A stretch of DNA of 64,000 bases from positions 1 to 64,000 of the forward strand of contig UCHD01000007.1 in assembly GCA_900472175.1 (NCBI GenBank). Direction: 5' to 3'. This document shows, one piece after another, positions 1 through 64,000 of the stretch. Source of the stretch: Hyphomicrobiales bacterium. Its GTDB lineage: Bacteria > Pseudomonadota > Alphaproteobacteria > Rhizobiales > Rhizobiaceae. The notes under the pieces are model-generated. The model was not told the DNA's origin, did no database searches, and was given only the letters and a program-made list of their open reading frames with translations. Both the position numbers and the translations under genes were made by a program. How positions within the stretch are numbered: the first letter of the stretch is position 1; each line of letters starts with the position of its first letter.

Positions 1-222
1 ACGTTCGCAGCCTCCTTGCGGGAGACCACGAGGCTTTCCGTGGAGCGCCAGCCCTGCCTCGCCGCAAACGTCTTGCGGTGTATCCGTGACAGAACTCCAT
101 GATCATGACACGGTTTTTCAGAGCGGGGATTTTGGAGGAAGACGATTCCGATAAAACTGTTCGATTTCAACGCGCAGACATGTAGCATCGCGTTTGAACG
201 TCCACGCCAAAAGGGGAAAATC

Positions 223-675
223 ATGCTTTTGAGAATGGAAGCCAAACTCGCCGGCGTCTGCACGCCGGTTTTTACCAGTCATCCGGTTCGCTGGCTGGGG
301 CTCGTGGCCTTGTGCTCGATCTTTATCCTGAGTGGCGTGACCAAGCTCATGGATTTCAACGCAGCCGTCGCCGAAATGGAACGATACGCGCTTTTACCGG
401 CAAGACCGATCGCCGCCGTGGTCATCCTCTTCCAGCTGAGCGCTTCGGTCATGGTCATCAGCGGTTTCATGCGGTGGATCGGCGCTCTGTCTCTGGCGGT
501 GTTTACAGTGGCTGCCACATTCATTGCGCTGCGCTTCTGGGAAATGCCGATGGGACAGGAGCGTTTCATGGCGATGAACTTCTTCTTTGAACATCTCGGA
601 CTGGCCGGAGCCTTTCTTCTCGTCGCCTGGTACGATCTGCACAAATGGCGCAGGGGCGAGACGGACTGGAGCTGA
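223..675 (+). CDS. DoxX family membrane protein
   Basis: This 150-residue protein is very hydrophobic, with about four membrane segments (roughly residues 25-45, 60-82, 84-104 and 122-140). It has the DoxX-type N-terminal pattern in which the first helix ends in a short SGVTKL motif. DoxX-family proteins are small inner-membrane proteins linked loosely to redox or thiol stress, and no reaction can be assigned here. The start is supported by an AAGGGGAAAATC stretch just before the ATG. It lies 109 bp upstream of a hydrolase gene on the same strand and may be co-transcribed with it. The family call is fairly firm; the function is open. Confidence 0.75.
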   Translation: MLLRMEAKLAGVCTPVFTSHPVRWLGLVALCSIFILSGVTKLMDFNAAVAEMERYALLPARPIAAVVILFQLSASVMVISGFMRWIGALSLAVFTVAATFIALRFWEMPMGQERFMAMNFFFEHLGLAGAFLLVAWYDLHKWRRGETDWS

Positions 676-784
676 TCTGCAAATCCCTGCTCACTTGCCA
701 ATTTAATGATGTTGCCGCCAGCGCAAACGGCGGGCATTCTGCCATCTTGCCTTTCACCCTGTCCTCTCAGAAGGAAACGTACGA

Positions 785-1615
785 ATGAGCAGCATCACCA
801 CAAACGACGGAACGGAAATCTTCTACAAGGATTGGGGTCCGCGCGACGCGCAGCCGATCGTCTTCCATCACGGCTGGCCGCTCAGCGCCGACGACTGGGA
901 CAACCAGATGCTCTATTTTCTGGCGCAAGGATTTCGCGTCATCGCCCATGACCGGCGCGGCCATGGGCGCTCGACGCAGACATCGGGCGGCCACGAAATG
1001 GATACCTATGCCGCCGATGTCGCCGCTCTCGCTGACGCGCTCGACCTCAAGAACGCTTTCCATGTCGGACACTCCACCGGCGGCGGCGAGGTCGTCCACT
1101 ATGTGGCGCGCGCCAAGCCGGGCCGCGTCGGAAAGGCTGTCATCGTCGGTGCCGTTCCACCGGTCATGGTGAAATCCGACAAGAACCCCGGCGGATTGCC
1201 GATCGACGTCTTCGACGGCCTGCGCAGCGCGCTGGTGGCAAACCGCGCCCAGTTCTTTATCGATGTGCCATCCGGCCCCTTCTATGGCTTCAACCGCCCG
1301 GGCGCCAAGGTTTCGCAGGGGCTGATCGACAATTGGTGGCGGCAGGGCATGATGGGCGCCGCCAATGCCCATTACGAATGCATCAAGGCCTTTTCCGAAA
1401 CCGATTTCACCGAGGACCTCAAGAAGATCGACGTTCCGGTGCTGGTCCTGCATGGAACCGACGACCAGATCGTTCCTTATGATGACTCCGCACCGCTTTC
1501 GGCAAAACTGCTGAAGAACGGAACGCTGAAGAGCTATGACGGGCTTCCGCACGGCATGCTCTCAACCCATCCGGAGATTCTCAATCCGGATATGCTGGCT
1601 TTCTTCAAGGGGTAA
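785..1615 (+). CDS. Alpha/beta hydrolase, cofactor-free chloroperoxidase/arylesterase type
   Basis: A 276-residue alpha/beta-hydrolase of the length usual for non-haem (cofactor-free) haloperoxidases and arylesterases. The catalytic triad can be read directly: Ser97 in the nucleophile elbow GHSTGG, Asp226 or Asp227 in HGTDDQIVP, and His256 in LPHGM. The oxyanion-hole HGWP motif is near residue 29. There is no signal peptide, so it should be cytoplasmic. Such enzymes hydrolyse esters and, with organic acids, form peracids in vitro; the natural substrate is unknown. The DoxX gene upstream is on the same strand. Confidence is high for the fold and active site, low for the substrate. Confidence 0.85.
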   Translation: MSSITTNDGTEIFYKDWGPRDAQPIVFHHGWPLSADDWDNQMLYFLAQGFRVIAHDRRGHGRSTQTSGGHEMDTYAADVAALADALDLKNAFHVGHSTGGGEVVHYVARAKPGRVGKAVIVGAVPPVMVKSDKNPGGLPIDVFDGLRSALVANRAQFFIDVPSGPFYGFNRPGAKVSQGLIDNWWRQGMMGAANAHYECIKAFSETDFTEDLKKIDVPVLVLHGTDDQIVPYDDSAPLSAKLLKNGTLKSYDGLPHGMLSTHPEILNPDMLAFFKG

Positions 1616-1635
1616 GAGCACTGGCGGCATATCAG

Positions 1636-1687
1636 CCCCTCATCCGCCCTGTTGGGCACCTTCTCCCCGTTTTGACGGGGAGAAGGG
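1636..1687. repeat. Rhizobial palindromic intergenic repeat, copy 1
   Basis: The element starts CCCCTCATCC, contains CACCTTCTCCCC, and closes with a GGGGAGAAGG arm that pairs with TTCTCCCC. The same arrangement recurs at 28676-28726. Short GC-rich palindromes of this kind are scattered between genes in Rhizobiaceae. It lies 21 bp after the hydrolase stop codon and could act as an RNA hairpin at the transcript end. Confidence 0.6.
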
Positions 1688-1757
1688 ACAAGCGGCCAAA
1701 AAAATCCGGCTGCGGGGAAAGCCGGGCTTTCGGGGAAGACGTCAGAAACAGTGGCAC

Positions 1758-1934
1758 CTATTCGCAGACGCGGACCTTCTTGACGATCCGGTTGCCATCA
1801 TAATCGTAGGTTCTGACCTTCTTGACGTGGCAATAGGGCCGGCAGTCGTCGTTGTAATAGCCGGCCTGCGACGGAGCGGCGAAAGAAGCGGCGGCAATGA
1901 TGGCAACGGCGGCGGTCAGAACGAACGTGCGCAT
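1758..1934 (-). CDS. Small secreted cysteine-containing protein
   Basis: A 58-residue protein whose first 24 residues are a typical Sec signal peptide (MRTFVLTAAVAIIAAASF, then a cleavage-type PSQAG). The mature part is only about 35 residues, basic and tyrosine-rich, with a CRPYC motif and a third cysteine next to the C-terminus. The start is chosen because AAGGAGAGA lies about 8 bases before this ATG; longer in-frame starts lack a ribosome binding site. Small exported proteins with this 'CRPYCHVKK' look are common as hypotheticals in Rhizobiales. No function is known. Confidence 0.6.
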   Translation of the reverse strand: MRTFVLTAAVAIIAAASFAAPSQAGYYNDDCRPYCHVKKVRTYDYDGNRIVKKVRVCE

Positions 1935-2316
1935 GCGGGGGTCTCTCCTTGAAGTCATTTGGATGAGCCTCCTCATCCCGTGACCGGACAATCCCACAGG
2001 CCGGATACCGGCGCTGTTCCGGATGGAACAGGGATTGCTTATTTTCGCGGCCTGCCATCAAACAGAAGCAAGTCCAGCGTGCGCCGCAGGATGACGGTTA
2101 TGGAGTAGATGAGTTTGCGCATTGGTTGTTCCATCGGCAAGACCGGAGAGATGTCCGGCCGATGGAGAATCCCACAGCTGCGCAAGGCCGCCCGTTCCGG
2201 CAGGAACTGACATTTCGCGCACAATTCTTTCCAAAACTGCATTTTCCTTGAACGGAAGTTGCGTTAAGAACGCGCCAACATCTGACACGCCCACCCTTCG
2301 ATATGAGGAATGCCCC
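1935..2316. other. Intergenic region between small secreted protein and leuB
   Basis: A 382-bp gap that should hold the divergent promoters of leuB (plus strand) and the small secreted protein (minus strand). I see a short hairpin (CCGGAGAGATGTCCGG, about 2144-2160) and one possible 27-codon minus-strand ORF listed separately. There is no clear leucine-rich leader peptide on the plus strand. Confidence 0.5.
2039..2122 (-). CDS. Possible 27-residue membrane-like small ORF
   Basis: The ORF reads [17 protein letters not shown] followed by a leucine run and a basic C-terminus. Third codon positions are GC-rich like the neighbouring genes, and GGAA lies seven bases before the ATG. One amphipathic or membrane-spanning helix could form. 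I do not recognise it, and an ORF of this size can arise by chance. It is on the strand opposite leuB, so it is not a leader peptide for that gene. Confidence 0.25.
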
Positions 2317-3429
2317 ATGACAGTGCGCAATCTTTTCCTTCTGCCCGGCGACGGTATCGGCCCGGAAGCCATGGCGGAAGTCCGCAAAATCATCGCCTAC
2401 ATGAACGCCGAAATGGCCGGTGGCTTCACGACCGACGAAGGTCTTGTCGGCGGCTGCGCCTACGACGCGCATGGTGCTGCGATTTCCGACGCCGACATGG
2501 CAAAGGCAATGGCGGCGGATGCCGTCCTGTTCGGTGCCGTCGGCGGCCCGAAATGGGATGACGTGCCCTACGACGTGCGCCCGGAAGCCGGCCTCCTGCG
2601 CCTGCGCAAGGACATGCAGCTGTTTGCAAACCTGCGCCCGGCGATCTGCTATCCGGCGCTCTCCGATGCTTCATCGCTGAAGCCGGAACTGGTCGAAGGC
2701 CTCGACATCCTGATCGTGCGCGAACTGACCGGCGGCGTCTATTTCGGCGAGCCAAAGGAGATCATCGATCTCGGCAACGGCCAGAAGCGCGGCATCGACA
2801 CGCAGGTCTACGATACCTACGAGATCGAGCGCATTGCCGGCGTCGCCTTCGAACTGGCCCGCACCCGCGGCAACCGCGTCTGCTCGATGGAAAAGCGCAA
2901 CGTCATGAAGTCGGGCGTGTTGTGGAACCAGGTGGTGACGGCAACGCACAAGGCAAAATATTCCGACGTCGCGCTCGATCACATGCTGGCCGATGCCGGC
3001 GGCATGCAGCTCGTTCGTGCGCCTAAGCAGTTCGACGTCATCGTTACCGACAACCTGTTCGGCGACATGCTGTCCGACGTTGCCGCCATGCTCACCGGTT
3101 CGCTCGGCATGCTGCCGTCCGCTTCGCTCGGCGCCCCCGATGCCACGACCGGCAAGCGCAAGGCGCTTTATGAGCCGGTCCACGGCTCGGCCCCGGACAT
3201 TGCCGGCAAGGGCATTGCCAACCCGATCGCCATGATTGCCTCGTTTGCCATGTGCCTGCGCTACTCCTTCAACCTCGTGAAGGAAGCCGACAACCTGGAA
3301 AAGGCGATCGCCAACGTTCTCGACAAGGGTGTGCGCACCGGCGATATCATGGCCGATGGCGCACGCAAAGTCGGCACCGTCGAAATGGGCGATGCTATCC
3401 TCGCGGAGTTCAAGGCGCTTTCGGCTTAA
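2317..3429 (+). CDS. leuB: 3-isopropylmalate dehydrogenase
   Basis: LeuB oxidatively decarboxylates (2R,3S)-3-isopropylmalate with NAD in leucine biosynthesis, in the cytoplasm. The 370-residue protein begins [17 protein letters not shown], where the GDGIGPE motif is diagnostic of the family. It has the [14 protein letters not shown] substrate-arginine segment near residues 95-108 and the [10 protein letters not shown] metal/substrate segment near residue 246. The C-terminal half has [18 protein letters not shown]. The open frame extends further upstream, but GAGGA ahead of the ATG at 2317 and the family N-terminus fix the start. It appears monocistronic, with a terminator just downstream. 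Confidence 0.97.
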
Positions 3430-3453
3430 ATTCTGCCGGATTGACAGTATTGG

Positions 3454-3487
3454 ACGGCATCCGGATTACGGTCCGGATGCCGTTTTT
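3454..3487 (+). terminator. Rho-independent terminator of leuB
   Basis: Stem ACGGCATCCGG / CCGGATGCCGT (11 bp) with an 8-base loop, followed by TTTTTG. It starts 25 bp after the leuB stop codon. Confidence 0.85.
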
Positions 3488-3551
3488 GTTTGGGAGGGGT
3501 TGATTCCGCTCCGCAGATTCACAAGTTTGGCCGAATAGCCGTTTTAGTCCT

Positions 3552-3671
3552 CGTCATTCCTGCGCTCGTCACAGGAATCCAGCGACGCGGCGTCTGCCGC
3601 GTCAAAGAGTCTTCTGCAGCGCAGACGCGCCGCAACTGGATCCCCGCCACAAGGGCTCATATGACGGAGGA
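3552..3671. repeat. 120-bp imperfect inverted repeat (rhizobial intergenic palindrome)
   Basis: The left arm (3552-3597) begins CGTCATTCCTGCGCTCGTC and contains GGAATCCAG. The right arm (3626-3671), read in reverse complement, begins CGTCAT, contains GGATCCAG and ends CGTCTGC like the left arm. The arms are both 46 bases and align end to end without gaps, with many compensating differences, around a loop of about 28 bases. It matches the style of mobile palindromic units common in Rhizobiaceae. Confidence 0.55.
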
Positions 3672-3703
3672 AGGAAGGGGCGCCATGCCAAGAAAGCACC
3701 TCC

Positions 3704-4399
3704 ATGAACCGACCACTCTCCTCGTCTCTCTGGCTGCTGCTGGCGGCAGCCCTGCTGGTTGTGGCGCTGCTGCCCTTTGACGGCATGATCTCGCAGACGG
3801 CGCAGGCGCTGCCGGGCGGGGTGGTTGCCTTCAACAAGCGGATCACCGATTTCGGTACGTTCGCCTGGATGATCTACGGCTCCGGCTCGATCGTCATCGT
3901 CGCCTATATCCTCCACCGGATATCGCGCAGCGACGGGTTTTCCTCGAAGACGAAGACCGGTTGGCGGTTGGCGCTATATTTCCTTGTAACGATCGGCAGC
4001 GCCAGCATCGTCGTGCATCTGGCAAAGCTGGTGGTCGGCCGGGCGCGGCCCGAACTGTTTGCCGAATATGGCGCTCACAGCATCTCGTTCTTCTCCGGCC
4101 ATGACTGGGTGTTCCAGAGTTTTCCGTCCGGCCATTCCGCCGCCGTCGGCTCGTTCTTTGGCGCTTTTGCCATGCTGGCGCCGCGGCTACGTATCCCGTT
4201 TGCGCTTGGGGCGCTCGCAATCGGCATCAGCCGCGTCGTGGTCGGCGCGCATTATCCGAGCGATGTGGCGGCCGGGCTTTTGGTGGGATTGTGGACGGCA
4301 CTGATGACTGCCTTCTTCTTTGCCCGGCAGAACTGGTTGTTCAGGCTGGACAAGACCGGCTGGCCACGGCCGAAGAACAGTTTTCAGCCTTCGAAGTGA
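3704..4399 (+). CDS. PAP2-family membrane phosphatase
   Basis: A 231-residue integral membrane phosphatase of the type 2 phosphatidic acid phosphatase family. The three catalytic signatures are all present: K108-x6-R115-P116, the PSGH motif at residues 141-144, and S176-R177-x5-H183-x3-D187. An N-terminal signal-anchor helix and at least five further hydrophobic segments place it in the inner membrane with the active site facing the periplasm. Likely substrates are lipid phosphates such as undecaprenyl pyrophosphate or phosphatidyl intermediates; which one cannot be told. The gene follows the palindromic repeat and ends at a shared bidirectional terminator. Confidence 0.9.
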   Translation: MNRPLSSSLWLLLAAALLVVALLPFDGMISQTAQALPGGVVAFNKRITDFGTFAWMIYGSGSIVIVAYILHRISRSDGFSSKTKTGWRLALYFLVTIGSASIVVHLAKLVVGRARPELFAEYGAHSISFFSGHDWVFQSFPSGHSAAVGSFFGAFAMLAPRLRIPFALGALAIGISRVVVGAHYPSDVAAGLLVGLWTALMTAFFFARQNWLFRLDKTGWPRPKNSFQPSK

Positions 4400-4415
4400 C
4401 GGCTAAAGCTCAATG

Positions 4416-4450
4416 AAAAAGCCCGGCGCAAGGGGCTGCGCCGGGCTTTT
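4416..4450. terminator. Bidirectional terminator between PAP2 and MFS genes
   Basis: AAAAA-GCCCGGCGCA, a short loop, then TGCGCCGGGC-TTTT. A-rich and T-rich flanks allow it to serve both converging genes. Confidence 0.85.
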
Positions 4451-4471
4451 CCGTGTCGATATCGGCCTGGA

Positions 4472-6358
4472 TCAATCCATGGCGTGGATATCGCGATCCT
4501 TGGTTTCGGGCAGGAACAGCATGCCGATCACCAGCGTGATGCCTGCGAATATGATCGGGTACCAGAGACCATAGTAGATATCGCCCTGGGCAGCGCTCAT
4601 CGCGAAGGCCGTTGCCGGAAGCAGACCACCGAACCAGCCGTTACCGATATGGTAGGGCAGGGACATGCCGGTGTAGCGGATGCGGGTCGGGAAGAGTTCG
4701 ACAAGCAGCGCTGCGATCGGGCCGTAGACCATGGTCACGTAGATGACGAGTACGGTGAGCACGGCGATGACGGTCAGCCAGCTGACACGTGCCGGATCGG
4801 CGACCATGGAGAAGGAGCCGCCCTTGTCGATGGTGTAAACAGGCATTTCGGTGACGCCTGCAGCTTCTTCCGCCGTCAAGAGCTTGGCCGCAACCAGCTG
4901 TTCGCCGGTCATGGATGCCTTGTCGCCACCGCGAACGGCCGCGGCATCGAGCGCCAGTTCAGGATTGGCGGCAACGAAGCCGTCCAGCTTGCTTTCCGGA
5001 ACCTTGGCCGCGCCACGAACGAGCGGATAACCGGCATCGTGGAGCGCGATGTTGATCTGCTTTTCGAAGGCGGAACCGGATGCCTTGGCCTTGTCGCCAG
5101 CGGCAATCGCGTCATAGCTGGTGACCGTTTCCTCACCGATCTTCACCGTTGCAGGCGAACCGGCGGGGCCGGGAACGACATCATACGGAACCGAGTTGCG
5201 GGTCAGGAACGACGTGGCGATATCGCAGGATGTGGTGAACTTTGCCGTGCCAGTCGGATTGAACTGGAACTTGCAGTCATCCGGAGCGGCCGTGACCGTT
5301 GCGCGGACCGTTTCCTGGGCCTCGGCCAGAGCCGGGTTACCGGCCCAGGTCAATGCCTTGAACAGCGGAAAGTAGGTGAGCATGGCGAGAAGCAGGCCGG
5401 CCATGATGATTGGCTTGCGGCCGATCTTGTCGGACAGCCAGCCGAAGAAGACGAAGAAGCCGGTGCCGATCAACAGCGAGCAGGCGACCATGATGTTTGC
5501 TGCCTGGCCGTCAACCTTGAGGATGTTCTGCAGGAAGAACAGCGCGTAGAACTGGCCGGAATACCAGACGACGGCCTGGCCGACGACGGCACCGAACAGT
5601 GCCAGAAGCGCGATCTTGGCATTTCTCCACTGACCGAAAGCTTCCGTCAGCGGTGCCTTGGAGCCCTTGCCTTCTTCCTTCATCTTCTTGAAGGCCGGCG
5701 ATTCATTCATCTTCATGCGGATCCAGACGGATACGCCGAGCAGGAGGCAGGAGAGCAGGAATGGAATGCGCCAGCCCCAGGCTGCGAAGGCTTCCTTGCC
5801 GAGCAGCATCTGCACGCCGACGATCACCACCAGCGACAGGAACAGACCGAGCGTTGCCGTCGTCTGGATCCAGGAGGTGAAGTAACCGCGTTTACCCTGT
5901 GGCGCGTGTTCGGCCACATAGGTGGCAGCACCGCCATATTCGCCGCCGAGCGCCAGGCCCTGCAGCATGCGCAGCACGATCAGAAGGATCGGGGCGGCAA
6001 TGCCGATCTGCGCGGCACCGGGCAGGATGCCGACGAGAAACGTCGATAGGCCCATGATGACGATGGTGACGAGGAAGGTATATTTACGCCCGACGAGATC
6101 GCCGAGACGGCCGAATACCAGCGCACCGAACGGACGCACGAGGAAGCCCGCCGCAAAGGCAAGCAAAGCGAAGATGTTGCGGGTGGTTTCAGGATATTGG
6201 GAAAAGAAGGTCGCGCCGATATAGACGGCCAGCGAACCGTAGAGATAAAAATCATACCACTCGAAGATCGTACCGAGCGAAGAGGCGAAAATCACCTTCT
6301 TCTGCTCGCCCGTCATCGGTGCGCTTTTTGCACCGGACGCTGCTGCGACATCTGCCAT
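4472..6358 (-). CDS. MHS-type MFS transporter with large periplasmic insertion
   Basis: A 628-residue major facilitator, about 180 residues longer than the usual metabolite:H+ symporters (ProP/ShiA/KgtP-like). The N-terminal half has the typical FEWYDFYLYG opening and the GRLGDLVGRK loop 2-3 motif. The second half has GWLSDKIGRKP at loop 8-9. The extra material, roughly residues 338-523, sits between TM9 and TM10. It is therefore predicted to be periplasmic, and it contains a Cys pair (DDCKF ... TSCD) that could form a disulfide. The last segment carries the ELFPTRIRYTG motif. The substrate is probably a carboxylate or betaine-like solute. Transcribed alone from the 160-bp gap upstream. Confidence 0.85.
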   Translation of the reverse strand: MADVAAASGAKSAPMTGEQKKVIFASSLGTIFEWYDFYLYGSLAVYIGATFFSQYPETTRNIFALLAFAAGFLVRPFGALVFGRLGDLVGRKYTFLVTIVIMGLSTFLVGILPGAAQIGIAAPILLIVLRMLQGLALGGEYGGAATYVAEHAPQGKRGYFTSWIQTTATLGLFLSLVVIVGVQMLLGKEAFAAWGWRIPFLLSCLLLGVSVWIRMKMNESPAFKKMKEEGKGSKAPLTEAFGQWRNAKIALLALFGAVVGQAVVWYSGQFYALFFLQNILKVDGQAANIMVACSLLIGTGFFVFFGWLSDKIGRKPIIMAGLLLAMLTYFPLFKALTWAGNPALAEAQETVRATVTAAPDDCKFQFNPTGTAKFTTSCDIATSFLTRNSVPYDVVPGPAGSPATVKIGEETVTSYDAIAAGDKAKASGSAFEKQINIALHDAGYPLVRGAAKVPESKLDGFVAANPELALDAAAVRGGDKASMTGEQLVAAKLLTAEEAAGVTEMPVYTIDKGGSFSMVADPARVSWLTVIAVLTVLVIYVTMVYGPIAALLVELFPTRIRYTGMSLPYHIGNGWFGGLLPATAFAMSAAQGDIYYGLWYPIIFAGITLVIGMLFLPETKDRDIHAMD

Positions 6359-6518
6359 TTCGTTTGTCCTCCACTCAAAAACGGCTTTGTGCGCACCCTT
6401 GAATGCTTCGGAATCCTCCCTGATACCGAAGCGGAATACGCCATGAAACCAAAATGGCAGAAAACACCCTGAGGTGGCAGAGCGGCTTTGGGATTATGAC
6501 TTTAGTCGAATGCGTCGA

Positions 6519-7790
6519 TCAGGCGCGCAGCGCAGCAGCCGGGGATTGGCGATAGGCGAGAAGCGCCGGCGCAAGCGCAAGCATGGCGGAGAATAGCACG
6601 ATGGCCGCCACGCTCTTCAGATCGTCACGGATGAAACCAACCGGCAGAACAATGCCGCTTTCACCCGAAAACATCGCCGACAGCATCATCGCGGCACCGT
6701 AGCCGATGGCAAAGCCGAAGAGAATGCCAAGCGCGATCAGGATGAAAAGCTCCAGCCAGACGATCGCAAGAACAGCCGATTGCGGCGCACCAAAAGCCCT
6801 CAGCGCGCCGATCTGGCGGCGCCGTTGGCCGATATGCATGACCGTGACCATCAGGACGGCGGCAGCAACGAGGATCTGCGCCCCGACGGCAACGGCCGAC
6901 AGAACACGTTTGGCATCGCCAAGCGTCGCGTAGAGATTGGTCAGCACCTCGCCCGGGAAAACCGCAAGGGTACCGTTGCCGCGATAATCCTGCCGCAACT
7001 TGTAGGCGTCGGCGATGGTTTTCGGCTTGACGAGAATGGCAGGAAGACCGGGTGCTTCCGCCGTCCAGTTTTCATCAAGGGGAGCATCCGGGTCGACATG
7101 ACCATGCCCGTGACCACCGGCGTGATCCTCATGCCCAGGGTCTTCCGCGTGATGAGCTTCGGCAGCGTGATCGTGCTCATCCGCATGTCCGCCCATTCCG
7201 TGCAGGTTCCAGACCGACTGGATCGGCACCAGGATCGCCCGGTCCCAGGACGTACCGGTTGCCGCCATCCGGCCGGTGATCCGATAGGCGAGTTCGGTGT
7301 GGGTTTCACCGCCGAGTGCGGCAAGTCCGTGGGTCGGCTTGACCTCATAACCGAGCGGCAACGTCACGCCCGCGCCGATGACGGCTTCGCCTGCCTTGGA
7401 AAATACCCGGCCTTCCTTCAGTGCCGACAAATTGGTGGTGAGCGCGGTGGACGTGCCGACGATCGGATAGCCTGAGAAGGAATCGCCGAAGCCGACGGGC
7501 GCGGCCCAGGCAACGCGCGGATCTGCGGCAAGCTTGCCCAGCACATTGCCCGGCATCAGGGGCAGGGGAGAGGGCTGCAGGAAAACGGAGGAAAGCAGCA
7601 GTTGCGTTTCGCTGCCGGGTGCACCGACCACGAGGTCGAACCGGTCGGCGGCGCGGGCACTGCCGAGCCGGAGCGCCCGTTCCTGCAACGTGACTGCGAC
7701 GCCAAGCGCGGTGGCAAAGGCGATCAGAAGCACGATGACGAGCGAGCCCGCCCAGAGACGGCGCAGATCGGCAAGGATGAAACGGGTCAT
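6519..7790 (-). CDS. FtsX/MacB-type ABC permease with His-rich periplasmic loop
   Basis: A 423-residue permease with one N-terminal and three C-terminal membrane helices around a large periplasmic domain, the MacB/LolC/FtsX architecture. The C-terminal core shows the usual RRRQIGALRAFGA loop between helices. Inside the periplasmic domain, residues about 196-236 are extremely rich in His, Asp and Glu (HADEHDHAAEAHH, then HGHGHVDPDAP), a classic transition-metal-binding tract. It overlaps the ATPase gene upstream by 4 bp, so the two are translationally coupled. Type VII ABC systems of this kind usually move lipids or proteins or transmit force rather than import solutes. A link to zinc or another metal is inferred from the loop. 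Confidence 0.85.
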   Translation of the reverse strand: MTRFILADLRRLWAGSLVIVLLIAFATALGVAVTLQERALRLGSARAADRFDLVVGAPGSETQLLLSSVFLQPSPLPLMPGNVLGKLAADPRVAWAAPVGFGDSFSGYPIVGTSTALTTNLSALKEGRVFSKAGEAVIGAGVTLPLGYEVKPTHGLAALGGETHTELAYRITGRMAATGTSWDRAILVPIQSVWNLHGMGGHADEHDHAAEAHHAEDPGHEDHAGGHGHGHVDPDAPLDENWTAEAPGLPAILVKPKTIADAYKLRQDYRGNGTLAVFPGEVLTNLYATLGDAKRVLSAVAVGAQILVAAAVLMVTVMHIGQRRRQIGALRAFGAPQSAVLAIVWLELFILIALGILFGFAIGYGAAMMLSAMFSGESGIVLPVGFIRDDLKSVAAIVLFSAMLALAPALLAYRQSPAAALRA

Positions 7791-8479
7791 GCCGCCTTCT
7801 CCCGATGGGCGCGGTCCGAGGCGACCCGCCCGGCGGACAACGTGATGCGGCGATCAAGCTGACCTGTCAGGCGCGGATCGTGCGAGACGACAATCAGCGT
7901 ACTCTCGTTACTGACGGAAAGATCGATCAACAGGCGGGCAACCGCGTCGCCGCTTTCGCTGTCCAGGCTGGCCGTTGGCTCATCGGCGATCAGAACGCCG
8001 GGTTTGCGCAGCAGCGCCCGGGCAATCGCCACACGCTGCATTTCACCCCGGGACATGGTCTCGATTTTCTGATCGGCGCGGCAAAGGCCGACGGCATAGA
8101 GCAGCATCAGCGCCCGGTCGGGATCGCCGGGTTTCATCGCGCGCGACAGGCGGGCGGGCAGGAGGATGTTGTCGACCGCGCTCAGGCCCGGAAAGAGATG
8201 GAAATCCTGCATGATCAGGCCGATATGCGCCCCGCGCCAGCGATCGCGGCCGCGCTCGGACATTCCGGCAATATCGGCATCACCCCAGCGGATAGAACCG
8301 CCCGCTGCACAGCGCTCAAGCCCGGTGAGGATGCTCACCAACGTGCTCTTGCCCGAGCCCGAAGCGCCGGTGACCGCGATACGGCTACCGGCTGCAATGG
8401 CCAGAGAGGGGATATCGAGGACAGGGGAAAGGAGGCCGGGATAAGAAACGGAAATCCGGCTAAGTTCTAGCGATAACAT
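7787..8479 (-). CDS. ABC transporter ATPase, LolD/MacB type
   Basis: A 230-residue nucleotide-binding subunit. Walker A is GASGSGKST at residues 38-46, the signature reads MSRGEMQRVAIARAL, and Walker B is VLIADEPTAS followed by the switch His in VVSHD. It is in the size class of LolD and FtsE. The stop overlaps the permease start by 4 bp and only 5 bp separate its start from the exported CxxC protein upstream, so the three genes form one operon. The partner permease is the His-rich protein encoded next to it. Confidence is high for the ATPase role. Confidence 0.92.
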   Translation of the reverse strand: MLSLELSRISVSYPGLLSPVLDIPSLAIAAGSRIAVTGASGSGKSTLVSILTGLERCAAGGSIRWGDADIAGMSERGRDRWRGAHIGLIMQDFHLFPGLSAVDNILLPARLSRAMKPGDPDRALMLLYAVGLCRADQKIETMSRGEMQRVAIARALLRKPGVLIADEPTASLDSESGDAVARLLIDLSVSNESTLIVVSHDPRLTGQLDRRITLSAGRVASDRAHREKAA

Positions 8480-8484
8480 CCGGG

Positions 8485-8949
8485 CTATACCGAAGCATAT
8501 TCAGCATTGCGCAACCGCAAGAGGCTGACAAAACCGGTTTCCGGATCGGTCCATGACCCGAACTCAAGCACGCCGCGCGCTTCGATCGTCTGCGAAGGCT
8601 GCACGAATGTCTGTTTCTCGCCGAGATAGACAACGACGATATTGTCCGGCCAGTCCGAATCGGTCGAGCAGAACGGGCAGATCGACATCGGAATTTCGGT
8701 CAGCACGAAGAAGGCAGCCTCGGCCTTCAACGGCGGCGCCATGAAACCCTTGATGGTGATCTCCTGACCGGCGAGCAGCTTTACCTTTTCGGAGAACTCC
8801 AGCCCGAGAACGCCAAACTTGCTGTAGAGTTCATCGAAGGCCAGCGCGGGAAGGGCGGCCGCGGCCAGACGCGCAACTGCCAGCAAGGGCAAGCCTGTAA
8901 GCAGCGTCATCGCTGTACGCCGGGTCAATTGCGGAGCAACATGGGTCAT
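8485..8949 (-). CDS. Exported CxxC protein of the ABC cassette (DUF3299-like)
   Basis: A 154-residue protein with a twin-arginine-like N-terminus (LTRRTAMTLLTGLPLLAVA), predicted to be exported. The mature part has a GQEITIKGFMAPP segment and a SICPFCSTD motif whose CPFC pair could bind metal or be redox active. It resembles the DUF3299 proteins found beside MacB-like ABC genes in other bacteria, for example the PA4064-PA4066 genes of Pseudomonas aeruginosa as I remember them. The start at 8949 is preferred to an ATG 33 bases upstream because GCGAGGAGATC precedes it at good spacing. It is first in a three-gene operon. The exact role is unknown. Confidence 0.7.
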   Translation of the reverse strand: MTHVAPQLTRRTAMTLLTGLPLLAVARLAAAALPALAFDELYSKFGVLGLEFSEKVKLLAGQEITIKGFMAPPLKAEAAFFVLTEIPMSICPFCSTDSDWPDNIVVVYLGEKQTFVQPSQTIEARGVLEFGSWTDPETGFVSLLRLRNAEYASV

Positions 8950-9010
8950 GGGCGATCTCCTCGCGGAGTGGCTGGGGCTCAAGCCGCAGCCTGAACCGGA
9001 AACGGAATCC

Positions 9011-9036
9011 GGCGGGCTGCAGGCAGCCCACCGGAC
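9011..9036. other. GC-rich hairpin between phosphatase and CxxC protein genes
   Basis: CGGCGGGCTGC / GCAGCCCACCG forms a stem with almost no loop and no U-run after it on either strand. It lies between the alkaline phosphatase and the downstream ABC cassette and could weaken read-through or stabilise a transcript end. Confidence 0.4.
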
Positions 9037-9047
9037 GCGATCATGGA

Positions 9048-10805
9048 TCAGTTGGTCTGTTTGACGCCGAGAGCAAAAGCATCCGCGAGGACGCGATACA
9101 CGTCGCTCTGCTCCATATAGCCCTTGAAGCCTTCCGAGCCGGGGCCAACGGCCTGCAGCACGACGTCGTCAACGGCGTGAACGCCTGAATCGCCTTCCTT
9201 CGGAATGTTGCCAGGAACGAAGACTGCGCCGGGCACATCCTTGTAGGCCTCGTTGGCTACATATTCCTTCTTTTCGTTCTGAATTGCCGGAACGAACGGA
9301 CCATCCAGCTTCGGACGGAAGGTTTCATAGTGGTCCGGGCCGTTGTTGGCATTGAGGAACAGGCGGCGGGTCACATCGACCTTATCCGGATAACCGTCAT
9401 TGTTTTCGTCGGTGTAATTCGGGAAGCCGGCGCTTGCGTAAGTGCCGACCTTTTCGCGCATTTCGGTACCCGGCTTTTCGTCGTCGACGGTGCCGATGAT
9501 CGAAACGCCGTGTGTGTGGTCACCGGTGACGATGATCAGCGTGTCCGGGTTTTTGGCTGCGAATTCGCGGGCAACGCCGATTGCCTTGTCGAATTCGATC
9601 GTATCGACGACCGCGCGATCCCAATCAAGCGGATGGGACATCTTGTCGACATTGGCGGCTTCGACCATCAGGAAGAAGCCTTCCGGGTTCTTCGACAGGT
9701 TGTCGAGGGCGACCTTGGTCATCTCGACGAGGCCAGGCTGATTTGGAAACTTCTCGACTGTGCCCTTCTTGAGGAACTCACGGTCGAGCGTGGTATCCAT
9801 GTTGCCGGTGTGGAAGATGCCGAGGATCTTGCCGGTGTTGGTCCCGGCTGCAGCTGCCAGTTCGGTCTTGTCGGTTGCAAGCGTATAGCCGGCATCCTGG
9901 AACAACTTGACATAGTCCTTGTCGTCCTTGCGCTTCGAGCCCGGCGTGGCCTGCGGCAGGAAGTAGGCCGAGCCACCACCCAGGATAACGTCCGGCTTCA
10001 CGTCGAACAGCATACCGTTGATCTCGGCCTTGTCGCCGCGCTTGCGGGTATGGGCGACAACCGCTGCCGGGGTCGCATCCTGCAGTTCGGCGGTCGAAAT
10101 AATGCCGATCGACTTCTTGGTCTGGCGGCGGATGGCTTCCGCAATATTCTCAACCTTCGGATCATCGAACGTGTCCGGCGTGCGGTCGGCATAGACGCCG
10201 ATAGCGTTCACGGCCGTCTTGTGACCGGTCATATAGGCGGACATGGTGTTGGCCGAATCCGTGGCGACCGCGTCGGTTGCCGAGGTGCCGATGAAGGCGG
10301 CCGGCGGAACGTCGTCAAGGTTCAAGCGGCCGTTCGCCTTACCCTCGGCCATGCCCTTGGACATGATGCGGGCAGCGGTGCGATGGGCAACCGAGAAGCC
10401 ATCGGCGATCAGGAAAATGACGTTCTTGGCCTTCGGGGTCTCGGAGGTGTTGTAGACATCCCAGGTCACAGACTTCGATTCCGAGCCAGCGGTCACTTCG
10501 ATCGTGTAGGCGCCTTCAGTCGGCAGGACGAGATCGCGAGCGATCAATGCCGAGCCCAGCACCTTGTCTTCCTTGCCCTTTTCCTCGGCGACGAATTCGG
10601 CTTCCTTGCCGAGCACTGCCTTGTAGTCCTGGCCGTTGACGGTGACCTTGACGTCTTCCGGCTTGACCACGGACTTGAACTCGACCTTGAAATCGAATGG
10701 CGAGCCGGCGAGGATCGTTGCACGATCCAGCGGATAAACGGTGGCGGCCTGTGCCGCCCCAGCGAGGATTGTCGTGGCGGCAAGCGCCGACAGAAGCATA
10801 CGCAT
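9048..10805 (-). CDS. Alkaline phosphatase, PhoA-fold, exported
   Basis: A 585-residue periplasmic phosphomonoesterase. Residues 1-20 form a Sec signal peptide (cleavage near AQAAT). Residues about 21-125 form an extra N-terminal domain that looks like an immunoglobulin-type fold, followed by the phosphatase core starting KNVIFLIADGFS with the first metal Asp. The nucleophile is Ser184 in ATDSANTMSAYMTG. Further metal ligands are visible in DWDRAVVDTIEFD, in VTGDHTHG and near the C-terminal GVHAVDDV. A PHO box 56 bp upstream of the start indicates PhoB control under phosphate starvation. It is longer than E. coli PhoA because of the N-terminal domain. Confidence 0.9.
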   Translation of the reverse strand: MRMLLSALAATTILAGAAQAATVYPLDRATILAGSPFDFKVEFKSVVKPEDVKVTVNGQDYKAVLGKEAEFVAEEKGKEDKVLGSALIARDLVLPTEGAYTIEVTAGSESKSVTWDVYNTSETPKAKNVIFLIADGFSVAHRTAARIMSKGMAEGKANGRLNLDDVPPAAFIGTSATDAVATDSANTMSAYMTGHKTAVNAIGVYADRTPDTFDDPKVENIAEAIRRQTKKSIGIISTAELQDATPAAVVAHTRKRGDKAEINGMLFDVKPDVILGGGSAYFLPQATPGSKRKDDKDYVKLFQDAGYTLATDKTELAAAAGTNTGKILGIFHTGNMDTTLDREFLKKGTVEKFPNQPGLVEMTKVALDNLSKNPEGFFLMVEAANVDKMSHPLDWDRAVVDTIEFDKAIGVAREFAAKNPDTLIIVTGDHTHGVSIIGTVDDEKPGTEMREKVGTYASAGFPNYTDENNDGYPDKVDVTRRLFLNANNGPDHYETFRPKLDGPFVPAIQNEKKEYVANEAYKDVPGAVFVPGNIPKEGDSGVHAVDDVVLQAVGPGSEGFKGYMEQSDVYRVLADAFALGVKQTN

Positions 10806-10860
10806 GGAAAACCCCTTTTTGGTTTCGTCCGGTAATGACGGCCCGCAATAGTCATCCAGG

Positions 10861-10878
10861 ATGACAGCGGCATGACAC
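10861..10878 (-). promoter_or_regulatory. PHO box upstream of alkaline phosphatase
   Basis: Read on the minus strand: GTGTCAT-GCCG-CTGTCAT, two 7-base half-sites with a 4-base spacer, i.e. an 11-bp period. This matches the PhoB-binding tandem repeat (CTGTCAT-type) used in rhizobia and lies at the expected distance from a phosphatase gene start. Confidence 0.8.
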
Positions 10879-11130
10879 TTGCGTAACGTTTTGACAGCAG
10901 GCTGGCAGGCCTGTCTTCCTGACGCGTATTCTCAGCTTTCTGTTGACTCTGCGCCAAAACCGCGTAAGAGCAGCAGCGGAAAAAGGACCAACCATGCACC
11001 GTTTTGGTTACGCCATCGCTGCGCTGATCGCCCCGGCATTCGCTGCCGGGCGGGTTCGTTCTTTCTCGATATCTTCCAAAACAACGGCCAAAACGACGAC
11101 GAAAACCGTCTGACGTCTCTGGCCACCGCT

Positions 11131-11206
11131 CTCTCCCCGGCACGGCCGGGGACCCGAAACCCGCGCCTTTGGCCGGCGGGTTTCCCCCAAAGCCCCGCGG
11201 AGAGAC
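11131..11206 (+). promoter_or_regulatory. Structured leader region upstream of asd
   Basis: Three stems can be drawn. An outer CTCTC / GAGAG closes the element. A hairpin CCCCGGC-ACG-GCCGGGG lies at 11135-11151. A second hairpin, GAAACCCG ... CGGGTTTC, lies at 11156-11184. It ends about 20 bp before the asd start codon, where an AGAGAGCAAAG ribosome-binding region follows. Regulatory function is inferred only from the structure; there is no U-tract, so a plain terminator is unlikely. Confidence 0.4.
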
Positions 11207-11224
11207 AGAAAGAGAGCAAAGACA

Positions 11225-12259
11225 ATGGGTTTCAAGATTGCTATTGCCGGCGCGACCGGAAATGTCGGCCGCGAAATGCTGAACATCCTCGAAGAACGCG
11301 GCTTTCCGGCTGATGAAGTCGTGGCTTTGGCCTCGGCCCGCAGCCAGGGCACCGAGGTTTCGTTCGGCGACAAGACGCTGAAGGTCAAGAACCTCGAAAA
11401 TTACGATTTTTCCGACACCGATATCTGCCTGATGTCGGCCGGCGGCGCCGTGTCGCTGAAGTGGTCGCCCAAGATCGGCGCACAGGGCTGCGTCGTCATC
11501 GACAACTCGTCGGCCTGGCGCTACGATCAGGACGTGCCGTTGATCGTGCCGGAAGTAAACCCGGACGCCATCACCCAGTTCACCAAGCGCAATATCATTG
11601 CCAACCCGAATTGCTCGACAGCCCAGCTCGTCGTGGCGCTGAAGCCGCTGCATGACTTTGCCAAGATCAAGCGCGTTGTCGTCTCGACCTATCAGTCGGT
11701 TTCCGGCGCCGGCAAGGAAGGCATGGACGAACTGTTCAACCAGACCCGCGCCGTCTTCGTCGCCGATCCGGTCGAATCGAAGAAGTTCACCAAGCGCATC
11801 GCCTTCAACGTCATCCCGCATATCGATAGCTTCATGGAAGACGGCTACACGAAGGAAGAATGGAAGGTCCTGGCCGAAACCAAGAAGATGCTCGACCCGA
11901 AGATCAAGGTAACCTGCACCGCCGTGCGCGTTCCCGTCTTCATCGGCCATTCGGAATCGGTCAACATCGAATTCGAAAACGAGATCAGCGCCGATCAGGC
12001 CCGCGATATCCTGCGCGAAGCGCCGGGGTGCATCGTCATCGACAAGCACGAGAACGGCGGCTACATCACGCCTTACGAATCGGCTGGCGAAGACGCCACC
12101 TATATTTCGCGCATCCGCGAAGATGCGACAGTCGAGAACGGCCTGAACATGTGGGTTGTTTCCGACAACCTGCGCAAGGGCGCAGCCTTGAACGCCATCC
12201 AGATTGCCGAACTTCTCGTCAATCGCGGCCTGATCAAGGCGAAGAAACAGGCCGCCTGA
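11225..12259 (+). CDS. asd: Aspartate-semialdehyde dehydrogenase
   Basis: Asd reduces aspartyl-4-phosphate to aspartate semialdehyde with NADPH, the branch point to lysine, diaminopimelate, threonine and methionine. The 344-residue cytoplasmic enzyme starts MGFKIAIAGATGNVGREML with the nucleotide-binding GATGNVG motif. The catalytic cysteine is Cys130 in NPNCSTAQ, and the substrate-binding SVSGAGKEG loop and C-terminal active-site His in the VPVFIGHSE segment follow. It is a single gene with its own leader and terminator. Because diaminopimelate is required for peptidoglycan, the gene is expected to be essential. Confidence 0.97.
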   Translation: MGFKIAIAGATGNVGREMLNILEERGFPADEVVALASARSQGTEVSFGDKTLKVKNLENYDFSDTDICLMSAGGAVSLKWSPKIGAQGCVVIDNSSAWRYDQDVPLIVPEVNPDAITQFTKRNIIANPNCSTAQLVVALKPLHDFAKIKRVVVSTYQSVSGAGKEGMDELFNQTRAVFVADPVESKKFTKRIAFNVIPHIDSFMEDGYTKEEWKVLAETKKMLDPKIKVTCTAVRVPVFIGHSESVNIEFENEISADQARDILREAPGCIVIDKHENGGYITPYESAGEDATYISRIREDATVENGLNMWVVSDNLRKGAALNAIQIAELLVNRGLIKAKKQAA

Positions 12260-12285
12260 TCAGGAAATATAAAGTTTTAACAAAT

Positions 12286-12327
12286 AAAAGCCTCGCATGA
12301 TCCGTCAAACGGGATGCGGGGCTTCTT
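12286..12327 (+). terminator. Terminator of asd
   Basis: AAAAGCCTCGCAT pairs with ATGCGGGGCTT across a loop of about 15 bases, followed by CTTTG. The stem includes one G-U type pair. Confidence 0.65.
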
Positions 12328-12369
12328 TGTAAAAAGGCAACTGCGACGATTTTTCATGGTCTAAAAGGA

Positions 12370-12385
12370 GGATTCACGTGAAACA
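12370..12385. other. parS-like site overlapping a start codon
   Basis: GGATTCACGTGAAACA matches the ParB target TGTTTCACGTGAAACA at 14 of 16 positions, with the TTCACGTGAA core intact. The GTG in the core is the candidate start codon of the downstream transglycosylase gene, and its AAGGAGG ribosome binding site overlaps the left edge. Confidence 0.5.
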
Positions 12386-13301
12386 CGCCCTCCTGATACT
12401 GTGCCAACATCGTGACAGACGCCGCAAAGACTGGCATTTTGCAGGCACAAATTTGGATTCGGGCAATACGGGGTTTTACATGCACAAGGCAAAGTGCGTA
12501 CTGGCAGGTTTCACGGCGATGATGGCGGCGGCAATTCTGCCGTCGGTTGCATCCGCCGCACAGTGCAGCAACACATCGGCGGGCTTCGAGGCCTGGGTTG
12601 AAGACTTCAAGGGTGAGGCCGCAGGCCGCGGCATCAGCCCGGCTGTACTGAACAAGGCGTTTGCCAACGTCACCTACAACAAGGCGACGATCCGCGCCGA
12701 CCGTGGCCAGAAGAGCTTCAAGCTGTCGCTGAGCCAATTCATGCAGAAGCGTGGCGGCCAGACGATCATCTCGCGCGGCAAGAAGATGAAGGCGCAGAAC
12801 GCGGCCCTCTTCAACTCCATCGAAAACCGCTACGGTGTACCGGCCGGCCCGATCATCGCGATCTGGGGCATGGAAACCGGTTTCGGTGGCTTCCTGGGCA
12901 AGGAACACACGCTCTCGGCCGTCGCGACACTGTCGTTTGACTGCCGCCGTTCCGACTTTTTCACCAACCAGCTCTATGCGGCGCTGACCCTCGTGCAGCG
13001 CGGCGACCTTAGCCCCGACGCCCGCGGTGCAGCGCATGGCGAAATCGGCCAGACGCAGTTCCTGCCGGCCAACGTGCTGAAATACGGCGTCGATGGCGAC
13101 GGCAACGGCCATATCGACATGGTCCGCTCCAAGGCGGACGCACTTGCCTCGACCGCCAACTTCCTGCGCGGACACGGCTGGACCGCTGGTGCCGGCTATC
13201 AGCAAGGTCAAGCCAATTTCGGTGCGATCCAGGGCTGGAATGCCGCCAGCGTCTACCAGCAGGCAATCGCCATCATCGGCGCCGAAATCGACGGCGGCTG
13301 A
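12378..13301 (+). CDS. Lytic murein transglycosylase (MltB/SLT_2 type)
   Basis: Cleaves the MurNAc-GlcNAc bond of peptidoglycan to form 1,6-anhydro products, in the periplasm. The core follows the MltB family: WGMETGFGG with the catalytic Glu, then GAAHGEIGQTQFLPANVLKYG, then a GDGNGHID calcium-like loop and ANFLRGHGW. The start is uncertain. A perfect AAGGAGG six bases ahead of GTG 12378 argues for 307 residues. The ATG at 12480 gives a clean signal peptide (MHKAKCVLAGFTAMMAA to ASAAQ) and 273 residues but has no good ribosome binding site. With the longer form, a basic 34-residue extension precedes the signal sequence. Followed by a strong bidirectional terminator. Confidence 0.85.
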   Translation: MKHALLILCQHRDRRRKDWHFAGTNLDSGNTGFYMHKAKCVLAGFTAMMAAAILPSVASAAQCSNTSAGFEAWVEDFKGEAAGRGISPAVLNKAFANVTYNKATIRADRGQKSFKLSLSQFMQKRGGQTIISRGKKMKAQNAALFNSIENRYGVPAGPIIAIWGMETGFGGFLGKEHTLSAVATLSFDCRRSDFFTNQLYAALTLVQRGDLSPDARGAAHGEIGQTQFLPANVLKYGVDGDGNGHIDMVRSKADALASTANFLRGHGWTAGAGYQQGQANFGAIQGWNAASVYQQAIAIIGAEIDGG

Positions 13302-13324
13302 TCCGCAACGCAGTTTTAGGAATA

Positions 13325-13365
13325 AAAAAATCCGCAGCCCGGGAAACCAGGCTGCGGATTTTTAT
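13325..13365. terminator. Bidirectional terminator between transglycosylase and carbonic anhydrase
   Basis: AAAAATCCGCAGCC, loop CGGGAAACCA, then GGCTGCGGATTTTT. A 10- to 12-bp stem with A- and T-runs on both sides, suited to two convergent genes. Confidence 0.9.
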
Positions 13366-13451
13366 TTGAGGTGAAGCGGCAACGCGGGATCAGGCGCCGA
13401 TTACCGGCATCGCAGATGTCTGACGGCCATGTGTGCCCGCCGCGCGGAGGT

Positions 13452-14093
13452 TCACATTCCCGGCCGGCCGAAATCACCGCTCTTGGCGTCCATAACCCAG
13501 AGCTCACCGGTCGAAATGTCGAACCAGGCACCGTGCAGCTGCAGTTTGCCGCGCTGTTCGAGGATTTGAACGCACGGGAAAGTCCGCAGATTGGCGATGG
13601 AGTTGCGGATGGACACGCGTTCCAGCGCCCTCTGGCGCTCACCGGCGGTCATCACCTCGTTGCTCTGGATCTGTTCCGCAGCCGGCTTCAGAAGGTGCAT
13701 CCAACGGCCGATGAAATCCCCCGGCGAGAGCGGCTCGGCATTGACATCGAGCGCAGCCTTGATGCCACCGCAACGGCCATGGCCCATCACGACGATATCG
13801 CTGACCTTCAGAACCTGGACCGCAAATTCCAGCGCCGCCGATGTCGAGTGATAGTGACCATCCGGCTCATAGGGCGGCATCAGATTGGCGACGTTGCGAA
13901 CGACGAACAGTTCACCCGGGCCGCTATCGAAAATGGTTTCCGGCGCCGCACGGCTGTCACAACAGGCAATGACAAGCGTCTTCGGTTGCTGACCAGTTTC
14001 CGCCAGGGCCTTGTATCGCTGTTGCTGCTCGCTGAAGCGGCCGCTCATGAAGTTGTTATAGCCCTTCAGCAACTGGCTCGGGAAACGCTGCAT
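13452..14093 (-). CDS. Beta-class carbonic anhydrase
   Basis: Interconverts CO2 and bicarbonate in the cytoplasm, supplying bicarbonate to carboxylases. The 213-residue protein has the beta-class zinc signature: Cys44 in ACCDSR with the Asp-Arg dyad at 46 and 48, then HGRCGG supplying the His and the second Cys ligand. The N-terminal helical arm needed for dimerisation is present, so the length is full. It is transcribed alone from the 214-bp gap before the pyridoxal kinase gene. Start at an ATG giving the usual short arm; no competing start is better. Confidence 0.95.
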   Translation of the reverse strand: MQRFPSQLLKGYNNFMSGRFSEQQQRYKALAETGQQPKTLVIACCDSRAAPETIFDSGPGELFVVRNVANLMPPYEPDGHYHSTSAALEFAVQVLKVSDIVVMGHGRCGGIKAALDVNAEPLSPGDFIGRWMHLLKPAAEQIQSNEVMTAGERQRALERVSIRNSIANLRTFPCVQILEQRGKLQLHGAWFDISTGELWVMDAKSGDFGRPGM

Positions 14094-14307
14094 GTTCGAT
14101 CACTCCGCTCTTTGAGTTAGTGGACATTTACAAATGTTCATGCCGACAGCCCGCGACATATCATCTTTGTGCGCCGCACACAGGCAAATTTACGGCAGCC
14201 CACGCCGCCGGTAATATCCGTGAAACTCTCCGTATCGTTTGCTTTGGGTGGAAACGGTTTATTCGCTCAAGGCATGTGCTGGCAAGAGGTAGATCGGCCG
14301 AACGATA

Positions 14308-15183
14308 TCAAGAGCGCCGTTTCTGCCCGGGATGCAGCAATCGCCGCATCTGAACCATGGCCATTGGCGTCGCCAGACTGGGGGCATCCCGCTCCAGCGT
14401 CAGTTCATCGGCACCGCGCTTGCCCGTGCGGGCGATGATCTCGAAAACGCTGGCCGTTGCCAGTTGCAGAGCCCGCTCCTCTTTCAGGTCCTCCAGAAGC
14501 CGGGCAACGAACAGGGCAGCCAGAAGATCGCCTGTGCCATTGGGCGGGTTGTCGATCATCCGATGCTCGGCCAGCAGCGCGTGATTGCCGGAAAGATAGA
14601 GATTGCCGGTGCTGCCCTGCATCATCGGGATGGCCGAGGTGACAAGCATGCGCGGCGGCCCGAGCGATAGCGCAGCCTCAAGAATGGCCGCATTCGATTC
14701 AAGCGCCGCACCGCAGAGCCAGGAAAGCTCGAATCGGTTGGGCGTAGCAAGCGAGGCCAGCGGGAGCAACCGGTCGCGCATCGCAATCGCCGTCGCCTCC
14801 GGCACGTATAACCCGCCGGCATCGCCCATCACGGGATCACAGGCATAGAACAGATCCGGATTCTTTGCCCGCAGCGCCTCGACCAGGCGCGCCACGCCCT
14901 CTGCCTGGTGGGCGCCACCGAGATAGCCGGACAGCACGGCGCGGACTTCGCCCGTCCATGGCGCACGGATGAGATCGTCGATCAACCGGTCGAAATCTTC
15001 GGCACCGACCGTTATTCGCGTCGAGGGGCCATGGCCGGGATGCCAGGGCAGGATAACCGTCGGCACAGCCCATACCGGATAGCCCAGCGTCTCCAGCGCA
15101 AAGACCGCTGCGCGATTGCCGACGGAGCCGCGAATCACATGGCTGGAAATGACGATGACGGCGCCGGGGGCAGGCTCGGACAT
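14308..15183 (-). CDS. pdxY: Pyridoxal kinase
   Basis: Phosphorylates pyridoxal to pyridoxal 5'-phosphate in the B6 salvage pathway (ribokinase superfamily). The 291-residue protein begins with VIVISSHVIRGSVGNRAA, which is the PdxY/PdxK substrate-binding opening. Near residues 118-124 it has the CDPVMGD motif, and near residue 225 it has the NGTGDLLAALF segment with the catalytic Asp and the anion hole. The length is typical. The promoter side of the gene faces the divergent glutamate dehydrogenase gene, so the 283-bp gap between them holds both promoters. Confidence 0.92.
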   Translation of the reverse strand: MSEPAPGAVIVISSHVIRGSVGNRAAVFALETLGYPVWAVPTVILPWHPGHGPSTRITVGAEDFDRLIDDLIRAPWTGEVRAVLSGYLGGAHQAEGVARLVEALRAKNPDLFYACDPVMGDAGGLYVPEATAIAMRDRLLPLASLATPNRFELSWLCGAALESNAAILEAALSLGPPRMLVTSAIPMMQGSTGNLYLSGNHALLAEHRMIDNPPNGTGDLLAALFVARLLEDLKEERALQLATASVFEIIARTGKRGADELTLERDAPSLATPMAMVQMRRLLHPGQKRRS

Positions 15184-15223
15184 TTCTGATTTTCCGCTAT
15201 TTCGACCTGTCCAGATCGCCTGA

Positions 15224-15241
15224 CAGTCATGCCGCTGTCAA
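15224..15241 (+). promoter_or_regulatory. PHO-box-like sequence in the pdxY/gdh gap
   Basis: CAGTCAT-GCCG-CTGTCAA: two half-sites with the same 4-base spacer as the alkaline phosphatase PHO box, each with one deviation from CTGTCAT. It could be a weak PhoB site or chance. It is about 225 bp ahead of the dehydrogenase start. Confidence 0.25.
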
Positions 15242-15466
15242 CTGCGGCTGCCAAAAGATCGCAAGGCTCATTTTGGCCTCGTCCATAAGAACAAGGAAAT
15301 ATGCGAATACAACCGATTGAATTCGAAAATCGGCCAATTCTTGCCGAAAATTTCATAAAACCATTCCGAATTGGATCAATCTGACCGAAAAATAGCCACA
15401 AAAACAATCGCCATGAACAAATCTTCTGTTAGGTTCGGCCAAATGGTGATTGCAGGGAGTACTGTC

Positions 15467-18400
15467 GTGGGCGCCAAATATAATCCGAAAAAAGACCGTC
15501 ATTTCGAAGCGGTGAGCGAAGCTGGCAAGGCTCTGGGGGTGAAAATACTCGCACCAGAGATCCTGTTTCGCCGGGCCAGCCATGACGATCTGGATGCCTA
15601 TACGCCGGACATGCTGGCGCTGACCGCCGCCCATGCGCTGACCGCCATCAACCGCAAGGAAAGCGACCGTCCGGTCATCAGTGTTGAGACCGTCGCGGGC
15701 ATTGCCCCCAACGGCGACGACGTTTCGGTTCTCTCCGTGACCGACCGCAACATGCCATTTCTCTACGACTCGATCATGGGGGAGGTGACCAGCACACATC
15801 GCGACATTCTTCTTGCGGTACATCCCATTCTGATTCTCGAAGCTGGCAAGCCGGCTAAGATCTTCGATCCGGAAGAAAAGAGCGATCCCGCCAGCAGGGT
15901 CAGCCATATCCAGATTCATCTGCCCCGGTTGACCGGCGCCGAAGCCGAAGACCTGAAGGAACGGATCGTCAACGTACTGTCGCAAGTCCATCAGGCGGTT
16001 GGCGACTGGACCCCGATGACGGCCCTGCTCGACCAGGCGATGAACGAGCTTGAAAACCACGCACCGAGCCGCAAAAAGGGCGACCGCGACGAGGCTCTGG
16101 CCTTCCTGCGCTGGCTGCGCGGCAACAATTTCACCTTCCTCGGCATGCGCGAATATACCTATTCCGGCAGGGGCGAAAACGCTGTTGTCGAGCGCGGCGA
16201 AGGCCGGGGGCTCGGCATTCTGTCCAATCCGGATGTGCGCGTACTGCGCCAGGGCAAGGATGCCGTGCTGACGACGCCGGAAATCCTCGCCTTCCTCGAC
16301 GGCCCGGATTTCCTCATCGTCACCAAGGCCAACGTCAAATCGGTGGTTCATCGCCGCGCCTATATGGACTATATCGGCGTCAAGCGCTTCGATGAGGCGG
16401 GCAATGTCACCGGCGAGCTGCGCATTGTCGGCCTGTTCACCTCCAGCGCCTACACAAGGCCAGCGGCGGATATCCCGCTGTTGCGCTTCAAGGTCGAAAA
16501 GATCGTCGATCACTTCGGTTTCGATCCGCAAAGCCATTCCGGCAAGATGCTGACCAACACGCTGGAATCGTATCCGCGCGACGATCTGTTCCAGATCGAT
16601 GTCGGCCTGCTGGCCAGCTTCTGCGAGCAGATCAACGAACTGGCCGACCGGCCGCGCATCCGGGTCTTGCCGCGCATCGACCATTTCGATCGTTTCGTAT
16701 CCGTTATAGTCTACGTGCCGCGCGAACAGTACGATTCGGACGTGCGCGAAAAAATCGGGCTATATCTGAAGACCGTCTATGACGGCCGCGTTTCGGCCTA
16801 TTACCCGGCTTTCCCGGAAGGTGGTCTGGCGCGCGTGCATTTCATCATCGGCCGCTCCGGTGGGAAGACGCCGCGCGTCGCACAGGCCAAGCTTGAGGAT
16901 GCTGTTCGCGATATCGTTACCCGCTGGATCGACCGGTTCAACCTGCTGGCCCGTCACGATGGCGTGTCGATCTCCGTCAACGCGGCCTATCAGGCAGCCT
17001 TCACGCCGACCGAAGCCCATAGCGACCTTGCCGATATCGCCGCCTGCTCGCCGGAGGATCCGATCCGCATCGCGTTCTACCAGAAGCGCGGCAAGGGGCC
17101 TGAATCGCTCGAGCTGAAAATTTTCCATGCCGGTGAGCCGGTCTCTCTGTCGCACCGCGTCCCGCTGCTGGAAAATCTCGGCTTCCGGGTTATCAGCGAA
17201 CAGACCCATGACATTATCGTCTCCTGCGCCAAGGGCGGCGAGCGGCTTGTCGTTTTGCACGATATGGAACTGATCCATCGCGATGGACATTTGCTCAATC
17301 TGGACAAGACTGGCCCGATGCTGGAGGAAGCCTACCTCTCCGCCTGGAACGGCGTGATCGAGGACGACAGCTTCAACCGGCTGATCCTGCTTTCCGGCCT
17401 GAGTGCCCGCGAAGTGACGGTGCTACGCGCCTATGCGCGCTATCTGCGCCAAACCGGTATCACCTATTCGCAAGGCTACCTGGCCGACACGCTGAACAAA
17501 TATCCGGCCATCGCTACAAATATCTTCAAGCTTTTTGTCACCCGCATGGATCCCACACTGGAGGATAAGCCGAAGGCGAAGCGTACCGCGACGCTGAGAG
17601 CGGCGATCGAAGACGCCCTGAACGCCGTTCCGAGCCTGGACGAAGACCAGATCCTGCGCCGCTACGTCAACGCCATCGAGGCGACGCTGCGTACCAACTA
17701 TTTCCAGCGCGACGCCGACGGCAATCCGAAGGTAATGCTGGCTTTCAAGCTCGATCCGAAGATCCTCGATGGCCTGCCGGAGCCGCGGCCTTTCCGCGAA
17801 ATCTTCGTTTACGGCACCGAGGTCGAAGGTGTTCACCTGCGCTTCGGCAAGGTGGCCCGTGGCGGATTGCGCTGGTCGGACCGCTCGCAGGATTATCGCA
17901 CCGAAGTGCTCGGCCTGGTCAAGGCACAGCAGGTCAAGAACGCCGTCATCGTGCCGGTTGGCGCCAAGGGCGGATTCTTCCCGAAGCAGCTGCCAGCCGG
18001 CGGCACACGCGACGAGATATTCAAGGCCGGCACCGAGGCCTACAAGACCTATATCCGCACCATGCTGTCGATCACCGACAACATTGTCGGCCAGGATATC
18101 GTGGCTCCGGCCGATACGCTGCGGCTGGATGGTGACGACCCCTATTTCGTCGTTGCCGCCGACAAGGGCACGGCGACGTTCTCCGACACGGCCAATGGCC
18201 TGGCACAGGAAGCCGGCTTCTGGCTGGACGACGCCTTTGCCTCCGGCGGTTCGGCCGGCTACGACCACAAGAAGATGGGCATCACCGCACGTGGCGCCTG
18301 GGAAACCGTCAAGCGGCATTTCCGCGAGATGAACATCGATATCCAGACGACACCTTTCACCGTTGCCGGTGTCGGCGACATGTCGGGCGACGTTTTTGGC

Positions 18401-20254
18401 AACGGCATGCTTCTGTCGGAGAAAATCCGCCTGATCGCCGCCTTCGACCATCGCGACATCATCATCGATCCTGATCCGGATATCGAAAAATCCTTTGCCG
18501 AGCGCAAGCGCATGTTCAACCTGCCACGTTCAAGCTGGCAGGACTATGACCGCTCGACGCTTTCGGACGGCGCGATGATCATTCCGCGCACCGAAAAATC
18601 CGTGACACTGACGCCGCAGGCGATGGCAGCGATCGGCATCGAGAAAAGCCAGGCGACACCGTTCGAAATCATGACGGCGATCCTGAAAAGCCAGGTCGAC
18701 CTGCTCTGGTTCGGCGGCATCGGCACCTATGTGCGCGGCGCGACCGAAACCGACGCTGATGTCGGCGACCGCGCCAACGACCCGATCCGCATCACCGCTG
18801 ACGATGTCGGCGCCAAGGTGATCGGCGAGGGCGCCAATCTGGGCGTTACCCAGCGCGGACGCATCGGCTTTGGCCTCAAGGGCGGACGCTGCAATTCCGA
18901 CGCCATCGACAACTCGGCCGGCGTCAACTCGTCCGACTTGGAAGTGAACATCAAGATCGCGCTTGCCTCTGCCATGCGTGACGAGCGGCTGACACGGGCC
19001 AAGCGCAACACGCTGCTCGCTTCGATGACCGATGAAGTGGCGGCGCTGGTGTTGCGCAACAACTACGAACAGTCTCTCGCGATCTCGCTGACGGAAATGC
19101 TGGGTGCCGGCAACCGGACTGCTCTTGCCCGGCTCATGACCCGGCTGGAAGCCGACGGCCATCTCAACCGCAAGGTTGAAGTGCTGCCGAACGATCTGGC
19201 ATTGAGCGAGCGCTACCAGAGCGGCAAGGCCCTGACACGCGCTGAAATTGGCGTGCTTGTATCCTATGCCAAGATCGTGCTGTTCGACGAAACCGTCGCC
19301 AGTGAACTGCCGGACGACGACTATCTGACGACGACACTGCGCGATTACTTCCCGGCGAAAATGCACAAGGCGCATGCCAATGACATCAACGAGCACCGGC
19401 TGCGCCGCGAGATCATTGCCACGGTTCTCGCCAACGACGTCATCAATCGCGGCGGACCGGCTTTTGTCAGCACTCTGATTGACCAGACGGGCTTCATGCC
19501 GGCTGATGTGGTCAAGGCTGCGGTTCTGACGCGTGACGGCTACGACCTGAAGCGCATCTATGGCGACATCGACGCGCTCGACAATGTCATCAGCGGCGCG
19601 GTGCAGAACGAGCTTTACCAGGAGGCGGCACGTATCTTTGCCATCGTCACCGAACGGACGCTCAGGACCAAGGCAATGCAGGCGCCGCTCGGCGAGGCGA
19701 TCGAGCAGCTGCGCGAAGCGCTGCAGAAACTGAAATCGGCCCTGCAAAGCTCGATTCCCGAGGATGCCAAGGCGGATGTACGGCAAAGGGCCGACTACTT
19801 CATCGAGCGCGGCGTGCCACCGGCACTTGCCGAGGAAATCGCGGCTCTCGCCGTGCTGACCTTCGTGCCGGAGATTATCCAGATCGCCGCCGATACCGGG
19901 GTGACGCTGGCACGCACGGCACAGAGCTATTTTGGCGTAACGCAGAATCTGCGGATCGCCCGGCTGCTCGCCGCCGCCGAGCGGGTTTCGGCAACCGAGC
20001 AATACGAGGCCATGGCCCTTTCGCGTAGCATCAACGACATCTCTACAGCGCGCAAGGACATCACGATCGCGGTGCTGACGAACAAGAAGGACGAGCGCAA
20101 TCCGGTCGGCGCCTGGCAGGACAGCGATCTCAGCCGCATCTCCCGGGTCACCGACCAGCTGACACAGCTGACGGAAAAGGGCGAAACGACACTTGCCAAG
20201 ATAACCGTCGCCGCCGGCCTCTTGAGCGATCTTGCGCAGAACAGGATGAGGTGA
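15467..20254 (+). CDS. gdhB: NAD-specific glutamate dehydrogenase, giant type
   Basis: Catalyses NAD-linked oxidative deamination of glutamate to 2-oxoglutarate. At about 1,595 residues it belongs to the large (180 kDa) class. Long N-terminal ACT-like regulatory regions (about 1-700) precede the catalytic core. The core contains RWSDRSQDYRTEVLGL, PVGAKGGF with the catalytic lysine region, and the Rossmann-side GEGANLGVTQ. A long helical C-terminal domain follows. The start is uncertain: GTG 15467 has AGGGAG seven bases upstream and gives MGAKYNPKKDR; ATG 15413 or 15443 would add 18 or 8 residues but have no ribosome binding site. Long open frames on the opposite strand are codon-bias shadows. 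Confidence 0.95.
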   Translation: MGAKYNPKKDRHFEAVSEAGKALGVKILAPEILFRRASHDDLDAYTPDMLALTAAHALTAINRKESDRPVISVETVAGIAPNGDDVSVLSVTDRNMPFLYDSIMGEVTSTHRDILLAVHPILILEAGKPAKIFDPEEKSDPASRVSHIQIHLPRLTGAEAEDLKERIVNVLSQVHQAVGDWTPMTALLDQAMNELENHAPSRKKGDRDEALAFLRWLRGNNFTFLGMREYTYSGRGENAVVERGEGRGLGILSNPDVRVLRQGKDAVLTTPEILAFLDGPDFLIVTKANVKSVVHRRAYMDYIGVKRFDEAGNVTGELRIVGLFTSSAYTRPAADIPLLRFKVEKIVDHFGFDPQSHSGKMLTNTLESYPRDDLFQIDVGLLASFCEQINELADRPRIRVLPRIDHFDRFVSVIVYVPREQYDSDVREKIGLYLKTVYDGRVSAYYPAFPEGGLARVHFIIGRSGGKTPRVAQAKLEDAVRDIVTRWIDRFNLLARHDGVSISVNAAYQAAFTPTEAHSDLADIAACSPEDPIRIAFYQKRGKGPESLELKIFHAGEPVSLSHRVPLLENLGFRVISEQTHDIIVSCAKGGERLVVLHDMELIHRDGHLLNLDKTGPMLEEAYLSAWNGVIEDDSFNRLILLSGLSAREVTVLRAYARYLRQTGITYSQGYLADTLNKYPAIATNIFKLFVTRMDPTLEDKPKAKRTATLRAAIEDALNAVPSLDEDQILRRYVNAIEATLRTNYFQRDADGNPKVMLAFKLDPKILDGLPEPRPFREIFVYGTEVEGVHLRFGKVARGGLRWSDRSQDYRTEVLGLVKAQQVKNAVIVPVGAKGGFFPKQLPAGGTRDEIFKAGTEAYKTYIRTMLSITDNIVGQDIVAPADTLRLDGDDPYFVVAADKGTATFSDTANGLAQEAGFWLDDAFASGGSAGYDHKKMGITARGAWETVKRHFREMNIDIQTTPFTVAGVGDMSGDVFGNGMLLSEKIRLIAAFDHRDIIIDPDPDIEKSFAERKRMFNLPRSSWQDYDRSTLSDGAMIIPRTEKSVTLTPQAMAAIGIEKSQATPFEIMTAILKSQVDLLWFGGIGTYVRGATETDADVGDRANDPIRITADDVGAKVIGEGANLGVTQRGRIGFGLKGGRCNSDAIDNSAGVNSSDLEVNIKIALASAMRDERLTRAKRNTLLASMTDEVAALVLRNNYEQSLAISLTEMLGAGNRTALARLMTRLEADGHLNRKVEVLPNDLALSERYQSGKALTRAEIGVLVSYAKIVLFDETVASELPDDDYLTTTLRDYFPAKMHKAHANDINEHRLRREIIATVLANDVINRGGPAFVSTLIDQTGFMPADVVKAAVLTRDGYDLKRIYGDIDALDNVISGAVQNELYQEAARIFAIVTERTLRTKAMQAPLGEAIEQLREALQKLKSALQSSIPEDAKADVRQRADYFIERGVPPALAEEIAALAVLTFVPEIIQIAADTGVTLARTAQSYFGVTQNLRIARLLAAAERVSATEQYEAMALSRSINDISTARKDITIAVLTNKKDERNPVGAWQDSDLSRISRVTDQLTQLTEKGETTLAKITVAAGLLSDLAQNRMR

Positions 20255-20257
20255 CAC

Positions 20258-20281
20258 TGTCCGCCCAAAACGGGGCGGACA
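20258..20281 (+). other. Hairpin after glutamate dehydrogenase gene
   Basis: GTCCGCCC-AAAACG-GGGCGGAC gives an 8-bp stem immediately after the stop codon, without a U-tract. It sits between two genes on the same strand separated by only about 30-40 bp and may be a processing or attenuation hairpin. Confidence 0.4.
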
Positions 20282-20297
20282 AGCGGTGGAGAATCAG

Positions 20298-21689
20298 GTG
20301 AGCAGCATCTCGCAAGGGGCTGGCGTCGAGCCAAAGGTATCGCGCGCCGGCCTCGGGGGCTGGATGCTGTTCGACTGGGCGGCACAGCCGTTCTTCACCG
20401 TGATCATCACCTTCATCTTCGGTCCCTATTTCGTATCCCGCCTCACCGATGATCCGGCGCATGGACAGGCGATGTGGGGTTACACACTGACCATTTCAGG
20501 CATCGTTATCGCGGTGCTGTCGCCGGTACTCGGCTCGATTGCCGACCAGACCGGGGCGCGAAAACCATGGATCGCCTTCTTCGCCGTCATCAAGATCGTC
20601 TCGCTGGCGCTCCTGTGGTTTGCCGTGCCGGGCTCCTCGCTCGTCTATCCGTTCATCTTCATCATCCTGGCGTCGATCGCGGCGGAATTCTCCATCGTTT
20701 TCAACGATTCAATGATGCCGCGCCTGGTCGGTGAAAAAGAGATCGGCCGGATTTCCAACATGGCATGGGGGCTTGGTTATCTCGGCGGTATGATCGTCTT
20801 GATCGCCGTCGTGACATTGCTTGCCGGAAGCCCGGAATCCGGCAAAACAATTCTCGGAATAGACCCGCTGTTCGGGCTGGATCCGGAAACCGGCGCCGAC
20901 GCGCGGGTCACGGGACCGATCTCGGCCATCTGGTATCTGGTCTTTATCCTGCCGATGTTCCTGTTCACGCCGGATGCCCAGAAGGCCGCGATGCCGGCAA
21001 TGACGGCGGTGCGAAGCGGACTGACCGAACTGCGCCACACGATCGGCGAACTGCGCCACCGCTCCGGAATCCTGCGTTTCCTGATTGCCCGGATGATCTT
21101 TCAGGACGGCGTCAACGGCCTTCTGGCGCTGGGCGGCACGTTTGCGGCCAGCATGTTTGCCTGGCAGACCGTCGAGCTTGGCGTCTACGGTATCATTCTC
21201 AATGTCGTGGCGATCGGCGGCTGTCTCTATGCCAGCAAGCTGGATGCCAAGCTCGGGTCGAAGGTGATCGTTACTGCCAGCCTGATCTGCCTGACCATCG
21301 CCACGCTTGGGATCGTCTCAACCGGACCCGGCTACACATTGTTCGGGCTGCTACCGCTGCCGACCGCCGATTCCGGCGGGATGTTCGGTACGGCCGCTGA
21401 AAAAGCCTACATTGTCTTTGGCCTTCTGGTCGGGATCGCCTTCGGCCCGGTCCAGGCTTCGTCCCGCTCCTACATGGCGCGCAGCGTCAGCGCCGATGAG
21501 GCAGGGCGCTATTTCGGCATTTACGCCCTTTCCGGCCGCGCCACGACCTTTCTCGCACCAGCGGCCGTCGCGACTGTTACCCTGATGACCGGATCGGCCC
21601 GCATCGGCATGATGGCGCTAGTGGTTTTCCTGGGTGTTGGCCTGCTGATCCTCATCCGCACGCCTTATCCGGCGAACAAGCCCGCATAA
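20298..21689 (+). CDS. UMF1/Atg22-like MFS transporter
   Basis: A 463-residue (467 if GTG 20286 is used) polytopic membrane protein of the UMF1 branch of the major facilitator superfamily, related to the fungal vacuolar Atg22 effluxer. It has the typical opening WMLFDWAAQPFFTVI and about 11-12 membrane helices. The conserved NDSMMPRL motif between helices 4 and 5 and a GPVQASSRSYMARS segment late in the protein are also typical. Transport of amino acids or similar solutes is possible; no bacterial substrate is established. GTG 20298 is preferred because GGAGAATCAG precedes it. It directly follows the glutamate dehydrogenase gene and could be co-transcribed. Confidence 0.82.
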   Translation: MSSISQGAGVEPKVSRAGLGGWMLFDWAAQPFFTVIITFIFGPYFVSRLTDDPAHGQAMWGYTLTISGIVIAVLSPVLGSIADQTGARKPWIAFFAVIKIVSLALLWFAVPGSSLVYPFIFIILASIAAEFSIVFNDSMMPRLVGEKEIGRISNMAWGLGYLGGMIVLIAVVTLLAGSPESGKTILGIDPLFGLDPETGADARVTGPISAIWYLVFILPMFLFTPDAQKAAMPAMTAVRSGLTELRHTIGELRHRSGILRFLIARMIFQDGVNGLLALGGTFAASMFAWQTVELGVYGIILNVVAIGGCLYASKLDAKLGSKVIVTASLICLTIATLGIVSTGPGYTLFGLLPLPTADSGGMFGTAAEKAYIVFGLLVGIAFGPVQASSRSYMARSVSADEAGRYFGIYALSGRATTFLAPAAVATVTLMTGSARIGMMALVVFLGVGLLILIRTPYPANKPA

Positions 21690-21715
21690 AAAACCCGCCG
21701 AAAGGCGGGTTTTTT
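21687..21715. terminator. Bidirectional terminator between UMF1 transporter and purH
   Basis: AAAAAACCCGCC-GAAA-GGCGGGTTTTTT: a perfect stem with a GNRA loop, and A- and T-runs that serve both convergent genes. Confidence 0.95.
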
Positions 21716-21732
21716 AGCCGGTGATTGATGGT

Positions 21733-23346
21733 TCAATGCCGGAAATGGCGCATGCCGGTAAACACCATCGCAACGCCAGCCTCATCGGCGGCGGCGATGA
21801 CTTCCGGATCGCGCATCGAGCCACCCGGCTGGATAACGGCAGTGGCGCCGGCTGCGATCATTGACAAAAGGCCATCGGCAAACGGCAGGAAGGCTTCCGA
21901 GGCAACGGCGGAACCACGGGTGAGGGGTGCTGCAAGTCCGAGCGCCTTGGCGGCTTCTTCGGCTTTCAGGGCGGCGATGCGGGCTGAATCGACGCGGCTC
22001 ATCTGACCGGCACCGATGCCGACGGTCTGGCCATCCTTGGCATAGACGACGGCGTTGGATTTCACGTGTTTTGCCACCTTGAAGGCAAACTTCATGTCTT
22101 CCAGCTCCTGCGCGGTCGGCGCGCGCTTAGTGACGACCTTCAGCTCGAGATCTTCGACCATGCCATTGTCGCGCGTCTGCACCAAAAGGCCGCCGGCAAC
22201 GGTCTTTGCCGTCAGGCCGGGTATACGCGGATCGGGCAGGGCGCCGGTGATCAAGAGACGCAGGTTCGGCTTGGCAGCAATAACCACCTTGGCGACGTCG
22301 CTGACCGACGGGGCGATGATGACTTCGGTGAACAGCTTGACGATTTCTTCCGCCGTCGCCCCATCCAGCTCTTGGTTCAGCGCGATGATGCCGCCGAACG
22401 CAGAGGTGGAATCGCAGGCAAGCGCGCGCTCATACGCCTCGAGCAGGGTCGCGCCGGTCGCCACGCCGCAGGGGTTGGCATGCTTGATGATGGCGACGGC
22501 CGGGGATTTTGCAGCCGGGAACTCGGCAACCAGCTCGAAGGCCGCGTCGGTGTCGTTGATATTGTTGTAGGAGAGCTGCTTGCCCTGCAGGAGCGTCGCG
22601 GTGGCGACGCCCGGGCGGTTTTCGCCGGTGATGTAGAATCCGGCTTTCTGATGCGGGTTTTCGCCGTAGCGCATCTCTTCCTTCAAGATACCGCCGACGG
22701 TGCGGTGAAGCGGCATTGGTGTATCCAGAACCTCGGCGAACCAGCCGGAAATGGCTGTGTCATAGGCGGCCGTGCGGGCATAGGCCTTGGCGGCCATCTT
22801 CTGGCGGAAGGCGAAAGATGTGGCGGCACCGGCACCCAGTTCGGCCAGAAGCCCCGCATAATCGGAGGCGTCGGTGATGACGGTGACATAGGCGTGGTTC
22901 TTGGCCGAGGCACGGATCATTGCCGGGCCGCCGATATCGATATTTTCGACCGTCGTCGGATAATCGCCGCCCTTGGCGCGGACATCCTCGAAGGGATAGA
23001 GATTGATCACGGCCAGATCGATGCCGGTAATGCCATGCGTCGTCATCGCCTGGACATGATCTTCGTCATCGCGGATCGCCAGAAGCCCGCCATGGACGCC
23101 AGGATGCAGCGTCTTCACCCGGCCATCCATCACTTCCGGAAAACCGGTGAGTTCGGACACGTCGGTGACCGGCAGGCCGGCATCGGCGAGAGCCTTGTGC
23201 GTGCCGCCGGTCGAAACAAGATGAACGCCCTTCTGGTGCAGGGCGCGCGCCAGATCGACGATGCCGGTCTTGTCGGAAACGGAGAGGAGGGCGGTGCGGA
23301 CAGTGACCTGATCCGGGGTGGGAATCTTCTTGGAGGCGACAGCCAT
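21733..23346 (-). CDS. purH: Bifunctional AICAR transformylase/IMP cyclohydrolase
   Basis: PurH performs the last two steps of de novo IMP synthesis. The 537-residue protein has the N-terminal methylglyoxal-synthase-like IMP cyclohydrolase domain (residues about 15-150; [11 protein letters not shown] near residue 48). The C-terminal AICAR transformylase domain has the KHANPCGVA motif whose Lys-His pair is catalytic. The start is chosen from three tandem candidates (TTG-ATG-ATG) because AAGGAG lies eight bases before the second ATG. It is the last gene of a minus-strand series htpX-rsmB-heparinase-purH, although a 125-bp gap ahead of it may hold its own promoter. Confidence 0.96.
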
Positions 23347-23471
23347 CATCAAGCTCCTTGGTAGGCGCCGGATATCGGGAGGTCTTCCGGCAAATGTCCG
23401 CCTGCCGTTAACACAGCTTTTGACCTGAAGAAACCGCAGTCACGGCAATGAGCGCTCTACCAAGGATATTG

Positions 23472-25157
23472 TCACCCTTCGCGCGAAAAAATCCACTGGA
23501 TTTCCGGCTGTGAGGCCGCCGCGAAGGTGACGGTCAGTTGCGACGACTTCCGAACGCCGGAGGGATCGGCAAAGAAGATATCTTCCTCGACCAGAACCTC
23601 GCCGTCGCGGCACGTGAACAGCCAGACTTCGCCGTCCGGCGCGCTCAGATAGACCTCATGAGCGCTGTGCTGGCGGATATTGATCGACGGATGAATATGA
23701 AACCGGGCAACGGCGACGGCGCTGTTGCTTTGCGCCGGTTCCGAACCATCCGGCTGAAACAGCCGGTCGCGGCCGCGAACCGCATTTGCCTGGCCGTTGA
23801 CGCTGATGTCGCGCTCGTGCAGCAGGCCAAAGGCCTGCGCGTAGCCATCATGGCTGGCGATGACGGCATCCGGCTGGCCGGCGCGTTCCTCGCGGCGGAC
23901 GGCGACCTTCGAGACGCCGCCGGTGACGATGGGGCCGAGAAACCCCGACTGCGACAAGCGTGACGAGGAACGATCGTTGATCGTCACCGTCGAATGCGCG
24001 GCGGTCGATCGCGCCAGCTGGCGGAATCGTTCGCCGGCAAACTTTGGCGATCCGGAATTGATGATGAACCGGTGGCGGCCAGACGACATTTCGAACGACA
24101 GGCAGCCCGCATGGGCTGTGCGCGACAATTCCGGCGACAACGGCTTGCCGGTGTCCATGATGACGACGACATTGTTATGCGCCAGCCGCTCATATTGAAG
24201 ATGCGGCAGGGCCTTGAAGGGCGCACCAGCCGTTTCGTCATAGCGCAGCACCGCCATCAGTTCATTGGCAAGGGTCGAGGTGGCGCCATTGAACAAGGCC
24301 AGTTCGCCGCCCTCATGCCGGAAGAACCGCAAGGCCGGATACATCCGGTCGATGCAGGGGATCAGCTTGGCCGGCACTTCATGGCCGAGATTGACATAGG
24401 TCTGGCGCAGCGGCAGCAGGTCAATCAGCAATTCGAGGCCCGTACGCGGATTGCGCGAACTGTGACCGCCGTCCGGCAGGATTTGCCGGTCGAGTTCCAC
24501 GTCGAGATTGCGGGCGGCCTTGCGGATAGTCGCTTCGGACGCGGGCATGGCCACGGACGCCATGGCAAGCGCGATCCGTGCCCGCAGCCGCGCCTCCCCA
24601 TCACAGGTGGTATCAGTGATATGGCGCAGATAGCGGACCTGGAACGCAAGGCTTTTGAGGAACCGGCGATAAAAGGTATGCTCGGCGTTACGCAGGATGA
24701 TCGGCGAATGGGACAGCCAGGCAATCAACCGCTGAGAAATGATATCCGCATCCCAGGCAATGCCACCAATATAGCGCCCATGCGTGACGATCCAATCATT
24801 GACGATATGACGCAGATGCGCCAAGGCATCATCTTCCTTGGCGGCACGCATATGACGTACCCATCCGAAAGAATGCAATCTTACCGCGAATTCATGCGAT
24901 GGCAGGTCCATCTCGAAGGGTGATTCGCCCTCGGCTTCGAGCACGCGGCCGGCCAGCGGAAACCGCCCCTGGAGAATTTCCTGGGCGACGAAGGGATCGA
25001 CTGCCCTGAGATCGGTAGGAGCGACGATCAGCCGGTCAGGCGCCGTCCCAGTGAAACGAAAAGCGGTATTGCGGCCCAAGGCAAGGCGGCGCGAGAAACG
25101 GCGCCAGCCCTCGCGTGCATACAGATAAAGAAGCCTTTGCCGGTCTGAAATCTGCAT
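23472..25157 (-). CDS. Heparinase II/III-like protein, apparently cytoplasmic
   Basis: A 561-residue protein with the heparinase II/III arrangement: an N-terminal alpha/alpha toroid (about residues 90-300) and a C-terminal beta-sandwich domain (about 320-560). The sandwich domain starts NNVVVIMDTGKP and includes AHAGCLSFEMSSG and STVTINDRSSSR. Family members are polysaccharide lyases acting on uronic-acid polymers. No signal peptide is visible; the N-terminus is RRFSRRLALGR-type and basic, which is odd for a lyase. The gene lies between rsmB and purH, a position I recall as conserved in rhizobia, which hints at a housekeeping envelope role. The substrate is unknown. Confidence 0.8.
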   Translation of the reverse strand: MQISDRQRLLYLYAREGWRRFSRRLALGRNTAFRFTGTAPDRLIVAPTDLRAVDPFVAQEILQGRFPLAGRVLEAEGESPFEMDLPSHEFAVRLHSFGWVRHMRAAKEDDALAHLRHIVNDWIVTHGRYIGGIAWDADIISQRLIAWLSHSPIILRNAEHTFYRRFLKSLAFQVRYLRHITDTTCDGEARLRARIALAMASVAMPASEATIRKAARNLDVELDRQILPDGGHSSRNPRTGLELLIDLLPLRQTYVNLGHEVPAKLIPCIDRMYPALRFFRHEGGELALFNGATSTLANELMAVLRYDETAGAPFKALPHLQYERLAHNNVVVIMDTGKPLSPELSRTAHAGCLSFEMSSGRHRFIINSGSPKFAGERFRQLARSTAAHSTVTINDRSSSRLSQSGFLGPIVTGGVSKVAVRREERAGQPDAVIASHDGYAQAFGLLHERDISVNGQANAVRGRDRLFQPDGSEPAQSNSAVAVARFHIHPSINIRQHSAHEVYLSAPDGEVWLFTCRDGEVLVEEDIFFADPSGVRKSSQLTVTFAAASQPEIQWIFSREG

Positions 25158-25313
25158 TTTCGACGCTTGCGCGTCTCCCTACTTCCCGGACAGGCCTCAC
25201 GCGGCATCGAAACCGGAATGACTGCTATCCGCACCAGATACTACCAGGACACGATCGTGCCGGAAAAACCGTTAAACTTTTATGGAACGGCACCCGTATT
25301 GTTTAGGCAAACG

Positions 25314-25345
25314 CACATGGAGCGTCAATTGACGCCAGCCATGTG
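25314..25345. other. Near-perfect palindrome downstream of rsmB
   Basis: CACATGG at the outside pairs with CCATGTG, and the centre GCGTCAATTGACGC is a perfect 14-base palindrome. It starts 20 bases after the rsmB stop codon on the minus strand and is followed by GCGTTTGCC, a weak U-tract. It could be a terminator or a protein-binding palindrome. Confidence 0.45.
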
Positions 25346-25364
25346 CCTGTTGACAGAGATGTCG

Positions 25365-26783
25365 CTAAATCTTGCGGCGCAGGATGACGGCATAGAACCC
25401 GTCCAGTCCGCCAGAGAACCCGTCCTGCGGATCAATCATCGCCGGTGTGGTGCGGAATTCGCCGAGCGAAGTCACAGCATTTTCCAGACCTGGCCAATCC
25501 GCCGGGTTGATCGCCACCCGTTCGCAATTGCCATCGGCCAGGACGCGCTCGGTGACGGCTTCACCTTCGCGCGTATCCAGCGAGCAGTTGGAAAAGACCA
25601 CCAGCCCGCCGGGTTTCACCAGCGTCAACGCATGACGGAGCAACCTTTCCTGAAGCACGGCCAGCTTTTCGATATCCTCCGGCCCCTTGGTCCATAGAAC
25701 GTCGGGGTGACGGCGGATTGTGCCGGTCGAGGAGCATGGCGCGTCCAGCAGGGCAGCATCGAACAGCTCTTCAGTGCGGAAATCGGCCATGTTGATTTCT
25801 TGCGTGGCCGCTTCCAGCCCGAGCCGGGCGAGATTGCCCTGCAGGCGCTTGAGGCGGCTGGCCGACTGATCGAGCGCCGTGACCTCGGCGCCAGCGAGAA
25901 CAAGCTGTGCCGTCTTGCCGCCAGGAGCGGCGCAAAGATCGATCACCCTCTTGCCCGCAAGAGAGCCGAAAAGTTTAGCCGGAAGGGCGGCGGCCGCGTC
26001 CTGTACCCACCACTCACCGTCTTCGAACCCTTCAAGCGAGGGGACCGCGCCGGAAAACCCGGCGAGACGGACCGAACCCGTTGGCAGCAGGCGGCCATTC
26101 AGCTTTTCAGCCCACCCCTCGGCATCCGTTTTGACCGTCAGGTCGATCGCAGCTGGCGTTAGAAGCGCACTGGCAATACGGCCGGCTTCGTCGGCGCCGT
26201 AATAGGCGACCAACCGCTTGTGGAACCACGCCGGGATTGCCGGGATTTTTTCGCCGACATTTTCAAGCAAATCGCGCTTCTCGCGGGACAGCCGGCGCAG
26301 CACGGCGTTGACGAGGCTGGCAAACCGCTTGTTGCGCGGGTCGATCTGCGCCTGCTCGACCGCGAGATCGACGGCCGAGTGATCTGGAATATCGAGATAG
26401 AGGATCTGTGCAGCGGCGACCGTCAGTACATGATCGAGTGCACGGGCACCTTCCGGTAGCGGATTTTGCAGCAACGAGCCGATCATCGCCTCGATGCGCG
26501 GCAATTGCCGCAGTGCCGAGTTGAGGATGGCCCGGACCAGCGCACGATCGGCCTCGTTCAGCTCGCGATAGACGGGATTGCCGTTGCCGGCATCCAGCAT
26601 GCCATCCAGCGACGTCTTGCGATCGACAACGGCGGCAAGCATCTTGGCGGCAGCCTGCCTGGCCCGGATTCCTGGCTTGTCACTGCGTTCGAAGGCCGGA
26701 TTCTCCGAACCATCGCCGCGCGAACGGGCAGGGCGTTTATTTCGTTTCGGGCGCGAATCGATTTTATTATCGTCAGACGTCAA
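25365..26783 (-). CDS. rsmB: 16S rRNA (cytosine-C5)-methyltransferase RsmB (Fmu/Sun)
   Basis: RsmB methylates C967 (E. coli numbering) of 16S rRNA with SAM. The 472-residue protein has a basic, disordered first 40 residues, a NusB-like helical domain (about 40-190), and then the Rossmann methyltransferase domain. In that domain, the SAM loop reads [13 protein letters not shown], motif IV is [15 protein letters not shown] and motif VI is [12 protein letters not shown]; both catalytic cysteines are present. The start overlaps the end of htpX by 4 bp (ATGA), indicating translational coupling. The basic N-terminal extension is longer than in E. coli. Confidence 0.93.
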
Positions 26784-27742
26784 GACCAGGGACCTTTTTT
26801 CGGTGGTTCGGAACCACCGCGACCCCAGCCTGTCGGCGGCACGGAGCGCGATTTGCGCACGGGATTATCAGCCCTGACCGGCGGCGTCGAGACCGGCTGC
26901 ATCTCTTGCGCCATCTGCTGCAGGGCAGCGATGCGGTTTTCCGTCGCCGGATGGGTGGAAAACAGATTGTCCATGCGCTCGCCCGACAGCGGATTGATGA
27001 TGAACATATGAGCGGTGGCAGGATTACGCTCTGCCTCGGCATTCGGCACCTGGTGGGCAAAATTCGAAATTTTTGCCAGTGCCGATGCCAATGCCAGCGG
27101 CTTGCCGCAGATCTCGGCACCACGCCGGTCGGCCGAATATTCACGCGTCCGGCTGACGGCCATCTGCACGATCATTGCTGCGAACGGTGCGACAATCATC
27201 GCCACCAGAACGCCGATAAAGCCGAGCGGATTGTTGTTTTCACGATTGCCACCGAAGAAGAAGGCGAAATTGCCGAGCATGGATATCGCGCCCGCAAGCG
27301 TCGCCGTCAGTGTCATGGTTAGCGTGTCACGGTTTTGCACGTGAGCCAGTTCATGCGCCATAACGCCTGCGACTTCATCATAGGTCAGCGCATTCAAAAG
27401 CCCCGTGGACGCAGCAACTGCAGCATTTTCTGGGTTGCGGCCCGTCGCAAAGGCGTTCGGCTGCGGGTTGTCGATGACATAGACCTTGGGCATTGGGAGA
27501 CCGGCATTCTTCGCGAGATCACGGACAATGCCGTAATATTCCGGAGCCGAGCGCGCATCGACCTCCTGGGCGCGATACATGCGCAGCACCATGCTATCGG
27601 AATTCCAGTAGGAAAAGAAGTTCATGCCCGCGGCGATAACGAGGGCGATCATCATGCCGCCCCGGCCGCCGATGAGGAAGCCGACCGCCATGAACAACGC
27701 GGTCATAAAGGCCAGAAGCATGGCGGTGCGCATCAGATTCAT
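26780..27742 (-). CDS. htpX: Zinc metalloprotease HtpX
   Basis: A membrane-bound M48-family protease in inner-membrane quality control. The 320-residue protein has two N-terminal transmembrane helices (about 7-25 and 30-48). The zinc motif HELAH is at residues 130-134, with the third ligand expected in SADRRGAEI. Two further hydrophobic segments follow at about 145-200. It ends with a proline- and basic-rich tail of about 35 residues. It is the first gene of the htpX-rsmB pair (4-bp overlap). A parS-like site lies 27 bp upstream of its start, within the promoter region. Confidence 0.95.
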
Positions 27743-27768
27743 AAGGTCATGTCTCCAAAGTTTGCCGA

Positions 27769-27784
27769 TGTTTCACGTGAATCA
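27769..27784. other. parS-like site upstream of htpX
   Basis: TGTTTCACGTGAATCA differs from the parS consensus at one of 16 positions. It lies in the gap between htpX and the SdhAF4 gene. Confidence 0.75.
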
Positions 27785-27860
27785 TGGTTTCGCTTCAACA
27801 AAGGTTTCCTATATGATGGGAACACTAGTCGCATTCTTCAACTTTTTCGCGGAAATTCGC

Positions 27861-28061
27861 ATGCAGAACGATAACGACAATTTGCCGGTGGAACCGCGCA
27901 AGCCACTGCCGCCAGCCGCAAAACGCGCACTGGCCGAAGCCGAGGAACGCCGCAAGGCTCAAAAGCCGGTCGAGTTACCCGAGGAACTGGGCGGCCGTGG
28001 TGGTGCCGAGCCGTCGCGTTTTGGTGACTGGGAGATCAATGGCCGGGCGATCGATTTCTAA
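27861..28061 (+). CDS. SDHAF4/DUF1674 protein, succinate dehydrogenase assembly factor
   Basis: A 66-residue protein that ends in the family hallmark GGRGGAEPSRFGDWEINGRAI followed by DF. DUF1674 proteins are the bacterial counterparts of mitochondrial SDHAF4, which binds flavinated SdhA and shields it before assembly with SdhB. The first half is proline- and charge-rich and probably disordered. The start is the ATG preceded by GCGGAAATTCGC; the frame is open further upstream but without a better site. No sdh genes are in the window, so the partner is encoded elsewhere. Confidence 0.85.
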   Translation: MQNDNDNLPVEPRKPLPPAAKRALAEAEERRKAQKPVELPEELGGRGGAEPSRFGDWEINGRAIDF

Positions 28062-28111
28062 GGAAATAATTCCTGTTTAAATTGCATCGTGTTCGGTATA
28101 TTTTCCTATTC

Positions 28112-28582
28112 ATGATGCTGCACCCGTCTTCACTCCTCATTTCCGCATCGATCGTGTTGCCCGTGGCTGCACCTTTACATGCCGCTGATTCCAACAAACG
28201 AATTGAGATAGCCGGTCCGGTCGTGGCAGAAGTCATCCGCGTCATCGACGGGGATACGATTCTGGTGGCGGCGAAACCCTGGCCGCAACAGACCATGGAA
28301 GTCTATGTCCGGCTGCGCGGCATTGATGCGCCGGAGCTGAAATCGGCCTGCGCAACCACACGCAATGCCGGCCAGCAGGCACGCGCAGCGCTTACAAGCC
28401 TGACCAGCGATCAGGGTGAAATCCAGCTGACGCATATTTCCGGCGACAAATATTTTGGCAGGGTCGTCGCCGATGTCAGCCTTTCCGATGGGCGGAATCC
28501 GGCTCAGGAGATGCTGTTGGCCGGTTATGTCTCGCCTTATGACGGCGGGCGAAAATCAAAGGCCTGTGCGTCGTTTTGGTGA
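28112..28582 (+). CDS. Exported thermonuclease-like (SNase-fold) protein
   Basis: A 156-residue protein with an N-terminal signal peptide (to about residue 25, PLHAAD) and a staphylococcal-nuclease domain. VIRVIDGDTILV and VRLRGIDAPE, the Asp-containing calcium/catalytic segments, are visible, as is DKYFGRVVADV carrying the second catalytic Arg. The C-terminal helix is LAGYVSPYDGG. Expected in the periplasm, degrading DNA or RNA in a calcium-dependent way if the catalytic residues are functional. A TTG 30 bases upstream would lengthen the signal peptide. It converges on acs, with a palindromic repeat between. Confidence 0.8.
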   Translation: MMLHPSSLLISASIVLPVAAPLHAADSNKRIEIAGPVVAEVIRVIDGDTILVAAKPWPQQTMEVYVRLRGIDAPELKSACATTRNAGQQARAALTSLTSDQGEIQLTHISGDKYFGRVVADVSLSDGRNPAQEMLLAGYVSPYDGGRKSKACASFW

Positions 28583-28597
28583 ACCAGCGGGTTTGTC

Positions 28598-28622
28598 CAC
28601 TTCTCCCCAGCAGGGAGAAGTG
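28598..28622. repeat. Small inverted repeat CACTTCTCCC/GGGAGAAGTG
   Basis: A 25-bp hairpin sharing the TTCTCCCC/GGGAGAAG arms with the larger repeat that follows at 28676. It is probably the left part of a composite rhizobial palindromic element spanning 28598-28726. Confidence 0.5.
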
Positions 28623-28675
28623 CCGAGCGAATGCGAGGCGATGAGAACGCGGCACGGCACATTACGAGTGCTTGG

Positions 28676-28726
28676 CCCCCTCATCCGGCGCTTCGCGCCA
28701 CCTTCTCCCCGATGGGGAGAAGAGGG
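28676..28726. repeat. Rhizobial palindromic intergenic repeat, copy 2
   Basis: CCCCCTCATCCGGCG, then CACCTTCTCCCC-GAT-GGGGAGAAG. The order and spacing match the copy at 1636-1687. It lies in the gap between the convergent nuclease and acs genes and could serve as a transcript-end hairpin. Confidence 0.6.
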
Positions 28727-28748
28727 TACATACTGGCCTTTCAGCGCT

Positions 28749-30698
28749 CTATTTCTTGTTCTGCCGGTTGGCGATCAGGTCATCGACAACAGCCGGATCG
28801 GCAAGCGTCGAGGTGTCACCGAGTGAGCCGAAATCGTCTTCGGCGATCTTGCGCAGGATACGGCGCATGATCTTGCCGGAACGGGTTTTCGGCAGGCCGG
28901 GCGCGAACTGGATCTTATCCGGCGAAGCAATGGCCCCGATTTCCTTGCGAACATGGGTGACCAATGCCTTGCGCAGATCATCCGAGCCGGTCTCACCGAC
29001 CATCAGAGTCACATAGCAATAAATGCCCTGTCCCTTGATATCGTGCGGATAACCGACGACGGCGGCTTCCGACACCGAATCATGGCTTACCAGTGCTGAT
29101 TCGACCTCAGCCGTGCCCATGCGGTGGCCGGAGACGTTCAACACGTCATCGACGCGGCCGGTGATCCAGTAATAGCCATCGTCATCGCGGCGGCAGCCGT
29201 CACCGGTGAAATACTTGCCCTTGTAGGTGGCAAAATAGGTCTGGATGAAACGCTCGTGATCGCCATAGACGGTGCGCATCTGGCCCGGCCAGCTGTCGGT
29301 GATGCAGAGATTGCCGTCGGCTGCCCCGTCGATCACCTTGCCTTCGCCATCGACCAGCTGCGGCTGAACGCCAAAGAACGGCCGGGTGGCCGAGCCCGGC
29401 TTCAAAGCCGTGGCGCCGGGCAGGGGGGTGATCAGGATGCCGCCGGTCTCCGTCTGCCACCAGGTATCGACCACCGGGCAGCGGCCGTCGCCGACCACGT
29501 GATAGTACCATTCCCAGGCTTCCGGATTGATCGGCTCGCCGACCGAACCGAGTGTGCGCAGCGACGTGCGCTTCGAGCGGGTGACGAAAGCATCGCCCTG
29601 ACCCATCAGCGCCCGGATGGCGGTCGGTGCAGTGTAGAAGATGTTGACCTGATGTTTGTCGACCACGTCCCAGAGACGGCCGGCGTCCGGATAGGTCGGT
29701 ACGCCCTCGAACATCAGCGTCGTGGCGCCATTCGCAAGCGGACCATAGACGATATAGGAATGGCCGGTGACCCAGCCGACATCGGCCGTGCACCAGTAGA
29801 TATCGCCCTCGTGATAATCGAAAACATACTGATGCGTCATCGAGGCATAGACGAGGTAGCCACCTGTCGTGTGCAGCACGCCCTTGGGCTTTCCGGTTGA
29901 ACCGGACGTGTAGAGGATGAACAGCGGATCTTCGGCATTCATCTGCGCCGGCGGACAAACCGCATCGACGTTGGCGACAGCCTGATGGTACCAGATGTCA
30001 CGCTCGGAGAACCAGGCAATCTTGCCGGCGGTGCGGCGAACGACGATCACCGACGTGACCTCAACACCGCCGCGCGAAGCGATCTCGATGGCCTGGTCCG
30101 TATTGGCCTTCAACGGGATCGGCTTGCCGCCGCGCAGGCCTTCATCGGCGGTGATGACGACGGTGGATTCGCAGTCAACGATACGGCCGGCCAAGGCATC
30201 CGGCGAAAAGCCGCCGAAAACGATGGAATGCACCGCACCGATGCGCGCGCAGGCGAGCATCGCATAGGCGGCTTCCGGGATCATCGGCATGTAGATAGTG
30301 ACGCGGTCGCCTTGTTTGACGCCGTTGGCCTTCAGCACATTGGCGAGGCGGCAGACATGCTCATGCAGCTCGCGATAGGTGATCTTCTTGTCGTCATAGG
30401 GATTGTCGCCTTCCCAGATGATCGCCACCTGATCGCCGCGCTTTTCCAGGTGCCGGTCGATGCAGTTGTAGGAGACGTTGGTGACGCCATCCTCGAACCA
30501 CTTGATCGAAACGTCGCCCTCGAAAGAGGTGTTCTTGACCTTCGTATAGGGCGTGAACCAATCAATACGCTTGCCATGCTCACCCCAGAACGCTTCCGGA
30601 TTCGTGACACTTTGCGTGTACCAGGCCTGATAGGTCGCATCGTCGATCAGGGCACGTTTCCCAGCGGATTCCAGGATCGGATAGGTTTTGGCAGTCAT
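28749..30698 (-). CDS. acsA: Acetyl-CoA synthetase
   Basis: Activates acetate with ATP and CoA through acetyl-AMP. The 649-residue protein has the ANL-superfamily motifs: the P-loop [15 protein letters not shown] near residue 264, WWQTETGG near residue 414, the hinge region with [18 protein letters not shown], and the C-terminal [10 protein letters not shown] whose lysine (about residue 608) is the usual acetylation switch. The length matches AcsA of other Proteobacteria. It is divergent from trcR across a 236-bp gap. A second, related synthetase (prpE) lies 2.3 kb to the right. Confidence 0.96.
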
Positions 30699-30825
30699 CG
30701 TGATTTCCTCCCTGCGCAGGCAGTTTCAGGCGGCACATCTCCTCGTGCTCGCCCGCTTCGGGCGCCATACATATCAGGTCAAAGCACGGCGTCCATTAGA
30801 CAAAAGGTCATTTCTTCAAGAAGAA

Positions 30826-30854
30826 TTGCATTTCTGAGAGGACGAGGGTATAGA
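30826..30854 (+). promoter_or_regulatory. Candidate sigma-70 promoter of trcR
   Basis: TTGCAT (30826-30831), 17 bases, then TATAGA (30849-30854), about 80 bp ahead of the trcR start. Good spacing, moderate match; not experimentally supported here. Confidence 0.35.
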
Positions 30855-30934
30855 GGCGCTAATTTCCCGGAAATTAAGTGGTTACACCCCCACGGCCCGC
30901 GACACCGGCGCGGACGGACAGAAGGACTATATCC

Positions 30935-31636
30935 ATGGCTCAACAACTGCTTATGCCCAAAGCGACGGCCGTATGGCTTGTTGACAACACTGCCCTGTCG
31001 TTCGAACAGATCGCCACGTTCTGCAAGCTGCACCCGCTTGAGGTCAAGGCAATCGCCGACGGTGAATCCGCGCAGGGCATCAAGGGTCTCGATCCGATCG
31101 CCACCGGTCAGCTGTCCCGCGACGAGATCGCCCGCGCCGAAAGCAATCCGAACCACAAGCTGAAGATTTCCGAACCGAAGGTTCGCGTCCCCGACAACAA
31201 GCGCAAGGGGCCGCGCTACACGCCGGTTTCCAAGCGCCAGGATCGCCCGAACGCCATTTTGTGGCTGGTCCGCAATCATCCTGAACTGAAAGACGCCCAG
31301 ATCTCGCGTCTCGTTGGCACCACCAAGTCGACGATCGAGCAGATCCGCGAGCGCACCCACTGGAATTCGACCAACCTGACGGCGATGGACCCGGTAACGC
31401 TGGGCCTGTGCACGCAGATCGATCTGGACCTTGAAGTCGAACGCGCCAACAAGGGCCGTCCGCTGCCGACCGCCGCGGAACTCGGCGCGACGCTGGAAGC
31501 CTCGAAGGAAACGGAAAAGCTACCGTTCTCCTACGAGCGCGAGGAAGAAAAGGAAATCGACGCCGATGCCGTTTTCTCCAAGCTCAAGGCCCTCAAGTCC
31601 GATCGCAAGGACGAAGACGAAGACGACGCCTTCTGA
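30935..31636 (+). CDS. trcR: Cell-cycle transcriptional regulator TrcR (DUF1013)
   Basis: A 233-residue DUF1013 protein, found almost only in Alphaproteobacteria. It contains a degenerate DNA-binding region with AVWLVDNTALSFEQIATFC near the N-terminus and a second helix-turn-helix-like segment, ISRLVGTTKSTIEQIRER, near residues 127-144. A very acidic, low-complexity C-terminus (alternating Asp and Glu with Lys) follows. The name TrcR comes from family annotation as a cell-cycle transcription regulator; targets are not evident. The start has AGAAGGA at 12 bases upstream. It is a single gene with a strong terminator. Confidence 0.88.
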   Translation: MAQQLLMPKATAVWLVDNTALSFEQIATFCKLHPLEVKAIADGESAQGIKGLDPIATGQLSRDEIARAESNPNHKLKISEPKVRVPDNKRKGPRYTPVSKRQDRPNAILWLVRNHPELKDAQISRLVGTTKSTIEQIRERTHWNSTNLTAMDPVTLGLCTQIDLDLEVERANKGRPLPTAAELGATLEASKETEKLPFSYEREEEKEIDADAVFSKLKALKSDRKDEDEDDAF

Positions 31637-31660
31637 TTGGAGCACATCGCTTCCGACTGC

Positions 31661-31690
31661 AAAACCCGGATCGGCTGATCCGGGTTTTTT
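31661..31690 (+). terminator. Terminator of trcR
   Basis: AAAACCCGGATC-GGCT-GATCCGGGTTTTTT, a perfect 8- to 12-bp stem with a U-run, 24 bp after the stop codon. Confidence 0.93.
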
Positions 31691-31916
31691 GTTTTCTGCA
31701 GGCATGTTCTGCCGGTTAAGGCGGCAATCTCCTCCGGAAGCGCAAACAGACCCGGCAACGATCGCTGCAACGGTTCAGCTCCGGCCGCATACGCGGGCTT
31801 GCGATCAATCCGGCGATCGGGAAGGATAGTGAGCACGAACCTTGCTTCGCTCGCAGCATCGGTCTGACCCGCATTGGGGCAAATCGTTTCCCTTAACGTC
31901 AAATCCAGGATCCCGC

Positions 31917-32948
31917 ATGCCACGTCTCCTTTCCATTCTCGCCCCGATCGCGGCGGCAGCCTCCGCCGTTCTTTCCACCGCCACGATCGCCTCCGCCGCA
32001 GACACCGTTGCGCCAAAAGTTCTCGTCGTCACCATGTTTGGCGAAGAAGCCAAACCCTGGATCGAAGCGCGCAAGCTGGACACGAAGATAAAGGTTCCGG
32101 GCCTTTCGAAGGAATATCCGGACGTCGCCTGCGACGCCGAAGGCCTGTGCGTCATGACCACCGCCATGGGCTTCGCCAATGCCGCAAGTTCCGTATCCGC
32201 CGTGGTCTACAGCGGTCTTTTCGACCTCAAGCAGACCTACGTCCTGATCGCCGGCATTGCCGGCGTCGATCCGAACGACGCAACACTCGGCTCCGCACTC
32301 TGGGCTCGCTATGCCATCGATGGCGGCTTGCGGCACGACATCGACCCGCGCCAAATTCCTTCCGACTGGCCAAACGGCATGGTCGCGCTGGGCGCCAAAC
32401 ATCCGGGCGAAAAACCCAAATGGGGTTCGGGAACCGAAGTCTACAAGCTCGACGAGGCGCTGCTCGAAAAAGCGTTCGCGTTGACAAAGACCATCGAACT
32501 CGCCGACGGCGACAAGGCAAAAGCCTACCGCGCCACCTACCCGGCAGGCCCGGGCAGCAGCGCCCCGATCGTCGCGATCTGCGACACGGTCTCGATCGAC
32601 ACCTACTGGCATGGCTCGAAGATCGCCGAGGGCATGCAAGAATGGGCATCCCTGGTGACCGACGGCAAGGCGAACTATTGCACCACCCAGATGGAAGACA
32701 ATGCGTCGCTGACCGCGCTGCGCCGAGGCGCCGATGCCGGGCTCGTCGATTTCAACCGGATTGCCCTGCTGCGCACGGCCTCCAATTTCGATCGCGAGGC
32801 ACCGGGGCAGACAGCTGCCGAATCCCTGTCGGCGGAATCCGGCGGCTTCCTGCCTTCCACCGCCAACGCCTACCGTGTCGGCTCGACGTTTGCGAATGCC
32901 GTCATCGCTGATTGGGCGGCATGGTCGAAGGGCGTACCCGGCAAATAA
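31917..32948 (+). CDS. Secreted NUP-family purine nucleoside 'permease'-like protein
   Basis: A 343-residue protein with a Sec signal peptide (MPRLLSILAPIAAAASA to IASAAD) followed by a soluble domain. It starts APKVLVVTMFGEEAKPW and contains IAGIAGVDPNDATLGSALWARY, the hallmark of the NUP family (purine nucleoside permease). Only the signal peptide is hydrophobic enough to span a membrane, so it is unlikely to be a channel. The NUP fold resembles nucleoside phosphorylases, so a periplasmic nucleoside-binding or -cleaving role is more plausible. AGGA six bases before the ATG fixes the start. It converges on prpE with a hairpin between. Confidence 0.75.
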   Translation: MPRLLSILAPIAAAASAVLSTATIASAADTVAPKVLVVTMFGEEAKPWIEARKLDTKIKVPGLSKEYPDVACDAEGLCVMTTAMGFANAASSVSAVVYSGLFDLKQTYVLIAGIAGVDPNDATLGSALWARYAIDGGLRHDIDPRQIPSDWPNGMVALGAKHPGEKPKWGSGTEVYKLDEALLEKAFALTKTIELADGDKAKAYRATYPAGPGSSAPIVAICDTVSIDTYWHGSKIAEGMQEWASLVTDGKANYCTTQMEDNASLTALRRGADAGLVDFNRIALLRTASNFDREAPGQTAAESLSAESGGFLPSTANAYRVGSTFANAVIADWAAWSKGVPGK

Positions 32949-32957
32949 AGGCAACGG

Positions 32958-32991
32958 CGGTGTCCTCGATCGCCAGCGGCCGGGGACACCG
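32958..32991. other. Hairpin between convergent NUP and prpE genes
   Basis: CGGTGTCC / GGACACCG stem with an 18-base loop and no clear U-tract on either strand. Probably marks the shared transcript end. Confidence 0.45.
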
Positions 32992-33011
32992 AACTGCCCA
33001 AAAGACTCCGG

Positions 33012-34940
33012 CTAAGGATTATTGCTTACGTGCGGAAAACCTATGCCGCGCATCTCCAGCGCCGCAGCAATTTCATCAAGTACGGCCGGATCATCGATCG
33101 TCGCCGGCATCTTCCAGTCCTCGTGATCGGCGATCTTCTGCATCGTGCCGCGCAAGATCTTGCCCGATCGCGTCTTCGGAAGGCGCTTGACACAAATTGC
33201 CGTCTTGAAGGCGGCCACCGGGCCGATACGCTCTCGAACGAGGCCGACGACTTCCCTCTCGATATCGGCTGTTTCACGGGAAACATTCGCATTGATCACC
33301 AGGAAACCGGCGGGCACCTGACCCTTGATCGGATCGGCAATGCCGATAACGGCGCATTCCGCCACGTCGGCGTGGCTGGCGCAGATTTCCTCCATCGCGC
33401 CGGTGGACAGGCGATGACCGGCGACATTGATGATATCGTCAGTACGCGACATGATGAAAATATAACCGTCCGTATCGATATAGCCAGCGTCGGCCGTGCG
33501 GTAGTAACCCGGAAATTCGGCAAGGCAGGTGTCGCGAAACCGCTGATCGGCATTCCAGAATGTAGGTAGGCAACCCGGCGGCATGGGAAGCTTGATGACG
33601 ACATTGCCCAGCGTTCCCGTTTCAACGGGATGACCGGCATCGTCGAGCACCTGGACGTCATATCCCGGTAACGGCACGGCCGCCGATCCATATTTGACCG
33701 GCAGCAAGCCCAGACCGATCGGATTTCCGGCAACCGGCCAGCCCGTCTCGGTCTGCCACCAGTTATCGATGACCGGAACCTCAAGTTTCGCTTCCGCCCA
33801 TGCCACGGTATCGGGATCGGCACGCTCGCCCGCGAGGAACAGCGCCCGGAAGTTTGACAGGTCATGACGGCGGATCAGATCACCCTGCGGGTCTTCCTTG
33901 CGTATGGCGCGAAAGGCCGTGGGCGCGGTAAACAATGCCGTCACGCGGTGCTGTTCGATCACCCGCCAATAGGCACCGGCATCCGGCGTCCCAACAGGCT
34001 TTCCTTCATAGAGGATCGCCGTACTGCCATTCAGCAGCGGTCCATAGACGATGTAACAATGACCAACGACCCAGCCGATATCGGACGCAGCCCAGAAGAC
34101 CTCGCCGGGCTTGATGCCGAAGAAATGCTGCATCGACCATTTTAGGGCAACCATATGGCCGCCATTGTCGCGCACGACACCTTTCGGCTGCCCTGTGGTT
34201 CCCGACGTATAGAGAATGTAGAGCGGATCCGTGGCCAGAACCGGCGTGCAAGGGACCTCGGCTCCGCGCTGTTTTGCGGAAGTGGCCGCCACGGCAAAAT
34301 CGATATCCCGGCCGGCCTGCAGCCCTGCCTGGAGCATCTCGCGTTGGAAAACGAGGCAATGCGCCGGCTTATGCTGGCTGATCTCGATAGCCGCATCAAG
34401 CAGCGGTTTGTATGCAATCGTTCGTCCAGCCTCGATGCCACAACTGGCAGAAACAACCAGCTTCGCCTCGCAGTCGGTGATCCGCGTTGCAAGCTCGCTT
34501 GCCGCGAACCCGCCAAAGACGACGGAGTGAACGGCGCCGATACGGGCCGCCGCCAGCATCGCAAACACTGCCTGCGGGATCATCGGCATATAGATGATGA
34601 TCCGGTCACCCTTGGTAACACCAAGATCACGATAGACCGACGCCAGCGCTACCACTTCATCGAGCATGGCGCGATAGGTCCAGTGTTCCACCGTGCCGGT
34701 AACGGGGCTGTCGTAGATCAGGGCGTTCTGATCGCCGAGACCAGCTGCAACCTGACGATCGAGGCAATTGAAACAGGTATTGGTTTCACCGTCCGGAAAC
34801 CAGCGTCCGTAAACACCTTGGTTGGGATCAAAAACCCGTTCAAAAGGCACAAACCAGTTGATCTCTCCGGCCGCATTGGCCCAAAAGGTTTCGGGATCCT
34901 GTTTCCACGCGCCATAAACACCGGAATAGCTGCTCGCCAT
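33012..34940 (-). CDS. prpE: Propionyl-CoA synthetase (acetyl-CoA synthetase family)
   Basis: A 642-residue ANL-superfamily ligase with the PrpE-type opening (YSGVYGAWKQDPETFW) and NTCFNCLDR. The phosphate-binding loop is YTSGTTGQPKGVVRD, and WWQTETGWPVAGNP and the C-terminal KTRSGKILRG with the acylation-switch lysine follow. The wording of these motifs fits propionyl-CoA synthetases better than AcsA. GGAGGAG seven bases before the ATG at 34940 sets the start. A near-parS 16-mer lies inside the gene, read as VSRET near residues 553-557. No prpBCD genes are nearby, so the route from propionate onward is probably through propionyl-CoA carboxylase. Confidence 0.88.
   Translation of the reverse strand: MASSYSGVYGAWKQDPETFWANAAGEINWFVPFERVFDPNQGVYGRWFPDGETNTCFNCLDRQVAAGLGDQNALIYDSPVTGTVEHWTYRAMLDEVVALASVYRDLGVTKGDRIIIYMPMIPQAVFAMLAAARIGAVHSVVFGGFAASELATRITDCEAKLVVSASCGIEAGRTIAYKPLLDAAIEISQHKPAHCLVFQREMLQAGLQAGRDIDFAVAATSAKQRGAEVPCTPVLATDPLYILYTSGTTGQPKGVVRDNGGHMVALKWSMQHFFGIKPGEVFWAASDIGWVVGHCYIVYGPLLNGSTAILYEGKPVGTPDAGAYWRVIEQHRVTALFTAPTAFRAIRKEDPQGDLIRRHDLSNFRALFLAGERADPDTVAWAEAKLEVPVIDNWWQTETGWPVAGNPIGLGLLPVKYGSAAVPLPGYDVQVLDDAGHPVETGTLGNVVIKLPMPPGCLPTFWNADQRFRDTCLAEFPGYYRTADAGYIDTDGYIFIMSRTDDIINVAGHRLSTGAMEEICASHADVAECAVIGIADPIKGQVPAGFLVINANVSRETADIEREVVGLVRERIGPVAAFKTAICVKRLPKTRSGKILRGTMQKIADHEDWKMPATIDDPAVLDEIAAALEMRGIGFPHVSNNP
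33270..33285. other. parS-like site inside prpE
   Basis: TGTTTCACGGGAAACA: one mismatch to the parS consensus, but in the central CACGTG. Translated on the minus strand as VSRET. ParB affinity may be reduced because the central palindrome is broken. Confidence 0.45.
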
Positions 34941-35052
34941 TGCCGTCTCCTCCACTCCATACCGGGCGGACCCGGCCTCCGGAGCGGAGCATAGGAGATT
35001 GGCTGGGGACAGAGAAGCCAGACGAAAGCGTTAGACCTGCGGCCGCCCGGAA

Positions 35053-35712
35053 TCAGCGGGTTCCGAAGATCGCCGAGCCGACACGCACGCTTGTGGCGCC
35101 AAACTGCACCGCGACATCGAAATCGCCGGACATGCCCATCGAGAGCTTTTTCAGGCCGCACCGTTCGGCAAGCTTGGCAAGCAGGGCAAAATGCGGGCCG
35201 GGGTTTTCATCTGCTGGCGGGATGCACATCAGTCCTTCCACCGGAATGCCGATGGTTTCGCGGCAAAGCGTCACGAAAGCCACGGTATCATCGGGCGCAA
35301 TACCGGCCTTTTGCGGCTCAAGCCCGGTATTGACCTGAACATAGAGGCGGACGGGCTTGTTCTGCCGGATAATTTCCGCAGCGATGGCCCGGGCAATCTT
35401 TTCGCGGTCGATGGTCTCGATCACATCAAACAGAGACACGGCGTCTGCCGCCTTGTTGGATTGCAGCGGACCAATCAGATGAAGCTCGATGCCGGTGTTT
35501 TCCGCCTTCAGCTCCGGCCACTTGCCTTGCGCTTCCTGCACCCGGTTTTCACCGAAGATCCGCTGCCCTGTTGCAATCACAGGGCGGATCACATCGGCGT
35601 CAAAGGTCTTGGAGACTGCAACGAGCGCGGCGGAACCCGCAGGGCGGCCAGCGGCGCCCTCCGCGTCGCGAATCCGGCTCAGGACATCGTTCAACCGTTC
35701 TTCCACGCTCAT
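35053..35712 (-). CDS. YggS/PLPBP-family PLP-binding protein
   Basis: A 219-residue pyridoxal-phosphate homeostasis protein. The single-domain TIM barrel carries the PLP lysine in LVAVSKTFDAD (about residue 34), GENRVQEAQGKW, HLIGPLQSNK and near the C-terminus LSMGMSGDF. These proteins bind PLP without a known reaction and influence amino-acid and vitamin B6 balance. The ATG giving MSVEERL is chosen because GGAG lies nine bases upstream; two ATGs a few codons earlier are too close to it. Divergent from leuS, with about 210 bp between starts. Confidence 0.93.
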   Translation of the reverse strand: MSVEERLNDVLSRIRDAEGAAGRPAGSAALVAVSKTFDADVIRPVIATGQRIFGENRVQEAQGKWPELKAENTGIELHLIGPLQSNKAADAVSLFDVIETIDREKIARAIAAEIIRQNKPVRLYVQVNTGLEPQKAGIAPDDTVAFVTLCRETIGIPVEGLMCIPPADENPGPHFALLAKLAERCGLKKLSMGMSGDFDVAVQFGATSVRVGSAIFGTR

Positions 35713-35925
35713 CGCCATCGTCTCCATCGCTGTCCGGCACACCTGGCGCAATAATCAAACTGAACGGGACTGCCAAGCCGTAATCACCGGATGCCGGCCT
35801 AAAGCTTCAAAGTTTCACCTCAAAGCCTTCCAAAACTTGACGCTACGCTTGTTTCATGGTGAAGGTCACGCCAAATATTGCAGGGGTTGATTTCCTCTCG
35901 CCCCAATTTCCGGAACATGAATCCT

Positions 35926-38553
35926 ATGGCTACCGAACGTTACAATCCGCGCGATGCTGAACCCCGCTGGCAACAGGAATGGGATCAGAAGAACGTCTTC
36001 ACGACAGACAACAACGACCCGCGCGAAAAATATTACGTGCTCGAGATGTTCCCCTATCCGTCCGGCCGGATCCATATGGGTCATGTCCGCAACTATGCCA
36101 TGGGCGATGTGGTCGCCCGCTACAAGCGCGCACGCGGCTACAATGTCCTGCACCCGATGGGCTGGGATGCTTTCGGCATGCCGGCTGAAAATGCCGCCAT
36201 GGAGCGCGGCGTGCACCCGGCTGCCTGGACCTACCAGAACATCGCCTCGATGAAGGCGCAGCTCAAGGTGATGGGCCTGTCGCTCGACTGGTCGCGCGAA
36301 TTCGCCACCTGCGATGTCGAATATTATCAGCATCAGCAGCACCTGTTCGTGGATTTCCTCGAAAAGGGCCTCGTCTACCGCAAGCAGTCGAAGGTCAACT
36401 GGGATCCGGTCGACAATACGGTTCTGGCCAATGAGCAGGTGATCGATGGACGCGGCTGGCGCTCCGGTGCGCTGGTCGAACAGCGGGAACTGACCCAGTG
36501 GTTCTTCCGCATTACCGATTTCAACCAGGACCTGCTCGATTCGCTCGACACGCTGGATCAGTGGCCGGAAAAAGTCCGGCTGATGCAGAAGAACTGGATC
36601 GGCCGCTCTGAAGGCCTGACGATCCGTTGGGAAATCGTCCCGGGAACGGCCGCCGGCGCGACCGAGGTCGCGGTTTATACCACACGGCCGGACACGCTGT
36701 TTGGCGCCTCCTTCCTGGCAATAGCAGCCGATCATCCGCTGGCGCGCCAGGCGGCTGCGGGTAATCCCGAAATCGAAGCCTTCTGTGAGGAAACGCGCCG
36801 CGCCGGTACATCGCTCGCAGCGCTGGAAACGGCCGAGAAGAAGGGTATCGATACCGGCATCCGGGTAAAGCATCCGCTTGATCCGGATTGGGAACTGCCC
36901 GTCTACGTCGCCAATTTTGTGCTGATGGACTATGGCACGGGCGCGATCTTCGGCTGCCCGTCGGGTGACCAGCGCGACCTCGACTTCGCCCGCAAGTACG
37001 GCCTGCCGGTCGTTGCCGTGGTGATGCCGAAGGACGGCGATGCCCTAAGCTTCACCATTGGCGATGAAGCCTATGTCGGCGACGGCGTGATGATCAATTC
37101 GCGCCATCTTGACGGTTTGACGATCGAGGAAGCCTTTGAAAAGGTAGCTTCTGCCCTGGAGCAGGCCTCGCTCGGCAATACGCCGCAGGCTGAGCGCAAG
37201 GTCAATTTCCGGCTGCGCGACTGGGGTATTTCCCGCCAGCGCTATTGGGGTTGCCCGATCCCGGTTATCCATTGCGATGACTGCGGCGTTGTCCCCGTGC
37301 CAAAGGCCGATCTGCCGGTCAAATTGCCTGATGATGTGACATTCGACAAACCAGGTAATCCGCTCGACCGTCACCCGACATGGCGTCACGTGGCCTGCCC
37401 GCAATGCGGCAAGGATGCGCGCCGCGAAACCGACACGATGGATACTTTTGTCGATTCCTCGTGGTATTTTGCCCGCTTCACGGCGCCATGGGAAAGCAAG
37501 CCGACCGATCCCACCGCTGTCGATCACTGGTTGCCTGTCGACCAATATATCGGCGGTATCGAGCATGCGATCCTGCATCTGCTTTATTCGCGCTTCTTTA
37601 CCCGGGCAATGAAAGCCACGGGACATGCCGGTCTTGACGAGCCCTTCAAGGGCCTGTTCACGCAAGGCATGGTCGTGCACGAAACCTACAGCCGCGGCGA
37701 GGGTGCCCAGCGCGAATGGGTAACGCCGGCCGAAATCATCATTGTCGAAACCGACGGCAAGCGGCAGGCAAGCCTGATCGAGACCGGCGAGCCGATCGCC
37801 ATCGGATCGATCGAGAAAATGTCGAAGTCTAAGAAAAACGTTGTCGATCCCGACGACATCATCGCGTCCTATGGCGCCGATACCGCGCGCTTCTTCGTTC
37901 TCTCCGATTCGCCGCCTGATCGCGACGTGATCTGGTCGGAAGCGGGTGTCGAAGGTGCGCATCGCTTCGTCCAGCGCCTGTGGCGCCTGATCTCCGAAGC
38001 TGCCGATGCGTTGAAGGCGGTAGAGGCCAAGCCTGCGTCCAACGGCCCAGCCCTTGCGATCTCGCAGCTGGCTCACAAGACGCTAAAGGCCGTTCAGGCC
38101 GACTATGACAAGCTTGCCTTCAACAAGGCCGTGGCGCGGCTCTATGAGCTCGTAAACGCGCTTGCCAACCCATTGACGCAGGTTGCCGCCGGAAGCGCAG
38201 ATCAGGCGACCACGGCAGCCGTCAAGGAAGCAACGGCAATCCTGATCAGCCTCGTTGCTCCGATGATGCCGCATCTGGCCGAACAGTGCTGGCAGGAGAT
38301 CGGCGGAACAGGCCTGATCGCCCAGACGGCATGGCCGGTCTACAGCGAAACACTGGTGGCCGAGAACGAAGTGACCATGCCCGTGCAGATCAACGGCAAG
38401 AAGCGCGCCGATTTGACAATTGCGCGCGATGCAGATCAGACTGCGATCGAGAACGCCGTCCTGGCGCTCGAGCCGGTCAAGACTGCATTGAACGGACAAA
38501 GCCCGAAAAAGATCATCGTCGTGCCGCAGAGGATCGTGAATGTCGTTGTCTGA
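35926..38553 (+). CDS. leuS: Leucyl-tRNA synthetase
   Basis: Charges tRNA-Leu. The 875-residue class I synthetase begins [19 protein letters not shown]. It has the HIGH-type motif [14 protein letters not shown] at about residues 40-53, the CP1 editing domain with the [10 protein letters not shown] segment near residue 252, the zinc-like [16 protein letters not shown] segment, and the KMSKS loop near residue 629 ([13 protein letters not shown]). The start follows the family N-terminus; the open frame extends further upstream. Its last 14 bases overlap lptE, and the order leuS-lptE-holA is standard in Proteobacteria. Confidence 0.98.
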
Positions 38554-39073
38554 AAAAGCTCAAAGATACCTGCGGCTTCTGGCTTTCAGCACGCTCGCGG
38601 CTCTCGCCGGTTGCCAGGTCAAGCCGCTTTATTCGGACGGTCCGCAGGGCAAGCCCGCAAAGGCGCTCGCCTCGATCGAAATCTCCGAAGCCGATGACCG
38701 CGTCGAGCAGGAGGTGCGCAACGCGCTGATCTTCCTAACCTCGGGGGGCGCTGGCGAACCGGTGAACGCTCAATACAAGCTGGCTCTGAATGTCACCAGC
38801 AAGACCCAGGGCGTTCTATACGATCAGAACACCAAGGACGACAATACCGATACCGCAAGTGCCGCCCGCATCGTCGTCATGGCCGATTACAACCTGACAC
38901 GCGCCGATACGGGTGAAACCGTTCGTTCCGGCAACCGGACCGCTGTCGCGCTCGTCGATTTTCCGGGCCAGGAATTTGCCAAGGTTCGCGCCGGGCGTGA
39001 TGGCGAAAAACGGGCCGCCAAGGAGCTGGCGGAGATCATCCGTGCCGACCTCGCAGCAGCGCTCGGCCGCTGA
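38540..39073 (+). CDS. lptE: LPS-assembly lipoprotein LptE
   Basis: An outer-membrane lipoprotein that plugs the LptD barrel and helps place LPS on the cell surface. The 177-residue protein has a lipoprotein signal peptide with lipobox LAGC (Cys25), a short N-terminal strand VKPLYSD, and an alternating beta/alpha pattern typical of the alphaproteobacterial LptE group. The start codon lies 14 bp inside leuS, so translation is probably coupled. It is followed 26 bp later by holA. Sequence similarity in this family is low, so the call leans on the lipobox and the leuS-lptE-holA order. Confidence 0.88.
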
Positions 39074-39098
39074 TCAATCAGCGGCGTAAGGTGGCGGT

Positions 39099-40133
39099 AT
39101 GACCGAGATCAAATCGCACGAATTCGATCAGTTCCTGCAGCGTCCGTTGCGGGACAATCGTATCTATCTGATCTACGGCCCTGATCGCGGCCTCGTTTCC
39201 GAGCGGGCCGGCCAGATAGCGGCCAAAAGCGGCGTCGCACTCGACGACCCGTTCTCGTTGATCCGGCTTGATGGCTCCGATTTGCAGCAAAGCCCTGGGC
39301 GACTGCTGGATGAGGTCAATACGATCGGCCTGTTTGGCGGTGAAAAACTCGTCTGGATCCGGGCGTCGGGAACAGAGAAAACGCTGGTAGACGGCCTGAC
39401 CGCGCTTGCAAGCCAGCCGCCGGACGCGAGCTACGTCATTATCGAGGCGGGTGATCTCAAAAAGGGAACCGGCATTCGCAAGATCGGCGAGACCAGCCGG
39501 GCGGTTGTCTCGGTTGCCTGTTACAGCGATGATCCACGGGCGGTGAATGGCCTGATCGATCAGGAACTCGGGCTGGAGGGCCTGCGTATATCGCCTGCGG
39601 CGCGGGAGCGGCTGAACGAAGCTCTTGGCGGAGACCGGATCGCCTCACGCAACGAAATCCGTAAGCTGGCGCTGTATTGCCGGGGCATGGCCGTGATTGA
39701 AGAAGAGCACGTTCTGGAGATCGTGGGAGACGCCAGCGCAGTTTCCGTCGATGATGCGATAGATGCCGTTCTCAAGGGCGATGCCGACGGTCTTCAACAC
39801 GCCATCCGCAAGATCGTCGCATCGAAGACGGCAATCTTTCTCGTCCTGCAGGCCTGCCTCAAGCAGTTTCAATTGCTCGATCTGATGCGCTCGGAAATGG
39901 ACGACAAGCGGCAACAACCGGCTCAGATCGTTGCCACACTCGGCCGTCATTTGCATTTCCGCCGCAAACCGTTGATCGAAGGTGCATTAAAGACATGGAC
40001 CCTTCCAGCAATCCGGCGGGAACTTGGCCGGTTGCAGACGGCAATTTTTCAGAGCCGCACCCGCCAGAGCCTGGAAGACAGCATCGCCATGCAGACATTG
40101 CTGGCGATTACACTGCAATCAGCCCGTAGATAG
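39099..40133 (+). CDS. holA: DNA polymerase III delta subunit
   Basis: HolA opens the beta clamp within the clamp loader. The 344-residue protein shows the family opening (RIYLIYGPDRGLVSERAGQI), the WIRASG segment, a middle ATPase-like domain without a P-loop, and a C-terminal helical collar domain (about 215-344). It follows lptE by 25 bp as part of the leuS-lptE-holA operon. The gene converges on parB, and an A/T-rich 56-bp gap with a small hairpin (AGATAGA-TTTA-TCTATCT) lies between. Confidence 0.93.
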   Translation: MTEIKSHEFDQFLQRPLRDNRIYLIYGPDRGLVSERAGQIAAKSGVALDDPFSLIRLDGSDLQQSPGRLLDEVNTIGLFGGEKLVWIRASGTEKTLVDGLTALASQPPDASYVIIEAGDLKKGTGIRKIGETSRAVVSVACYSDDPRAVNGLIDQELGLEGLRISPAARERLNEALGGDRIASRNEIRKLALYCRGMAVIEEEHVLEIVGDASAVSVDDAIDAVLKGDADGLQHAIRKIVASKTAIFLVLQACLKQFQLLDLMRSEMDDKRQQPAQIVATLGRHLHFRRKPLIEGALKTWTLPAIRRELGRLQTAIFQSRTRQSLEDSIAMQTLLAITLQSARR

Positions 40134-40189
40134 ATTTATCTATCTGATACTATTGTATATTCTCAGATTATTTCGTATCCGAATCGATA

Positions 40190-41077
40190 TCAGCGCCGTT
40201 CGAGCAATCGGCAGATCTCTTCCAACTGGTCGAGCGTCTTGTAGGAGATCCGCAACTGCCCGCCGGACGCCTTGTGATTGACGGTCACGTCAAGTCCCAG
40301 GCTGTCGGACAGGGTCCGCTCCAGCGCCAGCGTATCGGCGTCCTTTTCCTCCTTGGGGGAGGGCTTGCCATAGCTAGGGTCACTCTGGGCCCGGATATCG
40401 TTTTGCGCCAGCCGCTCGGTATCGCGCACGGAAAGACCCTTGGCGATGATCGAGCGGGCCAGCGTTACCGGATCGGACGTCGGGATCAGCGCGCGGGCAT
40501 GGCCGGCGGACAATGTACCCGAAGACAGCATGTCCCGAACCGGCTCCGGCAGTTTCAACAGGCGCAGGCTGTTGGCCACGTGGCTGCGGCTCTTGCCGAT
40601 AATTTCTCCGAGATCGTTCTGCGTATACCCGTGTTCGGCGATCAACTGATCGTAACCCAGCGCTTCTTCAAGCGGATTAAGATCGGATCGCTGGACATTC
40701 TCAACAATGGCAATTTCCAGAGCCGTGCGATCATCGACGTCCCGAACGATGACGGGAATATCAGTAAACCCTGCCAGCTGGGCTGCACGCCAGCGGCGCT
40801 CGCCTGCAATGATTTCGTAGCGTTCATCAGCGATGGTGCGAACGACGACGGGCTGGACGATGCCGTGCTGGCGGATCGAGCTTGCGAGGTCCTGGAGTTC
40901 TGCCTCATCAAAGGTCCGCCGCGGATTGCGCGGATTGCGGGCGACAAACTCGATCGGAATGCGCCGGTCAGCATTGACGGGCGCAACAGGGCCGCTCGTT
41001 TGCAAGGGCTGGTCCATCTCACCGATCAGCGCCGCAAGACCGCGTCCAAGTCTACGTCTCGAATTGTCGTCATTCAT
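40190..41077 (-). CDS. parB: Chromosome partitioning protein ParB
   Basis: ParB binds parS, spreads as a CTP-dependent clamp and positions the origin. The 295-residue protein has the N-terminal CTPase fold with RRTFDEAELQDLASSIRQHG and the GERRWRAAQLAG motif. The helix-turn-helix domain with EIIGKSRSHVANSLRLLKLP contacts parS. The C-terminal dimerisation domain ends in a leucine-rich segment. It is the downstream partner of parA (45 bp apart). Six parS-like sites in this window are its expected targets. The length is normal for chromosomal ParB. Confidence 0.97.
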   Translation of the reverse strand: MNDDNSRRRLGRGLAALIGEMDQPLQTSGPVAPVNADRRIPIEFVARNPRNPRRTFDEAELQDLASSIRQHGIVQPVVVRTIADERYEIIAGERRWRAAQLAGFTDIPVIVRDVDDRTALEIAIVENVQRSDLNPLEEALGYDQLIAEHGYTQNDLGEIIGKSRSHVANSLRLLKLPEPVRDMLSSGTLSAGHARALIPTSDPVTLARSIIAKGLSVRDTERLAQNDIRAQSDPSYGKPSPKEEKDADTLALERTLSDSLGLDVTVNHKASGGQLRISYKTLDQLEEICRLLERR

Positions 41078-41122
41078 GATCAGTACTCACACTTATCGTT
41101 ACGATATCGAATCAATTGCCGC

Positions 41123-41917
41123 TCAAGCCGCCTTCCGCAGCCGTTCGCGTTGAATCACTTCCGATGCCAGTTGAAGGTAGGCCTGGCTACCCGCACATTT
41201 CAGATCATAGAGGATCGCCGGCTTGCCATAGGAGGGCGCCTCGGAAACGCGCACGTTGCGCGGGATCAGCGTATGATAGACCTTCTCACCGAGATGAGTC
41301 CGTACGTCGTTGACCACCTGCTGGGCGAGATTATTGCGGGAATCAAACATGGTCAGCACGATACCCTGAATATCCAGGGTTGGATTGACCGACCGCCGAA
41401 CCTGATCGACGGTCTCCAGCAACTGGCTCAGACCTTCCAGCGCGAAGAATTCGCATTGCAGCGGCACCAGCACGGAATGGGCGGCGGCCATGGCATTCAT
41501 CGTCAGCAGGTTGAAGGATGGCGGGCAATCCACCAGAACGTAGGAATACGCGAGCGCTTCGGGAGAGGCGAGCGCCCTGCGCAACCGGAAAACCCGATCG
41601 CTGGCCGCTGAAATTTCCATCTCGACGCCGAGCAGATCCATCGTCGATGGAACGATTGAAAGGTTGGGAACCACGGTATCCTGCACGACTTCGCCGATGC
41701 CATGGGATCCAACCATCAACTCATAGGATGACAGCTTGCGGTCGCGCCGCTGAATGCCAAGCCCGGTGCTGGCATTGCCCTGCGGATCGAGATCGACGAT
41801 CAGGACTTTTTCACCGATGGCGGCCAAAGCGGTTGCGAGGTTGATGGCTGTCGTGGTTTTCCCAACGCCGCCCTTCTGGTTGGCAATCGTGATGATCCTG
41901 TTCTTCTCGCCTATCAT
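41123..41917 (-). CDS. parA: Chromosome partitioning ATPase ParA (Soj)
   Basis: A 264-residue deviant-Walker ATPase that binds DNA nonspecifically and is pulled into gradients by ParB. The deviant Walker A motif is [18 protein letters not shown] at about residues 11-28, with the signature lysine in KGGVGKT. The [12 protein letters not shown] and [13 protein letters not shown] segments supply Walker A' and B. It lies 14 bp after rsmG and 45 bp before parB, so the operon is mnmG-rsmG-parA-parB. Size and lack of an N-terminal DNA-binding domain mark it as chromosomal rather than plasmid type Ia. Confidence 0.97.
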
Positions 41918-41931
41918 GCCGCATACCGCCG

Positions 41932-42570
41932 TTATTGAGTTTTGCGCGAAAGATTTGCGATTTCGAGAACCACGGAGTCTGGCTCGACGACGCTCTGATG
42001 TTTTACCAGATCAAATTGAAAGCGGCTAACAGCTTTGTCGACTTCCTGCTGATAATCCCGGCCTTTGTGGAAGAAAGCCCGTGGTTTGTTATCCGCGGTC
42101 ATCCATGGCGCACAGTAATCGAGGAGCTGGCCGAGGTCTGCGAGCGCCCGCGCCGAAACCGCATCACATTGCGGAATGACATTAACCGCATCCTCGATGC
42201 GAATCGGGTGCACAGAACCGCGTCCGCCGGTTTCATTCAACGCCACACGAAGGAATGCCGCTTTCTTGTTGTTACTCTCGACGAGATGAACCCAGCCGTC
42301 TCCGAGTTCGGCCAGGAAGATGGCAGTGATAATACCGGGGAAGCCGCCGCCACTGCCGAGATCGACCCATCGTTTCGGCCCCGGAAACAGCTGAAATATT
42401 TGGGCGCTATCAGCAATATGCCTCTGCCAAAGATCCGCCAGCGTCGATGGCGCTACCAAGTTGATCGACTTTGCCCATTTCTGGAAAAGGTTGGAAAAAT
42501 GCTCGAGCCTTTCGGACGTTTCACGTGAAACACGTAATCCGTTTAGCTCACGGGAAGGACTCGCAATCAT
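41932..42570 (-). CDS. rsmG: 16S rRNA (guanine-N7)-methyltransferase RsmG (GidB)
   Basis: Methylates G527 of 16S rRNA with SAM; loss gives low-level streptomycin resistance in many bacteria. The 212-residue protein has the SAM motif [11 protein letters not shown] near residues 70-80 and [10 protein letters not shown] further on. Its start overlaps the mnmG stop by 4 bp and parA follows after 14 bp. Residues 14-18 (VSRET) are encoded by a parS-like site, so this part of the sequence is constrained by ParB binding as well as by coding. Confidence 0.95.
42517..42532. other. parS-like site inside rsmG
   Basis: CGTTTCACGTGAAACA: 15 of 16 match to parS with the central TTTCACGTGAAA palindrome intact. 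It is read in rsmG as VSRET and lies 1.4 kb from the parB gene start. Confidence 0.85.
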
Positions 42571-44450
42571 TGAATCGCCTGTTTTGAATACGCTGCTGAG
42601 GTGTGTTTTACCTTGCGCATATGCGCAAGGATCAACGATATGGCAGACGGTGTAATGCCGTCTACCTTCATGGCCTGAGCCAAATTGCGAGGCTTTGCGG
42701 CTTCGAGTTTCTGCTTCAGTTCATTCGAGAGACCCGAAAGCAGCTGGAAATCGAAGTCGTCAGGGATGACGCGATTTTCTTCGCTACGGACGCCTGCGAT
42801 GTCCGACGCCTGTCGCTCCATATAGACGGCATAAGTCGCATCGATCTCAAGCGCCTCCGCAAGTTTGCTATCAATCAGGGACAGTTCCGGCCAGACGGTG
42901 CTCAAGGATTGGATTGAGTGATCCGCATAGGAGAGAAGCTCAAACGCTGACCGGCGCTGTCCATCCAGATTCAGTTTCAGTCCGTGCATACGACCTTCGG
43001 TTGGGGTTACCGTCAACGACTGAAGCAATTGTTTGTTGCGGTCGATATCTGAGACCCATGTGTCAAATTTTGCAGCTCGCTCCGCTGAAACACAGCCGAG
43101 TGAAATTGCTTCCCGCGTGAGCCGGACGTCAGCATTGTCTGCCCGCAACGACAGGCGATATTCTGCCCGGGACGTAAACATTCTGTATGGTTCTGCCACA
43201 CCCCGCGACGTGAGGTCGTCGATCATGACGCCGATATAGGAATTGGTGCGGCTGAACAGATGGGGTGCGCTACCGGCACACAACAAAGCAGCGTTTAACC
43301 CGGCGACCAGGCCTTGCGCGCCGGCCTCCTCATATCCCGTCGTGCCATTGATTTGACCGGCAAGGAACAGCCCGGGGATCTTCATGACTTCCAGTGACAA
43401 CGAGAGCTCACGCGGATCGACGTGATCGTACTCGATGGCATAACCCGGTTGCAGGATGGCAACAGGCTCCAGCCCGGGGATCGTTCTGATAAATGCTTGC
43501 TGTACATCCTCCGGCAGCGAGGTCGAAATTCCGTTTGGATAAACGGTATCGTCATCAAGGCCTTCCGGTTCCAGGAAAATCTGGTGGCCGTCACGTTCGC
43601 CAAACTTGACGATCTTATCTTCTATGGAAGGGCAGTACCTTGGACCAACCCCTTCGATTTGTCCCGAATACATCGCCGATTTCAGCAGGTTGTCCGAGAT
43701 GATCTTGTGCGTCGCATCCGTCGTTCGTGTCACACCACAGTCGATCTGGCGGTTGAGAATGCGGTCTGTCATAAAGGAGAAGGGGACCGGATCTTCATCT
43801 GCGCCCTGGCGGCCAACCGATTGCCAATCAATCGTCTTGCCGTCCAAACGCGCCGGCGTTCCCGTCTTCAAGCGACCAAGCCGCAAACCGAAGCGTTCCA
43901 GAGTAGCGGACAGTCCGAGTGAAGGGTCTTCACCAACCCGCCCGGCAGGGATTTTACGATTGCCGATATGAATGAGACCACGCAAAAACGTACCGGTGGT
44001 CAGTACCGCGGCGCCGCCGGAGATATGACGGCCGTCAGCAAGAACGACACCGCAGACACGACCATTCTTCAGTTGCAGATCAAAGGCATCGCCTTCGATA
44101 ACATCGAGGTTTTCGATCGCCTGGATTTCGGCCTGCATGGCCAGTCGATAAAGCTTTCGATCGGCCTGCGTACGTGGGCCGCGAACTGCCGGGCCTTTCC
44201 GGCGATTCAGCAAACGGAACTGGATCCCGGCTGCATCAGCGATACGGCCCATGAGACCATCCATCGCATCAATCTCGCGCACCAGATGTCCCTTGCCCAG
44301 GCCGCCGATCGCGGGGTTGCAGGACATGACGCCGATCGTATCCCGCCTATGCGTGATCAAGGCAGTTTTGGCGCCCATACGTGCCGCGGCACTGGCCGCT
44401 TCGCAACCCGCGTGGCCACCGCCGATGACAATCACATCATAATCGAACAT
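42567..44450 (-). CDS. mnmG: tRNA uridine-34 5-carboxymethylaminomethyl modification protein MnmG (GidA)
   Basis: MnmG, an FAD enzyme, works with MnmE to modify the wobble uridine of several tRNAs. The 627-residue protein has the FAD dinucleotide motif [11 protein letters not shown] at residues 8-18, [19 protein letters not shown] near residue 45, the [19 protein letters not shown]-type segment (here ending AGAQG), and a helical C-terminal domain that binds MnmE and tRNA. The upstream gap to mnmE is 92 bp and contains a parS-like site. It heads the mnmG-rsmG-parA-parB operon. Confidence 0.97.
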
Positions 44451-44487
44451 TTTAGACCGTCTCCATCACGGTATTTCGGTAGCGAAT

Positions 44488-44503
44488 CGTTTCACGTGAA
44501 ACA
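44488..44503. other. parS-like site between mnmE and mnmG
   Basis: CGTTTCACGTGAAACA, identical to the rsmG site, 15 of 16 to consensus. It is in the 92-bp intergenic gap, so it is free of coding constraint. Confidence 0.88.
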
Positions 44504-44542
44504 TACGTCGAGACTCGTCAACGTTGTATACCCGATTGCATC

Positions 44543-45883
44543 TCACTTTCCGATGCAAAACTCTGAAAAGATGACACCGAGCAGATCTTCAACATCCACG
44601 CGGCCCGTTATTCGACCGAGGGCATCCCCGGCCTGGCGCAAATACTCGGCTTGAATATCAAGTCCACGATTTGATTGTATCAAACTCATCTCGATAGCTG
44701 AGTGAGCTTGTTGCAGGCAACTCACATGCCTCTTACGAGTCGGCAACGAAAGCGCGTTTTGACCAGAGATCTCCGGCAGAAAACTTGTAACGACCTCGAT
44801 AAGCCGATCAATGCCAGCGCCCGTCACCGTCGAGATCAGCACGTCGGCGCTGGCGTTATCCCACAAAAGAGGCGTTCTATCAATCTTCGTACCGATGCGG
44901 ATGACCGGCTTTGCCGTGCCAAGTTCCTCCAGTGGAACAAACCCTTCGGGTGTGTCCGCGAGCAACAGGATGACATCTGCCTGATCGATTGTCAGATAAG
45001 CGCGCCGAATGCCTTCCTGTTCAACACGATCGGCGGTCTCCCGTAACCCGGCAGTATCGAACAGTTGAACGCGGAATCCGGCTAAGGAAAGATCGACCGA
45101 AAGAATGTCGCGCGTGGTTCCAGCGATATCGGTGACAATAGCTACATCCCGGCGTGCCAAACAGTTGAGCAGACTGGACTTTCCCGCATTCGGCTCGCCG
45201 GCAATAACGATCTTCAGACCATCGCGAATGATCTCCGCAAGCCCAGCGCCTTCCAGATGCGCTCCAATCTCCGCCTTCAGATCACGCATGTCTGCCCAGA
45301 TCCTGTCTGCAACGGAACCCGGAACATCATCTTCATCGGCGAAGTCCAGTTCGGCCTCGATCATCGCTCTCGCATGGGTCAGTCTACGCGCCCATCCATC
45401 GTAGGTCGTAGAGAGCTTGCCGCTCGAATGCTCCTGCGCAAGCCGCCGCTGCATCTCCGTCTCTGCTGAAATTAGGTCAGCCAGTCCCTCGATCTCAACC
45501 AGATCGAGTTTGCCGTTGTGAAACGCGCGCCGTGAAAACTCGCCAGCCTCCGCGTGTCGCAGCCCGGGTTGTGCTTCCAGTTCCGCAAGGACGGCGTTCA
45601 CGACTGCCCGGCCACCGTGCACCTGCAATTCGGCGCAGTCTTCCCCGGTAAAGGATGAGGGAGCAGCAAAGTAGAGAACGAGACCCTGATCGAGAATATC
45701 ACCATTTCGAGTCCGAATCGATCGCAACACAGCTTGCCGCGGTGCAGGGAGGGAACCGCACACTTCAGCCAAAACCCGTGATGTCTGCGGTCCGCTGATA
45801 CGAATGACTGCGACACCCGATGGCAGGGCGCCGGAGGACAAGGCATAGATCGTATCTGACATGATCTGTGTCGGCTGGTTCAA
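44543..45883 (-). CDS. mnmE: tRNA modification GTPase MnmE (TrmE)
   Basis: Partner of MnmG in wobble-uridine modification. The 446-residue protein has an N-terminal tetrahydrofolate-binding domain (about 1-125), a helical domain, and an inserted G domain with G1 GEPNAGKSS and G3 DTAGLRET. It ends in the essential CxGK motif (FCIGK). The start is a TTG with AAGGGAT ahead at good spacing; the ATG 21 bases downstream would give MSDTIYALSSG and has no ribosome binding site. It is separated from mnmG by a parS-bearing 92-bp gap, and from rho by a terminator. Confidence 0.96.
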   Translation of the reverse strand: MNQPTQIMSDTIYALSSGALPSGVAVIRISGPQTSRVLAEVCGSLPAPRQAVLRSIRTRNGDILDQGLVLYFAAPSSFTGEDCAELQVHGGRAVVNAVLAELEAQPGLRHAEAGEFSRRAFHNGKLDLVEIEGLADLISAETEMQRRLAQEHSSGKLSTTYDGWARRLTHARAMIEAELDFADEDDVPGSVADRIWADMRDLKAEIGAHLEGAGLAEIIRDGLKIVIAGEPNAGKSSLLNCLARRDVAIVTDIAGTTRDILSVDLSLAGFRVQLFDTAGLRETADRVEQEGIRRAYLTIDQADVILLLADTPEGFVPLEELGTAKPVIRIGTKIDRTPLLWDNASADVLISTVTGAGIDRLIEVVTSFLPEISGQNALSLPTRKRHVSCLQQAHSAIEMSLIQSNRGLDIQAEYLRQAGDALGRITGRVDVEDLLGVIFSEFCIGK

Positions 45884-45984
45884 GGCGTAATCCCTTATCG
45901 CCGTCGCAACATCATGACAGCGCGATTTCTAAACAGTGAATCCGGAAAAGGAATCCGGCTACGTAGTTTTCCCTAAAAACACAA

Positions 45985-46007
45985 AAGCCCAGGCTGAGCC
46001 TGGGCTT
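45985..46007 (-). terminator. Terminator of rho
   Basis: AAGCCCAGGCT/AGCCTGGGCTT stem with almost no loop; on the minus strand it is followed by TTGTGTTTTTAGG. It ends the rho transcript ahead of mnmE. Confidence 0.85.
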
Positions 46008-46029
46008 CGTGCAAAATTGTGACCACGGG

Positions 46030-47295
<1,266 letters not shown>

Positions 47296-47489
47296 GAAGG
47301 GGACCACACTTGGAATTCGGAAAGGAAAGTCGGCGTGCTTGATGTAAGGGGAGCTGCAGCGGAAGGGGCAGGCTCGTAACGTTTACACATGCCACGAAAG
47401 AGGAGATGGCGGGAAAATAGCGACTCACTCGTTGCGCCGCAAGGGGGCAACGAAAATTACCGGAAGTTTCCTTCTCCAACAGTCAAAGC

Positions 47490-48029
47490 TCAAAAAGGTT
47501 TCACCACCGCCATGATGACGATCAGGATCATCAGCAACGTCGGCGCTTCGTTCATCAGCCGCCAGTAACGGGCGCTATGGGTATTTTCATCGCGCGCAAA
47601 AGCTCTGACCGCACGGCTGAACATCACGTGGACGCCGGTCAGCAGAACGACCAATAGAAGCTTGGCATGCAGCCAGCCGCCCTGAAAACCATAAATGCTC
47701 CAGGCAAGATAAAGACCGAGCACCCAGGTGATCATCATCGCCGGGTTCATGATGACCTTCAAAAGCCGCTGTTCCATCATCTTGAAGGTTTCCGACTGCT
47801 CGGAACCGGCAGCGGCGTCGGTGTGGTAGATGAACAGCCGTGGCATGTAGAGCAGGGCGGCCATCCACGACATCACCGCAATGATGTGTAAGGCCTTGAT
47901 CCAGAGATAGAGATTATCCGGCTGCCAGATGAACAGCCCAGCCAGCAACGCGACGAACAGGCCGATCGCGATAAAGGCGCGGGCGCGGGCCTTCTTTCCC
48001 GGCCGGATATCCGTCTGCCGCTCGATCAT
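47490..48029 (-). CDS. hemJ: Protoporphyrinogen oxidase HemJ
   Basis: Oxidises protoporphyrinogen IX to protoporphyrin IX, the penultimate step of haem synthesis, in the inner membrane. The 179-residue protein has four or five membrane helices; the family motifs [21 protein letters not shown] (with the essential His) and [14 protein letters not shown] near the C-terminus are present. The start overlaps the hemE stop by 4 bp, so the pair is translated together. The length and motifs fit HemJ rather than the unrelated HemG or HemY oxidases. Confidence 0.93.
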
Positions 48030-49060
48030 CGTGCCGCTCCGCGAACACGGGCAACCAGCTGTGTAACGTGTTCGGGATCGGCCTGTGGCGTAATGCCATG
48101 GCCGAGATTGAAGATCAGAGGGCCATTTCCAAGCTTTTGCAGGATCGCATCGATCCCGTCATCCAGCGATTTTCCGCCGGCCACCACCCGCATCGGATCG
48201 AGGTTGCCCTGAACCGGACCATCCTTCTGCAGCTCGGCGGCAAACGACAAAGGCACGGACCAGTCGAGACCGATGGCATCGGCGCCGGTCGCCTGGCGGT
48301 AATCCTTGAGCAGAATTCCAGCGCCCTTGGCAAAGGCAATGATCTTCGCCTGAGGGCGACGGGAACGAACGCTATCGATCATCCGGCGCACCGGATTGAC
48401 GGCGTAGCGGCGGAATTCCTCCTCGCCCAGAACGCCGGCCCAGGAATCGAAGATTTGAACTGCATCGGCACCGGCATCGATCTGTTCGACCAGATAGTCC
48501 GCAGAGACCTCAGCAAGCACCGCCAGCAGCCGATCGAACGCTTCGGGGTTCTGATAGGCAAAAAGCCGTGCCGGGGCCTGGTCAGGCGTTCCTTGCCCGG
48601 CAATCATATACGTGGCGACAGTCCAGGGCGCGCCACAGAAGCCGAGCAGCGTCGTTTCACCCGGCAGTTCGCGGCGCAAACGGCGAACCGTCTCCATGAC
48701 CGGCTGCAAATGGGCGGATACGGGCTTCACATCGAGTGAGGCAATTTCCGAAACGTCGATCGGATCCATACGTGGTCCATGCCCTTCTTCGAAGCGAACA
48801 TTGCGCTTCAGGGCATCGGGAATGACGAGGATGTCAGAAAACAGGATGGCTGCGTCAAACGCATAACGCCGGATTGGCTGCAGCGTCACCTCAACAGCCA
48901 TATCGGGCGAATAACAGAGATCGAGGAAGCTTCCGGCCTTGGCTCGTGTCTGCCGGTATTCGGGAAGATATCGACCAGCCTGCCGCATCAGCCAGATTGG
49001 GGGAGGTGAAAGCGTTTCACCCTTCAACACCTGTAGGACTTTACGGCTTTGCGCAGTCAC
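48026..49060 (-). CDS. hemE: Uroporphyrinogen decarboxylase
   Basis: Converts uroporphyrinogen III to coproporphyrinogen III, cytoplasmic. The 344-residue protein has the two family signatures: [16 protein letters not shown] near residue 22 and the [14 protein letters not shown] segment near residue 141. Starts with GTG; GGGAG lies about 10 bases upstream. It is the first gene leftward of the probable replication origin, as in other Alphaproteobacteria where hemE flanks the chromosomal origin. Transcribed with hemJ (4-bp overlap). Confidence 0.97.
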
Positions 49061-49078
49061 CGGACACGTTCTCCCATT

Positions 49079-49118
49079 CTAAAAGATATCTATATCTAAG
49101 GATTCTATTTCTTAGAGT
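49079..49118. other. AT-rich candidate unwinding element in oriC
   Basis: CTAAAAGATATCTATATCTAAG followed by GATTCTATTTCTTAG. It is about 80% A+T in a GC-rich chromosome and includes two small inverted repeats. It sits at the hemE edge of the origin region, to one side of the DnaA boxes. Confidence 0.6.
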
Positions 49119-49293
49119 CTGTGACTATCAAGGATTAAACCCCGTCCGACTCTTTTCCACATGCTGGAGCGTTCATTAGAATCCTTTGCATCGTTTTGCC
49201 ATGCGACAGATAGGAGCGGGGACAATTTCGAAAAACGATGAAGAGTCATCAACTTGGTTTGCGTTTCGAATTGATGCCGGAATGTGGACAGCT

Positions 49294-49302
49294 TGTGGAT
49301 AA
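49294..49302 (-). promoter_or_regulatory. DnaA box (perfect)
   Basis: TGTGGATAA on the plus strand, i.e. TTATCCACA on the minus strand, the strongest consensus DnaA site. Confidence 0.85.
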
Positions 49303-49371
49303 CGTTGAAGATTTGCAGATCGATGAGTCTTCTCCACATGCCGGCAGAATCCAGCTCCCCAGAATCCAGAT

Positions 49372-49380
49372 TGTGAATAA
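49372..49380 (-). promoter_or_regulatory. DnaA box (perfect to TTATNCACA)
   Basis: TGTGAATAA on the plus strand, i.e. TTATTCACA on the minus strand. It has the same orientation as the 49294 box, 78 bp away. Confidence 0.8.
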
Positions 49381-49464
49381 CTCGCAGGTTTTCCCCTTGC
49401 CTTCGAACCCGCCCGGTCCTTAGCTATCGCTGTCCCGGTTTATCAACAGCCCACGGAGAATAGC

Positions 49465-50289
49465 GTGGAGAACCAGAAAAACTATTTCCACCTGCACCTG
49501 ATCTCCGATTCGACCGGGGAAACGCTGATTGCCGCGGGCAGGGCGGCCGCCTCGCAATTCCAGTCGGCGCATGCGCTCGAGCATGTCTATCCGCTGATCC
49601 GTAACCGCAAGCAGCTGATGCAGGTGATGGAGGCGGTCGATGGCGCGCCGGGGATCGTGCTTTATACGATTGTCGATCGCGAACTTGCCGATATCATCGA
49701 CGTGACCTGTAAGGAGATGGGCTTGCCCTGCGTTTCGGTGCTGGAGCCGATCATCGACCTTTTCCAGTCCTATCTTGGCGCGACGTCGCGACGGCGGTCC
49801 GGGGCGCAGCATGTCATGGACGCAGATTATTTCGCCCGCATCGACGCGCTGAATTTCACCATGGATCACGATGATGGGCAATTGCCGGCAGATTTCAACG
49901 ACGCGGATGTTGTGCTGATCGGTATCAGCCGGACATCGAAAACCCCGACCAGCATCTATCTCGCCAATCGCGGTATCAAGACCGCCAATATTCCGATCGT
50001 GCCGGGCGTGTCTCTGCCGGACCGGTTGATGGAAGCAACCAAGCCGCTGGTGGTTGGCTTGATCGCAACGGCGGACCGGATCTCGCAGGTTCGCCAGAAC
50101 CGTATTCTGGGCACGGCGGCGCATAGCTATCACGCCGAGGACTATGTCGACCGCGCCTCGATTGCGGAGGAACTGAAATATGCGCGCTCGATCTGCGCCC
50201 GCAACAACTGGCCGATGATCGATGTGACGCGCCGGTCGATCGAGGAAACGGCTGCCGCGATCGTTGCCCTCCGGCCCCGGCTGCGTTAA
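49465..50289 (+). CDS. ppsR: PEP synthase/PPDK regulatory kinase-pyrophosphorylase (DUF299)
   Basis: A 274-residue DUF299 protein. Family members both phosphorylate (with ADP) and dephosphorylate pyruvate-phosphate dikinase or PEP synthase, controlling gluconeogenesis. The nucleotide-binding motif is in [19 protein letters not shown] at about residues 152-170, and the N-terminus [13 protein letters not shown] is typical. The GTG start has GGAGAA eight bases upstream. It is the first gene right of the origin; this hemE/ppsR arrangement is a recognised alphaproteobacterial origin signature. Transcribed toward maf, aroE, coaE and dnaQ. Confidence 0.93.
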
Positions 50290-50313
50290 GGCGAATCCGG
50301 TCAAACAGGATAA

Positions 50314-50919
50314 ATGACAATGGCAGGCTCTCTTGTCCTCGCTTCGGCGAGCCCGTTCCGTCGCATGCTGCTGGAAAATGCCGGCATCGCTTTCCAGGCA
50401 AAAGCAGCCGATATCGACGAGCGGGCGATTGAAGGCCAGGTCGAACGGCAGGGGTCCTCACCAGAAGAGGTTGCGCTGATCCTGGCCGAAGCCAAGGCGA
50501 GAAATGTCGGGCAGGCTTTTCCGGACGACATCATCATCGGCTCGGATCAGACAATGTCGCTCGGCGCCAGGGTCTACCACAAGCCCCGCGATATGAATGA
50601 GGCGCGCGACCATCTGTTGTCGCTGTCCGGTCAGGTCCATCAGCTGAACAGCGCCATCGTGCTGACCCGGGGAAATGACGTGCTCTGGAAACACGTCTCC
50701 TCCGCCCGCATGTCTGTACGGGTTTTGACCCCCGCATTCATCGAGGCTCATCTTGGGAGGGTCGGAAACAAGGCGCTGGCCAGCGTCGGTGCGTATCAGC
50801 TGGAAGGCGAGGGCATCCAGCTGTTCGATAAAATCGACGGCGACTATTTCACAATTCTCGGGCTGCCCATGCTGCCGCTGCTCGCAAAACTCAGGAATCT
50901 ACGGGTGATCGATGCGTGA
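50314..50919 (+). CDS. maf: Maf-family nucleotide pyrophosphatase
   Basis: A 201-residue Maf/HAM1-like pyrophosphatase that hydrolyses noncanonical or methylated nucleoside triphosphates. The N-terminal substrate loop SASPFRR is at residues 9-15, the GSDQTMSL motif is near residue 72, and the tail has [15 protein letters not shown]. The last 8 bases overlap aroE, and the start is 24 bp after ppsR, so it is part of an operon with both. The aroE start within it contains a parS-like site. Confidence 0.93.
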
Positions 50920-51772
50920 TTCACGTGAAACATTTGTTAACCACGCCTTCGTCACGGGCTATCCGATCAAGCATTCCCGCTCCCCGCTGATCCATGGATA
51001 CTGGCTGAAACAGCTTGGTTTGCCGGGAAGCTACAAGGCCCATGCCGTATCTCCAGAGGATTTTCCTGATTTCATCGCGTCGCTGAAAAATGGCCAAACC
51101 GGTTTCACCGGCGGCAATGTGACGATCCCGCACAAGGAGCTGGCTTACGCCCTGTCCGACCGGCCCGATGCGTTGAGCACCGAGCTTGGTGCATCCAACA
51201 CCCTGTGGGTCGAGGAAGGACTTGTGCATGCGACCAACACGGATGGTTATGGCTTCAGCGCCAATCTCGACGCGCGCGCGCCCGGATGGGATAACTGTCG
51301 GACCGCCGTCATTCTTGGGGCGGGCGGTGCCAGCCGGGCGGTGATCCAGGCGGTCCGCGATCGCGGCGTCAAGACGATCCATGTCATCAACCGCACGGTA
51401 GCCCGCGCCCAGGAACTGGCTGACCGGTTCGGGCCGGCGGTGCATGCGCAGCCGATGGATGCTCTTCGCGAGGTGATGACCGATGCAGGCCTGTTTATCA
51501 ACACCACGTCGCTCGGGATGGATGGGACGGAAGTGCCGCAGATCGATTTTACCGTCATGGCCTCCGGCAGTATCGTGACGGATATCGTCTATGTCCCCTT
51601 GAAGACGCCGATCCTGGCGCAAGCCGAAGCGGAAGGTTTTGCCACGGTCGATGGGCTCGGCATGCTGCTGCACCAGGCCGCACCCGGATTCGAAAAGTGG
51701 TTCGGAAAGAGGCCAACGGTCGATGCGGCCCTGCGCCAGATTATCATCGACGACATGGCGAGCCACGCATGA
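50912..51772 (+). CDS. aroE: Shikimate dehydrogenase
   Basis: Reduces 3-dehydroshikimate with NADPH. The 286-residue protein carries [13 protein letters not shown] (residues about 15-27), the catalytic-lysine motif [11 protein letters not shown] near residue 74, and the NADP-binding GAGGASRAV near residue 135. The first ten residues ([10 protein letters not shown]) extend beyond the usual AroE start. They are largely the translation of a parS-like 16-mer, so the N-terminal extension may exist mainly to accommodate ParB binding. It overlaps maf by 8 bp and coaE by 4 bp. Confidence 0.96.
50917..50932. other. parS-like site at the start of aroE
   Basis: TGATTCACGTGAAACA: one mismatch to the parS consensus, core TTCACGTGAA intact. 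It is located in codons 2-7 of aroE and is the parS site closest to the proposed origin (about 1.5 kb). Confidence 0.85.
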
Positions 51773-52362
51773 TCATCCTCGGGCTCACCGGATCGATCGG
51801 CATGGGCAAATCGACCACCGCGGCGATGTTCTCGGACATGGGCGTGCCGGTGAACGATGCCGATGCCGTCGTGCATGCGCTCTATCAGGGCGAAGCGGTC
51901 GCGCCGATCGAGGCGGCCTTCCCCGGAGCCACAAAGGCGGGCTCGGTCGACAGGGCAGAACTCTCCCGGCAACTGGCTACTGATCCGGCCCTGTTCAAGA
52001 CGCTGGAAGCGATTGTCCATCCACTGGTGCGGGAAAAGGAACGAGCATTTCTCGATCATCATCGAGCAGCAGGCGCCGCCCTCGTCCTCCTCGATATCCC
52101 GCTTCTGTTTGAGACCAAGGGCGAAAACCGTGTCGATGCCGTCGCCGTCGTCACCTGCGATCCGGAGATCCAAAGGCAGCGGGTGCTGAAAAGGCCGGGG
52201 ATGACGGAAGAAAAATTCGCCCTCATCCTGTCGCGTCAGGTCCCGGACCGGGAAAAACGTGCGAAAGCGGATTACGTCATCGATACGGGCCATGGACTTG
52301 ATTCGGCCCGCGACCAGGTGGCGGCGATCGTCCAGCGGCTGACAAGCCAGAAGAGGCCATGA
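51769..52362 (+). CDS. coaE: Dephospho-CoA kinase
   Basis: Last step of coenzyme A synthesis, phosphorylating the ribose 3'-hydroxyl of dephospho-CoA. The 197-residue P-loop kinase opens [16 protein letters not shown] (P-loop residues 8-16), followed by the DADAVVH motif and a [11 protein letters not shown] segment. The ATG overlaps the aroE stop by 4 bp and the dnaQ start overlaps its own stop by 4 bp, giving continuous coupling across aroE-coaE-dnaQ. Confidence 0.96.
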
Positions 52363-53066
52363 TGCGCGAAATCATTTTCGATACGGAAACGACAGGTCTC
52401 GACAACAAGCTCGACCGCGTCATCGAAATCGGCGGTGTCGAACTCGACAATCATTTCCCGACGGGCCGGACATTTCACGTCTATATCAATCCCGGCGACC
52501 GCAAGGTGCATCCGGACGCTTTGGCGATCCACGGCATCTCGGACGAATCGCTGAAGGACAAGCCGAACTTTGCCGGCATTGTCGAGGAACTGCTCGAATT
52601 TTTTGGCGATGCGCGGTGGGTCGCGCACAATGCGACCTTCGACATGGGCTTCATGAACGCCGAATTTGCCCGGCTCGGTCTGCCGGCGATCACCAATGAT
52701 GTGGTCACCGACACGCTGGCATTGGCGCGCCGCAAACATCCGATGGGTCCGAACTCGCTCGATGCGCTGTGCCGGCGCTATGGCGTCGACAACTCGCACC
52801 GCGCCAAACACGGCGCATTGCTCGACTCCGAACTTCTCGCGGAAGTCTATATCGAGCTGATCGGCGGCCGCCAGACGGCGTTCGGTCTGCATTCCAGTGA
52901 CGGCAACGGCCAGACATCGGATGTGGATGATGTCATCGTGGTCGCAGGCCAAAGGCCGCATCCACTCGGCTCCCGGCTGACTTCGGAAGAGGCGGAAGCG
53001 CATACTGCGCTGGTCGCCAAGATGGGCGCGAAAGCCATCTGGGCCAAATACGACGGCGCCAAATAA
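52359..53066 (+). CDS. dnaQ: DNA polymerase III epsilon subunit (proofreading exonuclease)
   Basis: The 3'-5' exonuclease of the replicase. The 235-residue protein has the DEDDh motifs: Exo I FDTETTGLD (residues 7-15), Exo II in AHNATFDMGFMN near residue 92, and Exo III with the His and Asp in HGALLDSELLAEVY near residue 152. The C-terminal 50 residues are the variable tail that contacts the polymerase alpha subunit. It is the last gene of the aroE-coaE-dnaQ run, ending at a shared terminator. Confidence 0.96.
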   Translation: MMREIIFDTETTGLDNKLDRVIEIGGVELDNHFPTGRTFHVYINPGDRKVHPDALAIHGISDESLKDKPNFAGIVEELLEFFGDARWVAHNATFDMGFMNAEFARLGLPAITNDVVTDTLALARRKHPMGPNSLDALCRRYGVDNSHRAKHGALLDSELLAEVYIELIGGRQTAFGLHSSDGNGQTSDVDDVIVVAGQRPHPLGSRLTSEEAEAHTALVAKMGAKAIWAKYDGAK

Positions 53067-53068
53067 AA

Positions 53069-53092
53069 ATGCCCGGTCGATGACCGGGCATT
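53069..53092. terminator. Terminator between dnaQ and secB
   Basis: AATGCCCGGTC-GA-TGACCGGGCATT stem flanked by AAATAAA on the left, between convergent genes. The U-run is weak on the dnaQ side and good for the secB transcript. Confidence 0.7.
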
Positions 53093-53122
53093 GATGCAGT
53101 GTATCTGGCGGCAGATGCCGGA

Positions 53123-53611
53123 TCAGTTCGCGGTCGTGGAAACCTGCGAGCGAACCTTTTCTTCAGCCATGCGCTGAGTGAACATCTGGGCAAAATCGAT
53201 CGGGTCGATCATCAGTGGCGGGAAGCCGCCGTTGCGCGTCGCGTCGGAAACGATCTGGCGGGCAAACGGGAAGAGCAGGCGCGGGCACTCGATGAAGAGC
53301 AGCGGCAGCATATGTTCCTGCGGAAAGCCGGTAACGCGGAAAACGCCGCCATAGGACAGTTCGACATTGAACAGCATCTTGTCGCCGTCCTTGGCTTCAG
53401 CGTTCAGCGTCAGGATGACGTCGAATTCAGCATCCGACAACGGATTGGCATTGACGTTGACATTGATGTTGATCGCTGGTGCCTTTTCGCGCGCCTGAAG
53501 CGAACGCGGTGCGCCCGGGTTTTCAAAGGAAAGGTCCTTGATGTACTGGGCCAGGATGTTCAGGGACGGGCTTTCGGCAGAGCCGTTTGTCGGGGATGCG
53601 GTATCGGTCAT
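53123..53611 (-). CDS. secB: Protein-export chaperone SecB
   Basis: A tetrameric cytoplasmic chaperone that keeps preproteins unfolded and delivers them to SecA. The 162-residue protein has the family segments [20 protein letters not shown] near residue 16, and [18 protein letters not shown] and [17 protein letters not shown] near the C-terminus. The ATG at 53611 is used because AAGGAA lies eight bases upstream; an ATG 45 bases earlier lacks one. It lies downstream of fxsA on the same strand with a 78-bp gap that holds a small hairpin. Confidence 0.95.
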
Positions 53612-53689
53612 AAGGCCATTTCCTTCGGACATGAAATTTGGTGAGGCATCTAGCATTTCGCACCCGGGCTTACAACCCGGTGCCGCCGT

Positions 53690-54217
53690 TCACTTGAGGC
53701 GGTCGCGCTCGTTGGGATCGGTGCGGCCCCGGCCATCGGTGCGGGAAAATTCGTCGTCGTCGAGGTCGATCACCTGGGGACCCCCATTGCGGGAAGCGCC
53801 GCGCTCCGGTTCCGGGCCGCGAGAAAAGCCAGGCGAGCCTCCCGCCATGCCGGTTGTAACGATCGTCAGGCGGTTCTTGACGAACGACCAGCCAAGATCC
53901 CGAACCGCCGGTATGAACAACAGCAATCCGATGATGTCGCTGATGAACCCCGGAATGATCAACAGCAAGGCGGCGATCACGATCATGACGCCGTGCACCA
54001 GTTGCCGGCCTGGATCCGTGCCGGTTTGTGATGCCTGCTGGATCTTTCTGAGAACCCCGAACCCCTGGATACGCAACAAAAGCGCGCCAGCAACGGCACT
54101 GGCCAGAACAAGAAGAAGCGTCATACCGACGCCGATTTCACGGCCGACGACGATGAAGGTCGCGATCTCCGCGATCGGCATCAAAAGGAAAAGGATCGGG
54201 ATGATCAGGGAGCGCAT
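53690..54217 (-). CDS. fxsA: FxsA family membrane protein
   Basis: A 175-residue inner-membrane protein with an N-terminal hydrophobic pair (about 4-27 and 30-45), an amphipathic segment, and a third helix near 70-100. FxsA in E. coli was named for suppressing F-plasmid exclusion of phage T7; its ordinary function is unclear. A hydrophilic, Asp- and Arg-rich tail of about 50 residues follows. Divergent from the Tim44-domain gene and upstream of secB. Confidence 0.85.
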   Translation of the reverse strand: MRSLIIPILFLLMPIAEIATFIVVGREIGVGMTLLLVLASAVAGALLLRIQGFGVLRKIQQASQTGTDPGRQLVHGVMIVIAALLLIIPGFISDIIGLLLFIPAVRDLGWSFVKNRLTIVTTGMAGGSPGFSRGPEPERGASRNGGPQVIDLDDDEFSRTDGRGRTDPNERDRLK

Positions 54218-54355
54218 TGATATCTACTCAGGTGAATATGATTGAGCCGAACCGCACCGGCAATTGCAAAGAAGTGATATAGCCATTTGAATGATCGTGT
54301 CATGCAGACTATATGGGATGATCGCACGGCATATTAACAGCGGTTCTGGGTGGAA

Positions 54356-55054
54356 ATGGGCTCTTTCGACTTCGTCACATTGTTTTTCTTGGTCGCCGCG
54401 GTGATCATATTCCTCCAACTGCGCAGCGTCCTGGGCAAGAGGACCGGCAACGAACGTCCGCCGGTCGATCCCTATTCGCCGCGCGAAGCCGCCGATGGCC
54501 CTGAAGCGTCCGGCAAGGTGGTGCAATTGCCACGCCGCGATGGCGCCGGCGAGGAGATTTCCCGTTACGCCGAGATTGATGCCTTCACAAAGGCTGGCAC
54601 GCCACTGAACGACGCACTGCGCCGCATGGTCGATAACGATCCGTCCTTCGATCCGAAGGAATTCGTCAATGGCGCCAAGATGGCCTATGAGATGATCGTC
54701 ATGGCTTTCGCCGATGGCGACCGCAAGACACTCAAGGGTCTCTTGTCCCGCGACGTCTATGACGGTTTCGACGCCGCGATTTCCGAACGCGAAAGCAAGG
54801 GCGAAGTCGTCAAGTCCACCTTCGTCGGCATCGAGAAGGCCGACATGGTGCATGCCGAGATCAAGGATAGCGAAGCCAACATCACGCTGCGCATCATCAG
54901 CCAGCTGATTTCCGCCACCTATGACAAGGCCGGCGCGATCGTCGATGGCGATGCCGAAGCGGTTTCCGAGGTCAACGACCTCTGGACCTTCGCGCGCGAT
55001 ACCCGTTCCCGCGATCCGAACTGGAAATTGATCGCGACGGAATCGGAAAACTGA
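54356..55054 (+). CDS. Tim44/TimA-domain inner-membrane protein
   Basis: A 232-residue protein with a single N-terminal transmembrane segment (residues about 5-22, FVTLFFLVAAVIIFLQLR), a disordered linker, and a C-terminal Tim44-like domain (about 85-230). Alphaproteobacterial homologues, called TimA, are the suggested ancestors of mitochondrial Tim44. They may support protein translocation or membrane-protein assembly, although the role is unproven. The ATG at 54356 is preferred to a GTG six bases upstream. It is followed 23 bp later by mltA, in a run tim44-mltA-smr-xre. Confidence 0.87.
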   Translation: MGSFDFVTLFFLVAAVIIFLQLRSVLGKRTGNERPPVDPYSPREAADGPEASGKVVQLPRRDGAGEEISRYAEIDAFTKAGTPLNDALRRMVDNDPSFDPKEFVNGAKMAYEMIVMAFADGDRKTLKGLLSRDVYDGFDAAISERESKGEVVKSTFVGIEKADMVHAEIKDSEANITLRIISQLISATYDKAGAIVDGDAEAVSEVNDLWTFARDTRSRDPNWKLIATESEN

Positions 55055-55077
55055 TCAGGACTTAAGGCACGGCGGCG

Positions 55078-56187
55078 ATGGATTTCGATTTGCAACGGGT
55101 CGACTTTTCCGACCTTCCCGGTTGGCTTGCCGACGATCCATCCCCGCTTCTGCCGGCGCTTGAGCGCTGTCGCCGGCAGGTTACGGAGGTCAAGCCACAC
55201 AAGACGGCATCGCTTGGCATTTCCACCGCCGACCTGATGCCTGCCTATGAAGCGGCCGAAGCCACACAGCCCCGCAATGCGAGCGAAGCCCGCGCTTTCT
55301 TCGAAGACCATTTCGCTCCGTTCAAGATTGTCCGTCACGATGGCAAGCCCGGCTTCGTCACGGCTTTTTTCGAGCCCGAAGTTCTGGTCAGCGCGACACG
55401 GGACGAGACCTTCCGTTTTCCTTTTTATGCCCGTCCGGACGATCTCATCGATATCGATGCCAGCAACCGTCCCGGCGGCATGGACCCGTATTTTGCTTTT
55501 GGACAGCAGACGGATGGGCAAATTTCCGAGTATCCGGATCGCAAGGCGATAGAGCAGGGATACCTTGCCGGCCGCGGGCTGGAGATCGCCTATGCCAAAT
55601 CCAAAACCGACGTGTTCTTTGCCCATGTCCAGGGTGCCGCCCGGCTGGTCTATCCCGATGGCGCGATGAAGCGGGTGACCTATGCGGCCAAGACCGGCCA
55701 TTATTTCTCCGCCACTGGCAAACTTCTGATCGAGCGCGGCAAGATCGACGCTGCAACCGTATCGATGCAGACGATCAAGCAATGGCTGGACGATCATCCG
55801 GATGAGGCGGACGAAGTGCTGTGGCACAATCGTTCCTTCATCTTTTTCCGCGAAGCCGAGGTTGACGATACCGGGCTCGGACCGGTCGCGGCTGCAAAGG
55901 TGGCGCTGGAACCTGGCCGTTCACTCGCTGTCGACCGGCTCATTCATACGTTCGGCGTTCCCTTTTTCATCTCGAGCGACAGCCTGACCTCGATCGAAGG
56001 CGGCCATCCGTTCCGAAGGCTGATGCTGGCGCTCGATACCGGGTCGGCCATCGTTGGTCCTGCACGCGGCGATATCTTCACCGGTTCCGGTGACGAGGCG
56101 GGACGGTTGGCCGGTGCCGTGCGCAACGACGCCGATTTTTTCATTTTCATCCCGAAGGCCGCGGCGGCAAGATACGGCCATGGCTAA
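55078..56187 (+). CDS. mltA: Membrane-bound lytic murein transglycosylase A
   Basis: Cleaves peptidoglycan with formation of 1,6-anhydromuropeptides. The 369-residue protein has the MltA domain (about 70-250; GFVTAFFEPEVL and QTDGQISEYPDRKAIE) followed by the 3D domain with three conserved aspartates, including LALDTGSAIVGPARGDIFTG near residue 320. No lipobox or signal peptide is visible at the N-terminus, which is unusual for an MltA and suggests either a soluble form or a start further upstream that I cannot see. The last 8 bases overlap the smr gene. Confidence 0.9.
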   Translation: MDFDLQRVDFSDLPGWLADDPSPLLPALERCRRQVTEVKPHKTASLGISTADLMPAYEAAEATQPRNASEARAFFEDHFAPFKIVRHDGKPGFVTAFFEPEVLVSATRDETFRFPFYARPDDLIDIDASNRPGGMDPYFAFGQQTDGQISEYPDRKAIEQGYLAGRGLEIAYAKSKTDVFFAHVQGAARLVYPDGAMKRVTYAAKTGHYFSATGKLLIERGKIDAATVSMQTIKQWLDDHPDEADEVLWHNRSFIFFREAEVDDTGLGPVAAAKVALEPGRSLAVDRLIHTFGVPFFISSDSLTSIEGGHPFRRLMLALDTGSAIVGPARGDIFTGSGDEAGRLAGAVRNDADFFIFIPKAAAARYGHG

Positions 56188-56749
56188 GGGAAAGAAGCTT
56201 ACCAGCGAAGACCGCATCCTCTGGGGCAAGGTCGCCCGCACCACACGCCCACTGCCTGGGCGCATGGATGAGCTTGCGGAATTCGAGGAACCCAAACCCG
56301 AGCCCCAGCCGGAAAAACTGCCGATGCCGGTGATCCGGGAAGGCAAGTCACTCGCCGATGCCTTCGGTGCTGCTCCACCGGAAGCCCCGAAACGTCCCGC
56401 CCGTTTGCACCATCCGCTTGAAAAGCCGGTGAAGCGCAAGCTCGCCAAGGGACATCTGGCCATTGAAGGCCGGATCGACCTGCATGGCATGATCCAGAGC
56501 GAAGCGCATGGCCTGCTCTTACATTTCCTGATGCGGGCCTATGATCGTGGTTTGCGGCATGTGCTTGTCATCACCGGCAAGGGGACGTCGCTGGGCAGCG
56601 ACGGCGCCCTCAAGCGGGCGGTACCGATGTGGTTTTCGCTGCCGGAATTCCGCATGCTGATCTCGTCCTATGAGCCGGCCGCCCGCAACCATGGTGGCGA
56701 TGGCGCGCTTTACGTCCGCCTGTCGCGCCCGAGAGGCGTGACCCCATGA
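56180..56749 (+). CDS. Smr-domain protein
   Basis: A 189-residue protein with a charged, proline-rich N-terminal half (about 1-95) and a C-terminal Smr (small MutS-related) domain: the IDLHGMIQSEA motif near residue 97 and HVLVITGKG near residue 130. Smr domains nick branched or structured nucleic acids or bind ribosome-associated RNA; stand-alone ones are of uncertain role. The start overlaps the mltA stop by 8 bp and the stop overlaps the xre start by 4 bp, so it is in the middle of a coupled operon. Confidence 0.87.
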   Translation: MAKGKKLTSEDRILWGKVARTTRPLPGRMDELAEFEEPKPEPQPEKLPMPVIREGKSLADAFGAAPPEAPKRPARLHHPLEKPVKRKLAKGHLAIEGRIDLHGMIQSEAHGLLLHFLMRAYDRGLRHVLVITGKGTSLGSDGALKRAVPMWFSLPEFRMLISSYEPAARNHGGDGALYVRLSRPRGVTP

Positions 56750-57120
56750 CCCCCTTCGGCGACGCGGTGCGCCGGCTACGGCAAAAGAAGGGTGTTTCGC
56801 AAAAACAGATGGCATCAGCGATCGGCGTATCGCCCGCTTATCTTTCGGCTCTGGAGCACGGCAAGCGCGGCGCGCCGAGTTTTGAGTTCCAGCAAAGGGT
56901 CGCCGGTTACTTCAATGTCATCTGGGATGATGCCGACGAACTGTTCGGAATTGCCGCCATTTCCGATCCGAAAGTGGTGCTGGATACCGCCGGTTTGCCG
57001 TCGGCGCATACGGCCTTTGCCAATCGGCTCGCGGGCCGTATCCGTGGCTTATCCTGCGAAACCATCCGCATCCTGGAAGATGTTTTGGAAAAAGCCCGCT
57101 TTCCTGATAAGGAACTCTGA
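56746..57120 (+). CDS. XRE-family helix-turn-helix regulator
   Basis: A 124-residue putative transcription regulator with an N-terminal HTH of the Cro/CI type (GVSQKQMASAIGVSPAYLSALEHGK, about residues 20-44). The C-terminal 60 residues are helical and may mediate dimerisation. Last gene of the tim44-mltA-smr-xre run, overlapping smr by 4 bp, and 149 bp upstream of gyrB. Regulation of gyrB or of its own operon is possible but untested; I see no palindromic operator that would point to one target. Confidence 0.8.
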   Translation: MTPFGDAVRRLRQKKGVSQKQMASAIGVSPAYLSALEHGKRGAPSFEFQQRVAGYFNVIWDDADELFGIAAISDPKVVLDTAGLPSAHTAFANRLAGRIRGLSCETIRILEDVLEKARFPDKEL

Positions 57121-57159
57121 TGATCCCCTGATTTCTGCCGCTTTCAGGCTGCATGGGAT

Positions 57160-57187
57160 TTGGAAGTATGGACAAAATCCCTATATT
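57160..57187 (+). promoter_or_regulatory. Candidate promoter of gyrB
   Basis: TTGGAA (57160-57165), 16 bases, then TATATT (57182-57187), 82 bp ahead of the gyrB start. A moderate -35 and a good -10. Confidence 0.35.
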
Positions 57188-57248
57188 CGGGGAGCGCCAT
57201 CGAGGGGTGATTCGCACGGAATCCGATCCCGTAGACATGGCATCGTAA

Positions 57249-59705
<2,457 letters not shown>

Positions 59706-59735
59706 AGCAGGCGGCTGCCGCTTCGTCGTCTTATT

Positions 59736-59775
59736 GAAACCGCGCCTTCCGGATATGGAGGGCGCGGTTTTCTTT
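59736..59775 (+). terminator. Terminator of gyrB
   Basis: GAAACCGCGCC pairs with GGGCGCGGTTT across an 11-base loop, followed by TTCTTTTG. Also usable on the minus strand for the nitroreductase gene. Confidence 0.85.
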
Positions 59776-59782
59776 TGTCAGC

Positions 59783-60385
59783 TTATTCGGCGATGAAAGT
59801 GCCGTTGAAAGCGATCTCGGCAAGCGGACGGCGCGGGCTTGGTGTTTCGCGGGCCTGCAGGAAGTCGGGCAGCTGCGCCTTGTCGCCGAGGCGGCCGATG
59901 GCGGCAGCGGCTTCAACACGGTAACCGTCGGGGATACCGAGGATCTCAACTGCCTTGTCGAAATGCAGGCCGGTCATGCCGTGGGCCTGGAAGCCGAGCA
60001 GGTGGGCCTGATGGGCGATGGCGCCCCAGGCAGCACCGGTATCGAAGCTGTGGCTGTAGGACAGGGCCTCTTCGGCAGCACCCGGTGCGGCGAAGTGGGT
60101 CTTCGAAACCAGGATCACCAGTGCCGATGCGGTTTTCGCCCAGCTCTGGTTGAACTCGTTGAGGATCGGGAAGATCCTGTCCCATTGTTCGGTGCCGCGC
60201 AGCGCATAGACGAAGCGCCATGGCTGGGAATTGTAGGCGGAAGGCGCCCAGCGGCCGGCTTCCAGAATGGTCAGCAGTTCGGTTTCGGAAATGGTCTCAC
60301 TGGTGAAGGCGCGCGGCGACCAGCGATTGAGGAAGCTCGGTTCGATGGGATAGTCTGCCTGGCGGTAGTTGCTGGTGGTGGTCAT
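59783..60385 (-). CDS. Nitroreductase family protein
   Basis: A 200-residue flavin (FMN) oxidoreductase of the nitroreductase superfamily. It has the helical start with NRWSPRAFTSE (FMN-binding Arg near residue 22-25), the WAPSAYNSQPWRFVYA motif (about residue 46) that contacts FMN, and the C-terminal LGFQAHGM segment. Typical activity is NAD(P)H-dependent reduction of nitroaromatics or quinones. AGGAAAATGCC upstream of the ATG fixes the start; longer in-frame starts encode an unlike N-terminus. The upstream gap contains two CCA-TTTGG repeats that could be an operator. Confidence 0.87.
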   Translation of the reverse strand: MTTTSNYRQADYPIEPSFLNRWSPRAFTSETISETELLTILEAGRWAPSAYNSQPWRFVYALRGTEQWDRIFPILNEFNQSWAKTASALVILVSKTHFAAPGAAEEALSYSHSFDTGAAWGAIAHQAHLLGFQAHGMTGLHFDKAVEILGIPDGYRVEAAAAIGRLGDKAQLPDFLQARETPSPRRPLAEIAFNGTFIAE

Positions 60386-60428
60386 GGCATTTTCCTGTCT
60401 TGGGAGGTCGGAGGGCCGGAATTCAATA

Positions 60429-60443
60429 GCGGACGAAGTCCGC
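60429..60443. promoter_or_regulatory. Palindrome GCGGAC-GAA-GTCCGC upstream of nitroreductase
   Basis: A perfect 6-bp inverted repeat with a 3-base spacer, 44 bp before the nitroreductase start on the minus strand. It might be an operator half-site or an RNA hairpin in the leader. Confidence 0.3.
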
Positions 60444-60474
60444 ATATAGCGATTGGATAGTCTGGTAATAGACT

Positions 60475-60505
60475 CCAGTTTGGAGATGGACCGTTTCCAA
60501 TTTGG
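60475..60505. promoter_or_regulatory. Tandem CCA(G/A)TTTGG repeats (candidate operator)
   Basis: CCAGTTTGG at 60475-60483 and CCAATTTGG at 60497-60505, 22 bp apart, i.e. two helical turns, in the divergent gap between the nitroreductase gene and the dehydrogenase gene. They resemble the paired sites of an HxlR- or LysR-type regulator, but no regulator gene is adjacent. Confidence 0.3.
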
Positions 60506-60579
60506 CGACAGCGGCCAAGCGCGTTGGTTGACTGCCGGGGACGCGGCAAAACAGACTTCAGAAACGCACTTTTGGGTTA

Positions 60580-60609
60580 TTGTCGAACGCCGGAAAAAAG
60601 TTGTATAAG
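60580..60609 (+). promoter_or_regulatory. Candidate promoter of the succinate-semialdehyde dehydrogenase gene
   Basis: TTGTCG (60580-60585), 18 bases, then TATAAG (60604-60609), 37 bp ahead of the start codon. Moderate match. Confidence 0.3.
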
Positions 60610-60645
60610 TTCTGTAGATTTTCCGAAGCAAAGGATTTGCTGCTG

Positions 60646-62106
60646 ATGACCGTGACCTTGAAAGACCCTTCGCTGTTTCGCCAGGCCGCGCTTGTCGGCG
60701 AAAACTGGATCGAAGCCGATCCGAAAAATGCCATCGAGGTCAACAACCCGGCGACCGGTGAGATCATCGGCCGAGTGCCCAAGCTCGGCGCGGCCGAAAC
60801 AAAGGCGGCCATCGAAGCCGCACGGATCGCGCAGAAGGGCTGGGCCGCTAGAACGGCGAAGGAACGCTGCGCCGTCTTGCGCAAATGGTACGACCTGATG
60901 ATCGAGAACAAGGATGATCTCGGCCGCATCCTGACGCTCGAACAGGGCAAGCCGCTGGCGGAAGCGACCGGCGAAATCGTCTATGGTGCCAGCTTCATCG
61001 AATGGTTTGCCGAGGAAGGCCGCCGTATCTATGGTGACATGATCCCCGGCCATCAGCCGGACAAGCGCATCATGGTTATGAAGCAGCCGATCGGCGTCGT
61101 GGCAGCGATCACGCCGTGGAATTTCCCCAATGCGATGATCACCCGCAAAGCCGGTCCGGCCTTTGCCGCCGGCTGCGCCATGGTTCTGAAGCCGGCTTCG
61201 CAAACGCCGTTCTCGGCCATTGCCATCGCTGTTCTGGCTGAACGTGCCGGTCTGCCGAAGGGCCTGTTCAGCGTCATCACCGGTTCAGCGGTGGCCATCG
61301 GCGGCGAAATGACCTCCAATCCGACCGTTCGCAAGCTGACCTTTACCGGTTCGACGGAAATCGGCACCGAGCTTTACAAGCAGAGCGCCCCGACCATCAA
61401 GAAACTCGGCCTCGAGCTTGGCGGTAACGCGCCTTTCATCGTGTTCGATGACGCCGATCTCGATGCGGCCGTCGATGGCGCATTGATCGCCAAATATCGC
61501 AACAATGGCCAGACCTGCGTCTGCGCCAACCGCATCTATGTTCAGGACGGCGTCTACGATGCCTTCGCCGAAAAGCTGGCAACAGCCGTCGGCAAGCTGA
61601 AGACCGGCAATGGTTTCGACGAGGGTGTGATCCTTGGCCCGCTGATCGACAAGGCAGCGCTGAACAAGGTCGAAGAGCACATTGCGGATGCCGTGAAAAA
61701 GGGCGCACGCATCCTGCAGGGTGGCAAGCCGCACCCGCTCGGCGGCACCTTCTTCGAAGCAACGATCCTGGCCGATGTCACAAAGGACATGGCGGTAGCG
61801 AAGGAAGAAACCTTCGGTCCGCTGGCGCCACTGTTCCGATTCAAATCCGAAGCGGATGTCATCGAGCAGGCCAACGACACCGAGTTCGGCCTTGCATCCT
61901 ATTTCTATGCCAAGGACCTGTCGCGCGTCTTCCGCGTCGCCGAAGCGCTGGAATACGGCATGGTCGGCGTCAATACCGGCCTGATCTCGACGGCTGAAGC
62001 GCCGTTCGGTGGCGTCAAGCTCTCCGGCCTTGGCCGCGAAGGCTCGAAATACGGCATCGAGGAATTCACCGAGATCAAATATGTCTGCCTCGGCGGCATC
62101 GCCTGA
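60646..62106 (+). CDS. gabD: NAD(P)-dependent succinate-semialdehyde dehydrogenase
   Basis: A 486-residue aldehyde dehydrogenase that oxidises succinate semialdehyde to succinate, linking GABA breakdown to the TCA cycle. It has the GabD-type sequence ITPWNFPNAMITRK near residue 160, catalytic Glu in ELGGNAPF near residue 263, and catalytic Cys in NNGQTCVCANR near residue 296; the CVC arrangement is typical of GabD. The N-terminus LVGENWIEADPKNAIEV is usual. The ATG at 60646 is preferred (AAGGATTTGCTG precedes it). No gabT is adjacent. A terminator follows. Confidence 0.93.
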   Translation: MTVTLKDPSLFRQAALVGENWIEADPKNAIEVNNPATGEIIGRVPKLGAAETKAAIEAARIAQKGWAARTAKERCAVLRKWYDLMIENKDDLGRILTLEQGKPLAEATGEIVYGASFIEWFAEEGRRIYGDMIPGHQPDKRIMVMKQPIGVVAAITPWNFPNAMITRKAGPAFAAGCAMVLKPASQTPFSAIAIAVLAERAGLPKGLFSVITGSAVAIGGEMTSNPTVRKLTFTGSTEIGTELYKQSAPTIKKLGLELGGNAPFIVFDDADLDAAVDGALIAKYRNNGQTCVCANRIYVQDGVYDAFAEKLATAVGKLKTGNGFDEGVILGPLIDKAALNKVEEHIADAVKKGARILQGGKPHPLGGTFFEATILADVTKDMAVAKEETFGPLAPLFRFKSEADVIEQANDTEFGLASYFYAKDLSRVFRVAEALEYGMVGVNTGLISTAEAPFGGVKLSGLGREGSKYGIEEFTEIKYVCLGGIA

Positions 62107-62148
62107 TTTTCCAGTCAGGATCTGATCTGCCAGTCAGGTTTTGGAGCG

Positions 62149-62180
62149 AACCGGCCGGATAACTCTGGCCGGTTTTTTCG
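62149..62180 (+). terminator. Terminator after gabD
   Basis: AACCGGCC and GGCCGGTT separated by a 10-base loop, followed by TTTTCG. A clean 8-bp stem with a U-run. Confidence 0.88.
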
Positions 62181-62219
62181 TTTGACGGTACAAAGCCATA
62201 AAGACAGCAGGAGACAGCC

Positions 62220-63023
62220 ATGCCCGCCCCGAAAAACACGTTCAAGGCCGCGATCCGTGAGGACCGTTTTCAACTGGGTCTCTGGGTCGCTCTGGCCAGT
62301 CCCTATGCGGCGGAGATCGTTTCAGGCAGCGGCTATGACTGGCTGCTGATCGATGGCGAGCATGGGCCGAACGATATTCCGCTTCTGTCGGCGCAGATCC
62401 AGGCCGTGGCCCGCTCCGGCAGCCATCCGATGGTCCGGCTTCCGGTCGGCGAAACATGGCTGATCAAGCAGATTCTCGATACCGGCGCCCAGACATTGCT
62501 GATCCCGATGGTGGAAAGCGTCGAGCAGGCGCAAGCGCTGGTGCGTGCCGTGCGTTACCCGCCGCATGGTGTACGCGGTGTCGGCGCAGCGCTTGGCCGC
62601 GCATCTCAGTTCAGCCGGATCAGCGATTACCTCGAAACCGCCAATGACGAAATCTGCCTGATCGTGCAGATCGAGAGCCGTGCCGGTCTCGCAGCACTTG
62701 ATGATATTGCAGCGCTTGATGGGGTCGACGGGTTGTTCATCGGCCCATCCGATCTGGCGGCGGACATGGGTTATCTTGGCCAGCCGGGGTATCCAGACGT
62801 AACCGCGGCAATCAAGGACGCTTTTGATCGCATCGGCAAGGCGGGCAAGGCGCGGGGCATCATGACACTCAGCCTTGATCAGGCGCATATGTACCGGGAG
62901 ATGGGCGCGGACTTCATGGCGATCGGAACCGATGTGACGCTTCTTGTCAGCGCCACGACAAAACTGCGTGACGATTTCCTGACTGGGGGGAAAGGCGAGA
63001 CCAAGCCGGTTGCCGGCTACTGA
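62220..63023 (+). CDS. hpaI: HpcH/HpaI-family aldolase
   Basis: A 267-residue class II (metal-dependent) aldolase that cleaves 4-hydroxy-2-oxo acids such as 4-hydroxy-2-oxoheptanedioate to pyruvate and succinate semialdehyde. Motifs: LIDGEHGPND near residue 41 (catalytic His), QIESRAGLAAL near 145-155 (metal Glu), and GPSDLAADMG near 175-183 (metal Asp). Full length. It follows gabD after a terminator, and the proposed product, succinate semialdehyde, is the GabD substrate, so the two may serve one pathway although separately transcribed. No other hpa genes are present. Confidence 0.87.
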   Translation: MPAPKNTFKAAIREDRFQLGLWVALASPYAAEIVSGSGYDWLLIDGEHGPNDIPLLSAQIQAVARSGSHPMVRLPVGETWLIKQILDTGAQTLLIPMVESVEQAQALVRAVRYPPHGVRGVGAALGRASQFSRISDYLETANDEICLIVQIESRAGLAALDDIAALDGVDGLFIGPSDLAADMGYLGQPGYPDVTAAIKDAFDRIGKAGKARGIMTLSLDQAHMYREMGADFMAIGTDVTLLVSATTKLRDDFLTGGKGETKPVAGY

Positions 63024-64000
63024 TCAGCGGCTTTCAATGATCGCAGTGAGCTTCGGCATGCCAACATCCGGGCTCCAAGCCCTGAAATCGGCAAGTCGCC
63101 GGGTGACTTTTTCCGCATGGTGATTGGCGATGTCGCGAATGCGATGCTCCAGAAATGGATTGCGGAACCGGTCGAGCGTCAGAGCGACGTAACTGGTAGC
63201 CTCGTTGCCGAGATTCTTCGCGGCAAAGCCGGGAATCACTTCGGTTTCATAGATTTCTAGCAGAGCGGCGAGCACGACCGGATCTTTCAGGATGGCTTTC
63301 ACGGTTTCATCCTGAGGACGGCCGGTCTTCAGCCAGATATCGGCCAGCACGGTATGGCCGAGATTGAGGATATGCAGCTTCAACTTTTCATATGGGGTCA
63401 GGTCATCGACCACCAGAATAGAAGGATGGGTGCAGGGCGGCTTCAATCCCGTTTGGGCCTCGATGGCCCAGAGCGCATAGGGTTCCGCCACGGCACCGGC
63501 CGGATCCAACGGTTCTGATACAATCCGGTCAACCAGCGTGTTCCCCCAGATGACGTGTGTTTCCAGCCATTGCGCGAAACCCGCATCCGCAACTCGCGTG
63601 GACTGAAGGCGCAAGATAACAGCCTTCAAGGTATCGCCGTTGCGGCTTATCAGTTCGCAGGGCAGCACGGTGAGCGGCTGACCTCCGGCGCGATAGCGTT
63701 CGTGAAGCAGGATCAGCAGTTTGCCGGGAAATGACGCTGGAATTTCCGTTTCCAGGTCGTCGCTGCCAATCGCATAGCCGGTATCGCCGGTGTTGGAGAT
63801 CAGCACTTCAGCTTCCGTGGCGACGATGTGCTTGATCGCCTCCCAGTCGGATGCCGTGGACAGAGCCCTGGCAACACTTGTCACCTGCTGGGTACGATCG
63901 ATTTCCGTCCCTTCGACGATCCCCCGAACGATAACGGGAAAACCGCCGGGTACTGCCAGCGCCTTCAGGCGTCCGGCGCGTTCCGCCGAGCCTGTGGTCT
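63024..64000 (-). CDS. Mannitol dehydrogenase-family protein (partial; N-terminus beyond the window)
   Basis: The C-terminal 325 residues or so of a long-chain NAD(P)-dependent sugar alcohol or uronate dehydrogenase. The frame is open to the right edge, so the window cuts the gene; the start is not visible. The MDH-superfamily catalytic triad K-x4-N-x2-H is present in KLKLHILNLGH. The segments PCELISRNGDTL and the VIVRGIVEG start of the visible part fit tagaturonate reductase (UxaB) or a related enzyme. Which substrate (mannitol, mannonate, tagaturonate) cannot be settled. It converges on the aldolase gene with no gap. Confidence 0.85.
   Translation of the reverse strand, partial: TTGSAERAGRLKALAVPGGFPVIVRGIVEGTEIDRTQQVTSVARALSTASDWEAIKHIVATEAEVLISNTGDTGYAIGSDDLETEIPASFPGKLLILLHERYRAGGQPLTVLPCELISRNGDTLKAVILRLQSTRVADAGFAQWLETHVIWGNTLVDRIVSEPLDPAGAVAEPYALWAIEAQTGLKPPCTHPSILVVDDLTPYEKLKLHILNLGHTVLADIWLKTGRPQDETVKAILKDPVVLAALLEIYETEVIPGFAAKNLGNEATSYVALTLDRFRNPFLEHRIRDIANHHAEKVTRRLADFRAWSPDVGMPKLTAIIESR

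What the first reader, a model, noticed from the sequence alone, without database searches (positions are those of the whole stretch)
12370..50932. Cluster of six parS-like sites around parAB and the origin
Sites at 12370, 27769, 33270, 42517, 44488 and 50917 match TGTTTCACGTGAAACA at 14 to 15 of 16 positions. A 16-mer this close to a fixed consensus is not expected six times in 64 kb by chance. Two flank rsmG/mnmG near parB, one is 1.5 kb right of the origin, and others reach nearly 37 kb to the left. No site is seen right of 51 kb, so the spread is one-sided.
Basis: partly seen in the sequence, partly recalled or inferred. Interest (0 to 1): 0.75.

Follow-up and report, generated by a model that had tools for sequence, protein, structure and literature searches.

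The report
Chromosomal parS centromere sites around origin
The six short repeated DNA sites are almost certainly the ordinary ParB-binding centromere (parS) sites of a rhizobial main chromosome; they lie on both sides of the replication origin, and most of their positions are kept in related species.

Summary
The six 16-mers exist as described: five match at 15/16, one at 14/16 (expected 0.11 at <=3 mismatches). Genome-wide (5.46 Mb) nine places match with at most 2 mismatches, eight of them on the window's 124-kb contig C26. They look like parS sites of a standard chromosomal ParABS system: parA and parB lie among them and ParB has parS-type contact residues. The one-sided spread is an edge effect: two more sites lie at C26:103088 and 119576, about +54 and +70 kb from the inferred origin.

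In 26 genomes of the genus the exact 14-bp core is kept at the places of 12370, 27769, 50917 and 103088 in 25, 26, 26 and 25; the 33270 variant in 20; 119576 in 2. The two slots flanking mnmG are filled in 71 and 77 of 79 alphaproteobacterial loci.

A small extra: coding sites read SRET, and an AroE N-terminus MxDSRET occurs in 24 of 24 loci with the site and 0 of 46 without, so the centromere seems to dictate a piece of protein.

Verdict: real, ordinary, known kind; ParB binding is inferred.

The parts
12370..12385 (+). parS-like site GGATTCACGTGAAACA (14/16), upstream of or at the start of an SLT_2 transglycosylase gene; about -37 kb from inferred origin
   Evidence: exact core at the homologous place in 25 of 26 genus genomes (missing in G011)
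27769..27784 (+). parS-like site TGTTTCACGTGAATCA (15/16), 26 bp upstream of an M48 peptidase gene; about -21.5 kb
   Evidence: exact core in 26 of 26 genus genomes
33270..33285 (+). parS-like variant TGTTTCACGGGAAACA (15/16, one half altered), inside an AMP-binding acyl-CoA synthetase gene (called prpE-like here, name recalled), reads VSRET on the - strand; about -16 kb
   Evidence: present in 20 of 26 genus genomes; in five of the six others the homologous DNA is altered, in the sixth (G015) BLAST found no homologue
42517..42532 (+). parS-like site CGTTTCACGTGAAACA (15/16), inside rsmG codons VSRET; about -6.7 kb
   Evidence: a 16-mer with <=2 mismatches in this slot in 77 of 79 testable alphaproteobacterial mnmG loci
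44488..44503 (+). parS-like site CGTTTCACGTGAAACA (15/16), gap upstream of mnmG; about -4.8 kb
   Evidence: a 16-mer with <=2 mismatches within 450 bp upstream of mnmG in 71 of 79 testable loci
50917..50932 (+). parS-like site TGATTCACGTGAAACA (15/16) in the first codons of aroE (MRDSRETF); about +1.7 kb
   Evidence: in 26 of 26 genus genomes by pattern and spacing, BLAST homology checked in 13 relatives; AroE N-termini
40190..41077 (-). parB, chromosomal ParB
   Evidence: TIGR00180 189 bits over cut-off 58; Caulobacter ParB chain E 2e-71
41123..41917 (-). parA, ParA-type ATPase (Walker A KGGVGKTT read in the sequence)
   Evidence: Sequence; ParA/RepA/MinD-type models matched, all 25 shown below their curated cut-offs
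41932..42570 (-). rsmG, contains a parS site in its 5' codons
   Evidence: TIGR00138 over cut-off
42567..44450 (-). mnmG, flanked by the two best-conserved parS slots
   Evidence: TIGR00136 over cut-off
50912..51772 (+). aroE, N-terminus encoded by a parS site
   Evidence: NF001312 over cut-off
49061..49464 (.). inferred replication origin between hemE and ppsR: 5 of the window's 10 DnaA-box-like 9-mers (<=1 mismatch) fall here, incl. the only perfect one at 49294
   Evidence: the window total of 10 is itself not unusual: 6.0 expected, 8 of 100 shuffles reach 10; the crowding into 404 bp is the evidence; gene identities; hemE-linked origin layout recalled

Best explanation
These are the chromosomal parS sites of an ordinary ParABS system in a Rhizobiaceae main chromosome. 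ParB dimers nucleate at each 16-bp palindrome, clamp and slide with CTP, and form a partition complex around the origin; ParA moves the duplicated complex, and ParB can recruit SMC and polar PopZ. The pair around mnmG next to parAB, plus the aroE site beside the origin, is the core. Sites at -37, -21.5, -16 and +54 kb (and, weakly, +70 kb) are satellites that widen the domain on both arms. Shown here: the sites, their clustering, their conservation, a ParB with parS-type residues, and genes for SMC and a PopZ-family protein. Inferred from other species: binding, sliding, recruitment and relative strength.
For: Six sites vs 0.11 expected; 8 of 9 genome places on one contig. In 26 genus genomes a relaxed pattern gives 5-8 places per strand, reversed control 0 in 26 of 26. 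Positional conservation: 12370 in 25/26, 27769 in 26/26, 103088 in 25/26 with BLAST homology, 50917 in 26/26 by pattern and spacing with BLAST homology in 13 relatives; aroE-to-pckA site spacing 47.8-53.2 kb where both lie on one contig. 80 alphaproteobacterial mnmG loci (the best 80 of 578 found, a capped list) hold 264 such 16-mers, reversed control 0. ParB has R, S, K, G at the four specificity positions, mapped by the GKSR motif; R173 and G201 are described as conserved in ParB and as Q and R in Noc. An SMC gene over the cut-off and a DUF2497 gene (the PopZ family, recalled). A. tumefaciens parS1 has the B. subtilis consensus and ParB1 is enriched at parS1 in ChIP-seq (PMC9239152, passages).
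Against: No binding data for this organism. Only the two sites near mnmG have both half-sites perfect; 33270 has one altered half and is absent in its form from 6 of 26 genomes; 119576 is in 2 of 26. In Caulobacter two of seven putative sites were weak, with little or no enrichment when placed in E. coli (PMC5815017, passages), so some of these may be weak too. ParA models are matched only below their cut-offs and the best NCBIfam model for ParB by E-value is Noc, below its cut-off. At <=2 mismatches the reversed control is not empty: 0 to 3 places per genome in 61 genomes, and in a few distant genomes up to as many as the real pattern (G050: 2 and 2).
Confidence: 0.95

Rival explanations
1. 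The sites inside genes are by-products of conserved protein motifs ((V/D)SRET) and not selected as DNA.
For: The RsmG, PrpE-like and YejF-like sites and the AroE site all read SRET in one frame.
Against: 27769 and 103088 lie between predicted genes and are kept in 26 and 25 of 26 genomes; RsmG and AroE use the rare Ser codon TCA there (7.2% of Ser codons in 24 window ORFs; the PrpE-like gene uses TCC); where the PrpE-like gene lacks the site its peptide varies (VSRQT, VSRAT, VTRDT, VERDA, VTKPP); AroE homologues without the site lack the peptide (0 of 46).
Confidence: 0.02
2. The sites are operators of a transcription factor or nucleoid-occlusion (Noc) protein rather than ParB sites.
For: TIGR04285 (Noc) is the best NCBIfam model for the window ParB by E-value, though below its cut-off (228 vs 315 bits); 27769 lies just upstream of a gene and 12370 overlaps a possible ribosome-binding site.
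Against: Residues equivalent to R173 and G201 are ParB type, not Noc type; several well-kept sites sit in coding DNA or just after a stop codon; the sequence is the published parS consensus.
Confidence: 0.02
3. Only the core (rsmG, mnmG, aroE) is functional parS; the distal sites are relics.
For: Distal sites have one imperfect half; sites turn over (three of 26 genomes have one more site aligned to about 47.43 kb; the 33270 form is missing in 6 of 26).
Against: 12370, 27769 and 103088 keep a perfect 14-bp core in 25, 26 and 25 of 26 genomes while 60-bp flanks average 71-81% identity to this genome. The 100% core identity is by construction, since most rows were fetched by the core; the per-genome counts are not.
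Confidence: 0.15

Closest known systems
Agrobacterium tumefaciens chromosome 1 ParB1/parS1 (PMC9239152, passages seen)
   Same: Same family of bacteria (recalled), same consensus, ParB1 enriched at parS1 near ori1, PopZ enriched at the origins
   Different: Positions of its sites were not seen by me: the earlier study, looked up by a DOI from recall, is not held
Caulobacter crescentus ParABS (PMC5815017, passages seen)
   Same: parS near origin, half GTGAAA kept, sites inside genes
   Different: Its five strong sites lie within 5 kb about 8 kb from the origin; here sites spread over about 107 kb on both arms
Bacillus subtilis Spo0J/parS
   Same: Same 16-mer; widely spaced sites (four strongest 5, 13 and 39 kb apart, PMC5815017 passage)
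   Different: Different organism and, from recall, different genes around the outer sites
repABC plasmid parS
   Same: ParB-type genes also lie on four other contigs of this genome
   Different: From recall, a different ParB branch and a different palindrome; not tested

Membership tests
Chromosomal ParABS / parS | 16-bp palindrome matching TGTTTCACGTGAAACA | tested here: met
   five at 15/16, one at 14/16; none perfect
Chromosomal ParABS / parS | Clustered in the origin region, rare elsewhere | tested here: met
   8 of 9 places on the origin contig; assembly is 50 contigs so distances beyond C26 are unknown
Chromosomal ParABS / parS | Cognate parB with CTP-binding and parS-reading residues nearby | tested here: met
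   GERR motif by reading (role recalled), R173/G201 equivalents by alignment
Chromosomal ParABS / parS | parA ATPase next to parB | tested here: met
   Sequence with Walker A; the 25 models shown are all below cut-off
Chromosomal ParABS / parS | Evolutionary conservation at fixed positions | tested here: met
   not met for 119576 (2 of 26)
Chromosomal ParABS / parS | ParB binding in vivo or in vitro | not testable with these tools
   No binding data
Noc / NBS | Q173 and R201 equivalents in the protein | tested here: not met
   Window ParB has R and G

The most novel reading that the evidence does not exclude
This lineage has an extended, two-armed centromere of separate parS islands whose outer members (-37, -21.5, +54 kb, and possibly one at a yejF-like gene that in relatives lies some 125-210 kb out on the left arm) are held at fixed genomic places by selection, each loading its own ParB/SMC domain; and the centromere sequence dictates protein: an AroE N-terminal extension MxDSRET exists because a parS site was fixed there.
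Probability: 0.35. Interest if true: 0.45.

Novelty: new member of a known kind. Interest (0 to 1): 0.27.

Why it matters
It gives a comparative parS map for a rhizobial genus, corrects the apparent one-sidedness, and shows a clear candidate case in which a centromere element sets the sequence of an unrelated enzyme's N-terminus. The fixed outer sites make it possible to ask directly what distant parS islands do beyond the core.

Tried and rejected
One-sided spread: rejected by C26:103088 and 119576. Chance: rejected. Protein-motif explanation: disfavoured. Noc/NBS: disfavoured on specificity residues. C3:107796 (start of a yejF-like ABC ATPase gene, named by eye, no family search) as a firm parS: left open. 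It recurs in 11 of 26 genomes and in six relatives lies on the same contig 88-175 kb outward of the 12370 homologue, but neither half is perfect and the 616-bp context is 88-94% identical in the nine relatives compared, so conservation proves little. Flank test: it does not single out the aroE site (72 of 193 flank windows as conserved, because the 34 rows include AroE loci that lack the site) nor cleanly the 33270 site (3 of 193); for rsmG and mnmG it had only 5 rows each. A terminator scan at the pckA site did not list the GC-rich hairpin visible by eye right after the site. Paper searches for parS with aroE/pckA or parS in coding sequence listed nothing that I recognised as on the point; I saw the listings only, and most subscription papers are not held. 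No structure prediction was run.

Full report
Observation. All six sites are present at the stated coordinates: five with one mismatch to TGTTTCACGTGAAACA, one (12370) with two. Shuffles give 0.11 on average at up to three mismatches and none of 100 reaches six. In the whole assembly (5,460,477 bases, 50 contigs) there are nine places with at most two mismatches: the six, C26:103088, C26:119576 and C3:107796; the reversed pattern gives two places. C26 is 123,947 bases long, 2.3% of the assembly, and holds eight of nine (binomial P about 6e-13).

Surroundings. parB (40190-41077) and parA (41123-41917) lie beside rsmG, mnmG and rho (mnmE between mnmG and rho is named by eye). hemE (48026-49060) and ppsR (49465-50289) bound a 404-bp gap with five of the window's ten DnaA-box-like 9-mers, including the only perfect one. 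The total of ten is not unusual (6.0 expected, 8 of 100 shuffles reach it); the crowding into one gap is the argument. I take this gap as the origin; the hemE-linked layout of alphaproteobacterial origins is recalled. From its middle the sites lie at about -37, -21.5, -16, -6.7, -4.8, +1.7, +54 and +70 kb. The finding's one-sided spread is therefore an effect of the window edge. The names pckA, glcB, yejF and prpE-like used below are by eye or recall; only the domains of the prpE-like gene were searched.

ParB. The window ParB matches the ParB/RepB/Spo0J domain model above its cut-off and the Caulobacter ParB chain at E 2e-71. At the four positions that separate ParB from Noc (173, 179, 184, 201 in Caulobacter numbering, mapped by me through the GKSR motif) it has R, S, K, G in the alignment; PMC7383237 (passages) states that R173 and G201 are conserved in ParB and that 179 and 184 are tolerant. 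The best NCBIfam model by E-value is Noc, but below its cut-off. The genome has four further ParB-type genes on other contigs, an SMC gene over the cut-off and a DUF2497 gene (PopZ family by recall; among the 14 control genomes this family rings only in Caulobacter).

Conservation in the genus. With pattern NGWTTCMCGTGAAWCN, 26 of 26 genomes have 5 to 8 places per strand and the reversed control 0 in 26 of 26 (its list of places was cut, the counts were not). With GTTTCACGTGAATC and BLAST of the contexts: the 12370 place is kept in 25 of 26 (missing G011), 27769 in 26 of 26, 103088 in 25 of 26 (missing G014). The aroE place is kept in 26 of 26 by pattern and spacing, with BLAST homology checked in 13 relatives. 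The 33270 variant is in 20 of 26; in five of the six others the homologous DNA was read and is altered (in G004 by one more base only), in G015 no BLAST match was found. 119576 is in 2 of 26. The pckA-type site with its CCGG tail is in 20 of 151 family genomes, 16 of 109 genera; in 19 of the 20 the BLAST match to this genome's pckA context spans the site, in the twentieth (G161) it stops short. Most rows were fetched by the core itself, so its 100% core identity is by construction; only the counts per genome are evidence.

Conservation beyond. In 60 relatives plus this genome, 61 of 61 have at least one place at up to two mismatches, 1 to 10 each; the reversed control has 0 to 3 each, and in G050 it equals the real count. 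In 80 mnmG loci from named genomes (the best 80 of 578) there are 264 places at up to two mismatches and none for the reversed control. A place within 450 bp upstream of mnmG is found in 71 of 79 testable loci, one at the rsmG start slot in 77 of 79; the nine loci with a miss are L090, L097, L107, L108, L111, L116, L118, L119, L122, six of them Pelagibacterales.

Half-sites. By reading the letters, all eight C26 sites keep at least one perfect half GTTTCAC/GTGAAAC; C3:107796 keeps none. In Caulobacter the GTGAAA half is the conserved one, and two of seven putative sites were weak (PMC5815017, passages). I therefore rank the rsmG and mnmG sites strongest, then aroE, 27769, 12370 and 103088, then 33270 and 119576; this ranking is inference.

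Coding sites. Of the three possible frames one has a stop (TGA), one reads FHVK and one SRET. The four coding cases seen (RsmG VSRET, PrpE-like VSRET, YejF-like MNDSRET; AroE MRDSRET) use the SRET frame. In AroE, 24 of 24 loci with the site carry DSRET (12 fetched by mnmG, 12 through the pattern) and 0 of 46 without it do; loci with identical peptides, with matches starting beyond residue 60 or with too little upstream DNA were dropped before the count, and start codons were not verified. The site-free AroE proteins show shorter or unrelated N-termini. By their record titles the named carriers belong to one group (Rhizobiaceae and two records titled only Rhizobiales), so this may be a single gain. 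In the PrpE-like gene the peptide varies where the site is lacking. So the DNA site appears to set the peptide, not the reverse. Three paper searches bearing on this (listings only) showed nothing on it; most subscription literature was not searchable.

Turnover. Relatives G012, G018 and G023 have one more site in DNA that aligns to 46.9-47.9 kb of the window; at about 47421-47436 this genome has a diverged version by eye. Whether it was lost here or gained there is open.

Known status. [quoted passage not shown] tumefaciens parS1 consensus equals that of B. subtilis (PMC9239152, passages). The finding is thus a new instance of a known kind. Binding, loading of SMC and the role of the outer sites are inferred, not shown.

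Noticed in passing
C26:103088-103103 (L008:1501-1516): parS site shortly after the pckA stop codon, running into a GC-rich hairpin (CCCGGCAC...GTGCCGGG) followed by T's, as if parS and terminator were merged; seen by eye, not listed by the terminator scan.
   Followed up: partly
window 47421-47436: Diverged counterpart of a GATTCACGTGAAAC site that three of 26 genus genomes (G012, G018, G023) have here; lost here or gained there.
   Followed up: partly
C3:107796 (L006:1501-1516): Double-imperfect parS-like 16-mer at the start of a yejF-like ABC ATPase gene (MNDSRET), in 11 of 26 genus genomes and 88-175 kb outward of the 12370 homologue in six of them.
   Followed up: partly
window 42000-50000: G+C dips to 0.55-0.57 against 0.58-0.62 in the other 2-kb bins, and cumulative GC skew is lowest in the 44-46 kb bin, near the inferred origin.
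   Followed up: no
window 12354-12500: The 12370 site overlaps a ribosome-binding-like AAGGAGG and a GTG at 12378, while a likelier ATG start with a signal-like peptide lies at 12480.
   Followed up: no
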